Shown here one piece after another: positions 1 through 64,000 of a stretch of 64,000 nucleotides of DNA (position 1 is the first letter of the stretch; the number at the start of each line of letters is the position of its first letter). Position numbers and translations under genes: made by a program. The notes under the pieces were generated by a model. That model saw only the letters and a list, made by a program, of their open reading frames with translations. It did no database searches and was not told where the DNA came from. Origin of the DNA: Cytauxzoon felis (Eukaryota; Apicomplexa; Aconoidasida; Piroplasmida; Theileriidae); the NCBI GenBank assembly GCA_020283715.1, contig JAIQCW010000336.1:1-64000 (forward strand), in the 5' to 3' direction.

Positions 1-1989
1 AGAAGATGGTGCTAAGGATGTGTTGGATGTAACCTCAAGTGGAAGTGGAACCCGTAGCTGATCTCAGGGAAGCGGAGGGGGAGGTAAATAGAGAAGCTGT
101 CTGCAAGACGACCTCAGGTGGAACGGCGAGTGGAAAAGAGGTTGATGGATAGTAATATATAAATGTACATTGGTATTTTCGTTAGGATACACTAAAATAT
201 ATAAAACATACAGTAAATTCTATAAGTTTTTTATCTAATGCAAATTCTATCCTTTGAAATGGCTCAATATCATATCTATATTTAGTATGATGTAATTTTT
301 TTATTTACATACTGCGTTACAAATGTAAATGCTGATCCTGTTCTACCGGCTCTTGCTGTTCTTCCTACTCTGTGAATATAATCTTTAGAACTTTGTGGTA
401 TATCAAAATTAATTACCAAATCAACAGATGGTATATCCAAACCTCTACTACCGACATCGGTTACAACTAAAATTTTATATTTTCCAGATTTAAAATTATG
501 TAATGAATTCAATCTTAGATTCTGTGACATTTTACCGTGCAAGCAAACCTACAAATATAAACATCAACTTTTGAATCATTAAATACCGTAGTAAACTTCA
601 GTTGCTTTAAATATAATGCACATTTTTCTGCAGTCATACATGTATTACAAAAAATCATAACAGTATATCCATCAAAATGCCATAATAACGATGATAAATA
701 TGTCCATTTAAACTTTAATGGAATCAACAAATACTTTTGAACCAACAAATCCGACGTAGAATACTTAGTACTAACAGATATCTGAAATAAAGTATAAACA
801 ACCAAATAGAAACAAATTCACAGAAGTGTTATCCATAACATCATTAATATATGCAACCTATAAGTTTAGGTTACAGCCACTAATTCTCTTGCAGAGAGAT
901 CTCCACCTGAGGTCCTTCCACTAGGCGTGATGCCTCTTCCTTTTACATCCCCCTCCGCTTCCCTGAGATCAGCTGCGGGTTCCACTCGAGGTTACATTAC
1001 TACACTTCTGCCACGATCTCTGGAAGTGGCTCTACTCTTTAGAGATAGGCAAATAGAGAAGCTGTCTGCAGGACGAAGAAAGGTGGATTGGATCTCAGGT
1101 GGAGAGCTATCTGTAAGACGAAATAGGGCAAATCGGATAATAACAACACATTCACTGCCGTTACTTCGAATTCTAGTAACAAACCTTTACAGGTTTAATT
1201 AACGAAACTTTTTGTAATTTTGCTACTTTTGATGTCATCGTGGCGGAGAATAGATATGTTTTTCTATCTTTTGGTAAGGCCTAATGATTAATTGTAATAG
1301 TTGAACATAGAACATACATTTATAATTTTATCTAATGCTTCATCGAAATCCATTGATAGTATACGATCAGCTTCATCTAATACTAAATATTTAACGGATG
1401 ATATTGAAAATCCTTTGGTATTTTCTAGATGATCTGCTAATCTGCCTGGTGATCCAACAATTACGTGTGGTTTTTTGGCTAATTGCAAAGCTTGCGAAAC
1501 CATATCCAATCCACCAAGAATTATACAGATATCTAATGCGATAGAAGAACCAAGTGCTTTAAATTGTTCTGTAATTTGTACACATAATTCTCTAGTTGGA
1601 GCCAACACTAGACAATATAATCTTTGAGGGTTATTTAATAATGATTGTAGGATTGGTATAGTAAATGCTGCGGTTTTACCTGAACCTGTCTCAGCTAATC
1701 CTATTATATCATTGCCCTGTAATGCTAATGGTATAGCTTCAATCTGTATTTTCGTAGGTGTCTTCCATCCCAATTCCTTGCAGGCTAAGCATAACTCAGG
1801 GCAAACACCTAAATCCTTAAATGTTACTTCAGTATTATTACTTTCATCCTCCTCAATGACATTATCAACCTTAGATTTACGATCCAATGAAGCCATCAAA
1901 CGTGATTTATATGCCTCCAATTGTGCATCAGAATCTGAGATATCTGTATCCGAAGAAAAATCTCCTGTAGTCTTGCCATTGTTGGTCAT
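1..1989 (-). CDS. DDX47: DEAD-box RNA helicase DDX47/RRP3-like, partial
   Basis: ATP-dependent nucleolar RNA helicase of the Rrp3/DDX47 type, expected to act in 18S rRNA maturation. The start is the ATG at 1989. Exons resolved by splice motifs and frame are 1989-1318, 1280-1185, 781-587, 548-313 and 275-212. The gene then enters an intron that runs off the left edge, so the C-terminus is missing. Visible motifs are the Q-motif region, AETGSGKT (motif I), PTRELC (Ia), DEAD in [10 protein letters not shown] (II), SATMTSK (III), ARGLD-like SRGLDIP (V) and [11 protein letters not shown] (VI). Family assignment rests on the context of [13 protein letters not shown] and LIKPVK followed by VSTKYS, which match DDX47. 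Short introns are 37-39 nt. The long intron (1184-782) carries an interspersed mosaic repeat. Family identity is secure; the exact 3' end lies outside the window. Confidence 0.93.
30..140. repeat. mosaic interspersed repeat copy
   Basis: Reads T, inverted C1, inverted S2, T, inverted S3 (modules as defined in the summary). It lies in the last visible intron of the DDX47-like gene. Confidence 0.85.
849..1120. repeat. mosaic interspersed repeat copy with extra left flank
   Basis: Contains T, S4, C1, T, H and an S2-like slot, and occupies most of intron 3 of the DDX47-like gene. Its left flank (849-905, including TTACAGCCACTAATTCT) recurs at 17469-17530, so the unit is longer than the common core. 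Confidence 0.88.
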
Positions 1990-2295
1990 TGTTTATTTAA
2001 ACCCTTAGATTACGATGTTAGTGGATTCTGTTTAATACCTTATACAAGAGATAACTATGGGGAGGTGGATGTATTAAATTAATCATTATTTCATCGATAA
2101 TTCAAGAAGATTATCATTAAATTGAATCTTCAATAATTTAAAAAGTAAGTTTCTATCATTTTTTGTGAATTTACATAAATTTTCGACCATGAGTCCCAAC
2201 ACTACTGTACAGTTAAACTAGTGTTATATTTAATTTACTTCACATCCATCTTCTTATAGCTTCTTGGTATTTATTAATCCAAGATTTAATTTAAA

Positions 2296-2689
2296 ATGTC
2301 ATCAAGTACGTTTTTTTGTATCAACTGAAGTAAAAAAATTTTAGGAAAGGAACCTCAAGTGGATGTTGAGGACAAGGACTGCCCATCTGGGCCACTGTCT
2401 ATACTCGAAGATTCTGTTAAAAATAACACTCAAGTACTTATAAATTGTCGTAATAATCGCAAAATATTAGCAAGAGTTTGTTGATTTTTATGGATTATAT
2501 TGTATTAATTCTCAGGTTAAAGCATTTGATAGACATTGTAACATGATACTTACCGATGCTCGTGAAATGTGGACTGAGATCACAAAAGGTAGTGGTAATA
2601 AACAGAAGTTTATCAACCGTGATCGTTTCATCTCAAGACTGTTCCTTAGAGGTGACTCAGTAATCGTCGTACTTAGAAATCCGAAATAA
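2296..2689 (+). CDS. SNRPD2: Small nuclear ribonucleoprotein Sm D2
   Basis: Core spliceosomal Sm protein; D2 pairs with D1 in the heptameric ring on U1, U2, U4 and U5 snRNAs. Three exons were resolved: 2296-2305, 2345-2475 and 2516-2689, with introns of about 40 nt. The first exon is only 10 nt. The Sm1 motif spans the residues around [20 protein letters not shown] and the Sm2 motif is [13 protein letters not shown] at the C-terminus. The length of about 104 residues fits the D2 family. The start is the only ATG giving a continuous splice-corrected frame. The gene lies between divergent DDX47 and the VPS11 gene on the same strand. Confidence 0.93.
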
Positions 2690-2975
2690 AATTGAGCATG
2701 GCGAAGAGAAACGTAGTACCTACCTGATATAATGAGGGTAGAAGTATGACTGCAACAGAGTACCTAAAGTAATTATAGAGTGGTACCATAATATCACCGA
2801 TGATCGTCTTATAATCAAGCAAAATGTTAACAGTTAATATTAATCTATTAATTAGTTAATATATACATTTCTATTCTTACACATCTCTTCATCTCTCTGA
2901 TACGCTATCGCCCACTATGTTGATGCAGATGATTATCATTATTAATGTAGTAATGGCCCAAAAATATATATTAAA

Positions 2976-5900
2976 ATGTCGATAAAAAATGTCCGATTTG
3001 CGTCATTTTGTATTTCTAGAAAAACATCTTGTGAATATAGAGAATACGGGTATGTCTATTATGTGCCAAAACTCATAATTTATAATTGGATATAGCCGGC
3101 GCTAAATTGAATATATCATCAATAAATGATGTAACAAGTAGTGATTTATTGCTATTCTTATTGGAATCAACGGGTATAGTACATTTAGCATTTAAAAAAT
3201 TAGGTGATGATAATGTCTTAACATGTATATCATTTAAATCTTTTGAATTTGAAGGTGTTAATGTATTTTTTTGCAATGAAAATCAATTTTTAATTACGCT
3301 TGGGTATGTTCAATATTTCATTTGTCCTTTAAACCTATAGGAAAGATAATGATGTCGAAGGCGTTAAATTCAATGTCTATAACGTACCATGCCTGCCGGA
3401 AATACGTAAAAATCCAATTATACCAAAACTTACCATATCAATACCATTAATCGTTAATGATAACTTCAAATTCCAAGATGTAATCAAAATCGCAATCTCA
3501 AATTCAACACATCTCATCGCAGTAAGTTATCCACTAAGCGAATCCGATAAACGAGCCGTATTCTACCAACAGTACGATGCAATTCCACTTGAGGTCAGTC
3601 CTGCCGTCAGCTTCTCTATTTACTTCCCCTTCCAGCTCCCATAGATCGCTTCCAGGTATTCCGCTTGAGGTTATAATCACAATCTCATCTTCGCCACGAT
3701 CTCAGGGAGTGGCTATACTCTTTAGAGATAGGTAATTGGAAGGGGCTCCACGCCTAGTGGAAGACGACATCAGGTGTAATGGCTAGTGGGATAAGACGAT
3801 GTAACATAAGGTGAATAGCTATCTCGGGGCGAATACCAGTTGATGTATTAAATTTATATTCTCTTTTACAGATTGCTGTAAAACCTAATATTATTTATAT
3901 TTATCGCAATTATATACCTCTTATGAATATTGAAGGTGATAAATCCATATTAAAAATAAAGTTCGTTGAATATTCTATATCACCCAAAATTTGTTTACAG
4001 CCTTCAAGAATATGATGATAAGGTTAAAGGTGACGTAATAAATGATATTCATATATTGAATCCCATGGGCATAGATGTGTTATTTATATCAATGAAGAAT
4101 ATCATATTGTCATTTGAAGTTGCAGATCAAGTAGAATTAATCTTTAGTGAATATAGTAAGGTGGAATATGGTATATCATGTAAGATGTTGGATGATGAAT
4201 GTGTATCGATATATAAGAAGAATAATGAGATTAATATTTATAATATAAGACTGGGTAATGTAATAAATATAATCAAACTATATAATGATGATATAAACTG
4301 TAACTTTATATGCCCGTATAAGAATTACGTGGCGATTGGTACGTGTAATAACACATCTATGGCGACTTTAGTAAAAGTACAATCGGTTGTAATTGGCATG
4401 GAATATGTTGGGTATATAAATTATATAAATAATATTGAGCATATAACAAATTGTACTAATAATCTGTACATTATAACACGATCTAGTAATGGAAATGATA
4501 TTTTGGTGTTTAAACTTAAGAACAAGAATTTTTACAAAAGAATTAATATGTTGATTAATAAGAGACTGTTTAATTGGTGTATTAAATTATGTGAAGTTGA
4601 AAATAGAAGTGATAATGAAATTAAAACTTTATATAAAATTTATGGCGACTGGCTTTATAACAAGCCCAATTATAAAGAATGTATAAATGCATACTGTCTA
4701 GCTGGTAATATTATTGAGCCATCATATGTAATCGAAAAGTTTATCACCATTAATTATAAATTACATCTCTATAATTATCTATTGTATTTGCACCAATCTA
4801 AATTGGACAATACTATTTATACAGTGCTGTTGGTCAAGTGTCTACAATCGTTGTATGATAACAATGATACTCAATATGAAGTGTTATTGAAAGATTTTAT
4901 CAGCGAATTTGGTTCAACTCATTCGGAGAAAATTAAATTGTCGTTGAAGTACATTAGGAGCAGCGGTGCATATGAATTCGCAAAGATAATTTCACTCATA
5001 TTGAAGGACGAACTTGAATACGTTGATATATTAATCGATGATTACAATAACTTTAACGACGCTTTCGTACATTTAAATGATACCAGTAATCAGATTATAT
5101 CATCAGTCATACTCAAGCATGGAAGAAAATTGGCAAAAGCAGATAGAGAAGAATTATTGAAGCTCATACATAGAGTTTTTAAAGCTAATTATACATCCAA
5201 AACCAAGCTCTGGGGTTTATCTACCGTAGATATTCTTACAGCTCCACCTGAGGTTACAACCACCTCTTCCACTCGCCGTGGTGACTCCTCCAATTCACTC
5301 CCCATAAACGGTATAACCACTCCCGGAGATCGTGACGGTGAACAAGGTATGGATTGGGCCTCATGTGGAGTTAGTGCTGTACCTCAGGTGGAACCCGCAG
5401 CTGATCTACGGGAAGCGGAGGGGGAAGTAAATAGAGAAGCTCCATGCAATGGAAAAGATGAACCTCTTGTCGAACCTGTTTCCAAAACTGATCCTGGAGG
5501 GAACTATCCTCAGTATAAAGGAGGTAAAGGACCAATTTATATAAAAGATTCATCTTTTGGCGATGAAAAAATATTATATACATTTGATGAAGTAAGTTTA
5601 CCTCATGTAGACAATATAATGACTCCATTTCTCATAGAATTCTACTACGTATAATCATTCGGCTTCTCTTTCAATCGATGATATGGTGCGTATATTTCCA
5701 TTGGATGATGATTTTCTATTGGATATAACCGATGTGGATGAAGAGTGCAATACGATCCTATTCTTCTCTATAAAATTGGACATACTATTTAGTGATTTAA
5801 ATTTAAATGAGAATAAAATATGGAAATTGTTAAATAATAATACAAAATCTACAGAATATCAAATGATCGCATTGTTGTTGTGTCTAATTTATAAATATAA

Positions 5901-7155
5901 ACGCGGTGCCAATGCCATGGCTATAAAATTAGGATATTATCATCTTCCTCTCATCATTACCGAATCTGACGATAAATTCAATCTACTTGAATACGCACTT
6001 CATTACGGCTATAACGAACCTACATTATGGATCGGTATACTTACCATACTCAGGTTTGTTTCCGAATCATTATCACAACTGAGGCTTATCTACCAATGTT
6101 CCACTCGCCGTGGAGGCCTCTTCCACCTGAGGTTACAACCTTATCTTCGTCCTGCCGTCAGCTTCTCTATTTACCTATCTCTAAAGAGTAGAGCCACTCC
6201 CAGAGATCGTGGCGAAATATCCGAGACGATCTATGGGAGTCGAGGTGAGGTAAATAAGAAGGCCACCACGGCGAGTGGAAAGGAGAGTAGTACTGGACCT
6301 CAAGTGGAACCCGCAGCTGATCTCAGGGAAGCGGAGGGGGAGATAAATGAAGGAGCTGTCTACAAGACAACCTCAGGTGGAGTGGAAGAGGTGAAGGTAG
6401 TGATTGGACCTCTAGTGGAGCGTGGAATTCTCCTCCAAAATTTTCTCCGTCTTCAGTCGACCTATTTTTTCATCTGATGCAAGAAAAATATTTTTTTAAT
6501 ACCCACCGTAGATAGTGCCTCACACACTGTTTCATTATATTTACTATTATATAAATGTTATATACAGTACATTATATAATGACATGGATATGATAAGGGA
6601 GTCGTTGCAGCATATACAGAATTATAAATTATTATCATTTCCTACGCTGATAAATATATTTAAAGATCACCGCTATTTGACTTTTGCATATGTAAAGGTG
6701 ATTAATTCATGGATACAATGTAATTTTTTATAGGATTATTTAAGACAGGAGTTCAAGAGGATAGATGAAAATATAATAGAGTGTAAGAAGGATATACATC
6801 AGAATAATATGGAGCGTGATAAGATAAATAATGATTTACAGATTTTACAACATTCACATATAATAATAAACAATATAAATTGTTCTAACTGTGGTTTACA
6901 TTTAGAACTGCCGTGTTTACATTTCTATTGTAAACATTCATACCATGTGTATTGCGTTAGTCAGCACGGTAATTGTCCTAAATGTATAAAACATATTAAA
7001 GTTTGTTTAAATATATTTATAAATCATACGTCATATAATAGGATGATCCAAATCGCTCTGATAAAAATGCTGATTTTCAAGATAATTTTTTTAAATTCCT
7101 AAGTGGTTCAACTGATCCATTCGATTATATATCGCAATACTTTAATTATTATTAA
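2976..7155 (+). CDS. VPS11: Vacuolar protein sorting-associated protein 11 (VPS11)
   Basis: Core subunit of the HOPS/CORVET tethering complexes and a RING protein; in Apicomplexa the complex also serves traffic to secretory organelles (family knowledge). The gene is multi-exon. The N-terminal beta-propeller region is encoded at 2976-4500. The clathrin-repeat region (5' part about 4560-5220, with LYKIYGDWLYNKPNYKECI and EPSYVIEKFITI) aligns in order with animal VPS11. The second helical part is at 5690-6055 (EYQMIALLL, EPTLWIGIL), followed by YVK spliced to DYLRQEF and a C-terminal RING at 6878-6985 (CSNCG, CLHFYCKHSYH, CPKC). The end at 7153-7155 follows an exon encoding QYFNYY. Three long introns contain mosaic repeats. 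The donor near 3596 appears to lie inside a repeat end. The 5' exon junction near 3025-3075 is uncertain. Identity is strong; the exact exon ends are approximate. Confidence 0.9.
3584..3803. repeat. mosaic interspersed repeat copy
   Basis: T, S1, C2, T, H, S4 in a VPS11 intron. The left terminus CCACTTGAG/GTCAGT coincides with the only donor that keeps frame with the next exon, so the last codons of the upstream exon seem to be repeat-derived. Confidence 0.85.
5243..5480. repeat. mosaic interspersed repeat copy
   Basis: T, S3, inverted H variant, T, inverted C1, S5. It lies between coding segments of VPS11. The reading frame stays open across the copy, so it could be retained as well as spliced. 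Confidence 0.85.
6097..6423. repeat. mosaic interspersed repeat copy
   Basis: S3, T, S1, inverted H, inverted S3, T, inverted C1, S2-like, T. One of the longest copies, in the VPS11 intron between the EPTLWIGIL exon and the RESLQHI exon. Confidence 0.88.
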
Positions 7156-7813
7156 ATTTAATATTAATTATTTTAATCCATACATATGTATATTATTTAT
7201 CATTACTGCACCATATTCATAGGTCCCCCATACAAACCCCACTAAAATATGTTAATTTCTGGAATTAAGATTAAGCTTAATAACATGCAGGATTAATAAT
7301 ACTGTTCTAAAATCGATTGATGTAATATGTGTTTTAATGGATTTTTATGCATTGGATCAATGTGATTATTATTATAATTTAGTAATGTATCACCAGGCGA
7401 CTTCGAGAATGGTTGACTAAATAGATGTAATTGTATTAGTTAAAAGATAAAAGACACGAAAGAATATGTTAGTTACAAGTATAATTTACTATTGTTGATG
7501 ATGTTTAATAAAATATATTGAAGATTTTCCACTTTATATATGGGGTTATTATGAAGTAAGATTGACTCAGACATAACAAATCTAATATTTGCCGGAATTC
7601 AGCGTATCTATTCAAAGTATGTAAGTAAGGTGGTTGACAACTATAGTAATTTATGTGTAAATTATATTAATTTTGTTACACGCAGGATCAACATTATTTA
7701 CCGGAAGAGACATTTGGTACTGAATGAAAAGAACTGAAGAGAAAAAACGGAATTGTGGAATACAGTTTTAATTATCACATAACTACATCACAACTTTATA
7801 AGATCAATAACTT
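7156..7813. other. intergenic stretch without a recognisable gene
   Basis: AT-rich DNA between the VPS11 stop and the C-terminal end of a family pseudogene on the other strand. Only short open stretches are present, none with splice-consistent coding continuity or a recognisable motif. Confidence 0.6.
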
Positions 7814-8374
7814 CTATAAAAATCGTTGTCTATATCCGGTAAACATAGTAAGCACCATTGTTGTTAACATGAGGAGTACATTAAATTGTGAGACAGGATC
7901 ATTGAAAAAATCTCCTTGTAATCCACCGCCGGCAAATCCAACAGCCTCTAAAGTCTTCTGTACTGTACTAAAGAATACACATAGTGTTCCCGTTCTCATA
8001 TTATGGTTCAAAAAGAATTTTCCAATTTTACCATCAGGAAAGTGTATTATAGAAAAGAATATTACAATACATGAAAAATAAGGGATAATAAAGACCCACG
8101 TAAGATGCCACAATGCATGTAAATTATCTCTCTTTTCAATTTGATGAACATACCATCTACCATTCGGTCCAAATGCTGGTTTACTAGCATCTGTAGAATA
8201 ATAATCAATATCCAGTAACAAAATGATAGATTTGAAATGGATGAAACTAACAAATCCACTCATAAATATACTGATATCGCCTAACCATTCTTTACATTCT
8301 ATATTAGATTTAAAGTATGCCAAAAAGAAGTAACAACAACAGAGATTGACACATCCCAAATTTGATAATGGCAT
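7814..8374 (-). pseudogene. C-terminal remnant of the multi-TM (Tpr-like) family
   Basis: The open frame encodes the family's C-terminal hallmark: GPNGRWY, a membrane segment, IIHFPDGKIGKFF, then TLEAVGFAGGGLQ and FNVLLML. It therefore corresponds to the last third of the proteins at 59179-60843 and 48924-51800. The N-terminal and central parts are absent. Residues resembling DLWVSSIPNL are found in a second frame around 8200-8280, which indicates a frameshift. A family-type upstream motif survives at 8451-8497. This looks like an internally deleted and frame-broken copy. It could conceivably still be expressed as a short membrane protein, but that is less likely. Confidence 0.75.
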
Positions 8375-8450
8375 TATATAGAGTCATCTCCACAGATCTA
8401 ATGCATCTCCCTTGATTCAACACATCTTCACCCGTTACTTCCATCGGCTT

Positions 8451-8497
8451 GTTCCATCTTTACTCCAAATTGTCGCTGTCTAGTTATTTAAAGAAAA
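8451..8497 (-). promoter_or_regulatory. degenerate copy of the multi-TM family upstream motif
   Basis: Read on the minus strand it contains TTTCTTTAAATAAC, then ACAATTTGGAGTAAAGA, matching in order the motif upstream of the genes starting at 42815 and 48924. It lies just upstream of the remnant at 7814-8374. Confidence 0.6.
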
Positions 8498-10147
8498 TGG
8501 AACATTTATATATTAAAATGGAATTATTGTGCGATGTATAATATAATTAATATCTAGTATAAATATTAATAATGGAAATTATATCGGCGATACATAGAAT
8601 ATTCAGCGATTCCATTTATAATTAGCATTATGTGATATTTTTAAATCCAATAGAATATAAAACAACCCGCAATGTTCTGTGACATTTGTACTATTTAGCT
8701 AAATCCAGGAATGTAACGGATAGTCTCCTAACGTATTAAATCAAATAATAAGACTTTATTACATACAACACTACCCTCATCAGACTGTCTTTGTTAAAAT
8801 TAATCATTGATACATTTCTGCTACTCATGATATCATGTTTAAATTACATAAATATTGATTCATCAAATGTTGGAAATTGATGCGACATATAGTGACGATA
8901 CGTCGCATAATACCATGGTGGTGAATACACTTAGTTTCCATTTATGTTAATTGTGTGTAATAAAAGTAATATATTAGCTAATATTTATTTTCAAGTAATT
9001 TTATAAAATTGTTATTTGAAATTTCATATATTTAATTGAAAAATTAAGTTTCTATACTTTTATGTATGTACTTATAATCACTCGAATATAATGAGGGATA
9101 AATACACATATAATAAATCATTCGGTCTATTATCATCAAATGTAATGAGGAATAACATTTTACTATTCCCTAATGGTTAATTATTACACCAATGCCTACC
9201 TTTAGGATGTCACTCTCTAATAGTATGAAGCAATCTCTCCCATTATAGTATATGTATTATAAGGATTTATCTCTACCCTGATATTAGTTGTAACTTCAAA
9301 TGTATAGAGGATGTTTGGGTCTGAGGTTGAAGTATAAAAGTTAATTAAATCGCGAGTCCATGGATTTAACGTGGATTGCATACTCTCCAATTGATGATTG
9401 ATTTCCGTCTCATCATATCGCATTTATATGATTTCATATTTATTAATGAGGTATACTTTCCTCTTTGAGCTGTACATTAATTTAAATATTTAATTTTGAA
9501 CTCTATGGTATGTAGGATATGTAACATATTTTAATGAATTTAATAGGATATGCAGATCATGCAGTATTTAAATGTGGATATGAGAAGATTATTGTCTAAT
9601 TTACTTAATCAATTGTAATATCATCAATATTATAAATTATAATTCTTAGATTATGGGGAAATTATAGGAACTCCTCATTTCGTTGGGGGGTCCCATCAAT
9701 TATATTTTTTTATTGTTCCATCATACCTCGTACTATATTCTAAACATCATTACATCATTATATGATGTTGTTTAATCTTAATCACAGTTAATTTTTTTTA
9801 CTGTATGTCTATGACATAACATATGTATATTAAATGTGGTGATTATAATTATAGGTTTGTGTCTTATATTATTTATTTACTGTATCATATTTTGCTCTCA
9901 ATTGTGATTGTTGGATGAGTGTTTGTTTAGTGAAATGGGTATCCAACAGTTCAATCACTATGTAATTATGGATTGGTTTGTCTAGAACAAGCGATGAGCC
10001 ATTGAGACTTGAAATTTATCTAGATTCGTAGTTACGCACACTTTCAGTCATGAAATGACATAATGCTGAGAATTGTGGATGATAATGGTAACACCACTTG
10101 AGCATTAATAGATGATCGATAATGTTGGAAATAAATATTATTAGATC
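8498..10147. other. long AT-rich intergenic region
   Basis: About 1.65 kb with no convincing gene. The longest open frame on the minus strand (9217-9423, 68 codons) shows no family motif, no acceptable splice partners and ordinary local composition. The region separates the decayed family fragment from the intact family gene starting at 10260. Confidence 0.55.
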
Positions 10148-10175
10148 ATATAAATTATGGGGGTATAACTTCTGA
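10148..10175 (+). promoter_or_regulatory. possible diverged family upstream motif
   Basis: ATAAATTATGGGGGTATAAC resembles the TTTAAATAAnnGGGAGGGGATAA block found nearer the start codon of other family genes. It sits about 85-110 bases upstream of the ATG at 10260. Confidence 0.35.
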
Positions 10176-10259
10176 TTAACGCTAATAGTAACTGGAATTG
10201 ACCACAATGATGGAAGTAATGGGAACTTGGAGTAGGATGTACTCATATGATGTTTTATC

Positions 10260-13013
10260 ATGGGTACTGTATTGGGTGCAATTTGTATGTTTTTAAATGG
10301 CTTTGTTACATTGGTTCCTTATCATATAGTAGTACTATGTGCAAATCATGTGATCAAACGTTTTCATTTACCCCTATATTCTGTATCTCTGTTCATATAC
10401 AGATTCCATAATCCTATGGAATTGTCTAATTTGTTTTCCACAGCCCTTGCTTTCGCATTATCATTACTTAATGATGGTACATTTGATACTAAAAATGAAG
10501 ATAATATTAAATTTAGAAGGAAAGTATCATTTATTGCAATGTGGGTAACACTAGGTACTACAATGTTATCATGCTTGATATTTATTATCGGTGGAGATCA
10601 CGGTATTTTCCAGCTATTCTACTACAGTATTATTTTAATGACACTTTCCAATGGTTTCTCTTCATGTTTCGCCTTTTCTGTTAATTCCAACTCGATAATG
10701 TATGCATCTGGTATATCTATATTCTCATTTGTAACCTTTTTTTTACAAAAAATCTATAAACACTTTTATCATAAGTATAATTGGAACAACTATGATTACA
10801 ATTTAGTCATCGTGCAATATTCCTTCGCCATCTTCTCCATCTTTCTTACATGCACATTATGGACTGTAGATCAACTTGCTGAATTAAATATTGATGTTAA
10901 TAGAGATTTTAATAATGATATAGCTAAGCTTCGTGTGACTGTAGGTGGACTTGTGGCTAGACGCACACGCGTCGAAGTTAATTTAAGCCTAACACCCACT
11001 CAAGAGGGACCTAATAATGGAGCTTATTATAGAACTGGTGATATACAATTTAGAGTTGAAAAGGTTCAGAATGATTCCACTAAAGGAGTGCCATATGGTT
11101 ATGTAAGATATGAACATAGATGTATTAATTATCAATCTTTTTCATCAGCTTTCATTAGACACGATGGAATTAAATTAGATGGAATATGGATTGATGCTGA
11201 TCAAAACATTAATTCTGTTTATGTATATTATCGTATTAATGCTTATGATCCTATAAATGAAGTTCCATTAATTGTTTGTACTAAATCAATAGATTGCGAT
11301 ATTAAATATTATAAGAGAGGTCAAACATGGAGTGACGCTGGCCAACCACTTAATGGTGTAGATCCGGAATCTACAACCGCTGGTAGTTCCGGTGGTAAAC
11401 TTGCAACGACACTTAATGGTCTCAAAGATAAATATGAAATTAATCTTAATCAGACCACTCATAATGGTACATACAAAGCGAATGCTAGCGGTTTAGAAAT
11501 TAAGGTTACTAAAGATATTACCGTATCTAATGGAGTATTATCTGTCTACAATAGGTATAAACATTCGGTTTCTAATGGCAGTACGAATACATTTATGTTA
11601 AATTATGTTAAACACAATAATGTTACGTTGAATGGAATAAAAGAATATGGTCAAAATGTCCAATCCGTTTATGTATATTATCATAAATCTGATACTTACT
11701 TCCAATTTCCATTACTTTTATGTATTAAGATTAATAATAGTGTTCGTAAATATTATTACAGAGGTAGGACATGGTATGAAGAACATTCTCTTAAAGATAT
11801 AGACCCAGAACGGTCTAGTTCTGCTGATAAAATTAGACATAAACTTGATATGCTAAATGATATACATGAAATTAGGCTCGAAATCACTAATACAATTGAC
11901 AACGGTAGTTACAAATCGTCTGCATCTGGTACAACAATTACAGTCGTTAAGAACGACAGTTATACTACCAATAATGTACCTTCAGGATATATGGCATTTG
12001 CTCATGGAGGTAGCATAAGTGGTACGGTCAAATTTAAGCATAATGGCAATGAACTTGTGGGATTACCTACTTCGGGTGTAAATATTGACAACAGCAATAA
12101 ATTGTGGATATACTATAAGCTAGAGAATGACAATCCTATCATCGATAAGCCATTATTAATATACGTTAAAGTGAATGGTATAGATAAATGGTATCATAGA
12201 GGACTTAAATGGGAAGAAACTACGGACATTACGGGGAATCCAAATGATAGTCAAATTAATATTGCGTCAAGCATGGAAAAATTGTTTAAGGGTAAATTAG
12301 CAAGACAAGGTACTTTCAAAGAATTGATTTATTCTGATAATGAGGGACATTGGTCTCCCATATTAATGCTTTCCCTTTCCTTGACAATTGCTTATGTATT
12401 TCACCCCATTATTGCCCCACATTCATTAATTGATAACGAAAGAGATGAGATTATGGATTTAACTATTATGATAATATCTTTAATACCCAATTTCATATTG
12501 ATTATTCTAGATAATATTCAAGGAGATCATGGTCCAAGCGGCAAATGGGACGAAGGCAGATGGTTCTATAATTATATATGGCTAATAGCCTGTATCCCTT
12601 ATATAGTTTGTATTTTTATTTTAAGTTTTATGTTTTACTTTCCAAATAATTCGGTTTGTCGTCATGTTAAAGATAATCCATATGTTCTTGGATTTTTTAG
12701 TATCACAATCAACACTAATCTAAAATTAATGGTATCTACTGCACTTGGTGGAGGGCCTGTACAGAGTGATATTGGATTTATAGGTTCTATAAGTCAATTT
12801 AATATTTTGTTAATGTTATTATTACAATTGTTAATAACATTGTTTTGTAATTGGCATTTTAATACACTTTCACTTGCCGAAAATGATTCTCAACCTTTTG
12901 CATATCGTGTATACTCACCTTGGAGCTCCCTACTACTTACAAACCCCACATATGTCCAACAAGTTCCAAGAATCGATCATTCTCAATATCCAGAACTGAT
13001 ACCAGGGTTATGA
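10260..13013 (+). CDS. Multi-membrane-spanning Tpr-like family protein with FAINT-like repeats
   Basis: A 917-residue single-exon protein. The N-terminal half has a conserved signature (FLNGFVTLVPYHIVVLC, KRFHLP, HNPMELS) and about five membrane segments up to residue 210. Residues about 220-680 form a long hydrophilic insert with three repeats of about 140 residues, each ending in a VYVYY...PLLxC...KYYxRGxxW pattern, reminiscent of FAINT/DUF529 repeats. The C-terminal half returns to membrane segments with HWSPILMLS and GGGPVQ. The architecture resembles Theileria Tpr-type families; function is unknown, probably a surface or internal membrane protein. A weak family upstream motif lies at 10148-10175. 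The gene stands alone in a large intergenic region. Confidence 0.82.
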   Translation: MGTVLGAICMFLNGFVTLVPYHIVVLCANHVIKRFHLPLYSVSLFIYRFHNPMELSNLFSTALAFALSLLNDGTFDTKNEDNIKFRRKVSFIAMWVTLGTTMLSCLIFIIGGDHGIFQLFYYSIILMTLSNGFSSCFAFSVNSNSIMYASGISIFSFVTFFLQKIYKHFYHKYNWNNYDYNLVIVQYSFAIFSIFLTCTLWTVDQLAELNIDVNRDFNNDIAKLRVTVGGLVARRTRVEVNLSLTPTQEGPNNGAYYRTGDIQFRVEKVQNDSTKGVPYGYVRYEHRCINYQSFSSAFIRHDGIKLDGIWIDADQNINSVYVYYRINAYDPINEVPLIVCTKSIDCDIKYYKRGQTWSDAGQPLNGVDPESTTAGSSGGKLATTLNGLKDKYEINLNQTTHNGTYKANASGLEIKVTKDITVSNGVLSVYNRYKHSVSNGSTNTFMLNYVKHNNVTLNGIKEYGQNVQSVYVYYHKSDTYFQFPLLLCIKINNSVRKYYYRGRTWYEEHSLKDIDPERSSSADKIRHKLDMLNDIHEIRLEITNTIDNGSYKSSASGTTITVVKNDSYTTNNVPSGYMAFAHGGSISGTVKFKHNGNELVGLPTSGVNIDNSNKLWIYYKLENDNPIIDKPLLIYVKVNGIDKWYHRGLKWEETTDITGNPNDSQINIASSMEKLFKGKLARQGTFKELIYSDNEGHWSPILMLSLSLTIAYVFHPIIAPHSLIDNERDEIMDLTIMIISLIPNFILIILDNIQGDHGPSGKWDEGRWFYNYIWLIACIPYIVCIFILSFMFYFPNNSVCRHVKDNPYVLGFFSITINTNLKLMVSTALGGGPVQSDIGFIGSISQFNILLMLLLQLLITLFCNWHFNTLSLAENDSQPFAYRVYSPWSSLLLTNPTYVQQVPRIDHSQYPELIPGL

Positions 13014-13087
13014 AGGATGATGTAAAACTCTATAGCAGATTACCTTTTTTCATTCTTCATGGGGATACATTTACATTTCCCTTTCAA

Positions 13088-13165
13088 CCCCCGGAGATCA
13101 GCACCGGTAATTCAATTGTCACATCCACATTATCTTCACCATCGCCACGATCTCTGGGAGTGATT
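13088..13165. repeat. partial mosaic interspersed repeat
   Basis: A degraded C-like part (CCGGAGATCAG) and an H part (GCCACGATCTCTGGGAGTG) remain, 75 bases downstream of the family gene ending at 13013. Confidence 0.6.
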
Positions 13166-13413
13166 ATACCATTTGTGATTATATATTAGGGTGTACACTA
13201 CGCTTATAGAATAGACGTAAATCTGTTAATATTCGCAATAATAAAATAATGTAGTACTAATGTATGTGTTTGTGTAAGAGATTAAGTTAGGCTCCTGTCA
13301 GAGTAACTATGACGATGTTAAATCATGTGTGATTGATGTTGAATCATGCAAGAACTGCCTTATTAACATCTTCATGAATTATCATAATTATCATCACGGG
13401 AGGTTAGACTAAA

Positions 13414-13936
13414 TTAGCACTTAGTATATAAGAGCTGTGCATGATGCGGTTCGCATACTGGTTTGATTAAGTTCATGCTTTCAAGTTCTCTGATGGCCAA
13501 TCTTGCTAGACTACCATTGACTTTTAAACGTTCACTTACTACAGATACTGTGATTAGTTTGCTTTTTGGTATCTCTGCTAATAATTTATCATATGTAGCC
13601 TTTTCAAACATGACAGAATTATTTAATTTGTCTCTGGTCTTGACTTTAACCCACTTCTACGATAATTATTATTAGTGACGAAATGTACGGTCACGGTCTC
13701 CAGTGTCGATGAATACCATTTCTAACTAGAGGGGCGGAGTGAAAACCATAAAACTAGCTCCTCACAACTCTAGTTGGAAATTGTATTGATTATAGTTGAT
13801 ATGTGATAGTATAAATCAGATCAGTATTTCTTGTAGGTTATTTGAGTGAATAAAAACTAACCTTCCTCTTGGCACGACTACTGGCCATGGCAGCCCTAGC
13901 CATGGCTTCCTTTGATTTTTTTTCCTTAATTGGCAT
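13414..13936 (-). CDS. RPS25: 40S ribosomal protein S25
   Basis: Small-subunit ribosomal protein eS25. Two exons: 13936-13862 encoding a lysine/alanine-rich basic leader, and 13656-13414 encoding the winged-helix core. Diagnostic stretches are [43 protein letters not shown] and LLYTKC near the end. The length of about 105 residues fits the family. The 205-nt intron is longer than the usual intron here, lacks a mosaic repeat, and contains a strong inverted repeat (13718-13781) that may be a structured RNA. Confidence 0.95.
13718..13781. ncRNA. candidate intronic structured RNA (long hairpin)
   Basis: A 14-bp stem (left arm 13718-13731, right arm 13768-13781, one G-U pair) encloses a 4/6-nt internal loop and a 4-bp inner stem (13736-13739 with 13758-13761), inside the single intron of RPS25. 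An internal loop of this kind is compatible with an H/ACA guide hairpin, but no convincing H box or second hairpin was identified. Host strand is minus. Confidence 0.4.
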
Positions 13937-14086
13937 TTTTATGTAAATTAATTGTAGGCAGAATTATTTAAAAGAGATTTAATATAAAACAAACTAAACT
14001 GGAGGTAAAGCTGACAATGGGGTCCATATATTTAATGGTTTCATATGTATATTAGACGGGTAAATATGATTTCGTTATTAAATTAG

Positions 14087-15346
14087 TTAAAATGATAATT
14101 GATGATCATTTATTAATTTACCTTTAGGTAGAATATCATATGGTAATAATGTTGACTCATAAAATTTTAATTTATACTTGAAGACGTATATTATCAGACT
14201 ACAAGTGCCTACCACTAATGTAAATTTTATCATCAGTGATATCTTATTATCGTCTCTATTTATCAATTTTCCACTTATATGATCTAATTTGTGGATCTTA
14301 CCATCTTCCATATGACCCATTATTGCCGTGGCGTTCCTTCCCCTACAAGCCAGTAGTGTATATGATATTGTAAGTAGTAGTAACGATACAATTACACCTT
14401 CGTATCTGTAGTGGTAATTATTAGACTCTGAAAATAATGATTTTATATTTTCAAATGAATAAAATTTCGAAATTTCAAATTTGTTCGGGCATTCATTGTG
14501 TATTGATGAAAATATACACGATATGCAAATATAATATATGAGTAAAGATGATAGCAGTAGGACCGTATTGTTCTTTGAGTAGATTATTAGAGTTGAAAAA
14601 GATAATGCAAGTACTATCAACTTGTAGCATTTGGTCACTGCATTAAGTGAAAGCAGTATCAAGTTGTCGTTATCATCATATTCCGTTAATATATCTTCAT
14701 CTACCACACCCGAAGTAGCAAAGTGTTGCTCTCTACTTGAGGTCCTGCCATCACGTTCCCGAATATCAGCTACGGATGTATGTCTGTAGTCCTCAAACTT
14801 CTTGATGTTGTCACCGATAAAATTTAATAGGTTATCCGATAAAGTGTTGATATTCCATTCTATACCTTCACTCAATTTGCTTATATAATCATTAAAACTA
14901 GAATTTAAGATCAATACTTCAGGTAATGCTTTTATATCCAACTTTTTAAGTATCCATTTATTTTCATTTCCAAAGGTATTTATATAAAAGAAATACAATT
15001 TTTTACACTCTTCCTGAGAACCGACCCCCTTTTTAATATAACATTGTCTACGACTCTCTCGGCAATACATTGCTATCCTGGTAAAGAGCATAAGCATCTG
15101 TGTATGATACTTTATATCTGTATTTATGTATAGTACAATTGGTATATAATTTATATTAAATTTATTTGGATTCCCATCATTAAAATTTATTAAATATACA
15201 TATTCATACGAATTTAGCTGCATAACATGATCATTCTTTAACCTGTCCTCAATGTAACCCATAGGATCATCTATAGACGTTAATATACTCGCATTATAAT
15301 AAATTAATATATATATAAATAGATTTATATATTTATATTTCATCAT
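14087..15346 (-). CDS. OST3: Oligosaccharyltransferase OST3/OST6-like subunit
   Basis: Predicted ER membrane protein with a thioredoxin-like lumenal domain followed by four membrane segments, the architecture of OST3/OST6/MagT1. A signal peptide covers about residues 1-22. The thioredoxin-like part runs to about residue 180 (VYLINFND, PIVLYINTD, LYFFYINTF, IKALPEVLIL, where the proline matches the cis-Pro region). Membrane segments fall near residues 240-255, 260-280, 318-336 and 372-392. At the position where OST3 usually has CxxC the sequence reads DIKYHTQM, so the redox pair appears lost. Residues about 193-210 (VADIRERDGRTSSRE) are encoded by a fragment of the interspersed repeat. At 419 residues it is longer than yeast OST3. 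Assignment is from architecture, so moderately confident. Confidence 0.7.
   Translation of the reverse strand: MMKYKYINLFIYILIYYNASILTSIDDPMGYIEDRLKNDHVMQLNSYEYVYLINFNDGNPNKFNINYIPIVLYINTDIKYHTQMLMLFTRIAMYCRESRRQCYIKKGVGSQEECKKLYFFYINTFGNENKWILKKLDIKALPEVLILNSSFNDYISKLSEGIEWNINTLSDNLLNFIGDNIKKFEDYRHTSVADIRERDGRTSSREQHFATSGVVDEDILTEYDDNDNLILLSLNAVTKCYKLIVLALSFSTLIIYSKNNTVLLLSSLLIYYICISCIFSSIHNECPNKFEISKFYSFENIKSLFSESNNYHYRYEGVIVSLLLLTISYTLLACRGRNATAIMGHMEDGKIHKLDHISGKLINRDDNKISLMIKFTLVVGTCSLIIYVFKYKLKFYESTLLPYDILPKGKLINDHQLSF
14733..14790. repeat. exonised fragment of mosaic repeat
   Basis: Read on the plus strand: CTTGAGGTCCTGCCATCACG and then GAATATCAGCTACGGAT, a diverged T-S1-C1 run. It lies within the open reading frame of the OST3/6-like gene with no obvious flanking splice sites. 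Confidence 0.6.
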
Positions 15347-15555
15347 TATTCAGCCATTTTGTTAAATAATTACAATTTACGGGAGATATCGCATGATATT
15401 TACCCAAATTACAGTCTTTGTACACATCACATTTAAAACAGGGAATTCCAAAAGCCTGATCCGCAAATTCAATCGTCGAGCCACCACACCACTAAAATTA
15501 TTAATTTATACACATGATGAGAATAAAGAGCGTGATTTATTCGCAATATATTTAG

Positions 15556-15625
15556 TGCAGCCTCATCTTCCATTGATGGACCCTTATTTACCTCACCTCG
15601 ATTCCCTTAGATCGGTTGCAAGAAT
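15556..15625. repeat. possible degraded mosaic repeat
   Basis: CTTATTTACCTCACCTCG followed by CCCTTAGATCGGTTGCA is a weak match to the C module. It overlaps the 3' end of the RPC6-like gene, so the match may be fortuitous. Confidence 0.3.
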
Positions 15626-16676
15626 CCGAGGAATAAGTATATAGGAAACTCCGTGCAAGACCAACGGATTAAATTAATGGAATTTATAAGAGGATTCTCC
15701 TGAGTTAAACATACAATATATATGCTGTCGGAGCTGTTATTGATGGGGGCGCTATATATTTTATCTTCTAGGATTAATAGCTTAACGACTGATGATACAT
15801 CTTTGTCTAATAGCTCCTAAGAATGTAGTAGGTAGACTGTATTGACTTGATTCTTACTCCTTGTATAATGTCGGAAGATTTGAGGTATTGTGTAATTTGC
15901 ATTAGTGTAGAGCCCTGATTTTTAGATAGGAAAAGACCGATTTGCTCTTGCAATTTCTAATGTATTCAATTGAAGTCTTACTTGAGGGTCAACTAACTTC
16001 TACTAGAACTTCATTAAATTCTCCATTTAAATAAAATGAACCACCAGTGATCTGTAGATTGAGGATATCGTATTACTAAATACCAGAAACTCTAACCTCA
16101 ATCGATGGCTCTAAATTAGCTAAAATATATAATTTGCGATTCTTATGGTGGATATTCGTAACTGGCTTAATTAGACGGACACCATCACACAAATTCTTTA
16201 CAGCCCTTTGTACTTGATGGATCTACGAAGGATAAAGGAGTTAAGGGTATAGAAAGTTATAAACTTACTAGTAAACCAGTAATCTTCCTAATATCAGCAG
16301 TCCATATACCTCTATTACCAGCACTTTCAATAGTACAATAAACAAGGTAATCTGGTGGTTGGAGCTTACACAGAACATCGACAATGGCAGAATCACGTAA
16401 AATACCGATTTCTATAGAAAATTCAATCTTATGGAAAAATATGAACAAACGATTTCCAAAATTGTCTAAATGTATACCAAATAATTTAGACGATGATAAT
16501 TTCCTCAGAAAGTTTGGGAAATCCGCTGCGCTGTAAGGAGCGGAAGATTGTAATAGATTTCTAAACTTCTGAATATTTTCTTGAAATAATTCTTTTGTAA
16601 ATTTATTGTCATTTTCAATCGTTAACTTATATGCCATTCCGATCTCTTCTTTCATTACCTTTAATGGAAGCTCCAT
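15607..16676 (-). CDS. POLR3F: RNA polymerase III subunit RPC6/RPC34-like
   Basis: Winged-helix subunit of the RPC3-RPC6-RPC7 initiation subcomplex of RNA polymerase III. The first exon (16676 to about 16260) contains LVYCTIESAGNRGIWTADIR, close to the second winged-helix motif of human RPC6 (LVYQIIEDAGNKGIWSRDVR). Further exons follow downstream: AVKNLCDGVRLIKPVTNIHHKN and KLYILANLEPS at about 16130-16230, ITGGSFYLNGEFNEVLVE near 16010, then KLQEQIGLFL and ELLDKDVSSVVKLLILEDKIY to about 15740. These keep the RPC6 order (TGGAWYSD...FVEVL). Introns are about 40 nt. The C-terminal zinc-cluster region of other RPC6 proteins is not evident and the last exon is uncertain; the nearest stop is at 15607-15609. 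Confidence 0.78.
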
Positions 16677-16747
16677 GTTCTCCTATGTAGAGATACAAGA
16701 AAGATAAATAGTACTATATATGTTTAAATATTAAAATGATGTGCCAG

Positions 16748-17285
16748 TTAATATTTAACAATTACACTGTTATTTTCCAACCTTGGTATTATGGTAACTA
16801 CAAAATTATCATGTAAATTACTTTCTAGGAATTTAAATCCTCCAAGGCTCTTCATGACATGTGATTGTGATATTTGTTGTTTTAATCTAATTTAATATAT
16901 ATAATATACAATATATTAATGAAACATACTTTGTAACAGGATCCAATTCAATTGCATTGCCCTTACTGTCAGATAATGCTGTACCAGCAAGCAATTGTAT
17001 GAAATTGTTATCACTTGACTTCCTCTTATTAGCATCTACACACCTACTAACAGACTTATGTCTACTACTCTTCTTAGTCTTAATAGGTACAGGAAGCGGT
17101 AGCTCATCTCGTAAAGATACAATGTTAATGGGTTCAGTATTATAATTAGATGTTGAATTTAAACTAGCTATTTGTTCAGATAGAATATTATGTACACGTC
17201 TTTTAGATTTATTTCTGTAGTTTGGGTCGCTAAGATTAATATGATTGCATTGTTCACTAATCAATGACGATGTAGACTTGACCAT
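16748..17285 (-). CDS. Uncharacterised basic protein
   Basis: A protein of about 165 residues from two exons, joined at VTK (intron starts GTATGT near 16929) to a segment beginning LKQQISQSHVMKSLGG. Stop codon at 16748-16750. The N-terminal two thirds are rich in Ser, Lys, Arg and Asn and probably disordered. The C-terminal part (GNAIELDPVTK, MKSLGGFKFLES, FVVTIIPRLENNSVIVKY) looks folded and may be the conserved domain. I do not recognise the family. It lies 70 bases upstream of the RPC6-like start, on the same strand. Confidence 0.65.
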
Positions 17286-17468
17286 TTAATTGATATAATA
17301 TTTTTTTAAAAAAATTTATATTACAAATTTTACAAAAGTAAGAATTAAATAACATTAATTATAATTACAAATTGTACTATACCAATCATGTGGCAGTAGA
17401 TAACACCATACATATATATACAGAAAAAGGAAAACAAGTAAAGTATCATCCATATGATGTATTACTAT

Positions 17469-17745
17469 TAACAACCTATAAGTCTAGGTTACAGCCACTA
17501 ATTCTTTTGCAGAGAGATCTCCATCTGAGGTCCAATCCAACTCTCTTCGTCCTGCCGTCAGCTCTTCTAATTACCTATCCCTAAAGGGCGAAGCCACTCC
17601 CGGAGATCGTGGCAGTAGAGATGTTAGTAAGGATTGGACCTCAGGTGGAACCCGTAGCTGATCTATGGGAAGCGAAGGGGGAGGTAAATATAGAAGGCTG
17701 TCTACAAGACGACCTCAGGTGGAGGCTCCATGCAATGGGAACAGA
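17469..17745. repeat. mosaic interspersed repeat copy with extra left flank
   Basis: Flank shared with 849-905, then T, S1, inverted H, T, inverted C1, inverted S2, T, S5. It is intergenic, between the start of the uncharacterised basic protein and the 3' end of the RRM gene. Confidence 0.88.
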
Positions 17746-17852
17746 AGCTTGAATGTAGATGACAGAGATTGTACCTTCGGAGGACAACGACTCATTCCTG
17801 ATTCCTTTAGGTAATATTCAAGGGTGTAAGTAGACAATGTACGATTGAGATA

Positions 17853-18351
17853 TCAATTAGTGCTTCTTATACGATTTCGATGGCTTCTTTCCCTTCTACT
17901 CATCGATCGGCTACGGCTTCTTTTATTCCCATGACTGTTATTATACCTTTTACCTTCGTTGATCTTACGATCCCAACGGTTCTGATTATATTTAACTTTG
18001 ATTTTACGATAATTGAGATATGTACCATCTTTTTCTATGGCTGATGCAGCACTTTTACAATCCTTAAACTTTATAAATGCTATACCCGATTCTGCGCTGC
18101 AATCTAAAAGTGTTAATCAATTAAATAATAGAGATAAATACCATCATCATCTGAAGCATACGATCCTCGCTGTGGTATATTTATCTCTTGTATAGGTCCA
18201 CATGAATCAAAAAAATCTAATAATTCTGTACGTTTCGTCTTGTATGATATATTAGTCACAACAATCTATACATATATAATTAGAAATCTTTAGATTATAA
18301 AGTATTTATTATCGCCAGTATTCCCATTCTATTTACTTTATCGATTCCCAT
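17853..18351 (-). CDS. RRM-domain RNA-binding protein with basic/RS tail
   Basis: Three exons are inferred: a 15-nt first exon (ATG at 18351), IVVTNISYKTKRTELLDFF...GPIQEINIPQR, then SGIAFIKFKDCKSAASAIEKDG. RNP2 is IVVTNI and RNP1 is SGIAFIKF, so this is one complete RRM. The C-terminal tail from about 17960 is rich in Arg, Ser, Lys and Asn (KRSRSRSMSRRERSHR) and ends at 17853, which suggests a splicing or mRNA-handling role. At about 120 residues it is too generic for a specific name. The start is the least certain part, because the donor GTAAAT after MGIDK is only moderately good. Confidence 0.75.
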
Positions 18352-18396
18352 AGATAAATTTAGAATCACACGAGGTCTAATGCACTACAACTTCTG

Positions 18397-18595
18397 TTCC
18401 ACTAGCTGTTCCATCTGAGGTCCTTTCATTGTCTTGCAGACAGCTCCTCTAATTACTTCCCCGTAAACGGTAGTCACTCCCGGAGATCGTGGCGATGTTG
18501 AAGATAGTAATGATTGGACCTCAGGTGGAACCCGTAGCTGATCTCAGGGAAGCGGAGGGGGAAGTAAATAAGAAAGCTGACAGCAGGACATGAGG
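18397..18595. repeat. mosaic interspersed repeat copy
   Basis: T, S2 variant, inverted H variant, T, inverted C1 and an S1-like slot. Intergenic, between the RRM gene and the FHA gene. Confidence 0.85.
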
Positions 18596-18607
18596 ATAAA
18601 ACAACTA

Positions 18608-19194
18608 CTACAAGTACATCCATATTATACATGGACATTCGGATTGAGATCCTTCTTCACTTACATCTACGGATCCTTTCAGATATAATTGTAATTCATC
18701 CTCTACATTACGGTTTTTAATCGCTGCAGTTTTATTTAGAATTCTTTTTTTATCTTCTAGACACATTAAACGTCTTTTTGCGATATTTTCATCTACCACT
18801 ATAGTATATGTTCTTGTAGATGATCCAAGTGTAAATTGGTCATTATTCTTTACCACCACTGGTATATGATCCTTTAATAATTCACCATTACTATCATATT
18901 AAGATAAGGTTAATTTAACCTATAAACTTACAGTTTCATTCCACTTGTTGTACTATAATTGACGATGAATGGCTGAGATTTCTATGAAGCGAATATATTT
19001 GGCATAAATATTATTAAAATTACCTTATCCAGATATATTGATGTGTGTATTCTACTTATGGACACATTGTTTGGCTGTATATGACATTTAGGTAATCGTC
19101 CAATATTATAACAGTTAGAATCCTTTAAATTATAGGTTCTCATACCATCACGACTCTCTTCACGTATAGTCAACAAGAAATCGTCATTACACAT
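18608..19194 (-). CDS. FHA-domain protein (SNIP1/Dawdle-like size class)
   Basis: A forkhead-associated domain, which binds phosphothreonine peptides, is assembled from three exons: FLLTIREES...TYNLKDSNCYNIGRLPKCHI...SISRIHTSIYLDK, then FIVNYSTTSGMKL, then NGELLKDHIPVVVKNNDQFTLGSSTRTYTI. The FHA landmarks are visible: GR before the strand turn, SxxH (SRIH), NG (LNGELL) and the LG.S.R.Y end. A helical acidic tail follows. The frame is open into an upstream acceptor at 19216, so a further 5' exon is possible; the first ATG in frame is at 19194. A role in RNA processing, as for SNIP1, is only an inference from the domain's position at the C-terminal part. Confidence 0.72.
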
Positions 19195-19309
19195 ATTACA
19201 ACAATGTATCAACCAATCTGTACATTAGATATAAATATATATAGAAACTGTCATAATTTTTTTTGGCGTTATCTCTCTGTTTGAGGCTGATTTACCGTAT
19301 ATCTATCCT

Positions 19310-19495
19310 GCCGCCAACTCTCCACCTGAGGTCGTCTTACAGACAGCTTCTCTATTTACCTCCCCGTAAACGGTAATGCTACTCCCATTGATCGTGGCGA
19401 TAAACCCGCAGCTGATCTTAGGGAAGCGAAGGGATAGGTAAATAGAAGCTACATGCAATGGAAAAGATGGACCTCAAGTGGAGGCTGTCCGCAAG
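19310..19495. repeat. mosaic interspersed repeat copy
   Basis: T, S2, inverted H variant, inverted C1, S5, T. It lies between the FHA gene's 5' end and the NADAR-type gene's 3' end. Confidence 0.85.
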
Positions 19496-19526
19496 AGAAG
19501 GTAAAATGTGATAAATTTAATAATTA

Positions 19527-20189
19527 TTAAAACTCACATATATGATCATTGTACTCATTAATATCATTCCGTATATCATGGGTAATTCTTCCTAGTGTAT
19601 TTTGTCCACCATTCCCATCGGACCCCAAATATAAATCATCCATTAAATACAGAATATTGCGATCTCCAGTCTTACGCAACATCTCTCTCAGATCTAAAGT
19701 AGGCAAAGTCGATTATCTTAAAAATTCATGGAATAACTTCAAGATACCATAGTTGCGCTTATATTTATCCCTCAGTATAGATTCCAGGCATTCATATCTC
19801 AATTTATCCCAATTTGGATTCTAAAAATGAATTCCATCTTAATTCAACTTAATAATACGTACTAATTGCTTATCTTCACTTAAATCAACTTTATCTAATT
19901 CTTGAACATAATTCTTCACTTCAGTGAGATCAATTTCGGGGGAATAATACCATTCTCGGCCATTAATATCGTGTTTAAACTTGAGTAAATATAAACAATT
20001 TGCTACATTAGGGAATTCTAGCCCTTTAAAGATTACTTTACACGGATAATTCAAATCTAAAAATTCATATTCACCAACAAATGTGTCAATTCTCATAAAA
20101 GACGCTCTAATAAGCTCTAAATCTATATATACTAATATAAATTTCATGGAATTGATCAACTTACCATTCTCCGTGGCCATTTTATACAA
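19527..20189 (-). CDS. NADAR/YbiA-like (DUF1768) domain protein, probably catalytically degenerate
   Basis: Three exons: 20189 to about 19871 ending SEDKQL, then NPNWDKLRYECLESILRDKYKRN, then DLREMLRKTGDRNILYLM to the stop at 19527-19529. The order of landmarks fits NADAR: EYEFLDLNYPCKVIFKGLEFPN (family: FLSNFYP...F.G..YP), a W-x-x-x-R helix, L.DKY.RN..LR..L..TGDR (family: L..KF.QN..L...L..TGD), and DDLYLGSDGNGGQNTLGRI (family: ND..WG.G..G.N.LGKIL). The usual [YF]PS.EH.YQ reads FPNVANCLY, so the conserved acidic residue and histidine are absent, and the ND..WG motif is altered. NADAR enzymes cleave ADP-ribose N-glycosidic bonds; this copy may have lost that activity. In one frame an in-frame TAA at about 19700 disappears when the GTATCT..TTTAG intron is removed. 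Confidence 0.72.
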
Positions 20190-20262
20190 TGAAATTTTAA
20201 TGTGTTGATAGGCACTCTAAATGATAAATAATGATTAAATGATAAAAATTCTTTTTTAGAAA

Positions 20263-20730
20263 ATGAAAAAGTTAAAGAATCCTGCAGGAATTTTATCGAT
20301 GGATGCAATAGGATTAACAAATTATATACGAAGGAGGTATGATAGAATTATACCTGGAATAGATGATTTGGATGAGACTAGAGATATAGCATTTCAAATA
20401 TTAGCAAATAAATCACATTATGAATCTAATTATAAATTACATTTAAAATTATCATACACACTAATAAAAGCTAAACATTTGGGTTTCTTTAATTATACTC
20501 ACTATATAGGCTTTCCGTATTTGGATCGATACTATAGTGAGTATTACAACACATCAAGCAATGTATCATTTAATGGCTCTAATGATTTATTACTACTTAA
20601 TACTGGAAAGTTTATACTTGATAATTTGAGGAAATGTATAAGTAATCATCTTACTAATAATATTCAAGACTTGTTATTCTTGCATAAAACTAAAGATACT
20701 TTCAGTAAGTGGATTCTCAATCATTCATGA
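20263..20730 (+). CDS. Uncharacterised protein, 155 residues
   Basis: Single open frame starting at the ATG at 20263, 74 bases from the divergent start of the NADAR-type gene. The N-terminus is short and basic (MKKLKNPAG) and the remainder looks alpha-helical, with DAIGLTNYIRRRYDRIIPGIDDLDETRDIAF and a possible helical end. No signal peptide or membrane segment is evident and the family was not recognised. Codon use is AT-rich like its neighbours. The stop at 20730 is 10 bases from the opposite-strand ORF's stop at 20721, consistent with convergent compact genes. Confidence 0.6.
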   Translation: MKKLKNPAGILSMDAIGLTNYIRRRYDRIIPGIDDLDETRDIAFQILANKSHYESNYKLHLKLSYTLIKAKHLGFFNYTHYIGFPYLDRYYSEYYNTSSNVSFNGSNDLLLLNTGKFILDNLRKCISNHLTNNIQDLLFLHKTKDTFSKWILNHS

Positions 20731-21330
20731 ATTGTAGCAAATGACGCGATGACGGTTTCTAAATTGTGCTTGAAGGTGATCTTAGAATTATGGATCAAGA
20801 ATAATTTACCTGAGGCATTGGAATTTAAATTGGATAAACGTGGAATCAATGTCTCAAATGATGGAATAATCCACTTATCGCATTTGATTGGTAAGGATTC
20901 ATAGATGATTGGGGATATTTTCTTCAGAAATTTATTGTTGTCTAATTGCATTAGGAATTCACAATGAAGGAATAATTGATTCTTTTCTTGAATTCATTGA
21001 TAAATTCTATAGACAATTCGATATCAAAAGTATGCCTTCCATATTTAATTGATAATATATCACATGTAGCTAAAATATTACTATTTAATGCTCTCGCAAC
21101 CATCAATTCATTAAGAATTCTTGACACATTGAAAATGTTACTCTCTTCAATCACCCAGACTGTATGTCCATCAAGGGTTATATCACATACTCTTAGATTA
21201 AATCAACTGAGTTGAATGATGTATTGATACTTTTACAAGGATTAAAGTTAATTTCATATAAAGTTCGAATAATGACCTATATTTTATTACACTCATCCAG
21301 GAACGATTATTAGATGATCTTCTGACAATA
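20721..21330 (-). CDS. Uncharacterised gene with a frame break; possible organellar protein
   Basis: A basic leader beginning near 21338 (MRCIVRRSSNNRSW) is followed by a putative splice to VCDITLDGHTVWVIEESNIF and ILNELMVARALNSNILATCD. This frame ends in TAA at 20951-20953. A second open frame starts in the overlapping TAATG and runs to 20721 (KKISPIIYESLPIKCDKW, PRLSNLNSN). No acceptable intron joins the two frames. This may be a one-base error, a real frameshift, or two genes. The basic leader suggests a mitochondrial presequence. Family not recognised. Confidence 0.4.
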
Positions 21331-21723
21331 CACCTCATGCCAAAAGTATCAAAAATGAGGTGAGGGGAAAATAGGAGTGATGATAAAATTTGTATTTATA
21401 TGTAGAATTGAAGATTTATTCAATGTAATCGACGTATTTATATCTCTAGACTATAGATGCTCAACATTTTTTAAGGTATTACCATTCCAATCAATCACTT
21501 AACATGATAACAGTTGCTGGACAATGAAGGGTTGCTAAAGAACATGACACCTATAGATTTATCAGTATTAGTAAGTCTCAATGATACAACTCTATAGCCT
21601 CTTCAGTCGATAAAATTAAGTCAACTTAATCAACCCATTAATCATCTATTAACTAAAGTTTGTTTCAAGATAATAACCCCCGTATACTAATAGATTTCTT
21701 ATGAATTGAATGATATCATCAAA

Positions 21724-21909
21724 ATGGCAGGTAATTTAAATTTATTTAAATGTACACACTATATGATCTATTTAGATTATAAAGTATTGGAAAATTTAAA
21801 TGAATTATATATTAAACATCATATTAAGTTGGTTTATAACAAATGATAATTTATACATTTTAGAAATGACTTTTTAAATGATTATATTCTACAGATAAAA
21901 AATGAATAA
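21724..21909 (+). CDS. Possible very small two-exon gene
   Basis: ATG at 21724 in good context (AAAATGG). An open frame of about 40 codons can be joined by a 38-nt intron (GTTGGT..TTTTAG) to NDFLNDYILQIKNE and a stop at 21907-21909. The result is about 49 residues, or about 33 if an earlier intron beginning GTAATT is also removed. It is convergent with the next gene, whose stop is at 21952. No family recognised; low confidence. Confidence 0.3.
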
Positions 21910-21951
21910 TATTCCCCCATTTAATATCGCAATTTTGCCCCATAAATTAAG

Positions 21952-22575
21952 TTATGCTAGACTTGTAACGGGTTTTTTGAGCATAGCATTGGGTTTATAA
22001 TCTTGTAATTTGTAATAGCATAATATACATATAGATGATGTATCAATTATATTGTAATTATATTGTGACTTAATATTATTATAATATAATTGCAATTCAT
22101 TAATAAATCCATCAACCATAACATCGACCTTATCATTCAACAATAAATTCCTATTTATCCACAATGATGTATACTATAAATGTTAATATGGGGTTAAATA
22201 ACAGCATAAACTAACTTTATTTAAATGCTTTTTAATTTTGGATATAAGATCGGCGTGTTTGGTAACTATAAGAATACAACCATATTTAATTAATATTTGA
22301 TGTAGTGTGGACATGATGTCATAGGAAAATATTTGTTTAATACTGAAAATATAAATAATCCATATGATCAAAAACAGACTTTCTATTATTAACATGTAAA
22401 ATAATCAATTTAAATACTTCCAAATTCAATATCGATGGTATATTCATTAAATTACCAGTCAATATACGTAAATTTTTGAATGTACCCAAATTTTCAATAT
22501 CCAAGTCATTACACCTATAATTTATCATATGTTGTACAGAAATAAACTAATATAAGAGTAAGTGAGTTCGTCCAT
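21952..22575 (-). CDS. Uncharacterised protein, possibly RecA-like fold
   Basis: Starts at the ATG at 22575, only 12 bases downstream of the preceding gene's stop. Inferred exons encode MDELTYSYISLFL, CNDLDIENLGTFKNLRIL...VFKLIILHVNNR, IKQIFSYDIMSTLHQILIKYGCILIVTKHADL and a C-terminal helical region. The run hydrophobic strand (LIILHV), helix, then CILIVTKHADL recalls the second half of RAD51-type ATPases, where a LLIID strand precedes a VTNQ-type strand, but no Walker A motif is visible. Two of the inferred introns are short (23 and 34 nt), so the model is tentative. Confidence 0.45.
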
Positions 22576-22586
22576 TTAAAACCCTA

Positions 22587-23372
22587 TTATTTCACTGTCC
22601 ATTCAATCTGAAATGTTCCACCTGAGGTCTTCCCACTCGGCGTGGAGCCTCTTCTATTTAGTTATCCCTCCGCTTCCCTGAGATCAGCTGCAGGTTCTCC
22701 ACTCGAAGTCAATCACTATACTTCCGCCACGATCTCCGGGAGTGGCTTTACTCTTTAGAGATAGGTAATTGGAAGAGCTGACAGCAGGACCTACGTGGTC
22801 TCCTAATAAAATAAGAGGTATATTTAGACCTCCATTTAGGGGCTTTTAACAAAAACTCAATACTTTTAATTGAAAATTGTCAACATACCTCCCGTAATTG
22901 TAGAGAGTATTAAAAGTAACATCATATGTGTTGCAATAAGACACATTATAGCTGTGATTGATTTTAGTTGCGATAAAATTAGTATACCAAGAGTCATACG
23001 CAATATGTAAAATGCTTTTAACGATTGATCCATCATCTGTACGTGTTATATTCCCTTCTTGTCCATACACATTATTCCTCAAACCAATGAAGTTTAAACT
23101 ATGCGTTACATTATCTTTGACTTTATGATTGAAGTACCAAACAAACATATCATCAATTAAATTGCATCCTTTTATATCTTTTGATAATCTGAGTGTTAAA
23201 GTACTGAAAATGACTTGATCTTGAAGGAATCTCACCTTAAACGTGTGAATAGTATACCTGGATGTTCAACGTAATAATAATTGTATCCTTCATTATATTG
23301 TAAATACCATTGGCGTAAACATGTATTAAAAAAACGCTGATAATTGGAATAGTTTATACATTTGACTGACAT
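22587..23372 (-). CDS. Uncharacterised protein, about 165 residues
   Basis: Exon 1 from the ATG at 23372 ends RLS at a GTGAGA donor. A 32-nt intron leads into TLTLRLSKDIKGCNLIDDMFVWYFN. The frame continues through LNFIGLRNNVYGQEGN and SILHIAYDSWYTNFIATKI to DNFQLK. After a long intron containing a mosaic repeat, a final exon encodes IEWTVK and the stop at 22587-22589. No signal peptide or membrane segment was seen and I do not recognise the family. It lies upstream of, and on the same strand as, the possible RecA-like gene. Confidence 0.6.
22614..22790. repeat. mosaic interspersed repeat copy
   Basis: T, S3-like (CCACTCGGCGTGG), C1, T, H, S1 inverted. Inside the last intron of the gene at 22587-23372. 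Confidence 0.88.
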
Positions 23373-23575
23373 TTAATGATTAATGTTAGACAACTGTCAT
23401 GTGTGGAAAACTCAGGTAAAGCTCCACTCAAGTCTATGGTTCAATTACTTATACTCTATAAATTAGTATACTTCTCTTCTATGGAGTATCTGAATACCTC
23501 CATCTTCTCAATTGAACTATGGAATATATCTCAATCCTCATCTATATGCAAAATGGTATGAAATTAAAGTTTAAA

Positions 23576-25201
23576 TCAATTATATTGTTCATTTCTTGAG
23601 AGTCTTACAGGTGTAACATCACTAGTTCTTTCCGCATTGCCCCAAACGTAGGCTCCAGCATTGAGTTGTTCCTCTCTGGCCCATCCTGGTGTTCTTTCGC
23701 CTTTATCATAAAAGTCTTTATAGTAATAATCTTCATGGTATGAATTTTTTTTGTCACTTCTGTACCACCTCCTGATGAGTGCGAATAATCCGAATAATAA
23801 TAAAACAGCTATTGATCCTAGGATGTAATAATATAGCCAATTAGTACTGGGCTCTTCTGAGCATATATAATAATAACCGCACGATTCTGAGTATCTTGCA
23901 TGTACATATTTTTCACAATTTAGTACTTCTTTATCTGTTGATGTATATGGTACAAAATCTGATTGGCCATCATAGGGCCTTGATCTTGTTCTGGCTTCTA
24001 AATAACCTCTAGATTTTATGTTACATGGGAATGGTACAGCCTCACTAGCTAATGGTGAACCAATTGAGGTTAATGCAAAATGTCCAGCATTTAATATTAA
24101 ACATGTTGGGACTACATCAAGGATATCACATTTTTGTGTAATTGGATCAAAATTTGCCCAATTTACACCTACACCACCACTATCTACTGACCTATCCCTT
24201 ACCGTTGCTGGAGTAAATATCCTGCTCATTGCACTACTAAAGTTATTATTCCTTAACTCCTTCCAGAAGTTCACAACATCAGTGGCATCTTCATCATGAT
24301 CTGTATCTACATCCGAGGGTGAGTAGTCGAATAGAATCTCGGAACAATCTTCAACGCTATAACATGATTCCTGATATGCTGGCCTTATAGCCTCACATTC
24401 ACTACCATTCCATCTACCAAACATAGCATCTTTAACTGGATACATTGGACACGCTGTATCCCAATCCATTCTAACATTGGCAGAACCATAAAATATAGAA
24501 GCATCGCATCTAGATTTCTCTGGAAACATACAAATCAATGATGATATACCTTCATCAGCTCCATTATCATCACAATACTTGGCACCTTGGTTATATTGCA
24601 TAGGGGAATATAATACATGACACATTTTATTATAACTGTCGTATACAAATGGATAACGATATTTCGTATTCCTATCCGATCCTGGTATTATATTACGAGC
24701 ATATTCAGCACAATTGGCTAAATCAGTACCATTATTGTAATTCCAATTCAACAGCTGGGAGGCCGACACGGGTGATAACTGTTGTACTACATTTCTATTG
24801 CCAACGCGCGTATTCATCTGTTTTGTCAATGGAAAGGCTAAGCCCCGTTCACTAAGATCATTACTATCAATCGGTGATAAGAAATCACCACCTGATGATA
24901 ATTGTATTGTCTTACCTGCTATTGGGCATCCACCATATGGCATACGATAATAATGTGTACCCATTTGTATTGTCCTACCCAGATCTACATATACACCCGA
25001 ACCATGTACATGTGCGATATCAAACTTCTCCATATATGTCGACCATATGCTATCATTATCAAAACCGCCCCTAGATGATGATATGCGGCTATTATTCCTA
25101 TCACGTTTCCTACTCACATTCACTCTACCACCCGGAGATGTATTACTATTACACCTCACAAATATAATACCGAATAATATTATACACCCAATTACCTTCA
25201 T
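23576..25201 (-). CDS. AMA1: Apical membrane antigen 1
   Basis: Micronemal type I membrane protein that binds rhoptry neck protein RON2 at the moving junction during host-cell invasion (family knowledge). A single exon of 541 residues. Signal peptide at about residues 1-18, then a basic Asn/Arg/Ser-rich prosegment. The ectodomain shows the AMA1 domain I landmarks (WSTYMEKFDIAHVHGSGVYVD split over the FDI/HGSG region, GTHYYRMPYGGCPIAGK, FLSPI, GLAFPLT). Many cysteines follow in domains II/III, with CYSVEDCSEILFDYSP. One membrane segment lies at about residues 453-475 (YYYILGSIAVLLLFGLFAL). The cytoplasmic tail of about 65 residues has tyrosines and a conserved-type tryptophan region (PGWAREEQ). 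The length fits Babesia/Theileria AMA1 rather than the longer Plasmodium form. No sign of damage. Confidence 0.96.
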   Translation of the reverse strand: MKVIGCIILFGIIFVRCNSNTSPGGRVNVSRKRDRNNSRISSSRGGFDNDSIWSTYMEKFDIAHVHGSGVYVDLGRTIQMGTHYYRMPYGGCPIAGKTIQLSSGGDFLSPIDSNDLSERGLAFPLTKQMNTRVGNRNVVQQLSPVSASQLLNWNYNNGTDLANCAEYARNIIPGSDRNTKYRYPFVYDSYNKMCHVLYSPMQYNQGAKYCDDNGADEGISSLICMFPEKSRCDASIFYGSANVRMDWDTACPMYPVKDAMFGRWNGSECEAIRPAYQESCYSVEDCSEILFDYSPSDVDTDHDEDATDVVNFWKELRNNNFSSAMSRIFTPATVRDRSVDSGGVGVNWANFDPITQKCDILDVVPTCLILNAGHFALTSIGSPLASEAVPFPCNIKSRGYLEARTRSRPYDGQSDFVPYTSTDKEVLNCEKYVHARYSESCGYYYICSEEPSTNWLYYYILGSIAVLLLFGLFALIRRWYRSDKKNSYHEDYYYKDFYDKGERTPGWAREEQLNAGAYVWGNAERTSDVTPVRLSRNEQYN

Positions 25202-25773
25202 TCTTATACTATTAAACTAATATTATACTATCTTACAATCATTCATATACAAATCTACATTAAATTCATTACAACTGCTCCATACAAATTACGAATCTTA
25301 AAGATTTTATCACCACCATTCAATTGATAAATAAATAAAGATTCTGTGATACATCCATTAGCCACTGCACATCATATTGATTCCACCCATTATTACAATA
25401 CGACATCACACTGTGCAAAAGGGTGTTACATGTTTCTCGGATGTATTAAATACCCTAATGTTCATCTTTTGAAGAGTATTTTTTTAATTTTATACTTGTA
25501 ATTGACTAATTTATTATATACTAAGTTACGTCAATTAGGTAAAATCCAGATTCCATTATATGCATTAATTCCATACACATTTTAATATAGAGGTCAATAA
25601 CTATCATTTATAATCTATTATTAAATATTTATGATTAATTTATCCATTTATCCATAATAATTGTGACTTGTTTCAAACATACTCCATCAGTCACCTCATA
25701 CCCAGATACTTAGAAAACATCACGAGAGATCGGTATATATAACTCGGTAATTAATATATACAACACGAAATCC
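25202..25773. other. intergenic region between AMA1 and the CDC50 gene
   Basis: About 570 AT-rich bases upstream of AMA1, presumably holding its promoter. No open frame of note and no mosaic repeat. Both flanking genes are on the minus strand. Confidence 0.55.
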
Positions 25774-27578
25774 TCACATTATATTAAGGTAGCTGCTATA
25801 GTGTTTAGGCTTTGACAACAAAAATAGTAATGACAGTTGTATAGAAAATACGGTAAATAATAGGCTTATAAATCTTATGACATGTAAATTACCATTAGGC
25901 CAACTTGGTACCACAAACATAAGAGCTTTATCACCGTAAAACTTTCTTACATCAAAATTATTATCAAACGCGACCCTAATAGGCAATTTTATAGGACCCT
26001 TAAGTATACCGTACAATTTTGTAACCGTCTGGAATGGTGCTGGAGTCATCCATTGCAAAAAATGACCATTCTCCATAGATATGCCATTCTCTTTGCTACT
26101 ACATATTTGGTCCTTAATATTGTAATTCCTGTGTAATAAATTCAAAACCTCCATACCCTTTGGGGTTGATCCAAACTTCAACTCGCTAGTATAATTCGGA
26201 TCATTTAACCAAAAAAATATCTTCTTACTATATTATATAACGTCAAATAAATTATATATAATGTACATATTTAATAAAAGGAGCGTTATATATCTTGTCT
26301 ACTAGCTACCTCACCTATGGTTAAAGTAATGCGCCACCTTTTTTATTTGACTATCAGTCAGTTCCGTCAGCGTGACGCTACCCTTTAGAGATAGGTAATT
26401 AGAAGAGCTCTCTGCAAGACCAACCTCAGGTGGTAATGGGAGTAATAGGGTACAAAATATTCATAACAAGAATTGGCTTACTTGTCTTGTGAGTAAACAT
26501 ACTTATTTTTTTCGATTTCTTCTTGTGTTGGATTTTTTAGTTCCGTGTATTCTTGATATTTCGATAATAGTTCTTTAGATTGATCGAATTCTAGAGGGGT
26601 ACCGTCAATATCATAAAATTTAAAAACATCGTTGTAAATATTGACAAGATGCGGACCACACGGATGCAATACCTTCTTTATACCTATAACGTTAATATAC
26701 ACGGAATCATAAAGGGTGTAACAAGTATCTGTTCTCAATTCACGAATCAATATGGCTTCCCGGTCATGCAGACAGATCTCACCCTGAGGTTACAACCACT
26801 GTTCCACTCGCCGTGGAGGCCTCCTCCAATTACCTATCTCTAAAGAGTAAGGCCACTCCAGGAGATCGTGATGAAAATAGTGAAGGTTGGATCTCAAGCG
26901 GAGGATGAATAAATTTGGAGACAAGGGTGGTAATCCGTGGGATGAATAGTGCTCTATCATCTTGGTTAGAGTAGACGAACCATTTACTTCTATGGTATCG
27001 AAAGGTTTGCATTTAGAAACCTTTTTGGCTTTTTTGAAGAGTGTTCCGTGTAGTTGTTCTTTGCTATGTAGTTTATAATAGCTGGCAGCTTGGAATGGGT
27101 ATTTGAAGATTTTATAGTAAATGAATATTTCACGCCCATTAAGTTCTTCGATGTCTTTATTATTGCATTCATTTGGTGTTAAGATTAGAGAAATGTTTTT
27201 TTGTGTATCTACCGGATATTGTCCTAGATGTAATTTACAGGTGATTTGTTTATCTTTGATCATGAATAGTATAATGGTAGCTGATAGATTTAAAATGAAA
27301 ATGAATAATAAAATTATGCCTAATCTTTTAGAATTCGTAGTTTTAGGTAGTGCGGAGTGGAATATTTTTCTAAATCCATTGAATATTAATTTATTTATCG
27401 TCCCTTGACGTGTTAATACGGCTTGATATCCTATAGATGGATTGTCTATACGCATTGATGTAGGTGATGATGTAGCAAATGATGAATATCCATCATTGGT
27501 ATTACGAGATAATATACTTAATATACCACTCCTGCTACGTGTACCTCTTGTAGATATACGATCACTTTTTCTGGCCAT
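25774..27578 (-). CDS. CDC50: CDC50/LEM3-family subunit of P4-ATPase lipid flippases
   Basis: Accessory beta subunit needed for folding and transport by P4-ATPases. Exon 1 (27578 to about 26975) has a basic cytoplasmic N-terminus, a first membrane segment (GIILLFIFILNLSATIILFM) and the start of the lumenal domain (EIFIYYKIFKYPFQAASYYKLHSKEQLHG, KCKPF). The next exon carries VLHPCGPHLVNIYNDVFKF, equal to the family PCG..A.S.FND motif. The last exon has WMTPAPFQTVTKLYG, LPIRVAFDNNFDVRKFYGDKAL and a second membrane segment near the C-terminus. Two introns contain mosaic repeats (26345-26435 and 26780-26912). The C-terminal end after WPNGNLH is shorter than in yeast. The open frame reads past the true donor into the repeat, so the apparent end at 26790 is artificial. 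Confidence 0.88.
26345..26435. repeat. partial mosaic interspersed repeat
   Basis: Right half of H (CCCTTTAGAGATAGGTAAT), an S2-like slot (TCTCTGCAAGAC) and T, in the second repeat-bearing intron of the CDC50 gene. Confidence 0.78.
26780..26912. repeat. mosaic interspersed repeat copy
   Basis: T, S3 and inverted H with a decayed right end, in the first repeat-bearing intron of the CDC50 gene. Confidence 0.83.
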
Positions 27579-28690
27579 TTCCTTAAAAAATTATATTGCG
27601 ATTAAATTATTATAAAATTTAAATTTTAATTAAAGATACATTTTTATACAAGTGTTTATTATATTATAATTTATCATCGAGCTCAATTGCAAACGATCGA
27701 CATTTTTACATACACATGATATCACTAATAAAATATATATTTATAACCTTATCATCAACATCATACGAAAAATATTTTATTTATATTTATATATATATAT
27801 ATAATTAAGTTTATATTATTTAATGTCTACACCCACAAATGGCCCTTGGGAAGTATCCAATTCGGGCTTATAGATGGCTATCAAGCGATGTCGTCCTCCC
27901 ACTCTCCATGGAGGCCTTCTCTATTTACATCCCCCTTCGCTTCCTTGAGATCAGCTACGGGTTCCACTTGAGGTCCAATCCTTACAACCTCTACCTTCAC
28001 CACGATCTCTGGGAGTGGCTCTACTCTTTAGAGATAGGTAATTAAAAGGGTTGAGGTTGGAAAATTCTACGATACCCTCTACTATAAGTGAAGACTATAT
28101 ATGACCTACGATGAACCGTTATAAGAAAATAAAGTGGCAATAATTTGTTGGATAGATAATGGTTTGCTCTGTATTCGATTGGGAGATGGTGGTAATGAGT
28201 GATATAGTGGTGTAGAATTTGAGTGATTAAAATAATGTATATGGATAGAATCATGTGTATTGGCGAATGAATATATATAAATGCATGATTTAATATAGTA
28301 AATATGGTATATGTGTTGATGAATGAATCTGGTAGTACATGAATTTGATGAGGATATGTGGTGATGTAGAAATGTGGATGTATTGATTGAGGGAATGATA
28401 TAATTGTATATGAACATATAATAAATGTTTGAGATATATATTGAAGTTAATGAATAATGTATGGAATGGGATAAATTAAATCAGGTGTGTAGAGTTTGTA
28501 TAGGTTGGTTATTATTAGGGAGTATATGATGACTATTATATATAGTAACATAAAGATATGATGAATAAATGGTTAGTATTTAATAGAAAAGGTATAATAA
28601 TATGAATTTAAATTAGATGTGTATATATTTATATACAAAATTTGTAGAGTAGAGAGTAATAAATGTATATGAATTTTTTAAAATTGATTG
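27579..28690. other. intergenic region between divergent genes, right half cytosine-poor
   Basis: About 1.1 kb separating the divergent CDC50 gene and the unknown gene starting at 28691. The left part is very AT-rich with a TA run near 27790-27805. The middle holds a mosaic repeat (27885-28048). From about 28140 to 28690 the plus strand is almost free of C while G remains frequent. No gene is supported. Confidence 0.6.
27885..28048. repeat. mosaic interspersed repeat copy
   Basis: An S variant (CCACTCTCCATGGAGG), C1, T and H. Intergenic, between the divergent CDC50 and 28691 genes. Confidence 0.83.
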
Positions 28691-30820
28691 ATGAAGATGC
28701 CAAATTATGATGGCACATCTTTATTATATGAAGACTTTAAGTCTTTCACTAATCATCAAAAAGAATTGTTATTAAGTGAAACAGATTTATTTTTTAAACG
28801 ACATAATATTAGATTACGTAAATATATTTTACCCGTTGAATTGCCATCCTGGGCAAAATCATTTGATGATGTACTCGATACTGGTAAAGAATATGAACCA
28901 CTTTCTACTATCTATCGCCATAAACACTTTCTTAAATGTAGAGTACTACATAACTGGAGTTATATTGGTATGTTGATGGTTCTTGCTTTATCCTTTAACC
29001 TTTTCTAGAAACTAGATGGAATCAGTCGAGTGATCCTAGGAATAAGAATATACCCTTTGATCTTAGGCCACTAACACATGAAATTCTCAACCAATTAGAC
29101 ATCATCAATGAAGATATGCTCGATCCAGAATTCTCTGGGCTTCTGGTCACTTTAAACTCCATTACATTTAATAAAAGCGAAGATGATGACATTAGAGTTG
29201 GTAATGTCAAAAAGGAAGATGAAGAAGATTTAAATGAATCAAATGTCGATACCTCAATCGAAAAGAAGGAAAATGGAGACAACAATGATTATGTATGTTG
29301 AAACCCGAAGAAATGCAACGACTTAAGTGTTAACCACCGATAAGTCTCATCAAATACCTTTTACTATACATTGTTTTCCATTGCATGGAGCCTCTTCCAA
29401 TTATCTATCTCTAAAGAGTAGAGCCACTCCCAGAGATCGTGGTGAAGGTAGTGATGTAACCTCAGATGGACTACCCGAAGCTGATCTCAGGGAAGCGAAG
29501 GGGGAAGTAAATAGAAGAGGCTCCACGCCTAGTGGAAGGAGATGTGGATTGGACCTCAGTTGGAGGCAAGATGGACGTTGATGTACCATGCAATGGATAA
29601 TATCTGTATATATTGTTCAATAGTCTAATCTTTTATAGGTATTATCAAAGGTGATAGCAGGTGCCTTGGTGGAATGTTTGGTCACAAATGAGCGATGTAT
29701 AAAGTGTATATGGTTGCATCCGAATTTGACAAAGCATTCATCTAGGATATTATTGCAGGCGTTTTTGCCTCGTTTGATGATGGAGATATTTTCATTGCCA
29801 TCGGTTGTAACGGAGAGTGGCGTTTCAATGTATAATAAATTTGCTTACGTGATGCATAATGATTTAGATCTATTCCCTCGACAATGTTGGTTATTGTTAG
29901 CGAGTGCTAAGAAAATGTCATTACCGAGACATTATGAACCATCAACTTTTGAAGATCATCCAGTGGATTTAGAATATGGTGATTGTCATACAGATGAAGT
30001 AGGGCATTTGTTACTTCCCGAATTTGAATCTATTGAACCAACCAATATATTATTAACCGTTGGCGATGAAATCTCAGCAAGAAATGTCGCTTGTAATTGT
30101 AGAACAGAAAAACTAAAAAAATCACTAGATGATCAAGCATGGCTCGATCGACTCGTAGGATGCACAGAAAGCTACATGTACCTCATGCTACCCAAAAAAA
30201 ACGAACGACAGGCACTCGGACTACTCATTAGAGAAGGATGGAGAGATCTCATCATAGAAGGAATCGATCCCATACTTAATGAAGATGTAAGTTGATGAGG
30301 AAAGAAATATTTCAGCTTTTGTCTATTATACTTGCCATCTCACCTGAGGTCCATCCTGCCGTCAGCTCTTTCTTTTACCTCCCCTTCCAGCTCCCGTAGA
30401 TCGCTTCCAGGTATTCCACTTCCACTCTAGGTCTGTCCTTCGGGTAGACATTATACCGAGGATGATCTACGGTAGCTGGAGGGAAAACTAAATAGAAGAG
30501 GCACCATGCAATGGAAAACAATGTATGGTATAAGGTATTGGATGAGACTTATCGGTGGACAATGCCTCTTCGACAATATGTATATCCTTCATTCATAGAT
30601 TCTATCGATATTGCCTGAACGTATGAGGTCATCGTGTTATTCGTTGTATAATCCGGAGGATATGATAATGCCGATTCGTGCGAATGCTAATTTGAATGGT
30701 GATGTTGAGGAATGGTGTAAACTACGTAGGGAAGATTTGATAGATGTGACGAGCGATACAGAGGTTTATATGAAGGGTGGCGAGGTGAAATCTAAGAAGA
30801 GGAAATATAGATTCGATTAA
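28691..30820 (+). CDS. Uncharacterised multi-exon protein
   Basis: Start at the ATG at 28691. Inferred exons encode PNYDGTSLLYEDFKSF...LHNWSYI, then ETRWNQSSDPRNKNIPFDLRPL...GDNNDY, then VLSKVIAGALVECLVTNERCIKCIWLHPNL...DPILNED, then ILSILPERMRSSCYSLYNPED...KSKKRKYRFD. The total is about 480 residues. It has an acidic low-complexity stretch (KKEDEEDLNESNVDTS), many W/C/H residues and a basic C-terminal end (KSKKRKYRF) that could be a nuclear signal. It is compact and splice-consistent and looks like a conserved gene, but I do not recognise the family. Two introns hold mosaic repeats (29372-29580 and 30338-30520). Confidence 0.75.
29372..29580. repeat. mosaic interspersed repeat copy
   Basis: S5, inverted H, T, inverted C1, inverted S4, T, S5-like end. 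Intron of the gene at 28691-30820. Confidence 0.86.
30338..30520. repeat. mosaic interspersed repeat copy
   Basis: T, S1, C2, T, a second partial C2 in inverse orientation, S5. The two opposed C2 parts make this copy foldback-like. Last intron of the gene at 28691-30820. Confidence 0.86.
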
Positions 30821-30931
30821 TTTTTTATATATTTTTAATTTAATTTAATATGGCTGTATATTGAGTACATGTGATTTGCCCTCTAGACATTCCGCACATG
30901 TTTTTGGACATTCAAATTATGTATTTTAGAG

Positions 30932-33157
30932 ATGCCACTTTGTACTATAGAAGATTTCGAACATGAAATATTACACATAGAGTCATTTAGTAGTGAAATC
31001 GCAGGGGTGGATAATGAGGGGAATGTGAATTATGGTATATTCGTATTTTATCAAAACGATATCGACGGTATATGCGCGATGTTTATACTTGAGGTGAGAT
31101 TAACTTAATTATTTCATAAAATTCTACATCTTCAGCATCATAATAAATTAAGGAATGGTCTACGTATGACTAATTATCCAATCTCTTCCGAAGCTGATTT
31201 GTACACGTTCATCAAGAAGAATTTATCTATACAGTCCGCATATCCTCAGTTTCAGGTACCCTTTTTCTACTTTTGTTTACACATTTTCATTTACATTTCA
31301 GCCTGAAGCTTATTTACGTGTCGTGCTGCTTGGCATCTACGGCTGGAATCCTCAGGTATTATACGCTCTAAAGGTATTTTTCAAGCAGCTACTACCAGAA
31401 GAACTGAGGAATGACTTGAAAATTGCAATTGTATCGGCATCGCGTCCAATTTCCTTTTTTGGCGTATCACCCGTATGTATATTGGGTGTGAGGTGTTTTA
31501 TCAGTATTTCAGGAAACAGACTGGTATTTCTTTCTACAAGACGAGCATGAAGTTGCATTAGAGGAGGAGGTGTGTCATTATTTATCTTTCCTCATTACTC
31601 ATCTTATTTCAGGTCAAGGACGATATGATCACTGGTACTTACGCAACAAACTCCATTGCTGCGTCCATGGAATCTGTAAGTTTTCAGATGTGAAAAAAAA
31701 TGAAATTCATGTAATCTTTATGGATGTATAACTTCATATTCTACGTATTCTATCATACCTTCTTAATCCTCTGTAGATATCAAAGGTTACGCACGAGGCT
31801 GATCAGGCGGCGATATTATATGCGGCATCCGTTGGTATTTTGAGTAAATTTGAGCATTCAAATACAATAAATTTGACGCTAAATGAGCAAATTATGAGGA
31901 TATTCCATAAAATCACTCTATTGGATGGCGGACCATTCACCTCATACGATCTCGAAAAATCACTCCTACCCTTAATCATGTTCACGTACGTTGGATCAAT
32001 ATGTGATTGAAATAACTATTTTCTTTCCAATAGATCGGTGGAGGAGGCATTAAAGATTAGTCCCAGTGTATTGATATACGACCCTCAGCGTACAAGAGAT
32101 ACTTTCGCGGATTTACGTATACACTGCAACCTGAAAATGGACGAGTTCACATCAGAATTCTGTAACTTGGATCCGGTAATTTGATATTTCCACTCATTTT
32201 ACTTTACATGGTCCACATCAGGCGAGGCAGAGTAACGTGTTGAAGCTTTTAAAGAATAGAATTAAAGTTTATAAAGATCAGCCACAGTTATGTTGGCTCA
32301 GAAGGATGACATCTATACCCGCAATCGATGTTATATATATCATTATGGCTATACTTGCTGGATGGAATACAAAAGATAACAGTTCCACTATCGGTAGGGC
32401 ACCAATCATCGCATCCGACTTCCTCTACAGGTATCTATATACAACAGATCGCTCTCGATCTCATTCCGCTATATAAATTATATAGTATATTGATTGATCG
32501 TATGTTTCAAGAGTCGAATTATGATTCGACGATATTGATGAGATTGAAGAAGAAGACGATTCAGTACATTTTACGTGTCTATGATTTAGTATTTTGACTA
32601 TTGGATGATTTTATATGTTATTTTAGATTTCAGATGCAAAGATACGATCAAAGACTTCAGGTTCTGATGTTATTTTAATAACTACCTTATATCCATCATT
32701 TCCTATAAGGTAGAAGTATTCATGTAGAATATTAATTTAAATATTATAGATGTGTTGATCATTTAAGATTTTTGGGCTATTTGATATCTTCAATACAGGC
32801 AGTTCGTTTAAAATGTTAAATTATGATTTTGAAACTTCACTATAGAAGGGCGGTGGTAATGACACTAGGCGCTGTATGATATTCATAAAGAACCCAGATA
32901 CAGAGAATATTTTATGTTACGGTTATTCCCCGGATGTGAGAATGGATTTTCCGGATATATGGTCACTTGTATTTACATCAATATCACATGATAATCCGAA
33001 TTTTATATATGATGTCTTGAATCCAACATCAGTATATATTAAATCCACCGACATTAATAATGCAAAAAAGATTATACTTGACAGATTACGTATTGCACTT
33101 GAAGCTAAATATACCTATAAATTAGATACAGATGAAGAATCTGTGGATAATTTTTAA
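30932..33157 (+). CDS. CDC45: CDC45 replication initiation factor
   Basis: Component of the CMG replicative helicase. Many exons of 60-250 nt were followed. The N-terminal DHH-like fold has FVFYQNDIDGICAMFILE (family: DxDALCA..IL), MTNYPISSEADL, YLRVVLLGIYGWNP, and KIAIVSASRPISFFGV (family: I..L.D..LL....I.VIDSHRPI). MITGTYATNSIAASMESISKVTHEADQAAILYAASVGI corresponds to the family GTYYG.S.A......A.....D...LWLAIVG segment. Later exons give DTFADLRIHCNLKMDEFTSEFCNLD and the C-terminal VYIKSTDINNAKKIILDRLRIAL, matching the final helix of human CDC45. No repeat is inserted in any of its introns. It is a diverged but ordered match, so identity is good. Confidence 0.83.
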
Positions 33158-33878
33158 TTATTTATTTATATGTTATGTTGGTAGTGTAATTATCTATTTA
33201 TTTGATATAAATTATTATATATGGGGAATTATATAATTGTTCCCATAAAGCTTGACATTGATGTATCATTTCATATTAGTTATAGACACTAATGATAAAT
33301 GCAAGTATATTTACCACATTGCATGTCTATTTACAAATCCGCCACATAAATATTGGGGTAAATTTTTTTATTCAGTTTTTATTAATATATAACTAATTAC
33401 CATATAAAAATTAAATATAAAGATAATGATGCATCTAATAATTATAAAACCAACTCTATTTATATATGTTTCAATTCAAACTTCAGCCCTCAAAAATCAG
33501 GCAATTTTGTGCGTTGGTAACAAAATTTTAAATTTAAGCTGATTACAACTTTAATTCACGATAAAATGAAAATTTTGATACTTTAAACGAATTACAATTG
33601 GAAATTAATTTATTTTCTACATTTGATAGAAGCTATATTAACAAAAATATATTTGTCCCTATTAACCTCTTACAAATGATGAGATTATTAGGTTAATAAA
33701 ATAAATTATTATAGTAAATAAATAATATAAAACTACAAGATAATCTTATAAATTATATAAATTAACATTAATAAATGCATTTTCAGCGAATTTTCACCAT
33801 TAAAACTAATTTTCCATCATAATGCGTCTCTACATCTAACTATGACAACATGTATAATTTGTAAAAAAAATTAAACAA
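33158..33878. other. intergenic region without a gene
   Basis: About 720 very AT-rich bases between the convergent CDC45 and FAM76-like genes. No open frame, RNA-like stem or mosaic repeat was noticed. Confidence 0.55.
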
Positions 33879-34589
33879 TTATCGAGTGAAATTGTTATAT
33901 TTCTTCAGTAATTCATTATATTTTAATTGTAGTTCTTCAAGAGACTTTTTAAGTTGCGCGTTGTTTGCCTCCAGCTGCGCGATTTTGTTTTTCAACGATT
34001 TAACATCAATTTTATCTTCATGATTATTTAATCCTTCACCTTTATTTATTGTTACAAGTCTTCTTTTATTATAATAGTCATTTTTTTTAAAATCATATGT
34101 ACACAAAAAACATAATTTTATACCACCAACTTTATTACGAGATTCTTCACCTCTATCAAATGCGGCTATATTACCACACGACTCACATGATGATGGCTGT
34201 CCATACTTTTCTATACAAGCAAAGCATCTATCGCACTCAGAACTTGCACGCCATGCCGCCCATGTACTGCAATGCTTACATAACCTCGGATCAACGTTAT
34301 ATACGGATATATTTGAAGCACAATGCATACATACTAATTTTCTAAACATATGTTCCGCCTTTTTACAATATTTATGACTGGAAAACTCCTCTTTACAATG
34401 AACACATTTATTACGGTCACATTTTTTATAACAATCATTACAAACTTGCATCTCGCGATTCTTCCATTTTTGACGTTCACAATTTAAACATAAACCCTTT
34501 TTCTCTATTTTATGAATACGATCCCATATATTAGTGTCAGTTTTACCGCTGCCAGATAACTTTAGGCCGCCCTTGAAGACGTTATCCAT
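33879..34589 (-). CDS. FAM76-like zinc-binding protein
   Basis: A 236-residue single-exon protein with about 22 cysteines arranged as CxxC pairs. It shows the FAM76 pattern of repeated C-x2-C knuckles (CLNCERQ, CNDCYKKC, CVHCKEEF, CMHC, CKHCSTWAAW, CDRC, YGQPSSCESCG), then AAFDRGEESRNKVGGIKLCFLCTYDFKK. That last stretch corresponds to the family CAFDR...KVDGKLLCWLCT motif. The last 45 residues (KSLKNKIAQLEANNAQLKKSLEEL) form a coiled coil, as in FAM76A/B. Animal FAM76 proteins are nuclear and poorly understood; no function is asserted. Confidence 0.85.
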   Translation of the reverse strand: MDNVFKGGLKLSGSGKTDTNIWDRIHKIEKKGLCLNCERQKWKNREMQVCNDCYKKCDRNKCVHCKEEFSSHKYCKKAEHMFRKLVCMHCASNISVYNVDPRLCKHCSTWAAWRASSECDRCFACIEKYGQPSSCESCGNIAAFDRGEESRNKVGGIKLCFLCTYDFKKNDYYNKRRLVTINKGEGLNNHEDKIDVKSLKNKIAQLEANNAQLKKSLEELQLKYNELLKKYNNFTR

Positions 34590-34830
34590 TTTTAAACATT
34601 AGAATCATGCGATTTTCTACTATAATTAAACATAAACCCATTAATTATATATGGGTACATAATTTTTTAATGGTAAATCATACAGAGAGGATAATAAAAT
34701 CCAGAACCCATCGAGGATCTAAAGAACGAGCAAAGATTATATAATAACCTTGCTTTTAAAAATTAAATATACTAGGAAATAAAATCTTTTATAAAATATA
34801 TGCGATTTTTTTAAATAATTTGTAATATTC

Positions 34831-35516
34831 TCAATATCTATACTTCGTTGAATAATCTTTTGGTGCAATTACAAGACCACGCCCTATAAAGAACATATAT
34901 GTAATTGTTTGTGAAATTTTAGACACACCCTTTCTTGCACCTCTATAAATGGTCTCTATAATGTCTATAAGTTCCTGCTTATCATTCATGGCCCAATTAA
35001 TCTTATTATTATTACCGGTACCTAAGTCTACCATCATATGCTTGTTCCTGTAGGCGCTTTTTAATAATTTAATTACACCTTTAATAATTTACCTGTAAAA
35101 AAACATTACCGATACGGGATCATATAATTCGTACATCCCATTGAAGTCTGGAACCTCCGATATATCAACCTTTACGTATATTTATGAAATGAGGTATAAA
35201 AATTATATAAAATTCTTGAAATACATACAAAATCCAGTAAGAAAATTTAATATTAGACGTACCAAATATATCGCGCAGAAATTTTTCACGTCTTCTGCGA
35301 TCTTGTATAACAATTCGTCCATCTTTATACACTCGGGGTTATAGTCATGACCAAAACGTATACACTAAAGGATATAAACTTAACTTAATAGACCTACCAC
35401 TAGACGTTGCTCTTCCGTAACTATCGCCTGGTCCTATAAGATTGTTATTAGCAATTATGATACACGAAACATACCACTGCCCACCCTGTGCGTAAATGTT
35501 GTAGCATATAAGACAT
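34831..35516 (-). CDS. DIB1: Spliceosomal protein DIB1 / U5-15kD (TXNL4A)
   Basis: Thioredoxin-fold U5 snRNP protein of the tri-snRNP. Start MSYMLQHLRTGWAV at the ATG at 35516. Five or more small exons encode DQAIVTEEQRLVV, IRFGHDYNPECIKMDELLYKIAEDVKNFCAIYL, VDISEVPDF...YELYDPVSVMFF, and MMVDLGTGNNNKINWAMNDKQELIDIIETIYRGARK, which is spliced to GRGLVIAPKDYSTKYRY. The C-terminus is nearly identical to the animal protein. Each intron is about 40-50 nt. The single long open frame reads through one intron (34880-34925). Confidence 0.95.
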
Positions 35517-35760
35517 CTTCAGAAAATCACATCAATATGCATCCACATGATATAAAATAAAGGTATATGACATTTTGCATGTAATTAATATCTTCTAACC
35601 GCGTACAACGACTAATTCCCCATTGATGGAGGGATCATGATCATTCAATTCCATTTAAGCATGTAAAATATTGAATAATACTCTGTAATTTGTATATTAT
35701 AATTAATTTTAAATCTAAATTTTAGATTATACACCCTTGTTACTTTGAATATGATCAGTA

Positions 35761-38700
35761 ATGAGTGATGAGGGTGGAGCTGTCCATCGCAATAGGAGTC
35801 GCTCCAGGGAGCGTAAAGTGGAGGATAAAGAAGATGAGGATGTGCAAAGATTAATAGATGAAGCGGAATTAGCTGTAGAAGCTGTTCGTGGTAGGAATTT
35901 GAATCTGAAAAATGATCCACGATATTTGGATCGGCTGAGGATAGAAGCTCGTCGAGGTTATCTCGAACAGCGTGAGTTGGACCGTTTTACCTTGGCTAAA
36001 AGAGCATTGGAGGAAAAGGAGATAGTATACGGTAAGATGAGGGATGATTTTGCCAAGAAATCTCTTCATTTTGAACGTGAGACTGTATCATTAGCCAAAG
36101 GTGCCATAGAAGCTAGAGATAAGGACACGAGTATGGCGACATACGAGCTACCTGACAGTTATGATGAGGATACCAACCGCAGACTGGCGGTGTTAAAGAG
36201 TAAAGACAAGGTCGGTGCTGAAGATAAACCTATTGATGAACAGAAGGTATGGGAATCGAATCAGGTTAAGATAGGTGTTGTATCATTTGGCAGTAAGACA
36301 GAAGTTGAAGCTAAGGGTAAATATCAGCTGTTGGATGGCATTGAATTTATTGCTTCTGAAATTCAGGGGGAGAAGATGTTTGATTCTAATGCTATTGCAG
36401 CTTCTGCTGTTGCACATGTTGTAGAAGGGGAGGAGGAAACTACGACCTCAGAGAGTGAAGATGAAGTTGACGATCATCATAGGAAGAGTTTTGCCGAGAG
36501 GATTTTGTCTAAACAGAGGAAAAGGGAAGAGAAAGAGAAAAAGAGGATTTTGGAGGAGAGAATGAAACTTCCTGTATATTCATATCGTCATGATTTACTT
36601 AGCGCTATAAGAACATATCCTGTATTAATTGTTATAGGGGAAACTGGTAGTGGCAAAACTACACAAATACCTCAGTATTTATATGAAGTGGGGTATGGTA
36701 AGGCGGGTAAGATCGGTTGTACACAGCCAAGGAGAGTAGCTGCGATGTCAGTTGCAGCTAGGGTGGCTAGGGAAATTGGTTGTAAATTGGGTCAAACTGT
36801 GGGGTATTCTATCAGATTTGAAGATTGTACAACGAGTGGTACGATATTGAAATATATGACCGATGGTATGCTTTTGAGAGAAATGATGACTGAGCCGGAC
36901 TTGAAAAGTTATTCTGCACTAATGATCGATGAAGCACATGAAAGGACAATACATACTGATGTAATCTTTGGGTTAGCAAAAGATTTATCAAGACATCGTC
37001 AGGATTTCAGGCTTATTGTATCATCAGCCACTTTAGAAGCTGAGAAATTTGCACTATACTTTGACAATGCGCCAATTTTTAGAATACCCGGTAGAAGATT
37101 CCCCGTACAAATTTATTATACTAAAGCACCCGAAGCCAATTTCTTAGATGCATCAGTTATTACCGTATTACAAATACATCTTACTCAACCTTTAGGAGAT
37201 ATACTCGTTTTCCTACCTGGTCAACAAGAAATTGAAGAGGTATATGAAGAATTACTAAATAGGTATGTTTAACAACACAAAATAACGTATTGAATGAGAT
37301 ATTGCCCATATAATATCCCATTCCACTCGAGGTCCAATCACTATCTTCTCCAACTTTCGTCGTCTTGCAGTCAGCTCTCCACTCGAGGTCTTTCCACTAG
37401 CCGTGGTGGCTCTTCTATTTACTTCCCCTTCCAGCTTCCGTAGATCGCTTCCAGGTAGTTCACTTGAGGTTACATCCAACACATCCTTAGAACCATCTTC
37501 CATCATTCCCATGATGGATGATCCATCACTACCCTCGCCACGATCTCCGGGAGTGGCTTTACTCTTTAGAGATAGGTAATTAGAAGAGCTCCATGCAATG
37601 GGAAAGATGAAAGGACCTCAGGTGGAACGGCTAGTAGCGAAGTAGAGTAGGAATGTAACCTCAAGTGGAGTGTTTGTATTATATATATAATATATAGGAT
37701 ACGTAATCGTGGTAAGGAGATGCGTGAATTGATTGTATTATGTATATATTCAACATTACCTAGTGATATGCAGGCTAAGATATTTGAACCCACACCTGAG
37801 GGTAGTCGTAAGGTTGTATTGGCTACAAATATAGCAGAGACATCTATAACATTGAATGAGATAGTATATGTGATAGATTGTGGATTTTGTAAATTGAATA
37901 CATTTAGTCCTAAGACAGGTATGGATAGTTTAATAACTGTACCATGTTCTAAAGCATCTGCTAATCAACGTACAGGTAGAGCTGGTAGAGTTAGACCTGG
38001 TCATTGTTTTAGATTATATACTAAATTTTCATATGATAAAGAGATGGATGATGTTAATGATCCAGAGATACAACGTACAAATTTATCTTCTATAGTATTA
38101 TTATTAAAATCATTAGGTATTGATGATTTAATAAATTTTGATTTTATGGATCCACCATCACCTGATACATTAATTAAAGCATTAGAATTAATATATGCTT
38201 TAGGTGCATTAAATGATTTAGGACAATTAACAAAATTAGGTAAACAAATGTCAGAATTACCAATGGATCCAATGTATTCAAAAATGATAATAGAATCATC
38301 TAAATATTCATGTGTAAATGAATGTATAACTATATCAGCTATGTTAAATATTGGAAATAATATTTTCTATAGACCAAAAGATCGTATTATACATGCTGAT
38401 AATTCAAGAAAAAATTTTTATAAATTAGGTGGTGATCATTTAATGTTATTAAATATTTATAATCAATGGATAGAAACTGATTATTCTATTTCATGGTGTT
38501 TTGAAAATTATATACAAAATAAATCATTACAAAGAGCTAGAGATATTAGAGAACAATTATTAGAATTAATTAAAAAAATTAATTTAGATAATAATACTAA
38601 TCCTAATGATACTAATAGTATTTTATTATCTATAACTAGTGGATTTTTTACTAATGCTGCTATAAGATCAAATATTAAAACAAATTCATCATATAGAACA

Positions 38701-38916
38701 TTAAAATATCCACAAAATGTTGATATACATCCACAATCATCATTATTTGATCAAGAACCTAAATGTGTTATCTATACTGATCTTATATCAACTACTAAAC
38801 AATATATGAGACAAATTATAGATATTAAACCAGAATGGTTATTACAAATCGCACCACATTATTATAAAAATAATGAACCAATATTTAATAAAAATATAAA
38901 AATGCCAAAAAATTAA
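35761..38916 (+). CDS. DHX16: Pre-mRNA splicing DEAH helicase DHX16/PRP2
   Basis: ATP-dependent helicase that remodels the spliceosome before the first catalytic step. Exon 1 (35761 to about 37263) has an RS-containing N-terminus, an acidic region and the first RecA domain: GETGSGKTT near residue 292, [12 protein letters not shown] near 388, SAT near 420, and FLPGQQEIE. Exon 2 (from about 37698) resumes with [45 protein letters not shown], the ratchet/winged-helix region ([10 protein letters not shown]) and the OB-fold region to APHYYK. Together about 900 residues, somewhat shorter than human DHX16, mainly at the N-terminus. The intron between them (about 435 nt) holds a mosaic repeat. Exon 2 is strikingly more AT-rich in codon choice than exon 1. 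The stop codon shares TTAA with the convergent Rab5 gene. Confidence 0.95.
37318..37672. repeat. mosaic interspersed repeat copy (long)
   Basis: T, S2-like, T, S3-like, C2, T, H, S5, T, further T. At about 355 bp it is the longest copy found and fills most of the DHX16 intron. Confidence 0.9.
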
Positions 38917-40090
38917 TTCATACAACAATTCCTACCCTCTATCATCGAACCACTCTGAATATCCATCTTAAAACCATCATGAAACTCATTCATACGATGA
39001 CCCTTCGGTATCACACGCGCTATAATAATCTCATATCAATATATATATATGAAAATTATAACAACATTTCCACCTGAGGTTACAACCTTATCTTCCACTC
39101 GGCGTGGAGCCTCTTCCAATTATCTATCTCTAAAGAGTATAGCCACTCCCAGAGATCGTGGCGGAAGTGTAGTGATTGGACCTCAAGTGGAACCCGTAGC
39201 TGATCTCAGGGAAGCGAGGGGGAAGTAAATAGAAGAGCCACCACGGCTAGTGGCAACGATAGGTGGTAAGACTAGGTGTAGAGTACATGACCTCGAGTGG
39301 AAGATCTTCATTGTACTAACCGATTTCGGTGAAAAGTTCTTTTACATTGAGTCCGGTTTTAGCGGAGGTTTCCATGAAGATACAATTGTTATTATTTGCA
39401 TATTCTTGTACAGTCTGTATTTGATGAAATAATGTGTTAGATAGCACATACATTTAAATCTACTTTTCTTTGTTCATTTAAATCGGCTTTATTACCAGCA
39501 AGTGCTATAAAATTATTTACAAATTGAATATAATTAGCATACCTAATACAATATTAGGTTCAACATATGATTTCAACTCTTGTATCCAACTTTTGGCTTG
39601 ATTGAATGAATCCTTTAGAGTTATATCATATACAATTATAGCTGCAGCAGAGCCTCTGGAGTAGAGAAGTAACTCAAGTATATATAAAGAAACATACCTG
39701 TAGTACATTGGCGCTAGAGTGCGATATCTCTCTTGTCTAATACAATATAATGAGCCTCAAATTCATTAAACTCACCCAGCTGTATCCCAAATTTCAAATT
39801 TAACAATACAGTCATCAAGCGTTATAGTCTGAGTCATAAATGCAGCTAAATGATAGATTATTTTTAAAGTAAGAAAATATACCACCGATTGTCGATTCTT
39901 GGAATTCCGTAAAGGTATTTTTAACGAATCGTCCTACTAGACAACTTTTACCAACAAATGTATCACCAAGTATAACTAATTTAAATTGATATATAGGTTG
40001 TGTAGATTTATTATCATTGATTAATTTAGACGTTTCTTTAATTTCTGGACTCTTGGTCTTTATGAAATTACTTAGAAAATCCTTAAACAT
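38913..40090 (-). CDS. RAB5: Rab5-like small GTPase
   Basis: Early endosome/vesicle-docking Ras-family GTPase. Exons give [19 protein letters not shown] (P-loop) with TEFQESTIG (switch I, Rab5-type), FEIWDTAG and [12 protein letters not shown] (switch II), [21 protein letters not shown] (G4), [18 protein letters not shown] (G5), then RVIPKGHRM. The C-terminus is RNCCMN, the same CCxN arrangement as mammalian Rab5 and suitable for double geranylgeranylation. The N-terminal extension is about 30 residues. Introns are short except the last, which holds a mosaic repeat (39068-39300). Its TAA stop (38915-38913) overlaps the TAA of DHX16 on the other strand. Confidence 0.9.
39068..39300. repeat. 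mosaic interspersed repeat copy
   Basis: T, S3-like (CCACTCGGCGTGG), inverted H, T, inverted C1 and an S3-like end, inside the last intron of the Rab5-like gene. Confidence 0.88.
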
Positions 40091-40199
40091 TTTTAAAAAC
40101 AGAATCTACTCTTAAAATTTACATGAAAATACAGTTGCGATTGACAATAAATTAAAAATTTTTATACACAAAATGATTAGATATACATTTAATCTTCAT

Positions 40200-40459
40200 T
40201 CATGCCCATAGCAACCGCTCACCAACACGTGCACATTCAACCACTACATGTGATCTACACATTACTTCTTCCTGTATAAATTTGTAAACATCATTAAGTA
40301 TATACATTTAATACGAACTTTACTCTCGATAATACCGAGTTTGGCATACCGACCTTGACCAATACATCCTCGTGATAATACAAATGCAATTCGTCGCCAG
40401 CTGTAAATAATATTATAAAATTCCTTACATAAAAGTAACATCAAATCAGAACATTTCAC
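40200..40459 (-). CDS. Uncharacterised small protein
   Basis: Three inferred exons: KCSDLMLLL, GDELHLYYHEDVLVKVGMPNSVLSRVKF and EEVMCRSHVVVECARVGERLLWA, with stop at 40200-40202. At least 60 residues with a beta-rich look. The frame is open upstream into an acceptor at 40472 formed at the end of a mosaic repeat (CTCTACAG), so there may be another 5' exon in the 40700-40800 region. No family recognised. It lies between the Rab5 start and the EF-P gene. Confidence 0.45.
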
Positions 40460-40469
40460 ACTAACAAGT

Positions 40470-40700
40470 CCTGTAGAGAGCTCTCCACCACCCGAGGTCC
40501 AATCCTCTACTCCTTCCTTTCCGCTCGCCGTGGATGCTTCTTCTAATTACCTATCCCTGAAGGGTATAGCCACTCCCGGAGATCGTGGCGAAGGTGATGG
40601 TATGGATTGGACCTCAAGTGGAACCTGGAAGCGAACTAAGGGAGCTGGAAGGGGAACTAAATAGAGAAGCTGTCTGCAGGACAAAGCAAACTCTGGTGTA
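40470..40700. repeat. mosaic interspersed repeat copy
   Basis: T, S3 variant, inverted H, T, inverted C2, S2-like. It is either intergenic or in the first intron of the small gene at 40200-40459. Confidence 0.86.
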
Positions 40701-40815
40701 ATGGTGCCTTTGCAAGAAGTTAGTAAAAGATCTAAATTGGTAAAAAATAAAATTCTTCACGTAGTGTTTAAATCCTAATGAATAATGTCGTTATATATCC
40801 AACAATGATAAAGTG

Positions 40816-41333
40816 TTAATACTCTCCAGTAAATGTAGTATTATACTCGTCCATACCTTCTAGTAGATGTGTATAGTCTTTAACGTATGAGGTTGGTATG
40901 GCTAGGTCATTGAATTCATGGTCTGATAGAATGAGACTGTTAGTATCACCATCAACGTATTGGACCAGACCTGTTTTTTTTTCCAAGTCAATCTCTAATG
41001 TAAGTTGAAATTCAATTGAAATAGTGAACCTACTATCAACTTTGGAACCAATAGAAAAATTTTGAGTAGAGTTTTTCTTTGTGATTAAATCCATAACTTC
41101 CAACTATGGGGGAAATCATCAAAAAACCACTTTATTAAATTTACCTGTATGGATGTTGAACCCCTACCTTGCTTCATTTGTCTAAATGATGTAACCTCAT
41201 AATACTTATCTGCGGTAATGAATCATGGAAGCTGAGATGAATTCTTACCATTTTGTAAAAAGACCATCCCCTGTCTGAGATTAGAGGCGGAAAATGTAGA
41301 AAATAATCGATGCAATGATCCACAACGCATCAT
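40816..41333 (-). CDS. EFP: Organellar elongation factor P-like protein
   Basis: Three exons. ATG at 41333; MMRCGSLHRLFSTFSASNL looks like a transit or presequence. The KOW-like N-terminal domain follows: LRQGMVFLQNG, KYYEVTSFRQMKQGRGSTSIQLEVMDL and FSIGSKVD (EF-P: R.G.....G..Y.V.......PG.G.A.....L.N...G......F..G..V). Two OB-like regions follow to 40816. The position that carries the modified Lys/Arg in bacterial EF-P is MKQGRGS here (bacteria PGKGxA). It would relieve ribosome stalling at proline runs in the mitochondrion or apicoplast; the compartment cannot be decided from sequence. The start is 49 bases from the next gene's stop. Confidence 0.8.
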
Positions 41334-41381
41334 TATCCCTCCACAAGATATCATATCCTTCACCCTTAAATACATTCTCAT

Positions 41382-41816
41382 TCAATATTTGGAGGGTAAT
41401 CTGAATCTGTCCATAGAGGTGGGCTTGTAAATCGTTTGAATTCTATTGCTGCACTCCAGGAAATCAATGACTACTTGCAGCTTCCTGATGTCATTCCATG
41501 AATTTAGTTAGGAAAATACAAACTTTTTATTGTAAAATGTGCCATTCAATTCATTATAGGCGTTCTTAGCCTCAACTTCATCATCAAAATAGATATATGC
41601 GCATCCAGTTGGACGATTATTCCCTATTGATACCATATTATTACTTCAGCTCAAACACACTTGAGATTATAACTGAATTTACAATCGATCGAGTATAGTT
41701 ATTGAAAATCTCGAGCAGATTCACTTTGCTAATACCATACGGTAGACCCTAAGTGGATAGGTCATTTTTCCATCATATCAACATACTTTTACTAACAGTC
41801 TCCAATTATAAACCAT
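41382..41816 (-). CDS. Small RRM-domain RNA-binding protein
   Basis: Exon 1 MVYNWRLLVK (ATG at 41816) joins to GLPYGISKVNLLEIFNNYTRSI, then NNRPTGCAYIYFDDEVEAKNAYNELNGTFYNKK, then KLQVVIDFLECSNRIQTI and the stop at 41382-41384. RNP2 is WRLLVKGLP and RNP1 is GCAYIYF. The wording WRLLVKGLPYG.SK..LLEIF resembles ALY/REF-type export factors, but the flanking RGG and UAP56-binding motifs are not present, so it is not named. About 105 residues; introns are 35-45 nt. Confidence 0.75.
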
Positions 41817-41849
41817 TAGATGATGTGAAAATGTATCAACTTTAGACTT

Positions 41850-42332
41850 TTAAAAGCAGCAGTCACAGTCAAATGGACATTGATCGGTGAGACCACCTTT
41901 ACCTGAGGGTATAGATGAATTATACAGTGCATAATAGACAAAAATGTGGTTGGATATAAATATTATAAACATAAACAAACCGATATTCAATTCTTCTATT
42001 GTATAAATCGGTAAATTATCCTTGGTATACCTCCTATCTTTATCACGTTTTATATTTTCAGAATTCCTCTTCTTCCCTTTCTTTTTTGTCTTTATATTAG
42101 TAGACACTAAATTATCACGTCTCTCGTTTACAACCTTTGCAATCTTATTTTTAGTTGTATTTAATGTGCCTTTATCTCGAACAACTCCAGCTTCGACAAC
42201 ATCTACAGAGGAAGCCTCATCATGGGATTCATCGAAATTCGAATTTTTACCAATTTTATTTTTTATCGATTTAAATAATTCATTTAATTTATTTTTATTA
42301 AATTTTAAATCATTTTTTTTAGATTTTTTCAT
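41850..42332 (-). CDS. DUF1764-family protein
   Basis: Two exons. The N-terminal part is lysine-rich and disordered. The conserved end is PIYTIEELNIG joined across an 86-nt intron to GKGGLTDQCPFDCDCCF at the C-terminus, the family hallmark (Y..EEL.IG.GG.T..CPFDCDCCF). The role of this eukaryotic family is unknown. It is divergent from TRMT11, 71 bases away, so they may share a promoter region. Confidence 0.88.
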   Translation of the reverse strand: MKKSKKNDLKFNKNKLNELFKSIKNKIGKNSNFDESHDEASSVDVVEAGVVRDKGTLNTTKNKIAKVVNERRDNLVSTNIKTKKKGKKRNSENIKRDKDRRYTKDNLPIYTIEELNIGLFMFIIFISNHIFVYYALYNSSIPSGKGGLTDQCPFDCDCCF

Positions 42333-42403
42333 TTATTTATATTTTTTATCTAAATTCCAATGTGCAGTGCTCAGGGTACACGATATAACCTTTACCCTTG
42401 ACG

Positions 42404-45400
42404 ATGTCTAAAATTTTATTTTGGATGCGTAAAAATGATGATTACAACGAAGTTATTGAGGGGGAATTAGAATCTCTAATAGAATCGCATACGAGTTTAA
42501 AACCAAAATTGTCCTATAATCGCCATGACGACTCTGAGTTATATTCGACATCACTCAAGAACTACTACACTAAACACATCTATGAGGAAAATGTTGACAA
42601 GACTATTGCGGAACAAAGTGTCTTCATATACACTGATTTCATGGATTTAAGTGTAGTTACCGTTATACTTCGACATTCTACCTCTATCAAGGCCATCGTC
42701 AATGTAAGTTTATACATAAATGTGGTTACTTAGTATCTATTTACCCTATTCAAATAACTGGGAGGGGGATAATTTGGAATAAAGAAAAAATGGAGCTAAG
42801 GATATTGTCATAAAATGGGCGCTCCCGAGGAGTTAAGTAAGGCTGCTATGTTTATGATGGGTTTTATTATGTTGATGCCTCACCGTATTGCGTTATCGTG
42901 TTCGCCTTATTTGGTTAAACGTTTCCATTTGCCCATGCCTACTGTAGGCCTGTTCATTTATAAGATTCATAGTCCTATGGAACTGTCCAGTTTATGCGGT
43001 ACATTTTTGGCTAATGTTTTAACATGGGTTAATGATGCTACCATTAAAACTACATATCTTAAAAGGTATTGTTCCATAATCTTCATGTGGTTAATGTTTC
43101 TCTGTTCTGTTTTGACGTATTATTTATTTGTATCCGGCGATGAATTTGGATATTTACAATACTTCTATTGGAATATGATCTTTTTTACTCTTATTTATGG
43201 ATTCATGTCATCATTTTGCTTCGGTATTAACTTTAACACATCATTGGCTGGAGCTGGATTACCTACATCCGGTGGTTTTACATTTATGTTACATAAAGTA
43301 TATAAATGGTTTTATAAAAAATATCATTGGGCTGAATATGATTATAATCTAATGATCATGCAATTGACTACTACTATGGGATTCCTTCTCTTCACTTCCA
43401 TCCTATGGACCGTTGATCAATGTTGGAATATATTGCAGCCGACATATGAGGGATGGGCTATGGAAGGAATACTTTTAGTAGCCAATCATAAAACTAGTGA
43501 ATTAAATTCAAAAATACAAAAATGGCAAAATTTTGAACAAGATACTGATGCCGACAAAGAGAAGAAATTTGAACATCTCAAAGCTTCAGATAGATTTAAC
43601 AAGTTTGTCGCAGTTGCAGCATATTTAACGAGTGAAGTTGGTAAAAGTAAACCCACAATTAAAAGTGCCACTAAACAAGGCAAGGAAAAAAATGAGGAAG
43701 TAAATGGTCTGATTTTAATTATTACAGTTGCTTCATTCTTATTAGTTTTATTATCTCACTCAGTCGTTGTTTCAGCTACATTTTTAGGTAAAAATGATCC
43801 TGATGGTATTTACATAATACCAATATCGATAGACTTTTCAATACTATCATTTTTATGCATATTCTCTGGAATTCTATTGAGTAATCATTTGGATAAAGTT
43901 GCATTGATGAATAATGGGACTGCTCTGACGATTACACCTGAAAAAAATAAAGGAAGTGATTCAAACACTAAAAATGCAAATGAGGCCAGTTATCTTAACG
44001 GTAGTCAAGCTCCTAATCAAACTGATCTTGAAACAGCTGTTGGAAAAGGTTACAGCAAAGATGAGGTAAAGACAGCACCTGAGGTTAAAGAACTAGCTAA
44101 GGCTAATATTATTGCAGTTATTGGAATTGTGTCAATTATTGTTATATTTGCTTGTGTTTTATTGTTTTCTATAATAATTTTTTGTCGGGATAAAAATTCA
44201 CTCGCCGCCCCACTTTTTCTCTTCACGTTTATAGCAACTACAGCTGCCCTTACCTTCGGAGGTATTGCAATTTCGAGTGCGATAACAGTGTTTGTACTGT
44301 ACAATAAACTAAAAGATACTGATGAAACTAAGAATAGTCAACCATTCAAGAATGCCAGAATTTGTAGTTATGTACTCCTTCCATCTTTTGGAACTATTGC
44401 ATTTTTTGGTGTAGTTTTATCTTTAACATATTCATATACAAATTGTCCAATTATCGCCTTCATATTATATGGGGCAATTGCTGGTGGGGCGGCCATCACT
44501 GCGGATGACAGTATAAAGAAATTATTTACCGACGGCAAAGATTGGTCTCCTATTGGTATGCTTGCGTTATCTATGGGTTTTGTTTATTTTTTTTATCCAT
44601 CAATTAGTCGACGACGAGGATGTTGCCAATGATATTGAATTGTGGGCATTATTAATTTCCTCCATTCCAACCCTCCTTATAGCCCTATTGGATATAATAA
44701 AAGAAGCTAACGGCCCAGGTGCTGAATGGTCTGATAATAAGCGTAAACCTTGGCACGGTACACATGCAGCCTTTGTCCCATATTATATTTGTGTCTTTTT
44801 CTTCTTTTCCATATTACACTTCCCGGAAGGTAGAATTGGTAAATTTTTTAGAGGGCATTCCATGAGAACTAGATTATTATCTGTAACATTCAATACTGTT
44901 GAGGAAACTCTAGAGGCTGTTGGTTTTGCTGGAGGTGGTCATCAAGCCGGTATTAATGGTCCGATCATACAATTTAATGTCTTATTTGCATATTTCGTTA
45001 TGACAGTATCCATGTTTACTGAATATTCGTACATGTTAATATACAGGAATTCTTCTGGAAGTATTTACAAAAAATCATGATATTGGGTAACTGGGGTTAA
45101 TTAACACCATAATTTGAAAAATACCCCAGAATACTATATGGGGTTCCATTCGAAGTTCATCCTTGTATTCTATCACACCTTTTCATCCACTCGCTATCGT
45201 GGCTTCTCCTTCACCTGATGTCGTCCTGCCGTCAGCTCTTCTAATTACTTCCCCCTCCGCTTCCCTGAGATCGCTTTGGCTATATATTTATGTTTTATAC
45301 TTTACTTTATATTCAGGTATGGGAAGAGTGTTATAGTAATTATGAGGATTTATTGGATTTATTGTTGAAGAATTGTAGAATGTTGATTGATAGTTATTTA

Positions 45401-46585
45401 TCTAATGATAAGAGTTGGTCCGTAAAATATTCGACTTTTAATAACAAGTGTAACTCAAATGATTTAAGTTATATATTGAAGAAGTTGGATCCTATATTCA
45501 TTAATTCAGGGCCTGTTAACTTAAGTAACCCAGACACCCGTATAATTATATTAGAGGTGAGTTGTAATGAATTGATAAATCTATAACTTCATAGGATTAT
45601 CATCTTAATAAGGCTACAAATTATAAGAAATTAAAGAGGATCTATTTTGGTAATATTATATGTGATTATAATAACGTCGAATATGTCTGGTGTAAATATA
45701 ACCTGTCTAAACGCCCCATATTAGGTCCAACTACAACTGATAATACTTTGGCGTTTTTAATGTGTAATCTTGTATGTATTTGTTAGATGATATGTATCTA
45801 ATCTTTATATAGGCACAAGTTGGTAATAATAAAATTGTCTTTGATCCATTTGTTGGATCTGGTGGTATACTAATTACTGCAAGTTCATTAGGGTATATAG
45901 TAAATTGTAGTGTTTATTATATATTTTCAGAGCATTTTGTATTGGTACTGATATCGATGCTAGAATATTGAAGGGATGGGGCATATCATATAAAAATCCC
46001 AATTTTATCGGAGGTATATGGGGTTAATTATTAAATGATGATTTATAGATGTGACATCAACTGATGTGTTTTATAATTTCCATCATTATAATTTAAGTAC
46101 ACCAGAGATTATAAGGGTGGATAATCGCAATAGCGTATATTGATGTTTTACAAAGAGTTATGTATAAATTCCTTTAGCCTTGGGGTTATTCTAGACAATG
46201 GATCGATGTTATTGTTACTGATCCACCATATGGTATATAAATGTAGTGTTTATAACCCCATTTTTATAATTTAGGTATAAGAGCAAGTGCACGCCATAGT
46301 AAATTATCAAAGTTGTTATATAAAAATGACTACAATGATAATACGTCAGAGGGATTAATTAATATATTACTAGATCTTGCCGAATCATTACTCGTAAATG
46401 GTGGATTTCTTGTATTTCTACTACCGTCAGTACAAAATTCGTATGTTTTTACCCCCACAAATTATTTACCCCATTTTTGTAGTATTAATAAATCATTGAG
46501 ACTATTATCTAGAAATAAATTTGAAATTAAACATATAGGTCAACAGAAATTATCATCAGGTATTAAATTACAAAAATTATTATAG
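42404..46585 (+). CDS. TRMT11: tRNA (guanine10-N2)-methyltransferase TRMT11
   Basis: Catalytic subunit of the Trm11-Trm112 enzyme that methylates G10 of tRNA. Exon 1 is 42404-42703 (DFMDLSVVTVILRHSTSIKAIVN). The next exon starts at 45317 with VWEECYSNYEDLLDLL. Further short-intron exons follow: DYHLNKATNYKKLKRIYFGNII, KRPILGPTTTDNTLAFLMCN, IVFDPFVGSGGILITASSLGAFCIGTDIDAR (SAM motif at about 45840), VIVTDPPYG (catalytic NPPY-type motif at about 46219), SEGLINILLDLAESLLVNGG, ending at 46585. The first intron is 2613 nt and contains a complete-looking multi-TM family gene in the same orientation plus a mosaic repeat. Order and motifs match human TRMT11. Confidence 0.92.
42748..42800 (+). promoter_or_regulatory. 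multi-TM family upstream motif
   Basis: CAAATAACTGGGAGGGGGAT then AATTTGGAATAAAGAAAAAA and TGGAG, 15-65 bases before the start at 42815. Nearly identical to 48857-48917 and similar to 60846-60915 on the minus strand. Confidence 0.72.
42815..45080 (+). CDS. Multi-membrane-spanning Tpr-like family protein, nested in TRMT11 intron
   Basis: The N-terminal half has the family signature (FMMGFIMLMPHRIALSC, VKRFHLPMP, HSPMELSSL) and about five membrane segments. The middle replaces the FAINT-like insert by a hydrophilic stretch and several extra membrane segments (LILIITVASFLLVLL, IIAVIGIVSIIVIFACVLLF, ALTFGGIAISSAITVFV). The C-terminal half (ELWALLISSIPTLLIALLD, GPGAEW, LHFPEGRIGKFF, TLEAVGFAGGGHQ) is in a different frame. 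Two readings are possible: a 14-bp deletion between ATCAAT repeats near 44595 broke the frame, or a 52-nt intron (44556-44607, GTATGC to CAATTAG) restores it. With splicing the protein would be about 735 residues. Transcription is in the same direction as the host gene. Function unknown. Confidence 0.78.
45145..45278. repeat. partial mosaic interspersed repeat
   Basis: T-like start, decayed S (CCACTCGCTATCGTGG), S1 and C1. It lies between the nested family gene and the acceptor of the TRMT11 intron. Confidence 0.8.
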
Positions 46586-46660
46586 TACAATAAACAGGTA
46601 CATGTAGATTTATCGTCGTTTTGAAAAAAATATTTTAATCTGTTCACATAACCCCATGTC

Positions 46661-48099
46661 TTATTTAAATAATTTAATAAATTTATCCTCCAATTCATGC
46701 AACAATTTCGAGCATATAATTAGTGAATGTAGTGGTGGTCCGAAATCAATGTTAAATAATTGATTAATTGTACCCGATTTAATATATTGAGTACTCGAAC
46801 CCAATCTTGCTATACCAATACAAATTGTATCATCAAAGTCTATAGTTAATATTGCACCCCATATTTATATATAATATATACCTAATTCATTACGTTTATT
46901 ATTTATAATCCTTAATTGTTCCAATGCCACATTTACGCTCATGAATCTATAAATATAGCTAAAATAATAAATCATAAAAATCAACCTAGATGGTTCAAAT
47001 ATCATTCTATCCTTCATCAAATTTTCAACTGATCGTTCCTTTACCTTAATATCTAAAGTGGGGAAAATTAGTTTTGTAATGGGGGATAAAATACCCAATA
47101 AACACAATGTATGTAGATTTAATTTTAAATTATTAATAATTTTATCATAAAAACTATCAGGATACCAATTATTATCAAAAAATGGTATAGATACAGTTTC
47201 ACCAAATCTATATAACTAAAAAATATAAATACACCAAGTTACATTAAACAAACCTGTAGACCACATATACCAATAGAACTCATTATACTCGCATTATGCA
47301 CAACATTAACATCTAAACCCATCTCTATCGCCTTATAATACAAATCGGTATGTGTAGTAGCACTAGAAAATACATTTATATTCCAAAGGAACTTAAGAGT
47401 GAGGAGTTATCTACCCGAATGGTCTCTGTCCATTACTTTTATACCACAACCTTATATTCGTCTTGCAGACAGCTCCTCCACTTGAGGTCTTTCCACTAGG
47501 CGTGGTGCATCTTCTATTTACTTCCCCTTCCAGCTCCCGTAGATCGCTTCCAGGTTCCACTTGAGGTCAAGTACCAACTACATAACCGCCACGATCTCCG
47601 GGAGTGGCTTTACTCTTTAGAGATAGGTAATTGGAAGAGCTGACGGCAGGACGACCTCATGTGGAACGACGAGTGGAAGAAAAGGTGAACTATATTTGAT
47701 CTAACGTGGTATAGAATCATCTCGGCTACTTTATTCCTTCGCATCGTTCAATTTAGATCTATAGACAAACCTGAATGGATCGCCGGAGATGAGTATAACA
47801 ACATTTTTACTTTGGGCTTCGTGAAGTATCTTGTGATTATCCTCTTCGATAGTTATTCTACATGCTTCGTTTATTTTTTTATTATAAAATGACTCCTGTA
47901 TAATTGAGCATGTTAATAGATAGTTGGATTCTTATTACTACTGGAATATAATACTAACCAACTCGTCAATTTTGGATTCTATTAGCAACGACGTATAGAT
48001 TTCGAGGTACACAACATCGGCTTCCTTTATGATCTTATATCCCTTTAATGTTATATCTTCTACATCACCCAAGCCTAAGCCTACAAATGACAACACCAT
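46661..48099 (-). CDS. DPH5: Diphthine synthase (DPH5)
   Basis: SAM-dependent methyltransferase of the diphthamide pathway that modifies eEF2. The start is MVLSFVGLGLGDVEDITLKGYKIIK (ATG at 48099), nearly the family signature. Then VVYLEIYTSLL, KKINEACRITIEED and VVILISGDPF (the GDP substrate motif) follow. After a long repeat-bearing intron come [78 protein letters not shown] and a C-terminal IGIARLGS...PPLHSLII. Stop at 46661-46663. Length and order agree with human DPH5. Its start is about 280 bases from the divergent adenylate kinase gene. Confidence 0.93.
47455..47690. repeat. mosaic interspersed repeat copy (representative)
   Basis: S2, T, S4, C2, T, H, inverted S1, T, then a CGACGAGTGG S3-like end. 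It shows the module order most clearly, and its two ends are inverted relative to each other. In a DPH5 intron. Confidence 0.9.
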
Positions 48100-48379
48100 T
48101 ATACATTAACAACAGATAAACTACATTAGAATATATACATTTACAACCAACACATTGAAATGTGTAAGGGTCTATAATGAATAGTATATATGGGGAAAGA
48201 AATTTGTAAAAGTAAATTTAATGACTAGTTAGTTCATTATTTGAGCTATTTATATAATCATTCACAGTATATAAAATAATATAAACGTAGTATATTTATA
48301 TTAATTGATGTCAATCTCAGTAAAACTAATGACAGTTATGGTTCTCTATTAACTTCTTACTTCTTCGTGTCAAAAATTT

Positions 48380-52885
<4,506 letters not shown>

Positions 52886-52916
52886 CATTTAATATATACA
52901 TGTAACAAACAATCTT

Positions 52917-54072
52917 TTACATTCCTTCATGCCAATTATATCTAATCTTCGCACGTAGTTCTTCTATTGATACCTATATGAAAATATTAAATGAGTAATT
53001 ATAGAGTTTTGTCGGGTATATGGGGTAATTTTGTGATATAAACTAACAGAATCAGATGAATATGATAATTTGGTATTACTGAGAGCGGGTGTAGGTATAA
53101 ATAGGGGTGCCACGCCAGAATTTTTATACAATACAGTATTTACAGTTTGATTGGGATCACTAAATCCTTTTCTGACTAGAGGAACATTGGCATCCTCAAA
53201 TCCTCTCTTAATTGAAGGTGTACTGGCGTCGCTAAATCCTTTATCAATTGAAGGTGCACTTGAAGCGTCACTGAATCCTCTTTTAATTGGTTGTGCCTTA
53301 GCATCACTAAAACCCCTTCTAATCTGAGGTGCATCTGTGCGACTTAACAAATTAATGGGTGGTGCCGCAGTAAATCTTGATTTAGATTGTGATGCCTGTT
53401 AGATTCATAATGAAAGTATATCCCAACGTACATTGTTAACTGGTGCTTCAATTGGTACACCAGAGGGGCCTAATATAAGCGGTTGTGTAGACACATTTGT
53501 ATTGGTGATGGGCTTATACCCACCAAAATCTTTTTCTACGGCACTGGTTGTAGTACTGTGACCATTCACTAAAGCATTCGCTTTATTACTATCTGTACCA
53601 CTGGTAAATCCAGGAAAATACGTATTACCCGTCCTCATCTGTGATACAAATTGTTCAACAGATGGTGCCATCGCTACTTGTGTCCAATTTATACGCTGCT
53701 GCTTCCTACTGTTCATATCACCCATCTTCTGTGTATGACGTAATTGATGGTCCTCTATAACATCCAATGGTATGCCATTCATGCCCTGTATCATAGAATT
53801 TATATTATCACGACCTTCCATAGCATTCGGAACATTACGTTGTACCATTTTATGTACCTATTGAACATCGAATTCTATATATCTATATATCAATATACCT
53901 GTTGCATATGCACAAGTAAACCATGCGCTGTCTCTAATTTGCGATTACATTCACCACATTTAAAGTGCTTTGCCTTCTGATGCTGTATCAGTACCTTCTC
54001 ATTATCAAATTCCCTCGAACAAAAATAACAAAATGGCTTTATCATAGCCCTCTTTCTACTTTTACGACCCAT
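52917..54072 (-). CDS. ZNF207/SUF4-like C2H2 zinc-finger protein
   Basis: Exon 1 (from 54072) encodes two C2H2 fingers of the BED-like ZNF207 (BuGZ)/SUF4 type: [44 protein letters not shown]. The animal protein reads [26 protein letters not shown]. The second exon carries [22 protein letters not shown], the next family landmark. The third exon contains five imperfect 12-14-residue repeats (IKRGFSDA.., VRKGFSDP) at about 53150-53330. The last exon is [14 protein letters not shown] with stop at 52917-52919. About 340 residues. ZNF207 acts at kinetochores and in transcription; here the role is not known. The repeat region could be an interaction array. Confidence 0.87.
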
Positions 54073-54475
54073 TTTAAAATCACAAACATATATAATATTA
54101 ACATTACCAGTCTAATCAATACTACAACAGTACATGGACACCCGATAAATCGAATCTTCCAAAAAGCTTACTATATTTGGAAAAGTTAGAGATTATTTAA
54201 ATTATTATTCATTATAATAATATATAAATTCTTAAATCATTTATATTATACTTTATAAATCTTTTACAACATGGTTCATACACTACCACCATCGCCTTTC
54301 CCTACTTCCATATTCATCTTCCACTTCAATCTAATTCAATTTTGTTTACACATTTAAATAATATTGATATAATTATCAATTTTATTCTTCATATTTCTAA
54401 ATCTAACGCGCTTATCCTAGATCATCTTGGATGAGTCAGGGTTAGCCGCGGCATACTCCAATGTTCCTGTAGATA
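54073..54475. other. intergenic region between divergent genes
   Basis: About 400 AT-rich bases between the start codons of the ZNF207-like (-) and the 54476 (+) genes, likely holding both promoters. No repeat or RNA-like element noticed. Confidence 0.5.
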
Positions 54476-56561
54476 ATGTCTAGATTGATATTTCACAAGT
54501 TGTTATCATGTAGATTTCTAATTGTTAATAGAATATGTAAATTAAGTAATACTTTCAACAATTTCGGAAAATGTGTCTACTATGGGTATTTTGGTACCGC
54601 TGTAGAATCTCCAAATAACGTATTAACTACTGGCGTATTGAAAACTCTGTCATTGTAAGTTTATGTCTCGAGACCTTCTCTGGTGTTCATTTATCACCTA
54701 TAGTAAATTAAATGATCAATTGAATCGCGTGTTAAACGAATCGAATCTCAGATTCGGTATCAAAGGTGATGGTAAAATCCGTATAGGATTAATTACACCA
54801 CTTAGTAATGTTAGTGTGGCTGTTATATCTTCTCTGCTATCAAGGCCTAATATTGCGTTGGCATTCTTGCCGCTACCAACGGTTATATTAAAGGACGATT
54901 TAAATATCAAATTAAATGACTACCTCGTACGGAATACTCTAAAGAATTTAATTGTGGAAGCGACATTAAATTTAATTTTAGTAAGTTGATTGAATAGTTA
55001 TTTATGAACCACATTTCTACAGACTAGTAGTGATTACTACACACTAACAAGTCAAATATGCAAGGAATTGTTAATACCAATAGCTATATTTAACAACTTC
55101 AATTTGTCAACTGAAGATGAATACATCATCCATATGACCTCTAATTATATACTCGGAAACACAGAACTAAACAGAGCACTGAAGGTTGAAGAGAAGGGGA
55201 TAGAGTGCATAGAGGAAGATGAACGAAATGGAATGATCCCATGCGATTTAATGAGCATGGACAGTGAAATTTATATTTTTGATGACTTTTCAACAGCAAA
55301 TTCCAAGGTGGTTGCTCATTTTCTCCCTGATTTATCATTGGAAATCGAGAAATTTAAATCTGTAATTGAGTTCAATAGCAGTGACAACATAACAAACTGT
55401 CTACACTCGCACGAGTATTCTTCATTTATCCATGGGATACTGGTATTTATTACAACTCAACATCAGTGATTTACGTTCTTACCCTTTAGGTACCTTTGAG
55501 TTGTAACTCTCAGATTACTCTACCACCATCGTTGGATATAAATGCTATAATTGACACATTGACCTCTTCCATTGATGTTACGCATATGTTATGTAGTTTG
55601 GATACTCTAACGTTCGTTTTTCATCCCCAGTTCTTATATCCCCACTCAGGTTGTTATGTGATGAGGTGTCTAGAGGTATAGAGGTTAATTTCCCGAGGAA
55701 TATAATAGTCATTTCAAGTGTATTGGAAATGAATAAGTTGGACAACTTGATGGAAGACGTTGGTATAAAGTCTGATGTCATAGAGCTGATAACAATACCA
55801 GAGGCAGGTATAATAGCGTCGAGATTTGTAAAGGACGGATCCTCATACACATTCAATCACGGTGAGATTTTTTTTTCTGAAGTTAAAGGGAATTTATAGG
55901 CGTTGAAATCGCAGAAGATTTAAACAAAATTGTAATCAAAGTCAAATCTTCAAACATCTTCAAGGTATTTTATAAAACAAATTATATACCGACGAGTCTA
56001 CACTCGAGGTCCAATCAACCTTTCCTTCGTCCTGCCGTCAGCTCTTCTATTTACTTCCCCCTCCGCTTCCCTGAGATCAGCTACGGGTATCCACCTGAGG
56101 TTACATCCCCTGTACCTCTAACATCGCCACGATCTCCGGGAGTGGCTATACTCTTTAGAGATAGGTAATTGGAAGAGCTGACGGCAGGACGGACCTCAAG
56201 TGGAGAAGAGCTCCATGCAATGGAATGAAAGGACATCGAGTTAGAAGTCGACGGCATGAAGGTGAATAATAATCTTCCATGGGGTACAGCATATCGCTGT
56301 GTTATATGTATTATATAGGGTTATTATAATAGGGTGAATTATACAAGGGGTGTTATGGATGGTAAAGTATTTACAAAGGTGATTGAAAAGGTTGATGATA
56401 CTACAAGGTTATTGGAAAATCATAAGGATTATGTTTTATATTTTAAAAAGAAACGTGATAAAATGAAGAAATTCCCACAAGGTTATATTAAAAAAGTACC
56501 ACTTGAAACACAATTTTGGGGTAATTTCACTGGAAAAAATAAACATCACTCTGTACTCTAA
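54476..56561 (+). CDS. Uncharacterised protein, possibly mitochondrial
   Basis: MSRLIFHKLLSCRFLIVNRICKL at the start looks like a mitochondrial presequence. Inferred exons continue with NDQLNRVLNESNLRFGIKGDGKIRIGLITPLSNVSVAVISSLLS, then a long segment with EDEYIIHMTSNYILGNTELN, IYIFDDFSTANSKVV, VNFPRNIIVISSVLEMNKLDNLM, and, after a repeat-bearing intron, VNYTRGVMDGKVFTKVIEKVDDTTRLL...KKKRDKMKKFPQGYIKK to 56561. About 550-600 residues, mixed alpha/beta in look. No recognised motif. Exon boundaries in the middle (55000-55700) are approximate. Confidence 0.65.
55992..56245. repeat. mosaic interspersed repeat copy
   Basis: T, S1, C1, T, H, inverted S1, T, S5. It has opposed S1 modules near both ends, so terminal inverted repeats are visible. 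Intron of the gene at 54476-56561. Confidence 0.9.
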
Positions 56562-56639
56562 ATGGTAATTTCAATGAAATATCAAATTTCATTTATTTTA
56601 AATCATTTAAATATTTATTTCAACTTCAATACTTCCATC

Positions 56640-56815
56640 ACTACCTCCACATCGCCACGATCTCCGGGAGTGGCTTTACTCTTTAGAGATAGGTAATTGG
56701 AAGAGGCCTCCACGGCGAGTGGAAGACTATACATTCCACTAGGCGTGGTGCCTCTTCTATTTACTTCCCCTTCCAGCTCCCAGAGATCGCTTCCAGGTAT
56801 TCCACTTAATGTCTA
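56640..56815. repeat. mosaic interspersed repeat copy
   Basis: H, inverted S3, S4, C2 and a T-like end. Intergenic, between the gene ending at 56561 and the family pseudogene. Confidence 0.85.
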
Positions 56816-56941
56816 TTCTTCCTGGTTGAAAATGGGATTATAATGGGGTTTATTATCAAAATTATAGAGTTATTTATCGTAACTTGATTCATGTATGGTT
56901 TTATCATTATAACAATTTCATCCTAAATTTTAATAAATTAG

Positions 56942-58950
56942 ATACATTTCTCTGTTTACCATGGATACGACCATAAAAATATACGTGAATAAGACGTTAA
57001 ATGCGGCAATATCATCGTTAAAATCATTTTTAAGACTACCAGTAGTTTCTCCAAAATTTGTATTAGGTTCCCGTGTTCCCTGGCCACCGGCTCCTGCAAA
57101 TCCTATGGATTCCAGGCATTCCTGGAAGAAATTGAATGTATTACCAATGAGTCCAATGACTATGGGGTTACCATTAATTAGTCTGGAAATAAAACCATCA
57201 GGAAAATGTAATAATGACATGAAAATATAAATGCACATGACATATGGTATAATCGCCAACCAGGAAAGGTGCCATAGGTAATAATTACGTTTAGTATTGC
57301 CTTCTTTATCATAAAACCAATGTTTTCCACTTGGACCACATTTAACACTGCCTGCAAGTTCATCAATGATATCCAATATGGCTGATGGATAACAAGGATG
57401 ATGGATAGGAGACCAATCCGCGGCGTGACCAGTGTCTTTAGGAGGAGTTGAAGGACTATCTTTATTAAGTTTATCAGTTTTACGTATAAAGATTTTATCA
57501 ATACCCTTATTTTTATCTTCCATTTTACGGTCATCATGAGTGTTACCAAAATCTATAGCCTTATCATTATCAGTATTAGCAATTGTTTCCGTATCAATTA
57601 TATCAAAGGTTATGTCAGTACCTCTCATTAAACATGTAAATTCTGCCCATCCATTTACGACCATCCCTATTTTCCCAAACTTTACCGGAATATTTATTAT
57701 TGCTTTCACTGGCATCAATAAACCACGTTTGTTTTCCAACCATCTTTTGTTTTCATTCTATTTATAAAAGCCTTCCATGTTACTCGAAATTATGACTCCC
57801 TGTTATTTGAATGAAAATATCTTCATCATCAACTAATTGATAAGGAGAAATACTCGGGTAAAAAAAATAAACAAACCCATTGATAACGTAAGCATACCAA
57901 TAGGAGACCAGTCAACTCCATTACCCTTTTTAGCATCATTAGACGGTTCAATGTCAAATAATTTCTTTATGCCTCCATCGACATTTACAGCCGATACAAT
58001 AGCAACAGTTATACCATAGATTAATAAACCCCAAATAATACAATTAATGTAAGATAATCTTATAATAAATATCATAAATGATGTTGTGGTTGTAGATACT
58101 ACTAGAAAAGATAATAATAAATAACCATTTGTTCTACCCTTTTCATTAACAAGTGACCCTCCTACGGAAGATTCTACCACGATCGTAATACTTCCAACGA
58201 TTATTACGCCCAGAAATACGCAGATAGTCACAGCAGTAATAAATGAGCCGAGAAAAATGACAGGTATCAATGAATCTTTATCCTTCTTAAATAAAATTAC
58301 AGAAAATAAAACGACTACAATAAATACTATTATTAAAACACAGATACCCACGGACGCAACAAAGTTAGCCCTGGCAAATTTTCTAGCATGTGTTTGAGTT
58401 CCATTATTACCATTAGTAAAATCTCCAATGTCATTAGAAAGATTTGTTTTTATTACTCTTTTATTATTTGCATCTGTATCTGTATACTCGTACAGTGAGT
58501 ACTTCTCCCGATGATTGGTGATTACAACACCAAAAGATATTGGAATGAGTGAGGTGAGTGCAAATAAAATTCCAAAATTCCTTATAATTTTCAGAACATC
58601 TTCATCATGTACATCAAGATTTATAATTACAGCTGTTCCAGTAGCCAAAAATAATCCTCCTACTACACCAAATGAAACTAAAGCCGCTAAACCGCCATGT
58701 TTAACTAATCATCTTTATCAGGCGTTACAATTTCATTAATTGCATCTCTAATGGTAGTGTTAAACCACCAGGCTTTGGTATTACTTTCAGCATTATTCAT
58801 AACATTAGCGATTATCCTAACGCCTTTAGTTTGAACTTCTTGTTCATCAGTAGTACTCTCTTTATATTCACCAACTGTCCAACCATCTGGTGAATATACT
58901 CCATTGGCTATTAGGATCTTTTTTCTAACATACCATTCTCAGAATTAACA
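56942..58950 (-). pseudogene. Broken multi-TM (Tpr-like) family gene
   Basis: Three pieces in order on the minus strand. At 58950-58700 a hydrophilic part (NGVYSPDGWTVGEYKE, KAWWFNTTIRDAINEIV) stops at 58687 and is out of frame with the next. At 58690-57833 the central membrane segments match the type found at 42815-45080 (VGICVLIIVFIVVVLFSVILF, ITVAIVSAVNVDGGIKKLF). This piece loses frame in a T-run inside the WSPIGML..YPSISPYQL segment. At 57739-56942 the C-terminal family region (ADWSPI joined directly to HHPCYPSAI, GPSGKHWFYD, LLHFPDGFIS, CLESIGFAGAGGQ) lacks about 40 residues. The N-terminal family signature is missing; the 5' side ends close to a repeat fragment (59005-59045). Multiple lesions make this a pseudogene. 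Confidence 0.8.
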
Positions 58951-59004
58951 GGCATTATTAAATGTCGAGATCATCATATTTTATCTCATTCTAAATTGTC
59001 CCTC

Positions 59005-59045
59005 AAATTCCCTGAGATCAGCTGCGGATATTCCACTTGAGGTCC
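59005..59045. repeat. short mosaic repeat fragment
   Basis: Right part of C1 (CCCTGAGATCAGCTGCGG) and T, between the broken and the intact family genes. Confidence 0.75.
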
Positions 59046-59178
59046 ATTAACAAGGTCACGTTCTTCCAGTTATCAATACTAAATGGTTGAACATCAGGTA
59101 CCATGAATTATGGTGTTAATTATCCCCATTTTCCCATATTATAATTTTTACATATTAATCATTAGCAATTTTCAAGAT

Positions 59179-60843
59179 TTATATTGGAGACATGGATATG
59201 TTCATTACGAATAAAAAGAACATACCATTAAATTGACCGACAGCGCCGTTATACATCATCCCTGATTGAGTGCTTTGTTTTCCAGCTCCTGAAAATGATA
59301 TAATCTCCATTAATTCTTCTACAGTATTAAATGTTATGGGGATAATCCATAATAATTTCGGTCTGGCATGAACAAATTTTGAAATTCGTCCCTCAGGAAA
59401 GTGGAGTATTGAAATGAAAACGTGCATGCAGATCACGTATGGAACACCAGAAATCCAACCAATTAAATGCCACCAATATCTTCCACCACCATCAGTATTC
59501 CAGTTTTGAGCGTTGGGAATGGCATTAGTAATTTCAGTATTATCACCTATACCGTCAAGTTTGCTTCTCGAATTATTAAGTACTCTTTCAGCTGCATCCT
59601 TTTCTGTACTGGAAGTAGTATTAAGCTTACTTATAGCTGTACCAATAGCAGTTTTAGCTTCACCGGCTTTGGATTTAGCATTAGCAGCTGTGGTTTGCTG
59701 ACTAACCAGATTAAGTTTAGCAATAATATCATTTTTATGAGTGTTAGTCCATTGATCTGTATTATTAGTCCAAGCAGAGCCAACTGTTAATTTGTTTTCT
59801 TCATCCATTAATACTTTTTTAGCCGTCTTGGCTCCGTCAGCATCTCCATCGTTGTTAACTAAATCTCCATAATTTCCAGGACCTGTTCCTCCAGGTCCTA
59901 ATTTATTGCTATGTCCATTGTAATTATCAACTTCATCTAATATGGCGATTAATAGTGTGGGTATAGACGAAATTGCAACAATCCATAAATCAATTTGCTC
60001 TGCAGTATTCCAATCTACCAACTGGTATGGAGATATTGATGGATAAAAGGCGTATACTGTTCCGAGACTAAAGGCTAACATCAAGACTGGTGACCATTGA
60101 TGACCAGCATCCTTACCAAATAGTTCTTCTATATTAGAATTTCCAGCTATAGTCTTATTCCATTGACACACTTGATCCATCGTCCACCATACAGCCGTAA
60201 ATAATAATGAAATATTAATCCAAAAAATTTGTTTCTCAACTATAGAATAATCAAAATCATCCCACATTCTAACTTTAGAAACCCATACACATATTTTGTG
60301 GAACACAAAGGTGAAGAAACCGGATAGAGGTAGACCAGCTCCATATAGAGCTGAATTGAAATTTGTACCAAAGGCATAACTGGAAAATAAACCATTCGAA
60401 AATGTAATTAATATAATACACCAATAGAATTGATCAAAATGACCGTAATCATCACCTGTAACAAAGAATATATATGCCAATACACAGCTGAAGAACATGG
60501 CCCATATGAATATACAGGATAACACTCTTTTACTCTTGGATTTCGTATTTTCATTTCCACCACTACTATCTATTATTAATGTCATTATGGTTGATAGAAA
60601 TTGTCCTATGAAACTAGCCAACTCCATTGGATGATGAATTTTATGTAAAAATAATGGGACAACAGATGGTGGAAAATGAAACCTTGCGACTACATGATTA
60701 GCGCATAATATAGCTATACGATGAGGAGTCAACATAATTAGACCCGCCAAGAACATGGATAATTTATGACGGAATACAGCTGCAGCATTACTTCCCCAAT
60801 TATTTAGATCCCATGGATCCAATGGATCAATGAAGCTGGCCAT
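59179..60843 (-). CDS. Multi-membrane-spanning Tpr-like family protein, short form
   Basis: An intact 554-residue single exon. N-terminal signature: FLAGLIMLTPHRIAILC, VVARFHFPPSVVPLFLHKIHHPMELASF, GTNFNSALYGAGLPLSGFFTF. There is almost no insert between the halves (only NSNIEELFGKDA) before HQWSPVLMLAFSLGTVYAFYPSISPYQLVD and EQIDLWIVAISSIPTLLIAILD. The hydrophilic insertion is instead after that helix (residues about 310-440, rich in Ala, Lys, Thr, Asn, predicted helical), then RYWWHLIGWISG, LHFPEGRISKFV and SGAGKQ. About ten membrane segments. It provides the reference for the undamaged WSPVLML..SPYQL segment. Start MASFIDPLDPW at 60843, preceded by the family upstream motif. Confidence 0.85.
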   Translation of the reverse strand: MASFIDPLDPWDLNNWGSNAAAVFRHKLSMFLAGLIMLTPHRIAILCANHVVARFHFPPSVVPLFLHKIHHPMELASFIGQFLSTIMTLIIDSSGGNENTKSKSKRVLSCIFIWAMFFSCVLAYIFFVTGDDYGHFDQFYWCIILITFSNGLFSSYAFGTNFNSALYGAGLPLSGFFTFVFHKICVWVSKVRMWDDFDYSIVEKQIFWINISLLFTAVWWTMDQVCQWNKTIAGNSNIEELFGKDAGHQWSPVLMLAFSLGTVYAFYPSISPYQLVDWNTAEQIDLWIVAISSIPTLLIAILDEVDNYNGHSNKLGPGGTGPGNYGDLVNNDGDADGAKTAKKVLMDEENKLTVGSAWTNNTDQWTNTHKNDIIAKLNLVSQQTTAANAKSKAGEAKTAIGTAISKLNTTSSTEKDAAERVLNNSRSKLDGIGDNTEITNAIPNAQNWNTDGGGRYWWHLIGWISGVPYVICMHVFISILHFPEGRISKFVHARPKLLWIIPITFNTVEELMEIISFSGAGKQSTQSGMMYNGAVGQFNGMFFLFVMNISMSPI

Positions 60844-60845
60844 CT

Positions 60846-60915
60846 CGTTTTATCCTATTTGTAATATCTCCATCCTTTTCCCTTCAAATTATCCTCCTCC
60901 CGTTATTTAAAGAAA
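60846..60915 (-). promoter_or_regulatory. multi-TM family upstream motif
   Basis: On the minus strand: TTTCTTTAAATAACGGGAGG, AGGATAATTTGAAGGGAAAA, then GGATGGAGATATT, directly upstream of the start at 60843. Same order as the blocks before 42815 and 48924. Confidence 0.7.
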
Positions 60916-60954
60916 TACTTTGTCTTGACATAAAGATATATGAGCAATCTCCCT

Positions 60955-61035
60955 AGGTATCCACCTGAAGTCGCCTTGCAGACAGCTTCTCTATTTACTT
61001 CCCCTTCCAGCTCCCGTAGATCGCTTCCAGGTATA
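60955..61035. repeat. partial mosaic interspersed repeat
   Basis: T, S2 and C2, about 110 bases upstream of the short-form family gene on the opposite reading direction. Confidence 0.8.
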
Positions 61036-61370
61036 AAACCAAATCTCGCTGAGATAGGACTAAAGTGAGAGAAATCATGTTTGAAAGGATATCTCAAGGA
61101 ATATAAAATGGAATGAAATGAGGTTTCTTAAACTCAGTACAATCAACAAATTCCTTTTAAATGAGATATTGACATTAGAATTTCATCCATTATTCACTGA
61201 GATATCTTCATGAGTTTCCCCAGAAATGATGAAATTCCTTCAAATTTTGGTAGTAAAATGAAGTAGTGAAATTAGCAATAATTGACCTCAAGTGGAACCT
61301 GGAAGCGATCTACGGGAGCTGGAAGGGGAAGTAAATAAAAGAGCTGACGGCAGGACGACCTCACATGGAG
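61035..61370. repeat. long duplicated segment, copy 2
   Basis: Same order as 51830-52145: CTCGCTGAGATA, a shared block with TGAGTTTCCCCAGAAATGATG, then T, inverted C2, inverted S1, T at 61270-61370. It lies between the INTS9-like gene and the short-form family gene. Confidence 0.82.
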
Positions 61371-61476
61371 GTGAATAGAAGAGATATATTATACTTCAAT
61401 TGGAACGTGATAATCTAGAGTAATTTGTGTTGTAATAGAATATGAGATAGAGGGTGATATTGTATTAGATTGAGTA

Positions 61477-63549
61477 TTAAATGCATGTGAGTATATTTTG
61501 AAGTATGTTAATGATATTATTTCTGAGTTGTTGATTATTTGTATCGATGATTGTATGATGTTTATTATCGATTGTAATGGTGCAATTTGGTATATTTATA
61601 ATTATGGGGTGAATATTATTATGTATTTTAATATCATTTTCATTAATTCCTAATTTTAATAGTTCATTAATTAATATATTTACATCATAAGTCCCTAATA
61701 ATATTTTATTATCATTTATATAATCATTTGTATTATAAAATTTAATATTATTTAAATCTTTTAAATTTATACAAACTTGTGTAATTTTTATATCTTTTAT
61801 ACCTGATATATTTTTTAATCTTGGTATTATATATTCTTTTATATTCTTTAATTTCGTTTTACCTTTAATTAACCCCACTTTTTCAGTACCCGATAATTTT
61901 GTAAAATCCCCACAATTTGATTGTAGAAGTATTGAAAATTTATTGAATGTATTATTATTATTAGAATGTTTATATTTATAAATAAAATCAATTAAATTAT
62001 GATATGATGTATTGATATTAATAAAATGATTAATAATATTAGCATTACGATTGATTAAATTAAGTAATTTATAATATTTTTCATGTATAATAATAAAATT
62101 ATTATGGGGATAATTTAATTGTGTATCAATAAAATCTAATAAATGAGAATTTATAAAAGTAGTAATAAGTAAAATTGAAGGGCTTCTATAAACATTTTGG
62201 ATATCATTTAAAGTATTACCAATAAATAATTTATTAGATTCAATCATATCATTTATTGCTATAAATGGTGTTTTTGGCTCTTCAAAATCCATAGTATTAT
62301 CACCTCTATCCTTATTTACCCATTCACAACATTTATTAATATATATAAAAAGTTCATTCATACATTCACCAATACAATAAATATAAAATTGTCTATTACT
62401 TAATACCCCATTATTTGAATTATATAAATACTCCAATATATCTATCATTACCTCACAATATGGATCTATAGGTATTATTATATCAGATTCACCCATGTTC
62501 ATAATCTTATCACATAGTGATGAAAATTTAGATGAATTATCCATTATTGGAATTTTGTGGGGTTGATGTGGGGAAATGGGGTATAATGATAATGGGTTAT
62601 TAAGTGTAGAGGTGTTTTCATTTTTAGGATTTTCTTCTTCAATCTTTACAGCCTTTTCCATTTTAATATATTCCTTGTCTTCTGGATAACTTTTATTGCA
62701 TGAAGTTTTTGACTCGACATTAACATCGGAAGGTGTCACTTCATCCTTTGGGTATACTTCATTGCATGATGTTCTTGATTCGACATCAACATCGGAAGAG
62801 GTGCCTTCATCCTTTGTATAACTTCCATCACCCAGGATGATAAAGGTGTTGGTAGTTTGAACAAAGGAAAAATCAAGTGGTTTAGGGTATCTTTCATTAG
62901 AAGAATAAAAACAATCTGCAACAATAGCTATTTTAATAGGTAAATTAGAGCTTTCAATTGTCCAATTACACCCACCAAGAGTATATCCACTACTATATGG
63001 GCATAATTTTATAGACTTTGAAATTTTATAAAATTTATCATCAGAATAAATTGGAATTTTCAATTTTAAAATTTCATTATAAGATAATAAATGTATTGAA
63101 TCATTAATAAGTGATTTATTTTCAATCATAAATGGTCGTATCATTTGACCATCGCCTCTAAGGCATCTCCGCAAAATTTTATTTCTAATCTCAAGATTCT
63201 TATTATAACATCGATTTAAATTACAATTTGTTAGTATAGAATTTATATGTTGATTAAAATAGATATAATTTATTGTATATACTGGCCTTGTACATACTAT
63301 ATGTGTATACCTCAGATTATAATAATGCCTTAATATCTCTATACCATCTAAACCACTAGCCTTTGTAATCAATATTATATGGATATATGAAGATTTGAAT
63401 TTGTTATACAGGGGTGACGTGGGTTCGTCTATATCAAATTCATATAATAATCTACTAGGTAAATTACACAAGATATTTATACCATCAAATTCTATTATTA
63501 TACTCTTACATTCTGAACAATCACATAAATTTATTAAATTTACAGGCAT
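61477..63549 (-). CDS. INTS9: Integrator complex subunit 9-like (beta-CASP pseudonuclease)
   Basis: Single exon of about 690 residues, start at the in-frame ATG at 63549. The N-terminal metallo-beta-lactamase fold has VNLINLCDCSECKSIIIEFDGINILCNLP and IHIILITKASGLDGIEILRHY, where catalytic nucleases have HxHxDH; the metal ligands are absent, as in INTS9. LCPYSSGYTLGGCNWTIES is the beta-CASP landmark of INTS9 (human: TPLSSGYALGSSNWIIQS). IIPIDPYCEVMIDILEYLY and FYIYCIGECMNELFIYINKCCEWVNKD match the order [23 protein letters not shown]...PLYFIS. An acidic insertion (about residues 250-300) contains a tandem 22-24-residue repeat. The C-terminal part is very Asn/Ile-rich. INTS9 normally pairs with INTS11 for snRNA 3' processing. 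Confidence 0.8.
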   Translation of the reverse strand: MPVNLINLCDCSECKSIIIEFDGINILCNLPSRLLYEFDIDEPTSPLYNKFKSSYIHIILITKASGLDGIEILRHYYNLRYTHIVCTRPVYTINYIYFNQHINSILTNCNLNRCYNKNLEIRNKILRRCLRGDGQMIRPFMIENKSLINDSIHLLSYNEILKLKIPIYSDDKFYKISKSIKLCPYSSGYTLGGCNWTIESSNLPIKIAIVADCFYSSNERYPKPLDFSFVQTTNTFIILGDGSYTKDEGTSSDVDVESRTSCNEVYPKDEVTPSDVNVESKTSCNKSYPEDKEYIKMEKAVKIEEENPKNENTSTLNNPLSLYPISPHQPHKIPIMDNSSKFSSLCDKIMNMGESDIIIPIDPYCEVMIDILEYLYNSNNGVLSNRQFYIYCIGECMNELFIYINKCCEWVNKDRGDNTMDFEEPKTPFIAINDMIESNKLFIGNTLNDIQNVYRSPSILLITTFINSHLLDFIDTQLNYPHNNFIIIHEKYYKLLNLINRNANIINHFININTSYHNLIDFIYKYKHSNNNNTFNKFSILLQSNCGDFTKLSGTEKVGLIKGKTKLKNIKEYIIPRLKNISGIKDIKITQVCINLKDLNNIKFYNTNDYINDNKILLGTYDVNILINELLKLGINENDIKIHNNIHPIIINIPNCTITIDNKHHTIIDTNNQQLRNNIINILQNILTCI

Positions 63550-63687
63550 TTTTATCAAAGGATTAAAAATTATTCATTAAGTTGATGGGGGATTGACCAT
63601 GGGCTACCATAGTGGTGGCGTTATTAACAGTGATGTCAATATTATATCGATGATGGAAAAAAATACATATATTCAAATTTAATTAAA

Positions 63688-63966
63688 ATGAATAAAGTAA
63701 AAGAGTATTCTAATCTCGATTATCTATCATGTGGTCATCTGTTGAATGATGACGATGATAACTATGCAGCATCAGATACAACCAAAGTATGCAGTACAGA
63801 ATGTAACAAGGATAACAGCAGTATAAAATCATCAGATGATGATTTGTTATTACTTGATCTTAGTATTAAAAAAAATGGGAAATTCTATCAAGATTTTAAC
63901 AAGTATTCACATTTATTAGAAAATAACGCGCAAAGTATGTTTAATCCCACATTATATCATCCTTAA
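63688..63966 (+). CDS. Uncharacterised small acidic protein
   Basis: A 92-residue open frame from ATG 63688. Asp/Ser-rich, with NDDDDNYAASD, SSDDDLLLLDLSIKK and a C-terminal NPTLYHP. No membrane segment. Family not recognised. Divergent from the INTS9-like gene 138 bases away. It stops at 63966 and no intron boundary is evident; the window ends soon after. Confidence 0.5.
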   Translation: MNKVKEYSNLDYLSCGHLLNDDDDNYAASDTTKVCSTECNKDNSSIKSSDDDLLLLDLSIKKNGKFYQDFNKYSHLLENNAQSMFNPTLYHP

Positions 63967-64000
63967 TTACACCCGAAAATATTTAAAATTCTATAGAAGG

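Follow-up and report, generated by a model that had tools for sequence, protein, structure and literature searches.

In foldback (FB) elements and MITEs, a centre is flanked by inverted arms whose repeats are modular and variable; their small forms are non-coding, and they leave target-site duplications. Bacterial interspersed mosaic elements, in which REP palindromic units stand in alternating orientation with linkers, are extragenic and tied to Y1 transposases, and the GC clusters of yeast mitochondria are GC-rich hairpin insertions spreading in AT-rich DNA. The mechanism by which Rickettsia palindromic elements (RPEs) move is unclear. In the accessible text of PMC10969869, RPEs are short bacterial palindromic repeats of ca. 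150 bp, each with an open frame, which form several families and lie in frame in unrelated genes, with tens of insertions per genome. The accessible text of PMC2996958 describes PARCEL as palindromic DNA, present in bacteria and a number of eukaryotes, that codes for repeat peptides.

Here we analyzed a repeat of Cytauxzoon felis Winnie, a parasite of cats, in its 8.62-Mb assembly and in a 64-kb stretch of DNA (hereafter, the window). Like foldback elements, the repeat has long inverted arms that are modular and vary in length; unlike FB elements and MITEs, it showed neither a target-site duplication nor a transposase of the families tested. It resembles REP mosaics as a mosaic of palindromic units and differs from them in that Y1_Tnp was not found in C. 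felis. Unlike the organellar GC clusters of yeast, the C. felis composites are nuclear and longer. Whereas PARCEL consists of tandem 25-residue amphipathic domains in ORFs, according to the accessible part of PMC2996958, the C. felis mosaics are interspersed and also occur in introns and intergenic DNA. In contrast to the bacterial RPEs, the repeat is eukaryotic and nuclear, has thousands of copies, and combines its modules freely. We regard it, with a probability of about 0.6, as a non-autonomous, selfish, GC-rich, and coding-compatible mosaic foldback element copied by a recombination-type process.

A k-mer mask, applied independently of the initial annotation, delineated 27 islands in the window. 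All of them paired with starts among the 29 given in that annotation, with offsets of at most 75 bp, and the other two starts were weak remnants; the reported interspersed repeat of about 30 copies, present in both orientations, was therefore confirmed. The islands are 39–350 bp long and thus too short for a transposase gene, in agreement with the annotation that no copy encodes one. Their GC content was 46–61% in most cases (33% in one island) versus 33% for the window overall, as expected from the annotated GC-richness relative to host DNA. Fuzzy matching of the modules T, Pa, Da, and Q gave 79, 20, 15, and 14 matches in the window versus 5, 0, 1, and 0, respectively, in an equal 64 kb of island-free sequence (C111). 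The module search of the assembly that the annotation had recommended yielded thousands of copies of the end motif ACCTCARGTGGA (3,304 forward and 3,280 reverse, 6,584 in 8.62 Mb), while its reversed control gave 0 in either orientation. By extrapolation, the genome would hold about 4,500 copies, corresponding to ca. 10% of the assembly; one stretch of 150 kb is without a single island. Viral contigs gave no relative, and the 22-base Pa motif had one match in a prokaryote contig collection, in Pseudarthrobacter, probably by chance. No piroplasm repeat of such architecture had been known to the annotator, and we found no description among the literature matches listed, with subscription journals mostly outside the coverage.

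The copies have one grammar in common (T' D' Q' Pa' / T P D T). Each consists of two inverted arms in which short interchangeable hairpins (D, Q, and P) lie between conserved joints (T and J), and the usual ends are T, a 12-bp palindrome-like motif. The copies in the window are as follows.

25–136, +: island, right half only (T Pb J Db T T)
900–1106, −: island in intron of DEAD-box helicase gene
3582–3778, −: island in intron of VPS11-like gene
5242–5455, +: island in frame within open exon 3960–5651 of VPS11-like gene
6099–6419, +: island in VPS11-like gene, sense-open, probably intronic (6054–6567)
13140–13164, −: remnant, one P hairpin, 2 mismatches at 13144 (initially placed at 13088)
14732–14755, +: doubtful remnant, T' (1 mismatch) and degenerate D' piece (3 mismatches), initially placed at 14733; may be a chance match
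17520–17738, +: island T' Da' J' Qc' Pa' T Pb Db T He
18410–18570, +: island T' Db' J' Qb' Pa' T Pb J Da
19318–19483, +: island Da' T' Db' J' Qb' Pa' Pb J He T
22615–22780, −: island Da' Qa' Pa' T Pb H T
26383–26433, −: partial island
26779–26902, +: island
27930–28042, −: island
29375–29597, +: island
30341–30517, −: island
37321–37670, −: island in intron of PRP2/DHX16-like helicase gene
39068–39302, +: island T' H' Qa' Pa' T Pb J H T
40487–40678, +: island
45220–45272, +: partial island
47458–47677, −: island
48755–48807, +: partial island Qa' Pa'
51681–51830, −: first long element, left half
51832–52062, no strand: first long element, AT-rich spacer
52065–52144, +: first long element, right half
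56001–56225, −: island
56652–56807, −: island, module order rearranged
59008–59046, +: partial island
60975–61033, −: second long element, left half
61029–61269, no strand: second long element, AT-rich spacer, second copy
61284–61358, +: second long element, right half

Over eight stretches, 106 islands had 100 distinct module strings, and 53 of the 55 full-core copies were unique in module combination, which bears out the annotation that each copy differs in module choice. Module assortment was near-independent (left D vs right D, p = 0.955; P vs D, p = 0.70), less clearly so for Q vs right P (p = 0.055), and the D modules of the two arms showed no concordance. With a 371-bp query, for which 40 of 3,051 candidates were scored, the only full-length match was the query itself; the best score among these 40 was 235 bp at 92% and the longest match ca. 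311 bp at 78%. Some copies are long elements with an AT-rich centre of ca. 230 bp. The spacer at 51832–52062 had 400 first-look candidates genome-wide, and, with 40 of the 400 scored, the 39 best other copies were near full length at 83–88% identity. In the adjoining left half (51681–51830), a 34-bp unit of T' plus linker is duplicated in tandem without a mismatch.

In the P and Q hairpins, both arms change together. The P loop is GATCYnnGGGA with eight stem types, although among 208 such loops at least 13 have no stem; the Q hairpin, with four stem types, was present in 63 of 64 cases versus 12.6 expected. Folding energies were mixed: of ten hand-picked elements, five had z above −2. A structured RNA family, or regulatory sites kept for function, would account for the covarying hairpins and their conserved loop, but no Rfam model matched the window at gathering scores, and a required function is hard to reconcile with near-random combinations of modules, with copies in exons and in both orientations, and with an island-free 150-kb stretch. 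We consider this explanation very improbable.

T' and T ends were both present in 57 of the 106 islands (at most 2 mismatches), confirming that the T ends are inverted relative to each other. The inverted arms and the conserved 12-bp inverted end of these 57 elements would be compatible with a true foldback/MITE family moved in trans by a host-encoded, as yet unrecognised transposase, with shuffling being secondary, and the common 230-bp centre of the long elements resembles one old burst. However, at the outermost T ends of the 57 elements, no consistent excess of direct repeats was observed for k = 2–9 (2 vs 0.30 expected at k = 6, p = 0.037; none at k = 7–9), and in 76 elements the sequence up to 60 bp from the islands revealed no target-site duplication either. 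Among the four mobility families covered, Y1_Tnp and DDE_3 transposases were not found in the assembly, Helitron_like_N had no match there or in any control, and RVT_1 was represented by one gene only, which we take to be telomerase-like from its motifs. The accessible text of PMC9141347 reports Apicomplexa to be without class II transposons. Such a transposase-driven family is possible but unlikely. The type proposed in the initial annotation thus holds in being mosaic, module-built, foldback-like, and non-autonomous, but is unsupported as a MITE, in view of the lack of target-site duplications and of Y1_Tnp and DDE_3.

By an ORF-based test, which frame-breaking exonic copies escape, 16 of 97 copies lay in frame within long ORFs versus a shuffled mean of 1.31 (maximum 4 in 100 runs); the later-added stretches alone gave 8 of 35 versus 0.66. 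By description, this palindromic repeat is like the RPEs in lying in frame in unrelated genes. Among 18 copies examined, 16 were sense and two of undetermined orientation, no antisense exonic case was seen, and module phases were uniform. The copy at 6099 belongs to the module-phase and 18-copy orientation sets; it lies outside the strict coding set of 16 of 97 and was not counted as coding in the synonymous count or the sense-open test. Its assignment as exonic was dropped, as its own splice signals suggest an intron. The in-frame, single-orientation exonic copies, including two in the antigen gene cf76, had been overlooked in the initial annotation. Among islands outside the listed ORFs, 9 of 52 were sense-open (2.2 expected) and 2 of 52 antisense-open (5.7 expected). 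With strands pooled over 50 islands, open frames were not in excess (27 vs 26.2 expected); separating the strands and including flanking ORFs changed this picture.

The host genes are unrelated, and some of them are housekeeping genes, for instance those for Spb1, for a NOG1-like GTPase, and for a Gpi16-like protein. The inserts were absent from Theileria and Babesia Spb1 and from Theileria NOG1; empty sites, which the annotation had named as support for mobility if present in a sister species, were thus seen at the protein level against these two genera. An assignment of the insert-bearing GTPase as IF-2 was replaced by NOG1 after further search. Pfam gave no family for 5 of 10 coding ORFs. 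In piecewise searches, the Gpi16 pieces stayed below the Pfam cut-off of 27 bits with 19.3 and 17.5, as did a DEAD piece with 21.9 against a cut-off of 26, and the N-terminal Gpi16, NOG1 N-terminal, and right-hand DEAD pieces had no Pfam match; the Gpi16-like protein had no match in the PDB. Coding copies had 48 synonymous and 100 non-synonymous changes, and non-coding copies 116 and 257, respectively. The peptide is unconserved in coding copies, and a peptide function is therefore unsupported.

At least three copies in the window lie in introns, in both orientations. Intron 782–1184 of the DEAD-box helicase gene (− strand), in which a DEAD domain was detected, holds 900–1106 in sense (GTTTGT ... 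TTTCAG by eye); intron 3522–3871 of the VPS11-like gene holds 3582–3778 in antisense (GTAAGT ... TTTTACAG by eye); and intron 37263–37697 of the PRP2/DHX16-like helicase gene holds 37321–37670 in antisense. In all three, GT and AG are in flanking intron DNA; because the splice sites lie outside the element, we rejected the element as the intron itself. Intronic copies are what introner-like elements, each insertion of which creates a new intron, would leave, but such elements are hardly credible here given these splice-site positions, the open and in-frame exonic copies, and the single exon of cf76 stated in the accessible text of PMC3748084.

cf76, the best-studied C. felis antigen and a vaccine candidate, carries two element copies. 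Its ORF was cloned from cDNA (PMC3748084, accessible text), which indicates that the exonic copies are retained in mRNA in this one gene. Between two allele proteins, we found 61 differing columns, all in columns 119–305 of 730 and in or beside one element copy, with 45 of them within element-1 columns 177–281. The same text reports the strongest seroreactivity in the C-terminal region, which by primer position contains copy 2. The tandem unit of copy 2 is 33 bp, and the tandem repeat given there is 30 bp; the lengths differ. The two copies, the allele differences, and the seroreactivity would suit a selected diversity system, in which module exchange among copies is kept for the variation that translated copies bring to surface antigens, or for the shared decoy epitopes that they present. 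Nevertheless, we judge this improbable: just 16 of 97 copies were found exonic, including those in housekeeping genes such as those for Spb1, the NOG1-like GTPase, and the Gpi16-like protein; the peptide level is without conservation; copy 2 is identical in both alleles; and the comparison comprises two sequences of one gene.

In the preferred reading of a selfish mosaic foldback element, copies would spread and swap modules by recombination-type copying without a classical transposase, candidate routes being template switching at hairpins and gene conversion between copies. The sense strand of the modules would stay open in a single shared frame, and exon insertion would therefore be tolerated, adding a probably disordered peptide and leaving the gene alive. 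Most of the allelic variation in cf76 coincides with the element. We consider rather doubtful the wider proposal of a genome-wide combinatorial peptide-insert system, in which the extrapolated ca. 4,500 elements would exchange parts, hundreds of presumed exonic ones would rewrite inserts in housekeeping proteins and surface antigens, and a selfish repeat would generate protein and antigen diversity.

C. felis appears free of transposable elements in the survey of PMC9141347, as far as its accessible text goes, yet by extrapolation about a tenth of the assembly is one repeat family. In-frame palindromic inserts, a peculiarity known from Rickettsia, are seen here in the nucleus of a eukaryote, where they are far more numerous and show a module grammar. 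Since cf76 carries two copies, the differences between two of its alleles lie in or beside one of them, and similar peptides occur in many other ORFs, serology and antigen choice would be affected. How hairpin-rich DNA multiplies without a recognised transposase becomes a testable question.

The genome searched comprised 8.62 Mb in 181 contigs, which is part of the published C. felis assembly (361 contigs, 9.1 Mb). In it, the T motif ACCTCARGTGGA occurred 3,304 times on one strand and 3,280 times on the other, while the reversed-pattern control gave 0 and 0. The interspersed repeat that the initial annotation had described from the window alone is therefore real. The reading covered 323,488 bases in eight stretches. 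These were the window (C172, bases 1-64000), contigs C111, C1, and C3 in full, and 10-kb pieces of C8 (two), C4 (one), and C37 (one). This sample was non-random (C8, C37, C1, and C3 had known hits, and the C4 piece was picked within a gap) and contained 106 copies of the element (islands), spanning 21,229 bp; exact T motifs numbered 154. Extrapolated with the genome-wide motif count, this corresponds to ca. 4,530 islands covering 908 kb (10.5% of the genome). No description of the repeat was present among the literature matches listed, from a search that most subscription journals lay outside. According to excerpts of PMC9141347, no transposable elements were found in C. felis, and MITE candidates of Apicomplexa were discarded as likely false positives. 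Term searches of the text retrieved from PMC6310948 and PMC3748084 gave no mention of the repeat except, in the latter, a 30-bp repeat.

The element is built of interchangeable hairpin modules and reaches a very high copy number. The usual order in the sense direction is T' - D' - J' - Q' - Pa', then T - P(b or c) - J - D - T (primes, reverse orientation), where J is a GTAAATAGAAGAGC-like joint and D is any of several short hairpins unrelated to each other. The hairpin P has the loop GATCYnnGGGA, which was counted 208 times when seven 3.1-kb loci were added to the eight stretches (345,249 bases); its stems varied, and at least 13 listed single P-loop cases had none of them. Of 64 Q segments, 63 formed a hairpin, compared with 12.6 expected from base shuffling.
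Stems of the P and Q hairpins.
P: GCCAC/GTGGC, GCT/AGC, AGC/GCT, GGAT/ATCC, AAGT/ACTT, GAC/GTC, GAAC/GTTT (2 cases), GGTCC/GGACC (1 case)
Q: CTCT/AGAG (47), CCCT/AGGG (10), CCGT/ACGG (5), CCCA/TGGG (1)
In some elements, here called long elements, an AT-rich centre of 231 bp separates two half-islands. This centre had 400 candidates genome-wide; among the best 40, which were scored, 39 were non-query matches near full length, all 83–88% identical, as if they stemmed from a single old burst. Copies of the centre lie in the window at 51832-52062 and 61029-61269. Predicted folding was uneven across ten hand-picked elements (z from 0.0 to -8.5), being strong in some and unremarkable in others. A hairpin-like sequence of ~45 bp outside the T' end, common to two window copies (860-900 and 17470-17520), is perhaps a further module.

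When J was ignored, the 106 islands gave 100 distinct module strings, and the 55 with a full core gave 53. The right D was predicted neither by the left D (p=0.955, n=49) nor by the right P (p=0.70, n=50), and the association of Q with P was borderline (p=0.055, n=53). Among the best 40 of 3,051 candidates, the 350-bp intron copy at 37321 had no full-length match except itself; the top-scoring match covered 235 bp at 92%, others reached ~311/371 bases at 78–84%, and different genomic places matched different parts of the copy. Local duplication is indicated by a perfect 34-bp tandem duplication in copy 51681 and by a D-T unit of 33 bp repeated in tandem in copy 2 of the antigen gene cf76.

No target-site duplication was detectable: direct repeats showed no consistent excess over permutation at the outermost T ends of 57 elements or within 60 bp of 76 islands. 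At the outermost T ends, there were two at k=6 (0.30 expected, p=0.037) and none at k=7–9; at k=2, 35 were seen and 30.9 expected (p=0.17), and a duplication of two or three bases could still exist. The main rival explanation is that a hidden transposase mobilises the element. The genome search for mobility genes returned neither Y1_Tnp nor DDE_3, was uninformative for Helitron_like_N, and yielded one RVT_1 gene, presumably telomerase-like by its motifs. We favor spread and module shuffling that would proceed by template switching and gene conversion, given the joint change of both hairpin arms, the almost free assortment of modules, and the lack of any visible hallmark of transposition.

The first 150 kb of C111, the largest contig, contained no island, compared with approximately one every 1.6 kb elsewhere in the sample. 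Near 140 kb, the CpG ratio of C111 falls from about 0.85 to 0.53–0.66, and the AAC share of Asn codons was 0.30 in the island-free stretch, against 0.15 for the window and 0.08 for the C111 tail. CpG alone is no marker of this stretch, since masked C8 also gave 0.91. The stretch may be a genomic compartment, may derive from introgression or a foreign source, or may reflect an assembly join. By eye, a gene resembling polymerase epsilon seems to extend from it into the island-rich part. In this gene, an island adjoining a zinc-finger region (L023 8000 to L024 700, pieces of C111) is not open throughout and is probably intronic. The window also encodes the following gene:
23576-25216, minus strand, AMA-1 gene (Pfam PF02430, E 5.8e-116)
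At 10251-13013 and 48885-51800, the window encodes a related pair of multi-membrane proteins with repeated domains; they had no Pfam match and, by eye, presumably resemble the Theileria Tpr family. The reading frame of the second terminates within an island.

Window copies 900, 3582, and 37321 lie within introns of DEAD-box, VPS11-like, and PRP2-like genes, respectively (gene joins by eye), with the GT and AG of each intron outside the element; one is sense to its host gene and two are antisense.

Other copies are present in frame within exons. Of the 97 islands that measured 60 bp or more, 16 sat in ORFs that stayed open for at least 150 bases on each side, compared with a mean of 1.31 and a maximum of 4 after shuffling in place (100 runs) and with 2 after reverse complementation in place. 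In C1, C3, C37, and C4, which were fetched after the exon idea arose, 8 of 35 sat in such ORFs (shuffled mean 0.66, maximum 2; reverse-complemented 0). This test demands an open frame, and frame-breaking exonic copies escape it. In 17 candidate coding islands, which include the probably intronic window copy 6099, codon phase was fixed for reverse P (14/14), Q (9/9), and forward J (11/11). Forward P shared one phase in 23 of 27 cases, the other four belonging to a variant module, and T took two phases (11 and 8). Monomer spacing took two phases in coding copies and was scattered across three in non-coding ones. The 18 islands in the ORF list comprised 16 in the orientation of the gene (6099 included), two of undetermined orientation, and none opposite; the 88 outside it were - in 46, + in 32, and undetermined in 10.

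The element is inherently biased toward an open sense strand, and this bias can account for much of the single orientation seen in the exon copies. Outside the ORF list, 52 islands had a known orientation and a length of 140 bp or more; of these, 9 were open in sense (2.2 expected) and 2 in antisense (5.7 expected), and some of the nine may be unrecognised exonic copies. The corresponding values for coding islands were 15/15 and 1/15. Within modules, we counted 48 synonymous and 100 non-synonymous differences in coding copies and 116 and 257 in the remaining copies, and no protein-level conservation was seen within modules of coding copies. Stops within modules numbered 0 in coding copies (by construction) and 9 in the rest. 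Judged from these sequences, the element peptide looks tolerated, not selected.

Spb1 carries two inserts. In place of the first, T. orientalis, T. annulata, T. parva, and B. bigemina have either nothing or shorter, unrelated sequence. The second (alignment columns about 658–790) occupies the place of a block that is conserved in Theileria and Babesia and missing in C. felis, making replacement instead of clean insertion possible; arrival of the element may have been accompanied by loss of host sequence. In a NOG1-like GTPase, 305 residues separate the G1 and G2 blocks, compared with four in the aligned archaeal relative; Theileria orthologues also have a linker there, some 260 residues shorter. 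A Gpi16-like protein (33 bits, cut-off 27) has its islands between collinear weak profile blocks 169–206 and 382–493, each below the cut-off. Inserts were also found in a helicase_C/PHD protein, a zf-CW protein, a weak DEAD-box match, and VPS11. A cf76 query gave 3,347 candidate places, of which 62 were scored. Within the matches listed, 42 distinct frames of at least 300 codons, including cf76, had a stop-free cf76 match, the longest frame running to 3,670 codons; this set is biased toward open copies.

The cf76 protein matched C114:6540-8708 at 100% over 723 residues and has two element-encoded segments, near residues 176–273 and 575–657. PMC6310948 places cf76 at 6540-8711 of contig00195. 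In PMC3748084, the genome is from Winnie-VA, and cf76 is called single-exon, with its 2,172-bp ORF amplified from cDNA of DNase-treated RNA and transcripts detected in schizonts; thus the element is present in one mRNA. Survivor sera react with the protein, most strongly with its C-terminal region, where a 30-bp tandem repeat was single in 1 of 11 samples (PMC3748084); this repeat may correspond to the 33-bp unit of copy 2, from which it differs in length. Two primers given there fall within the first element. Between the 723- and 706-residue forms, all 61 differing columns of 730 lay within columns 119–305, 45 of them in the element-1 columns 177–281 and 16 just beside, and copy 2 showed no difference; one copy therefore differs between alleles. 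On the published excerpts, the cDNA amplification together with the allele differences at element 1 indicates that the element belongs to an expressed, variable protein, the best-studied antigen and vaccine candidate of C. felis.
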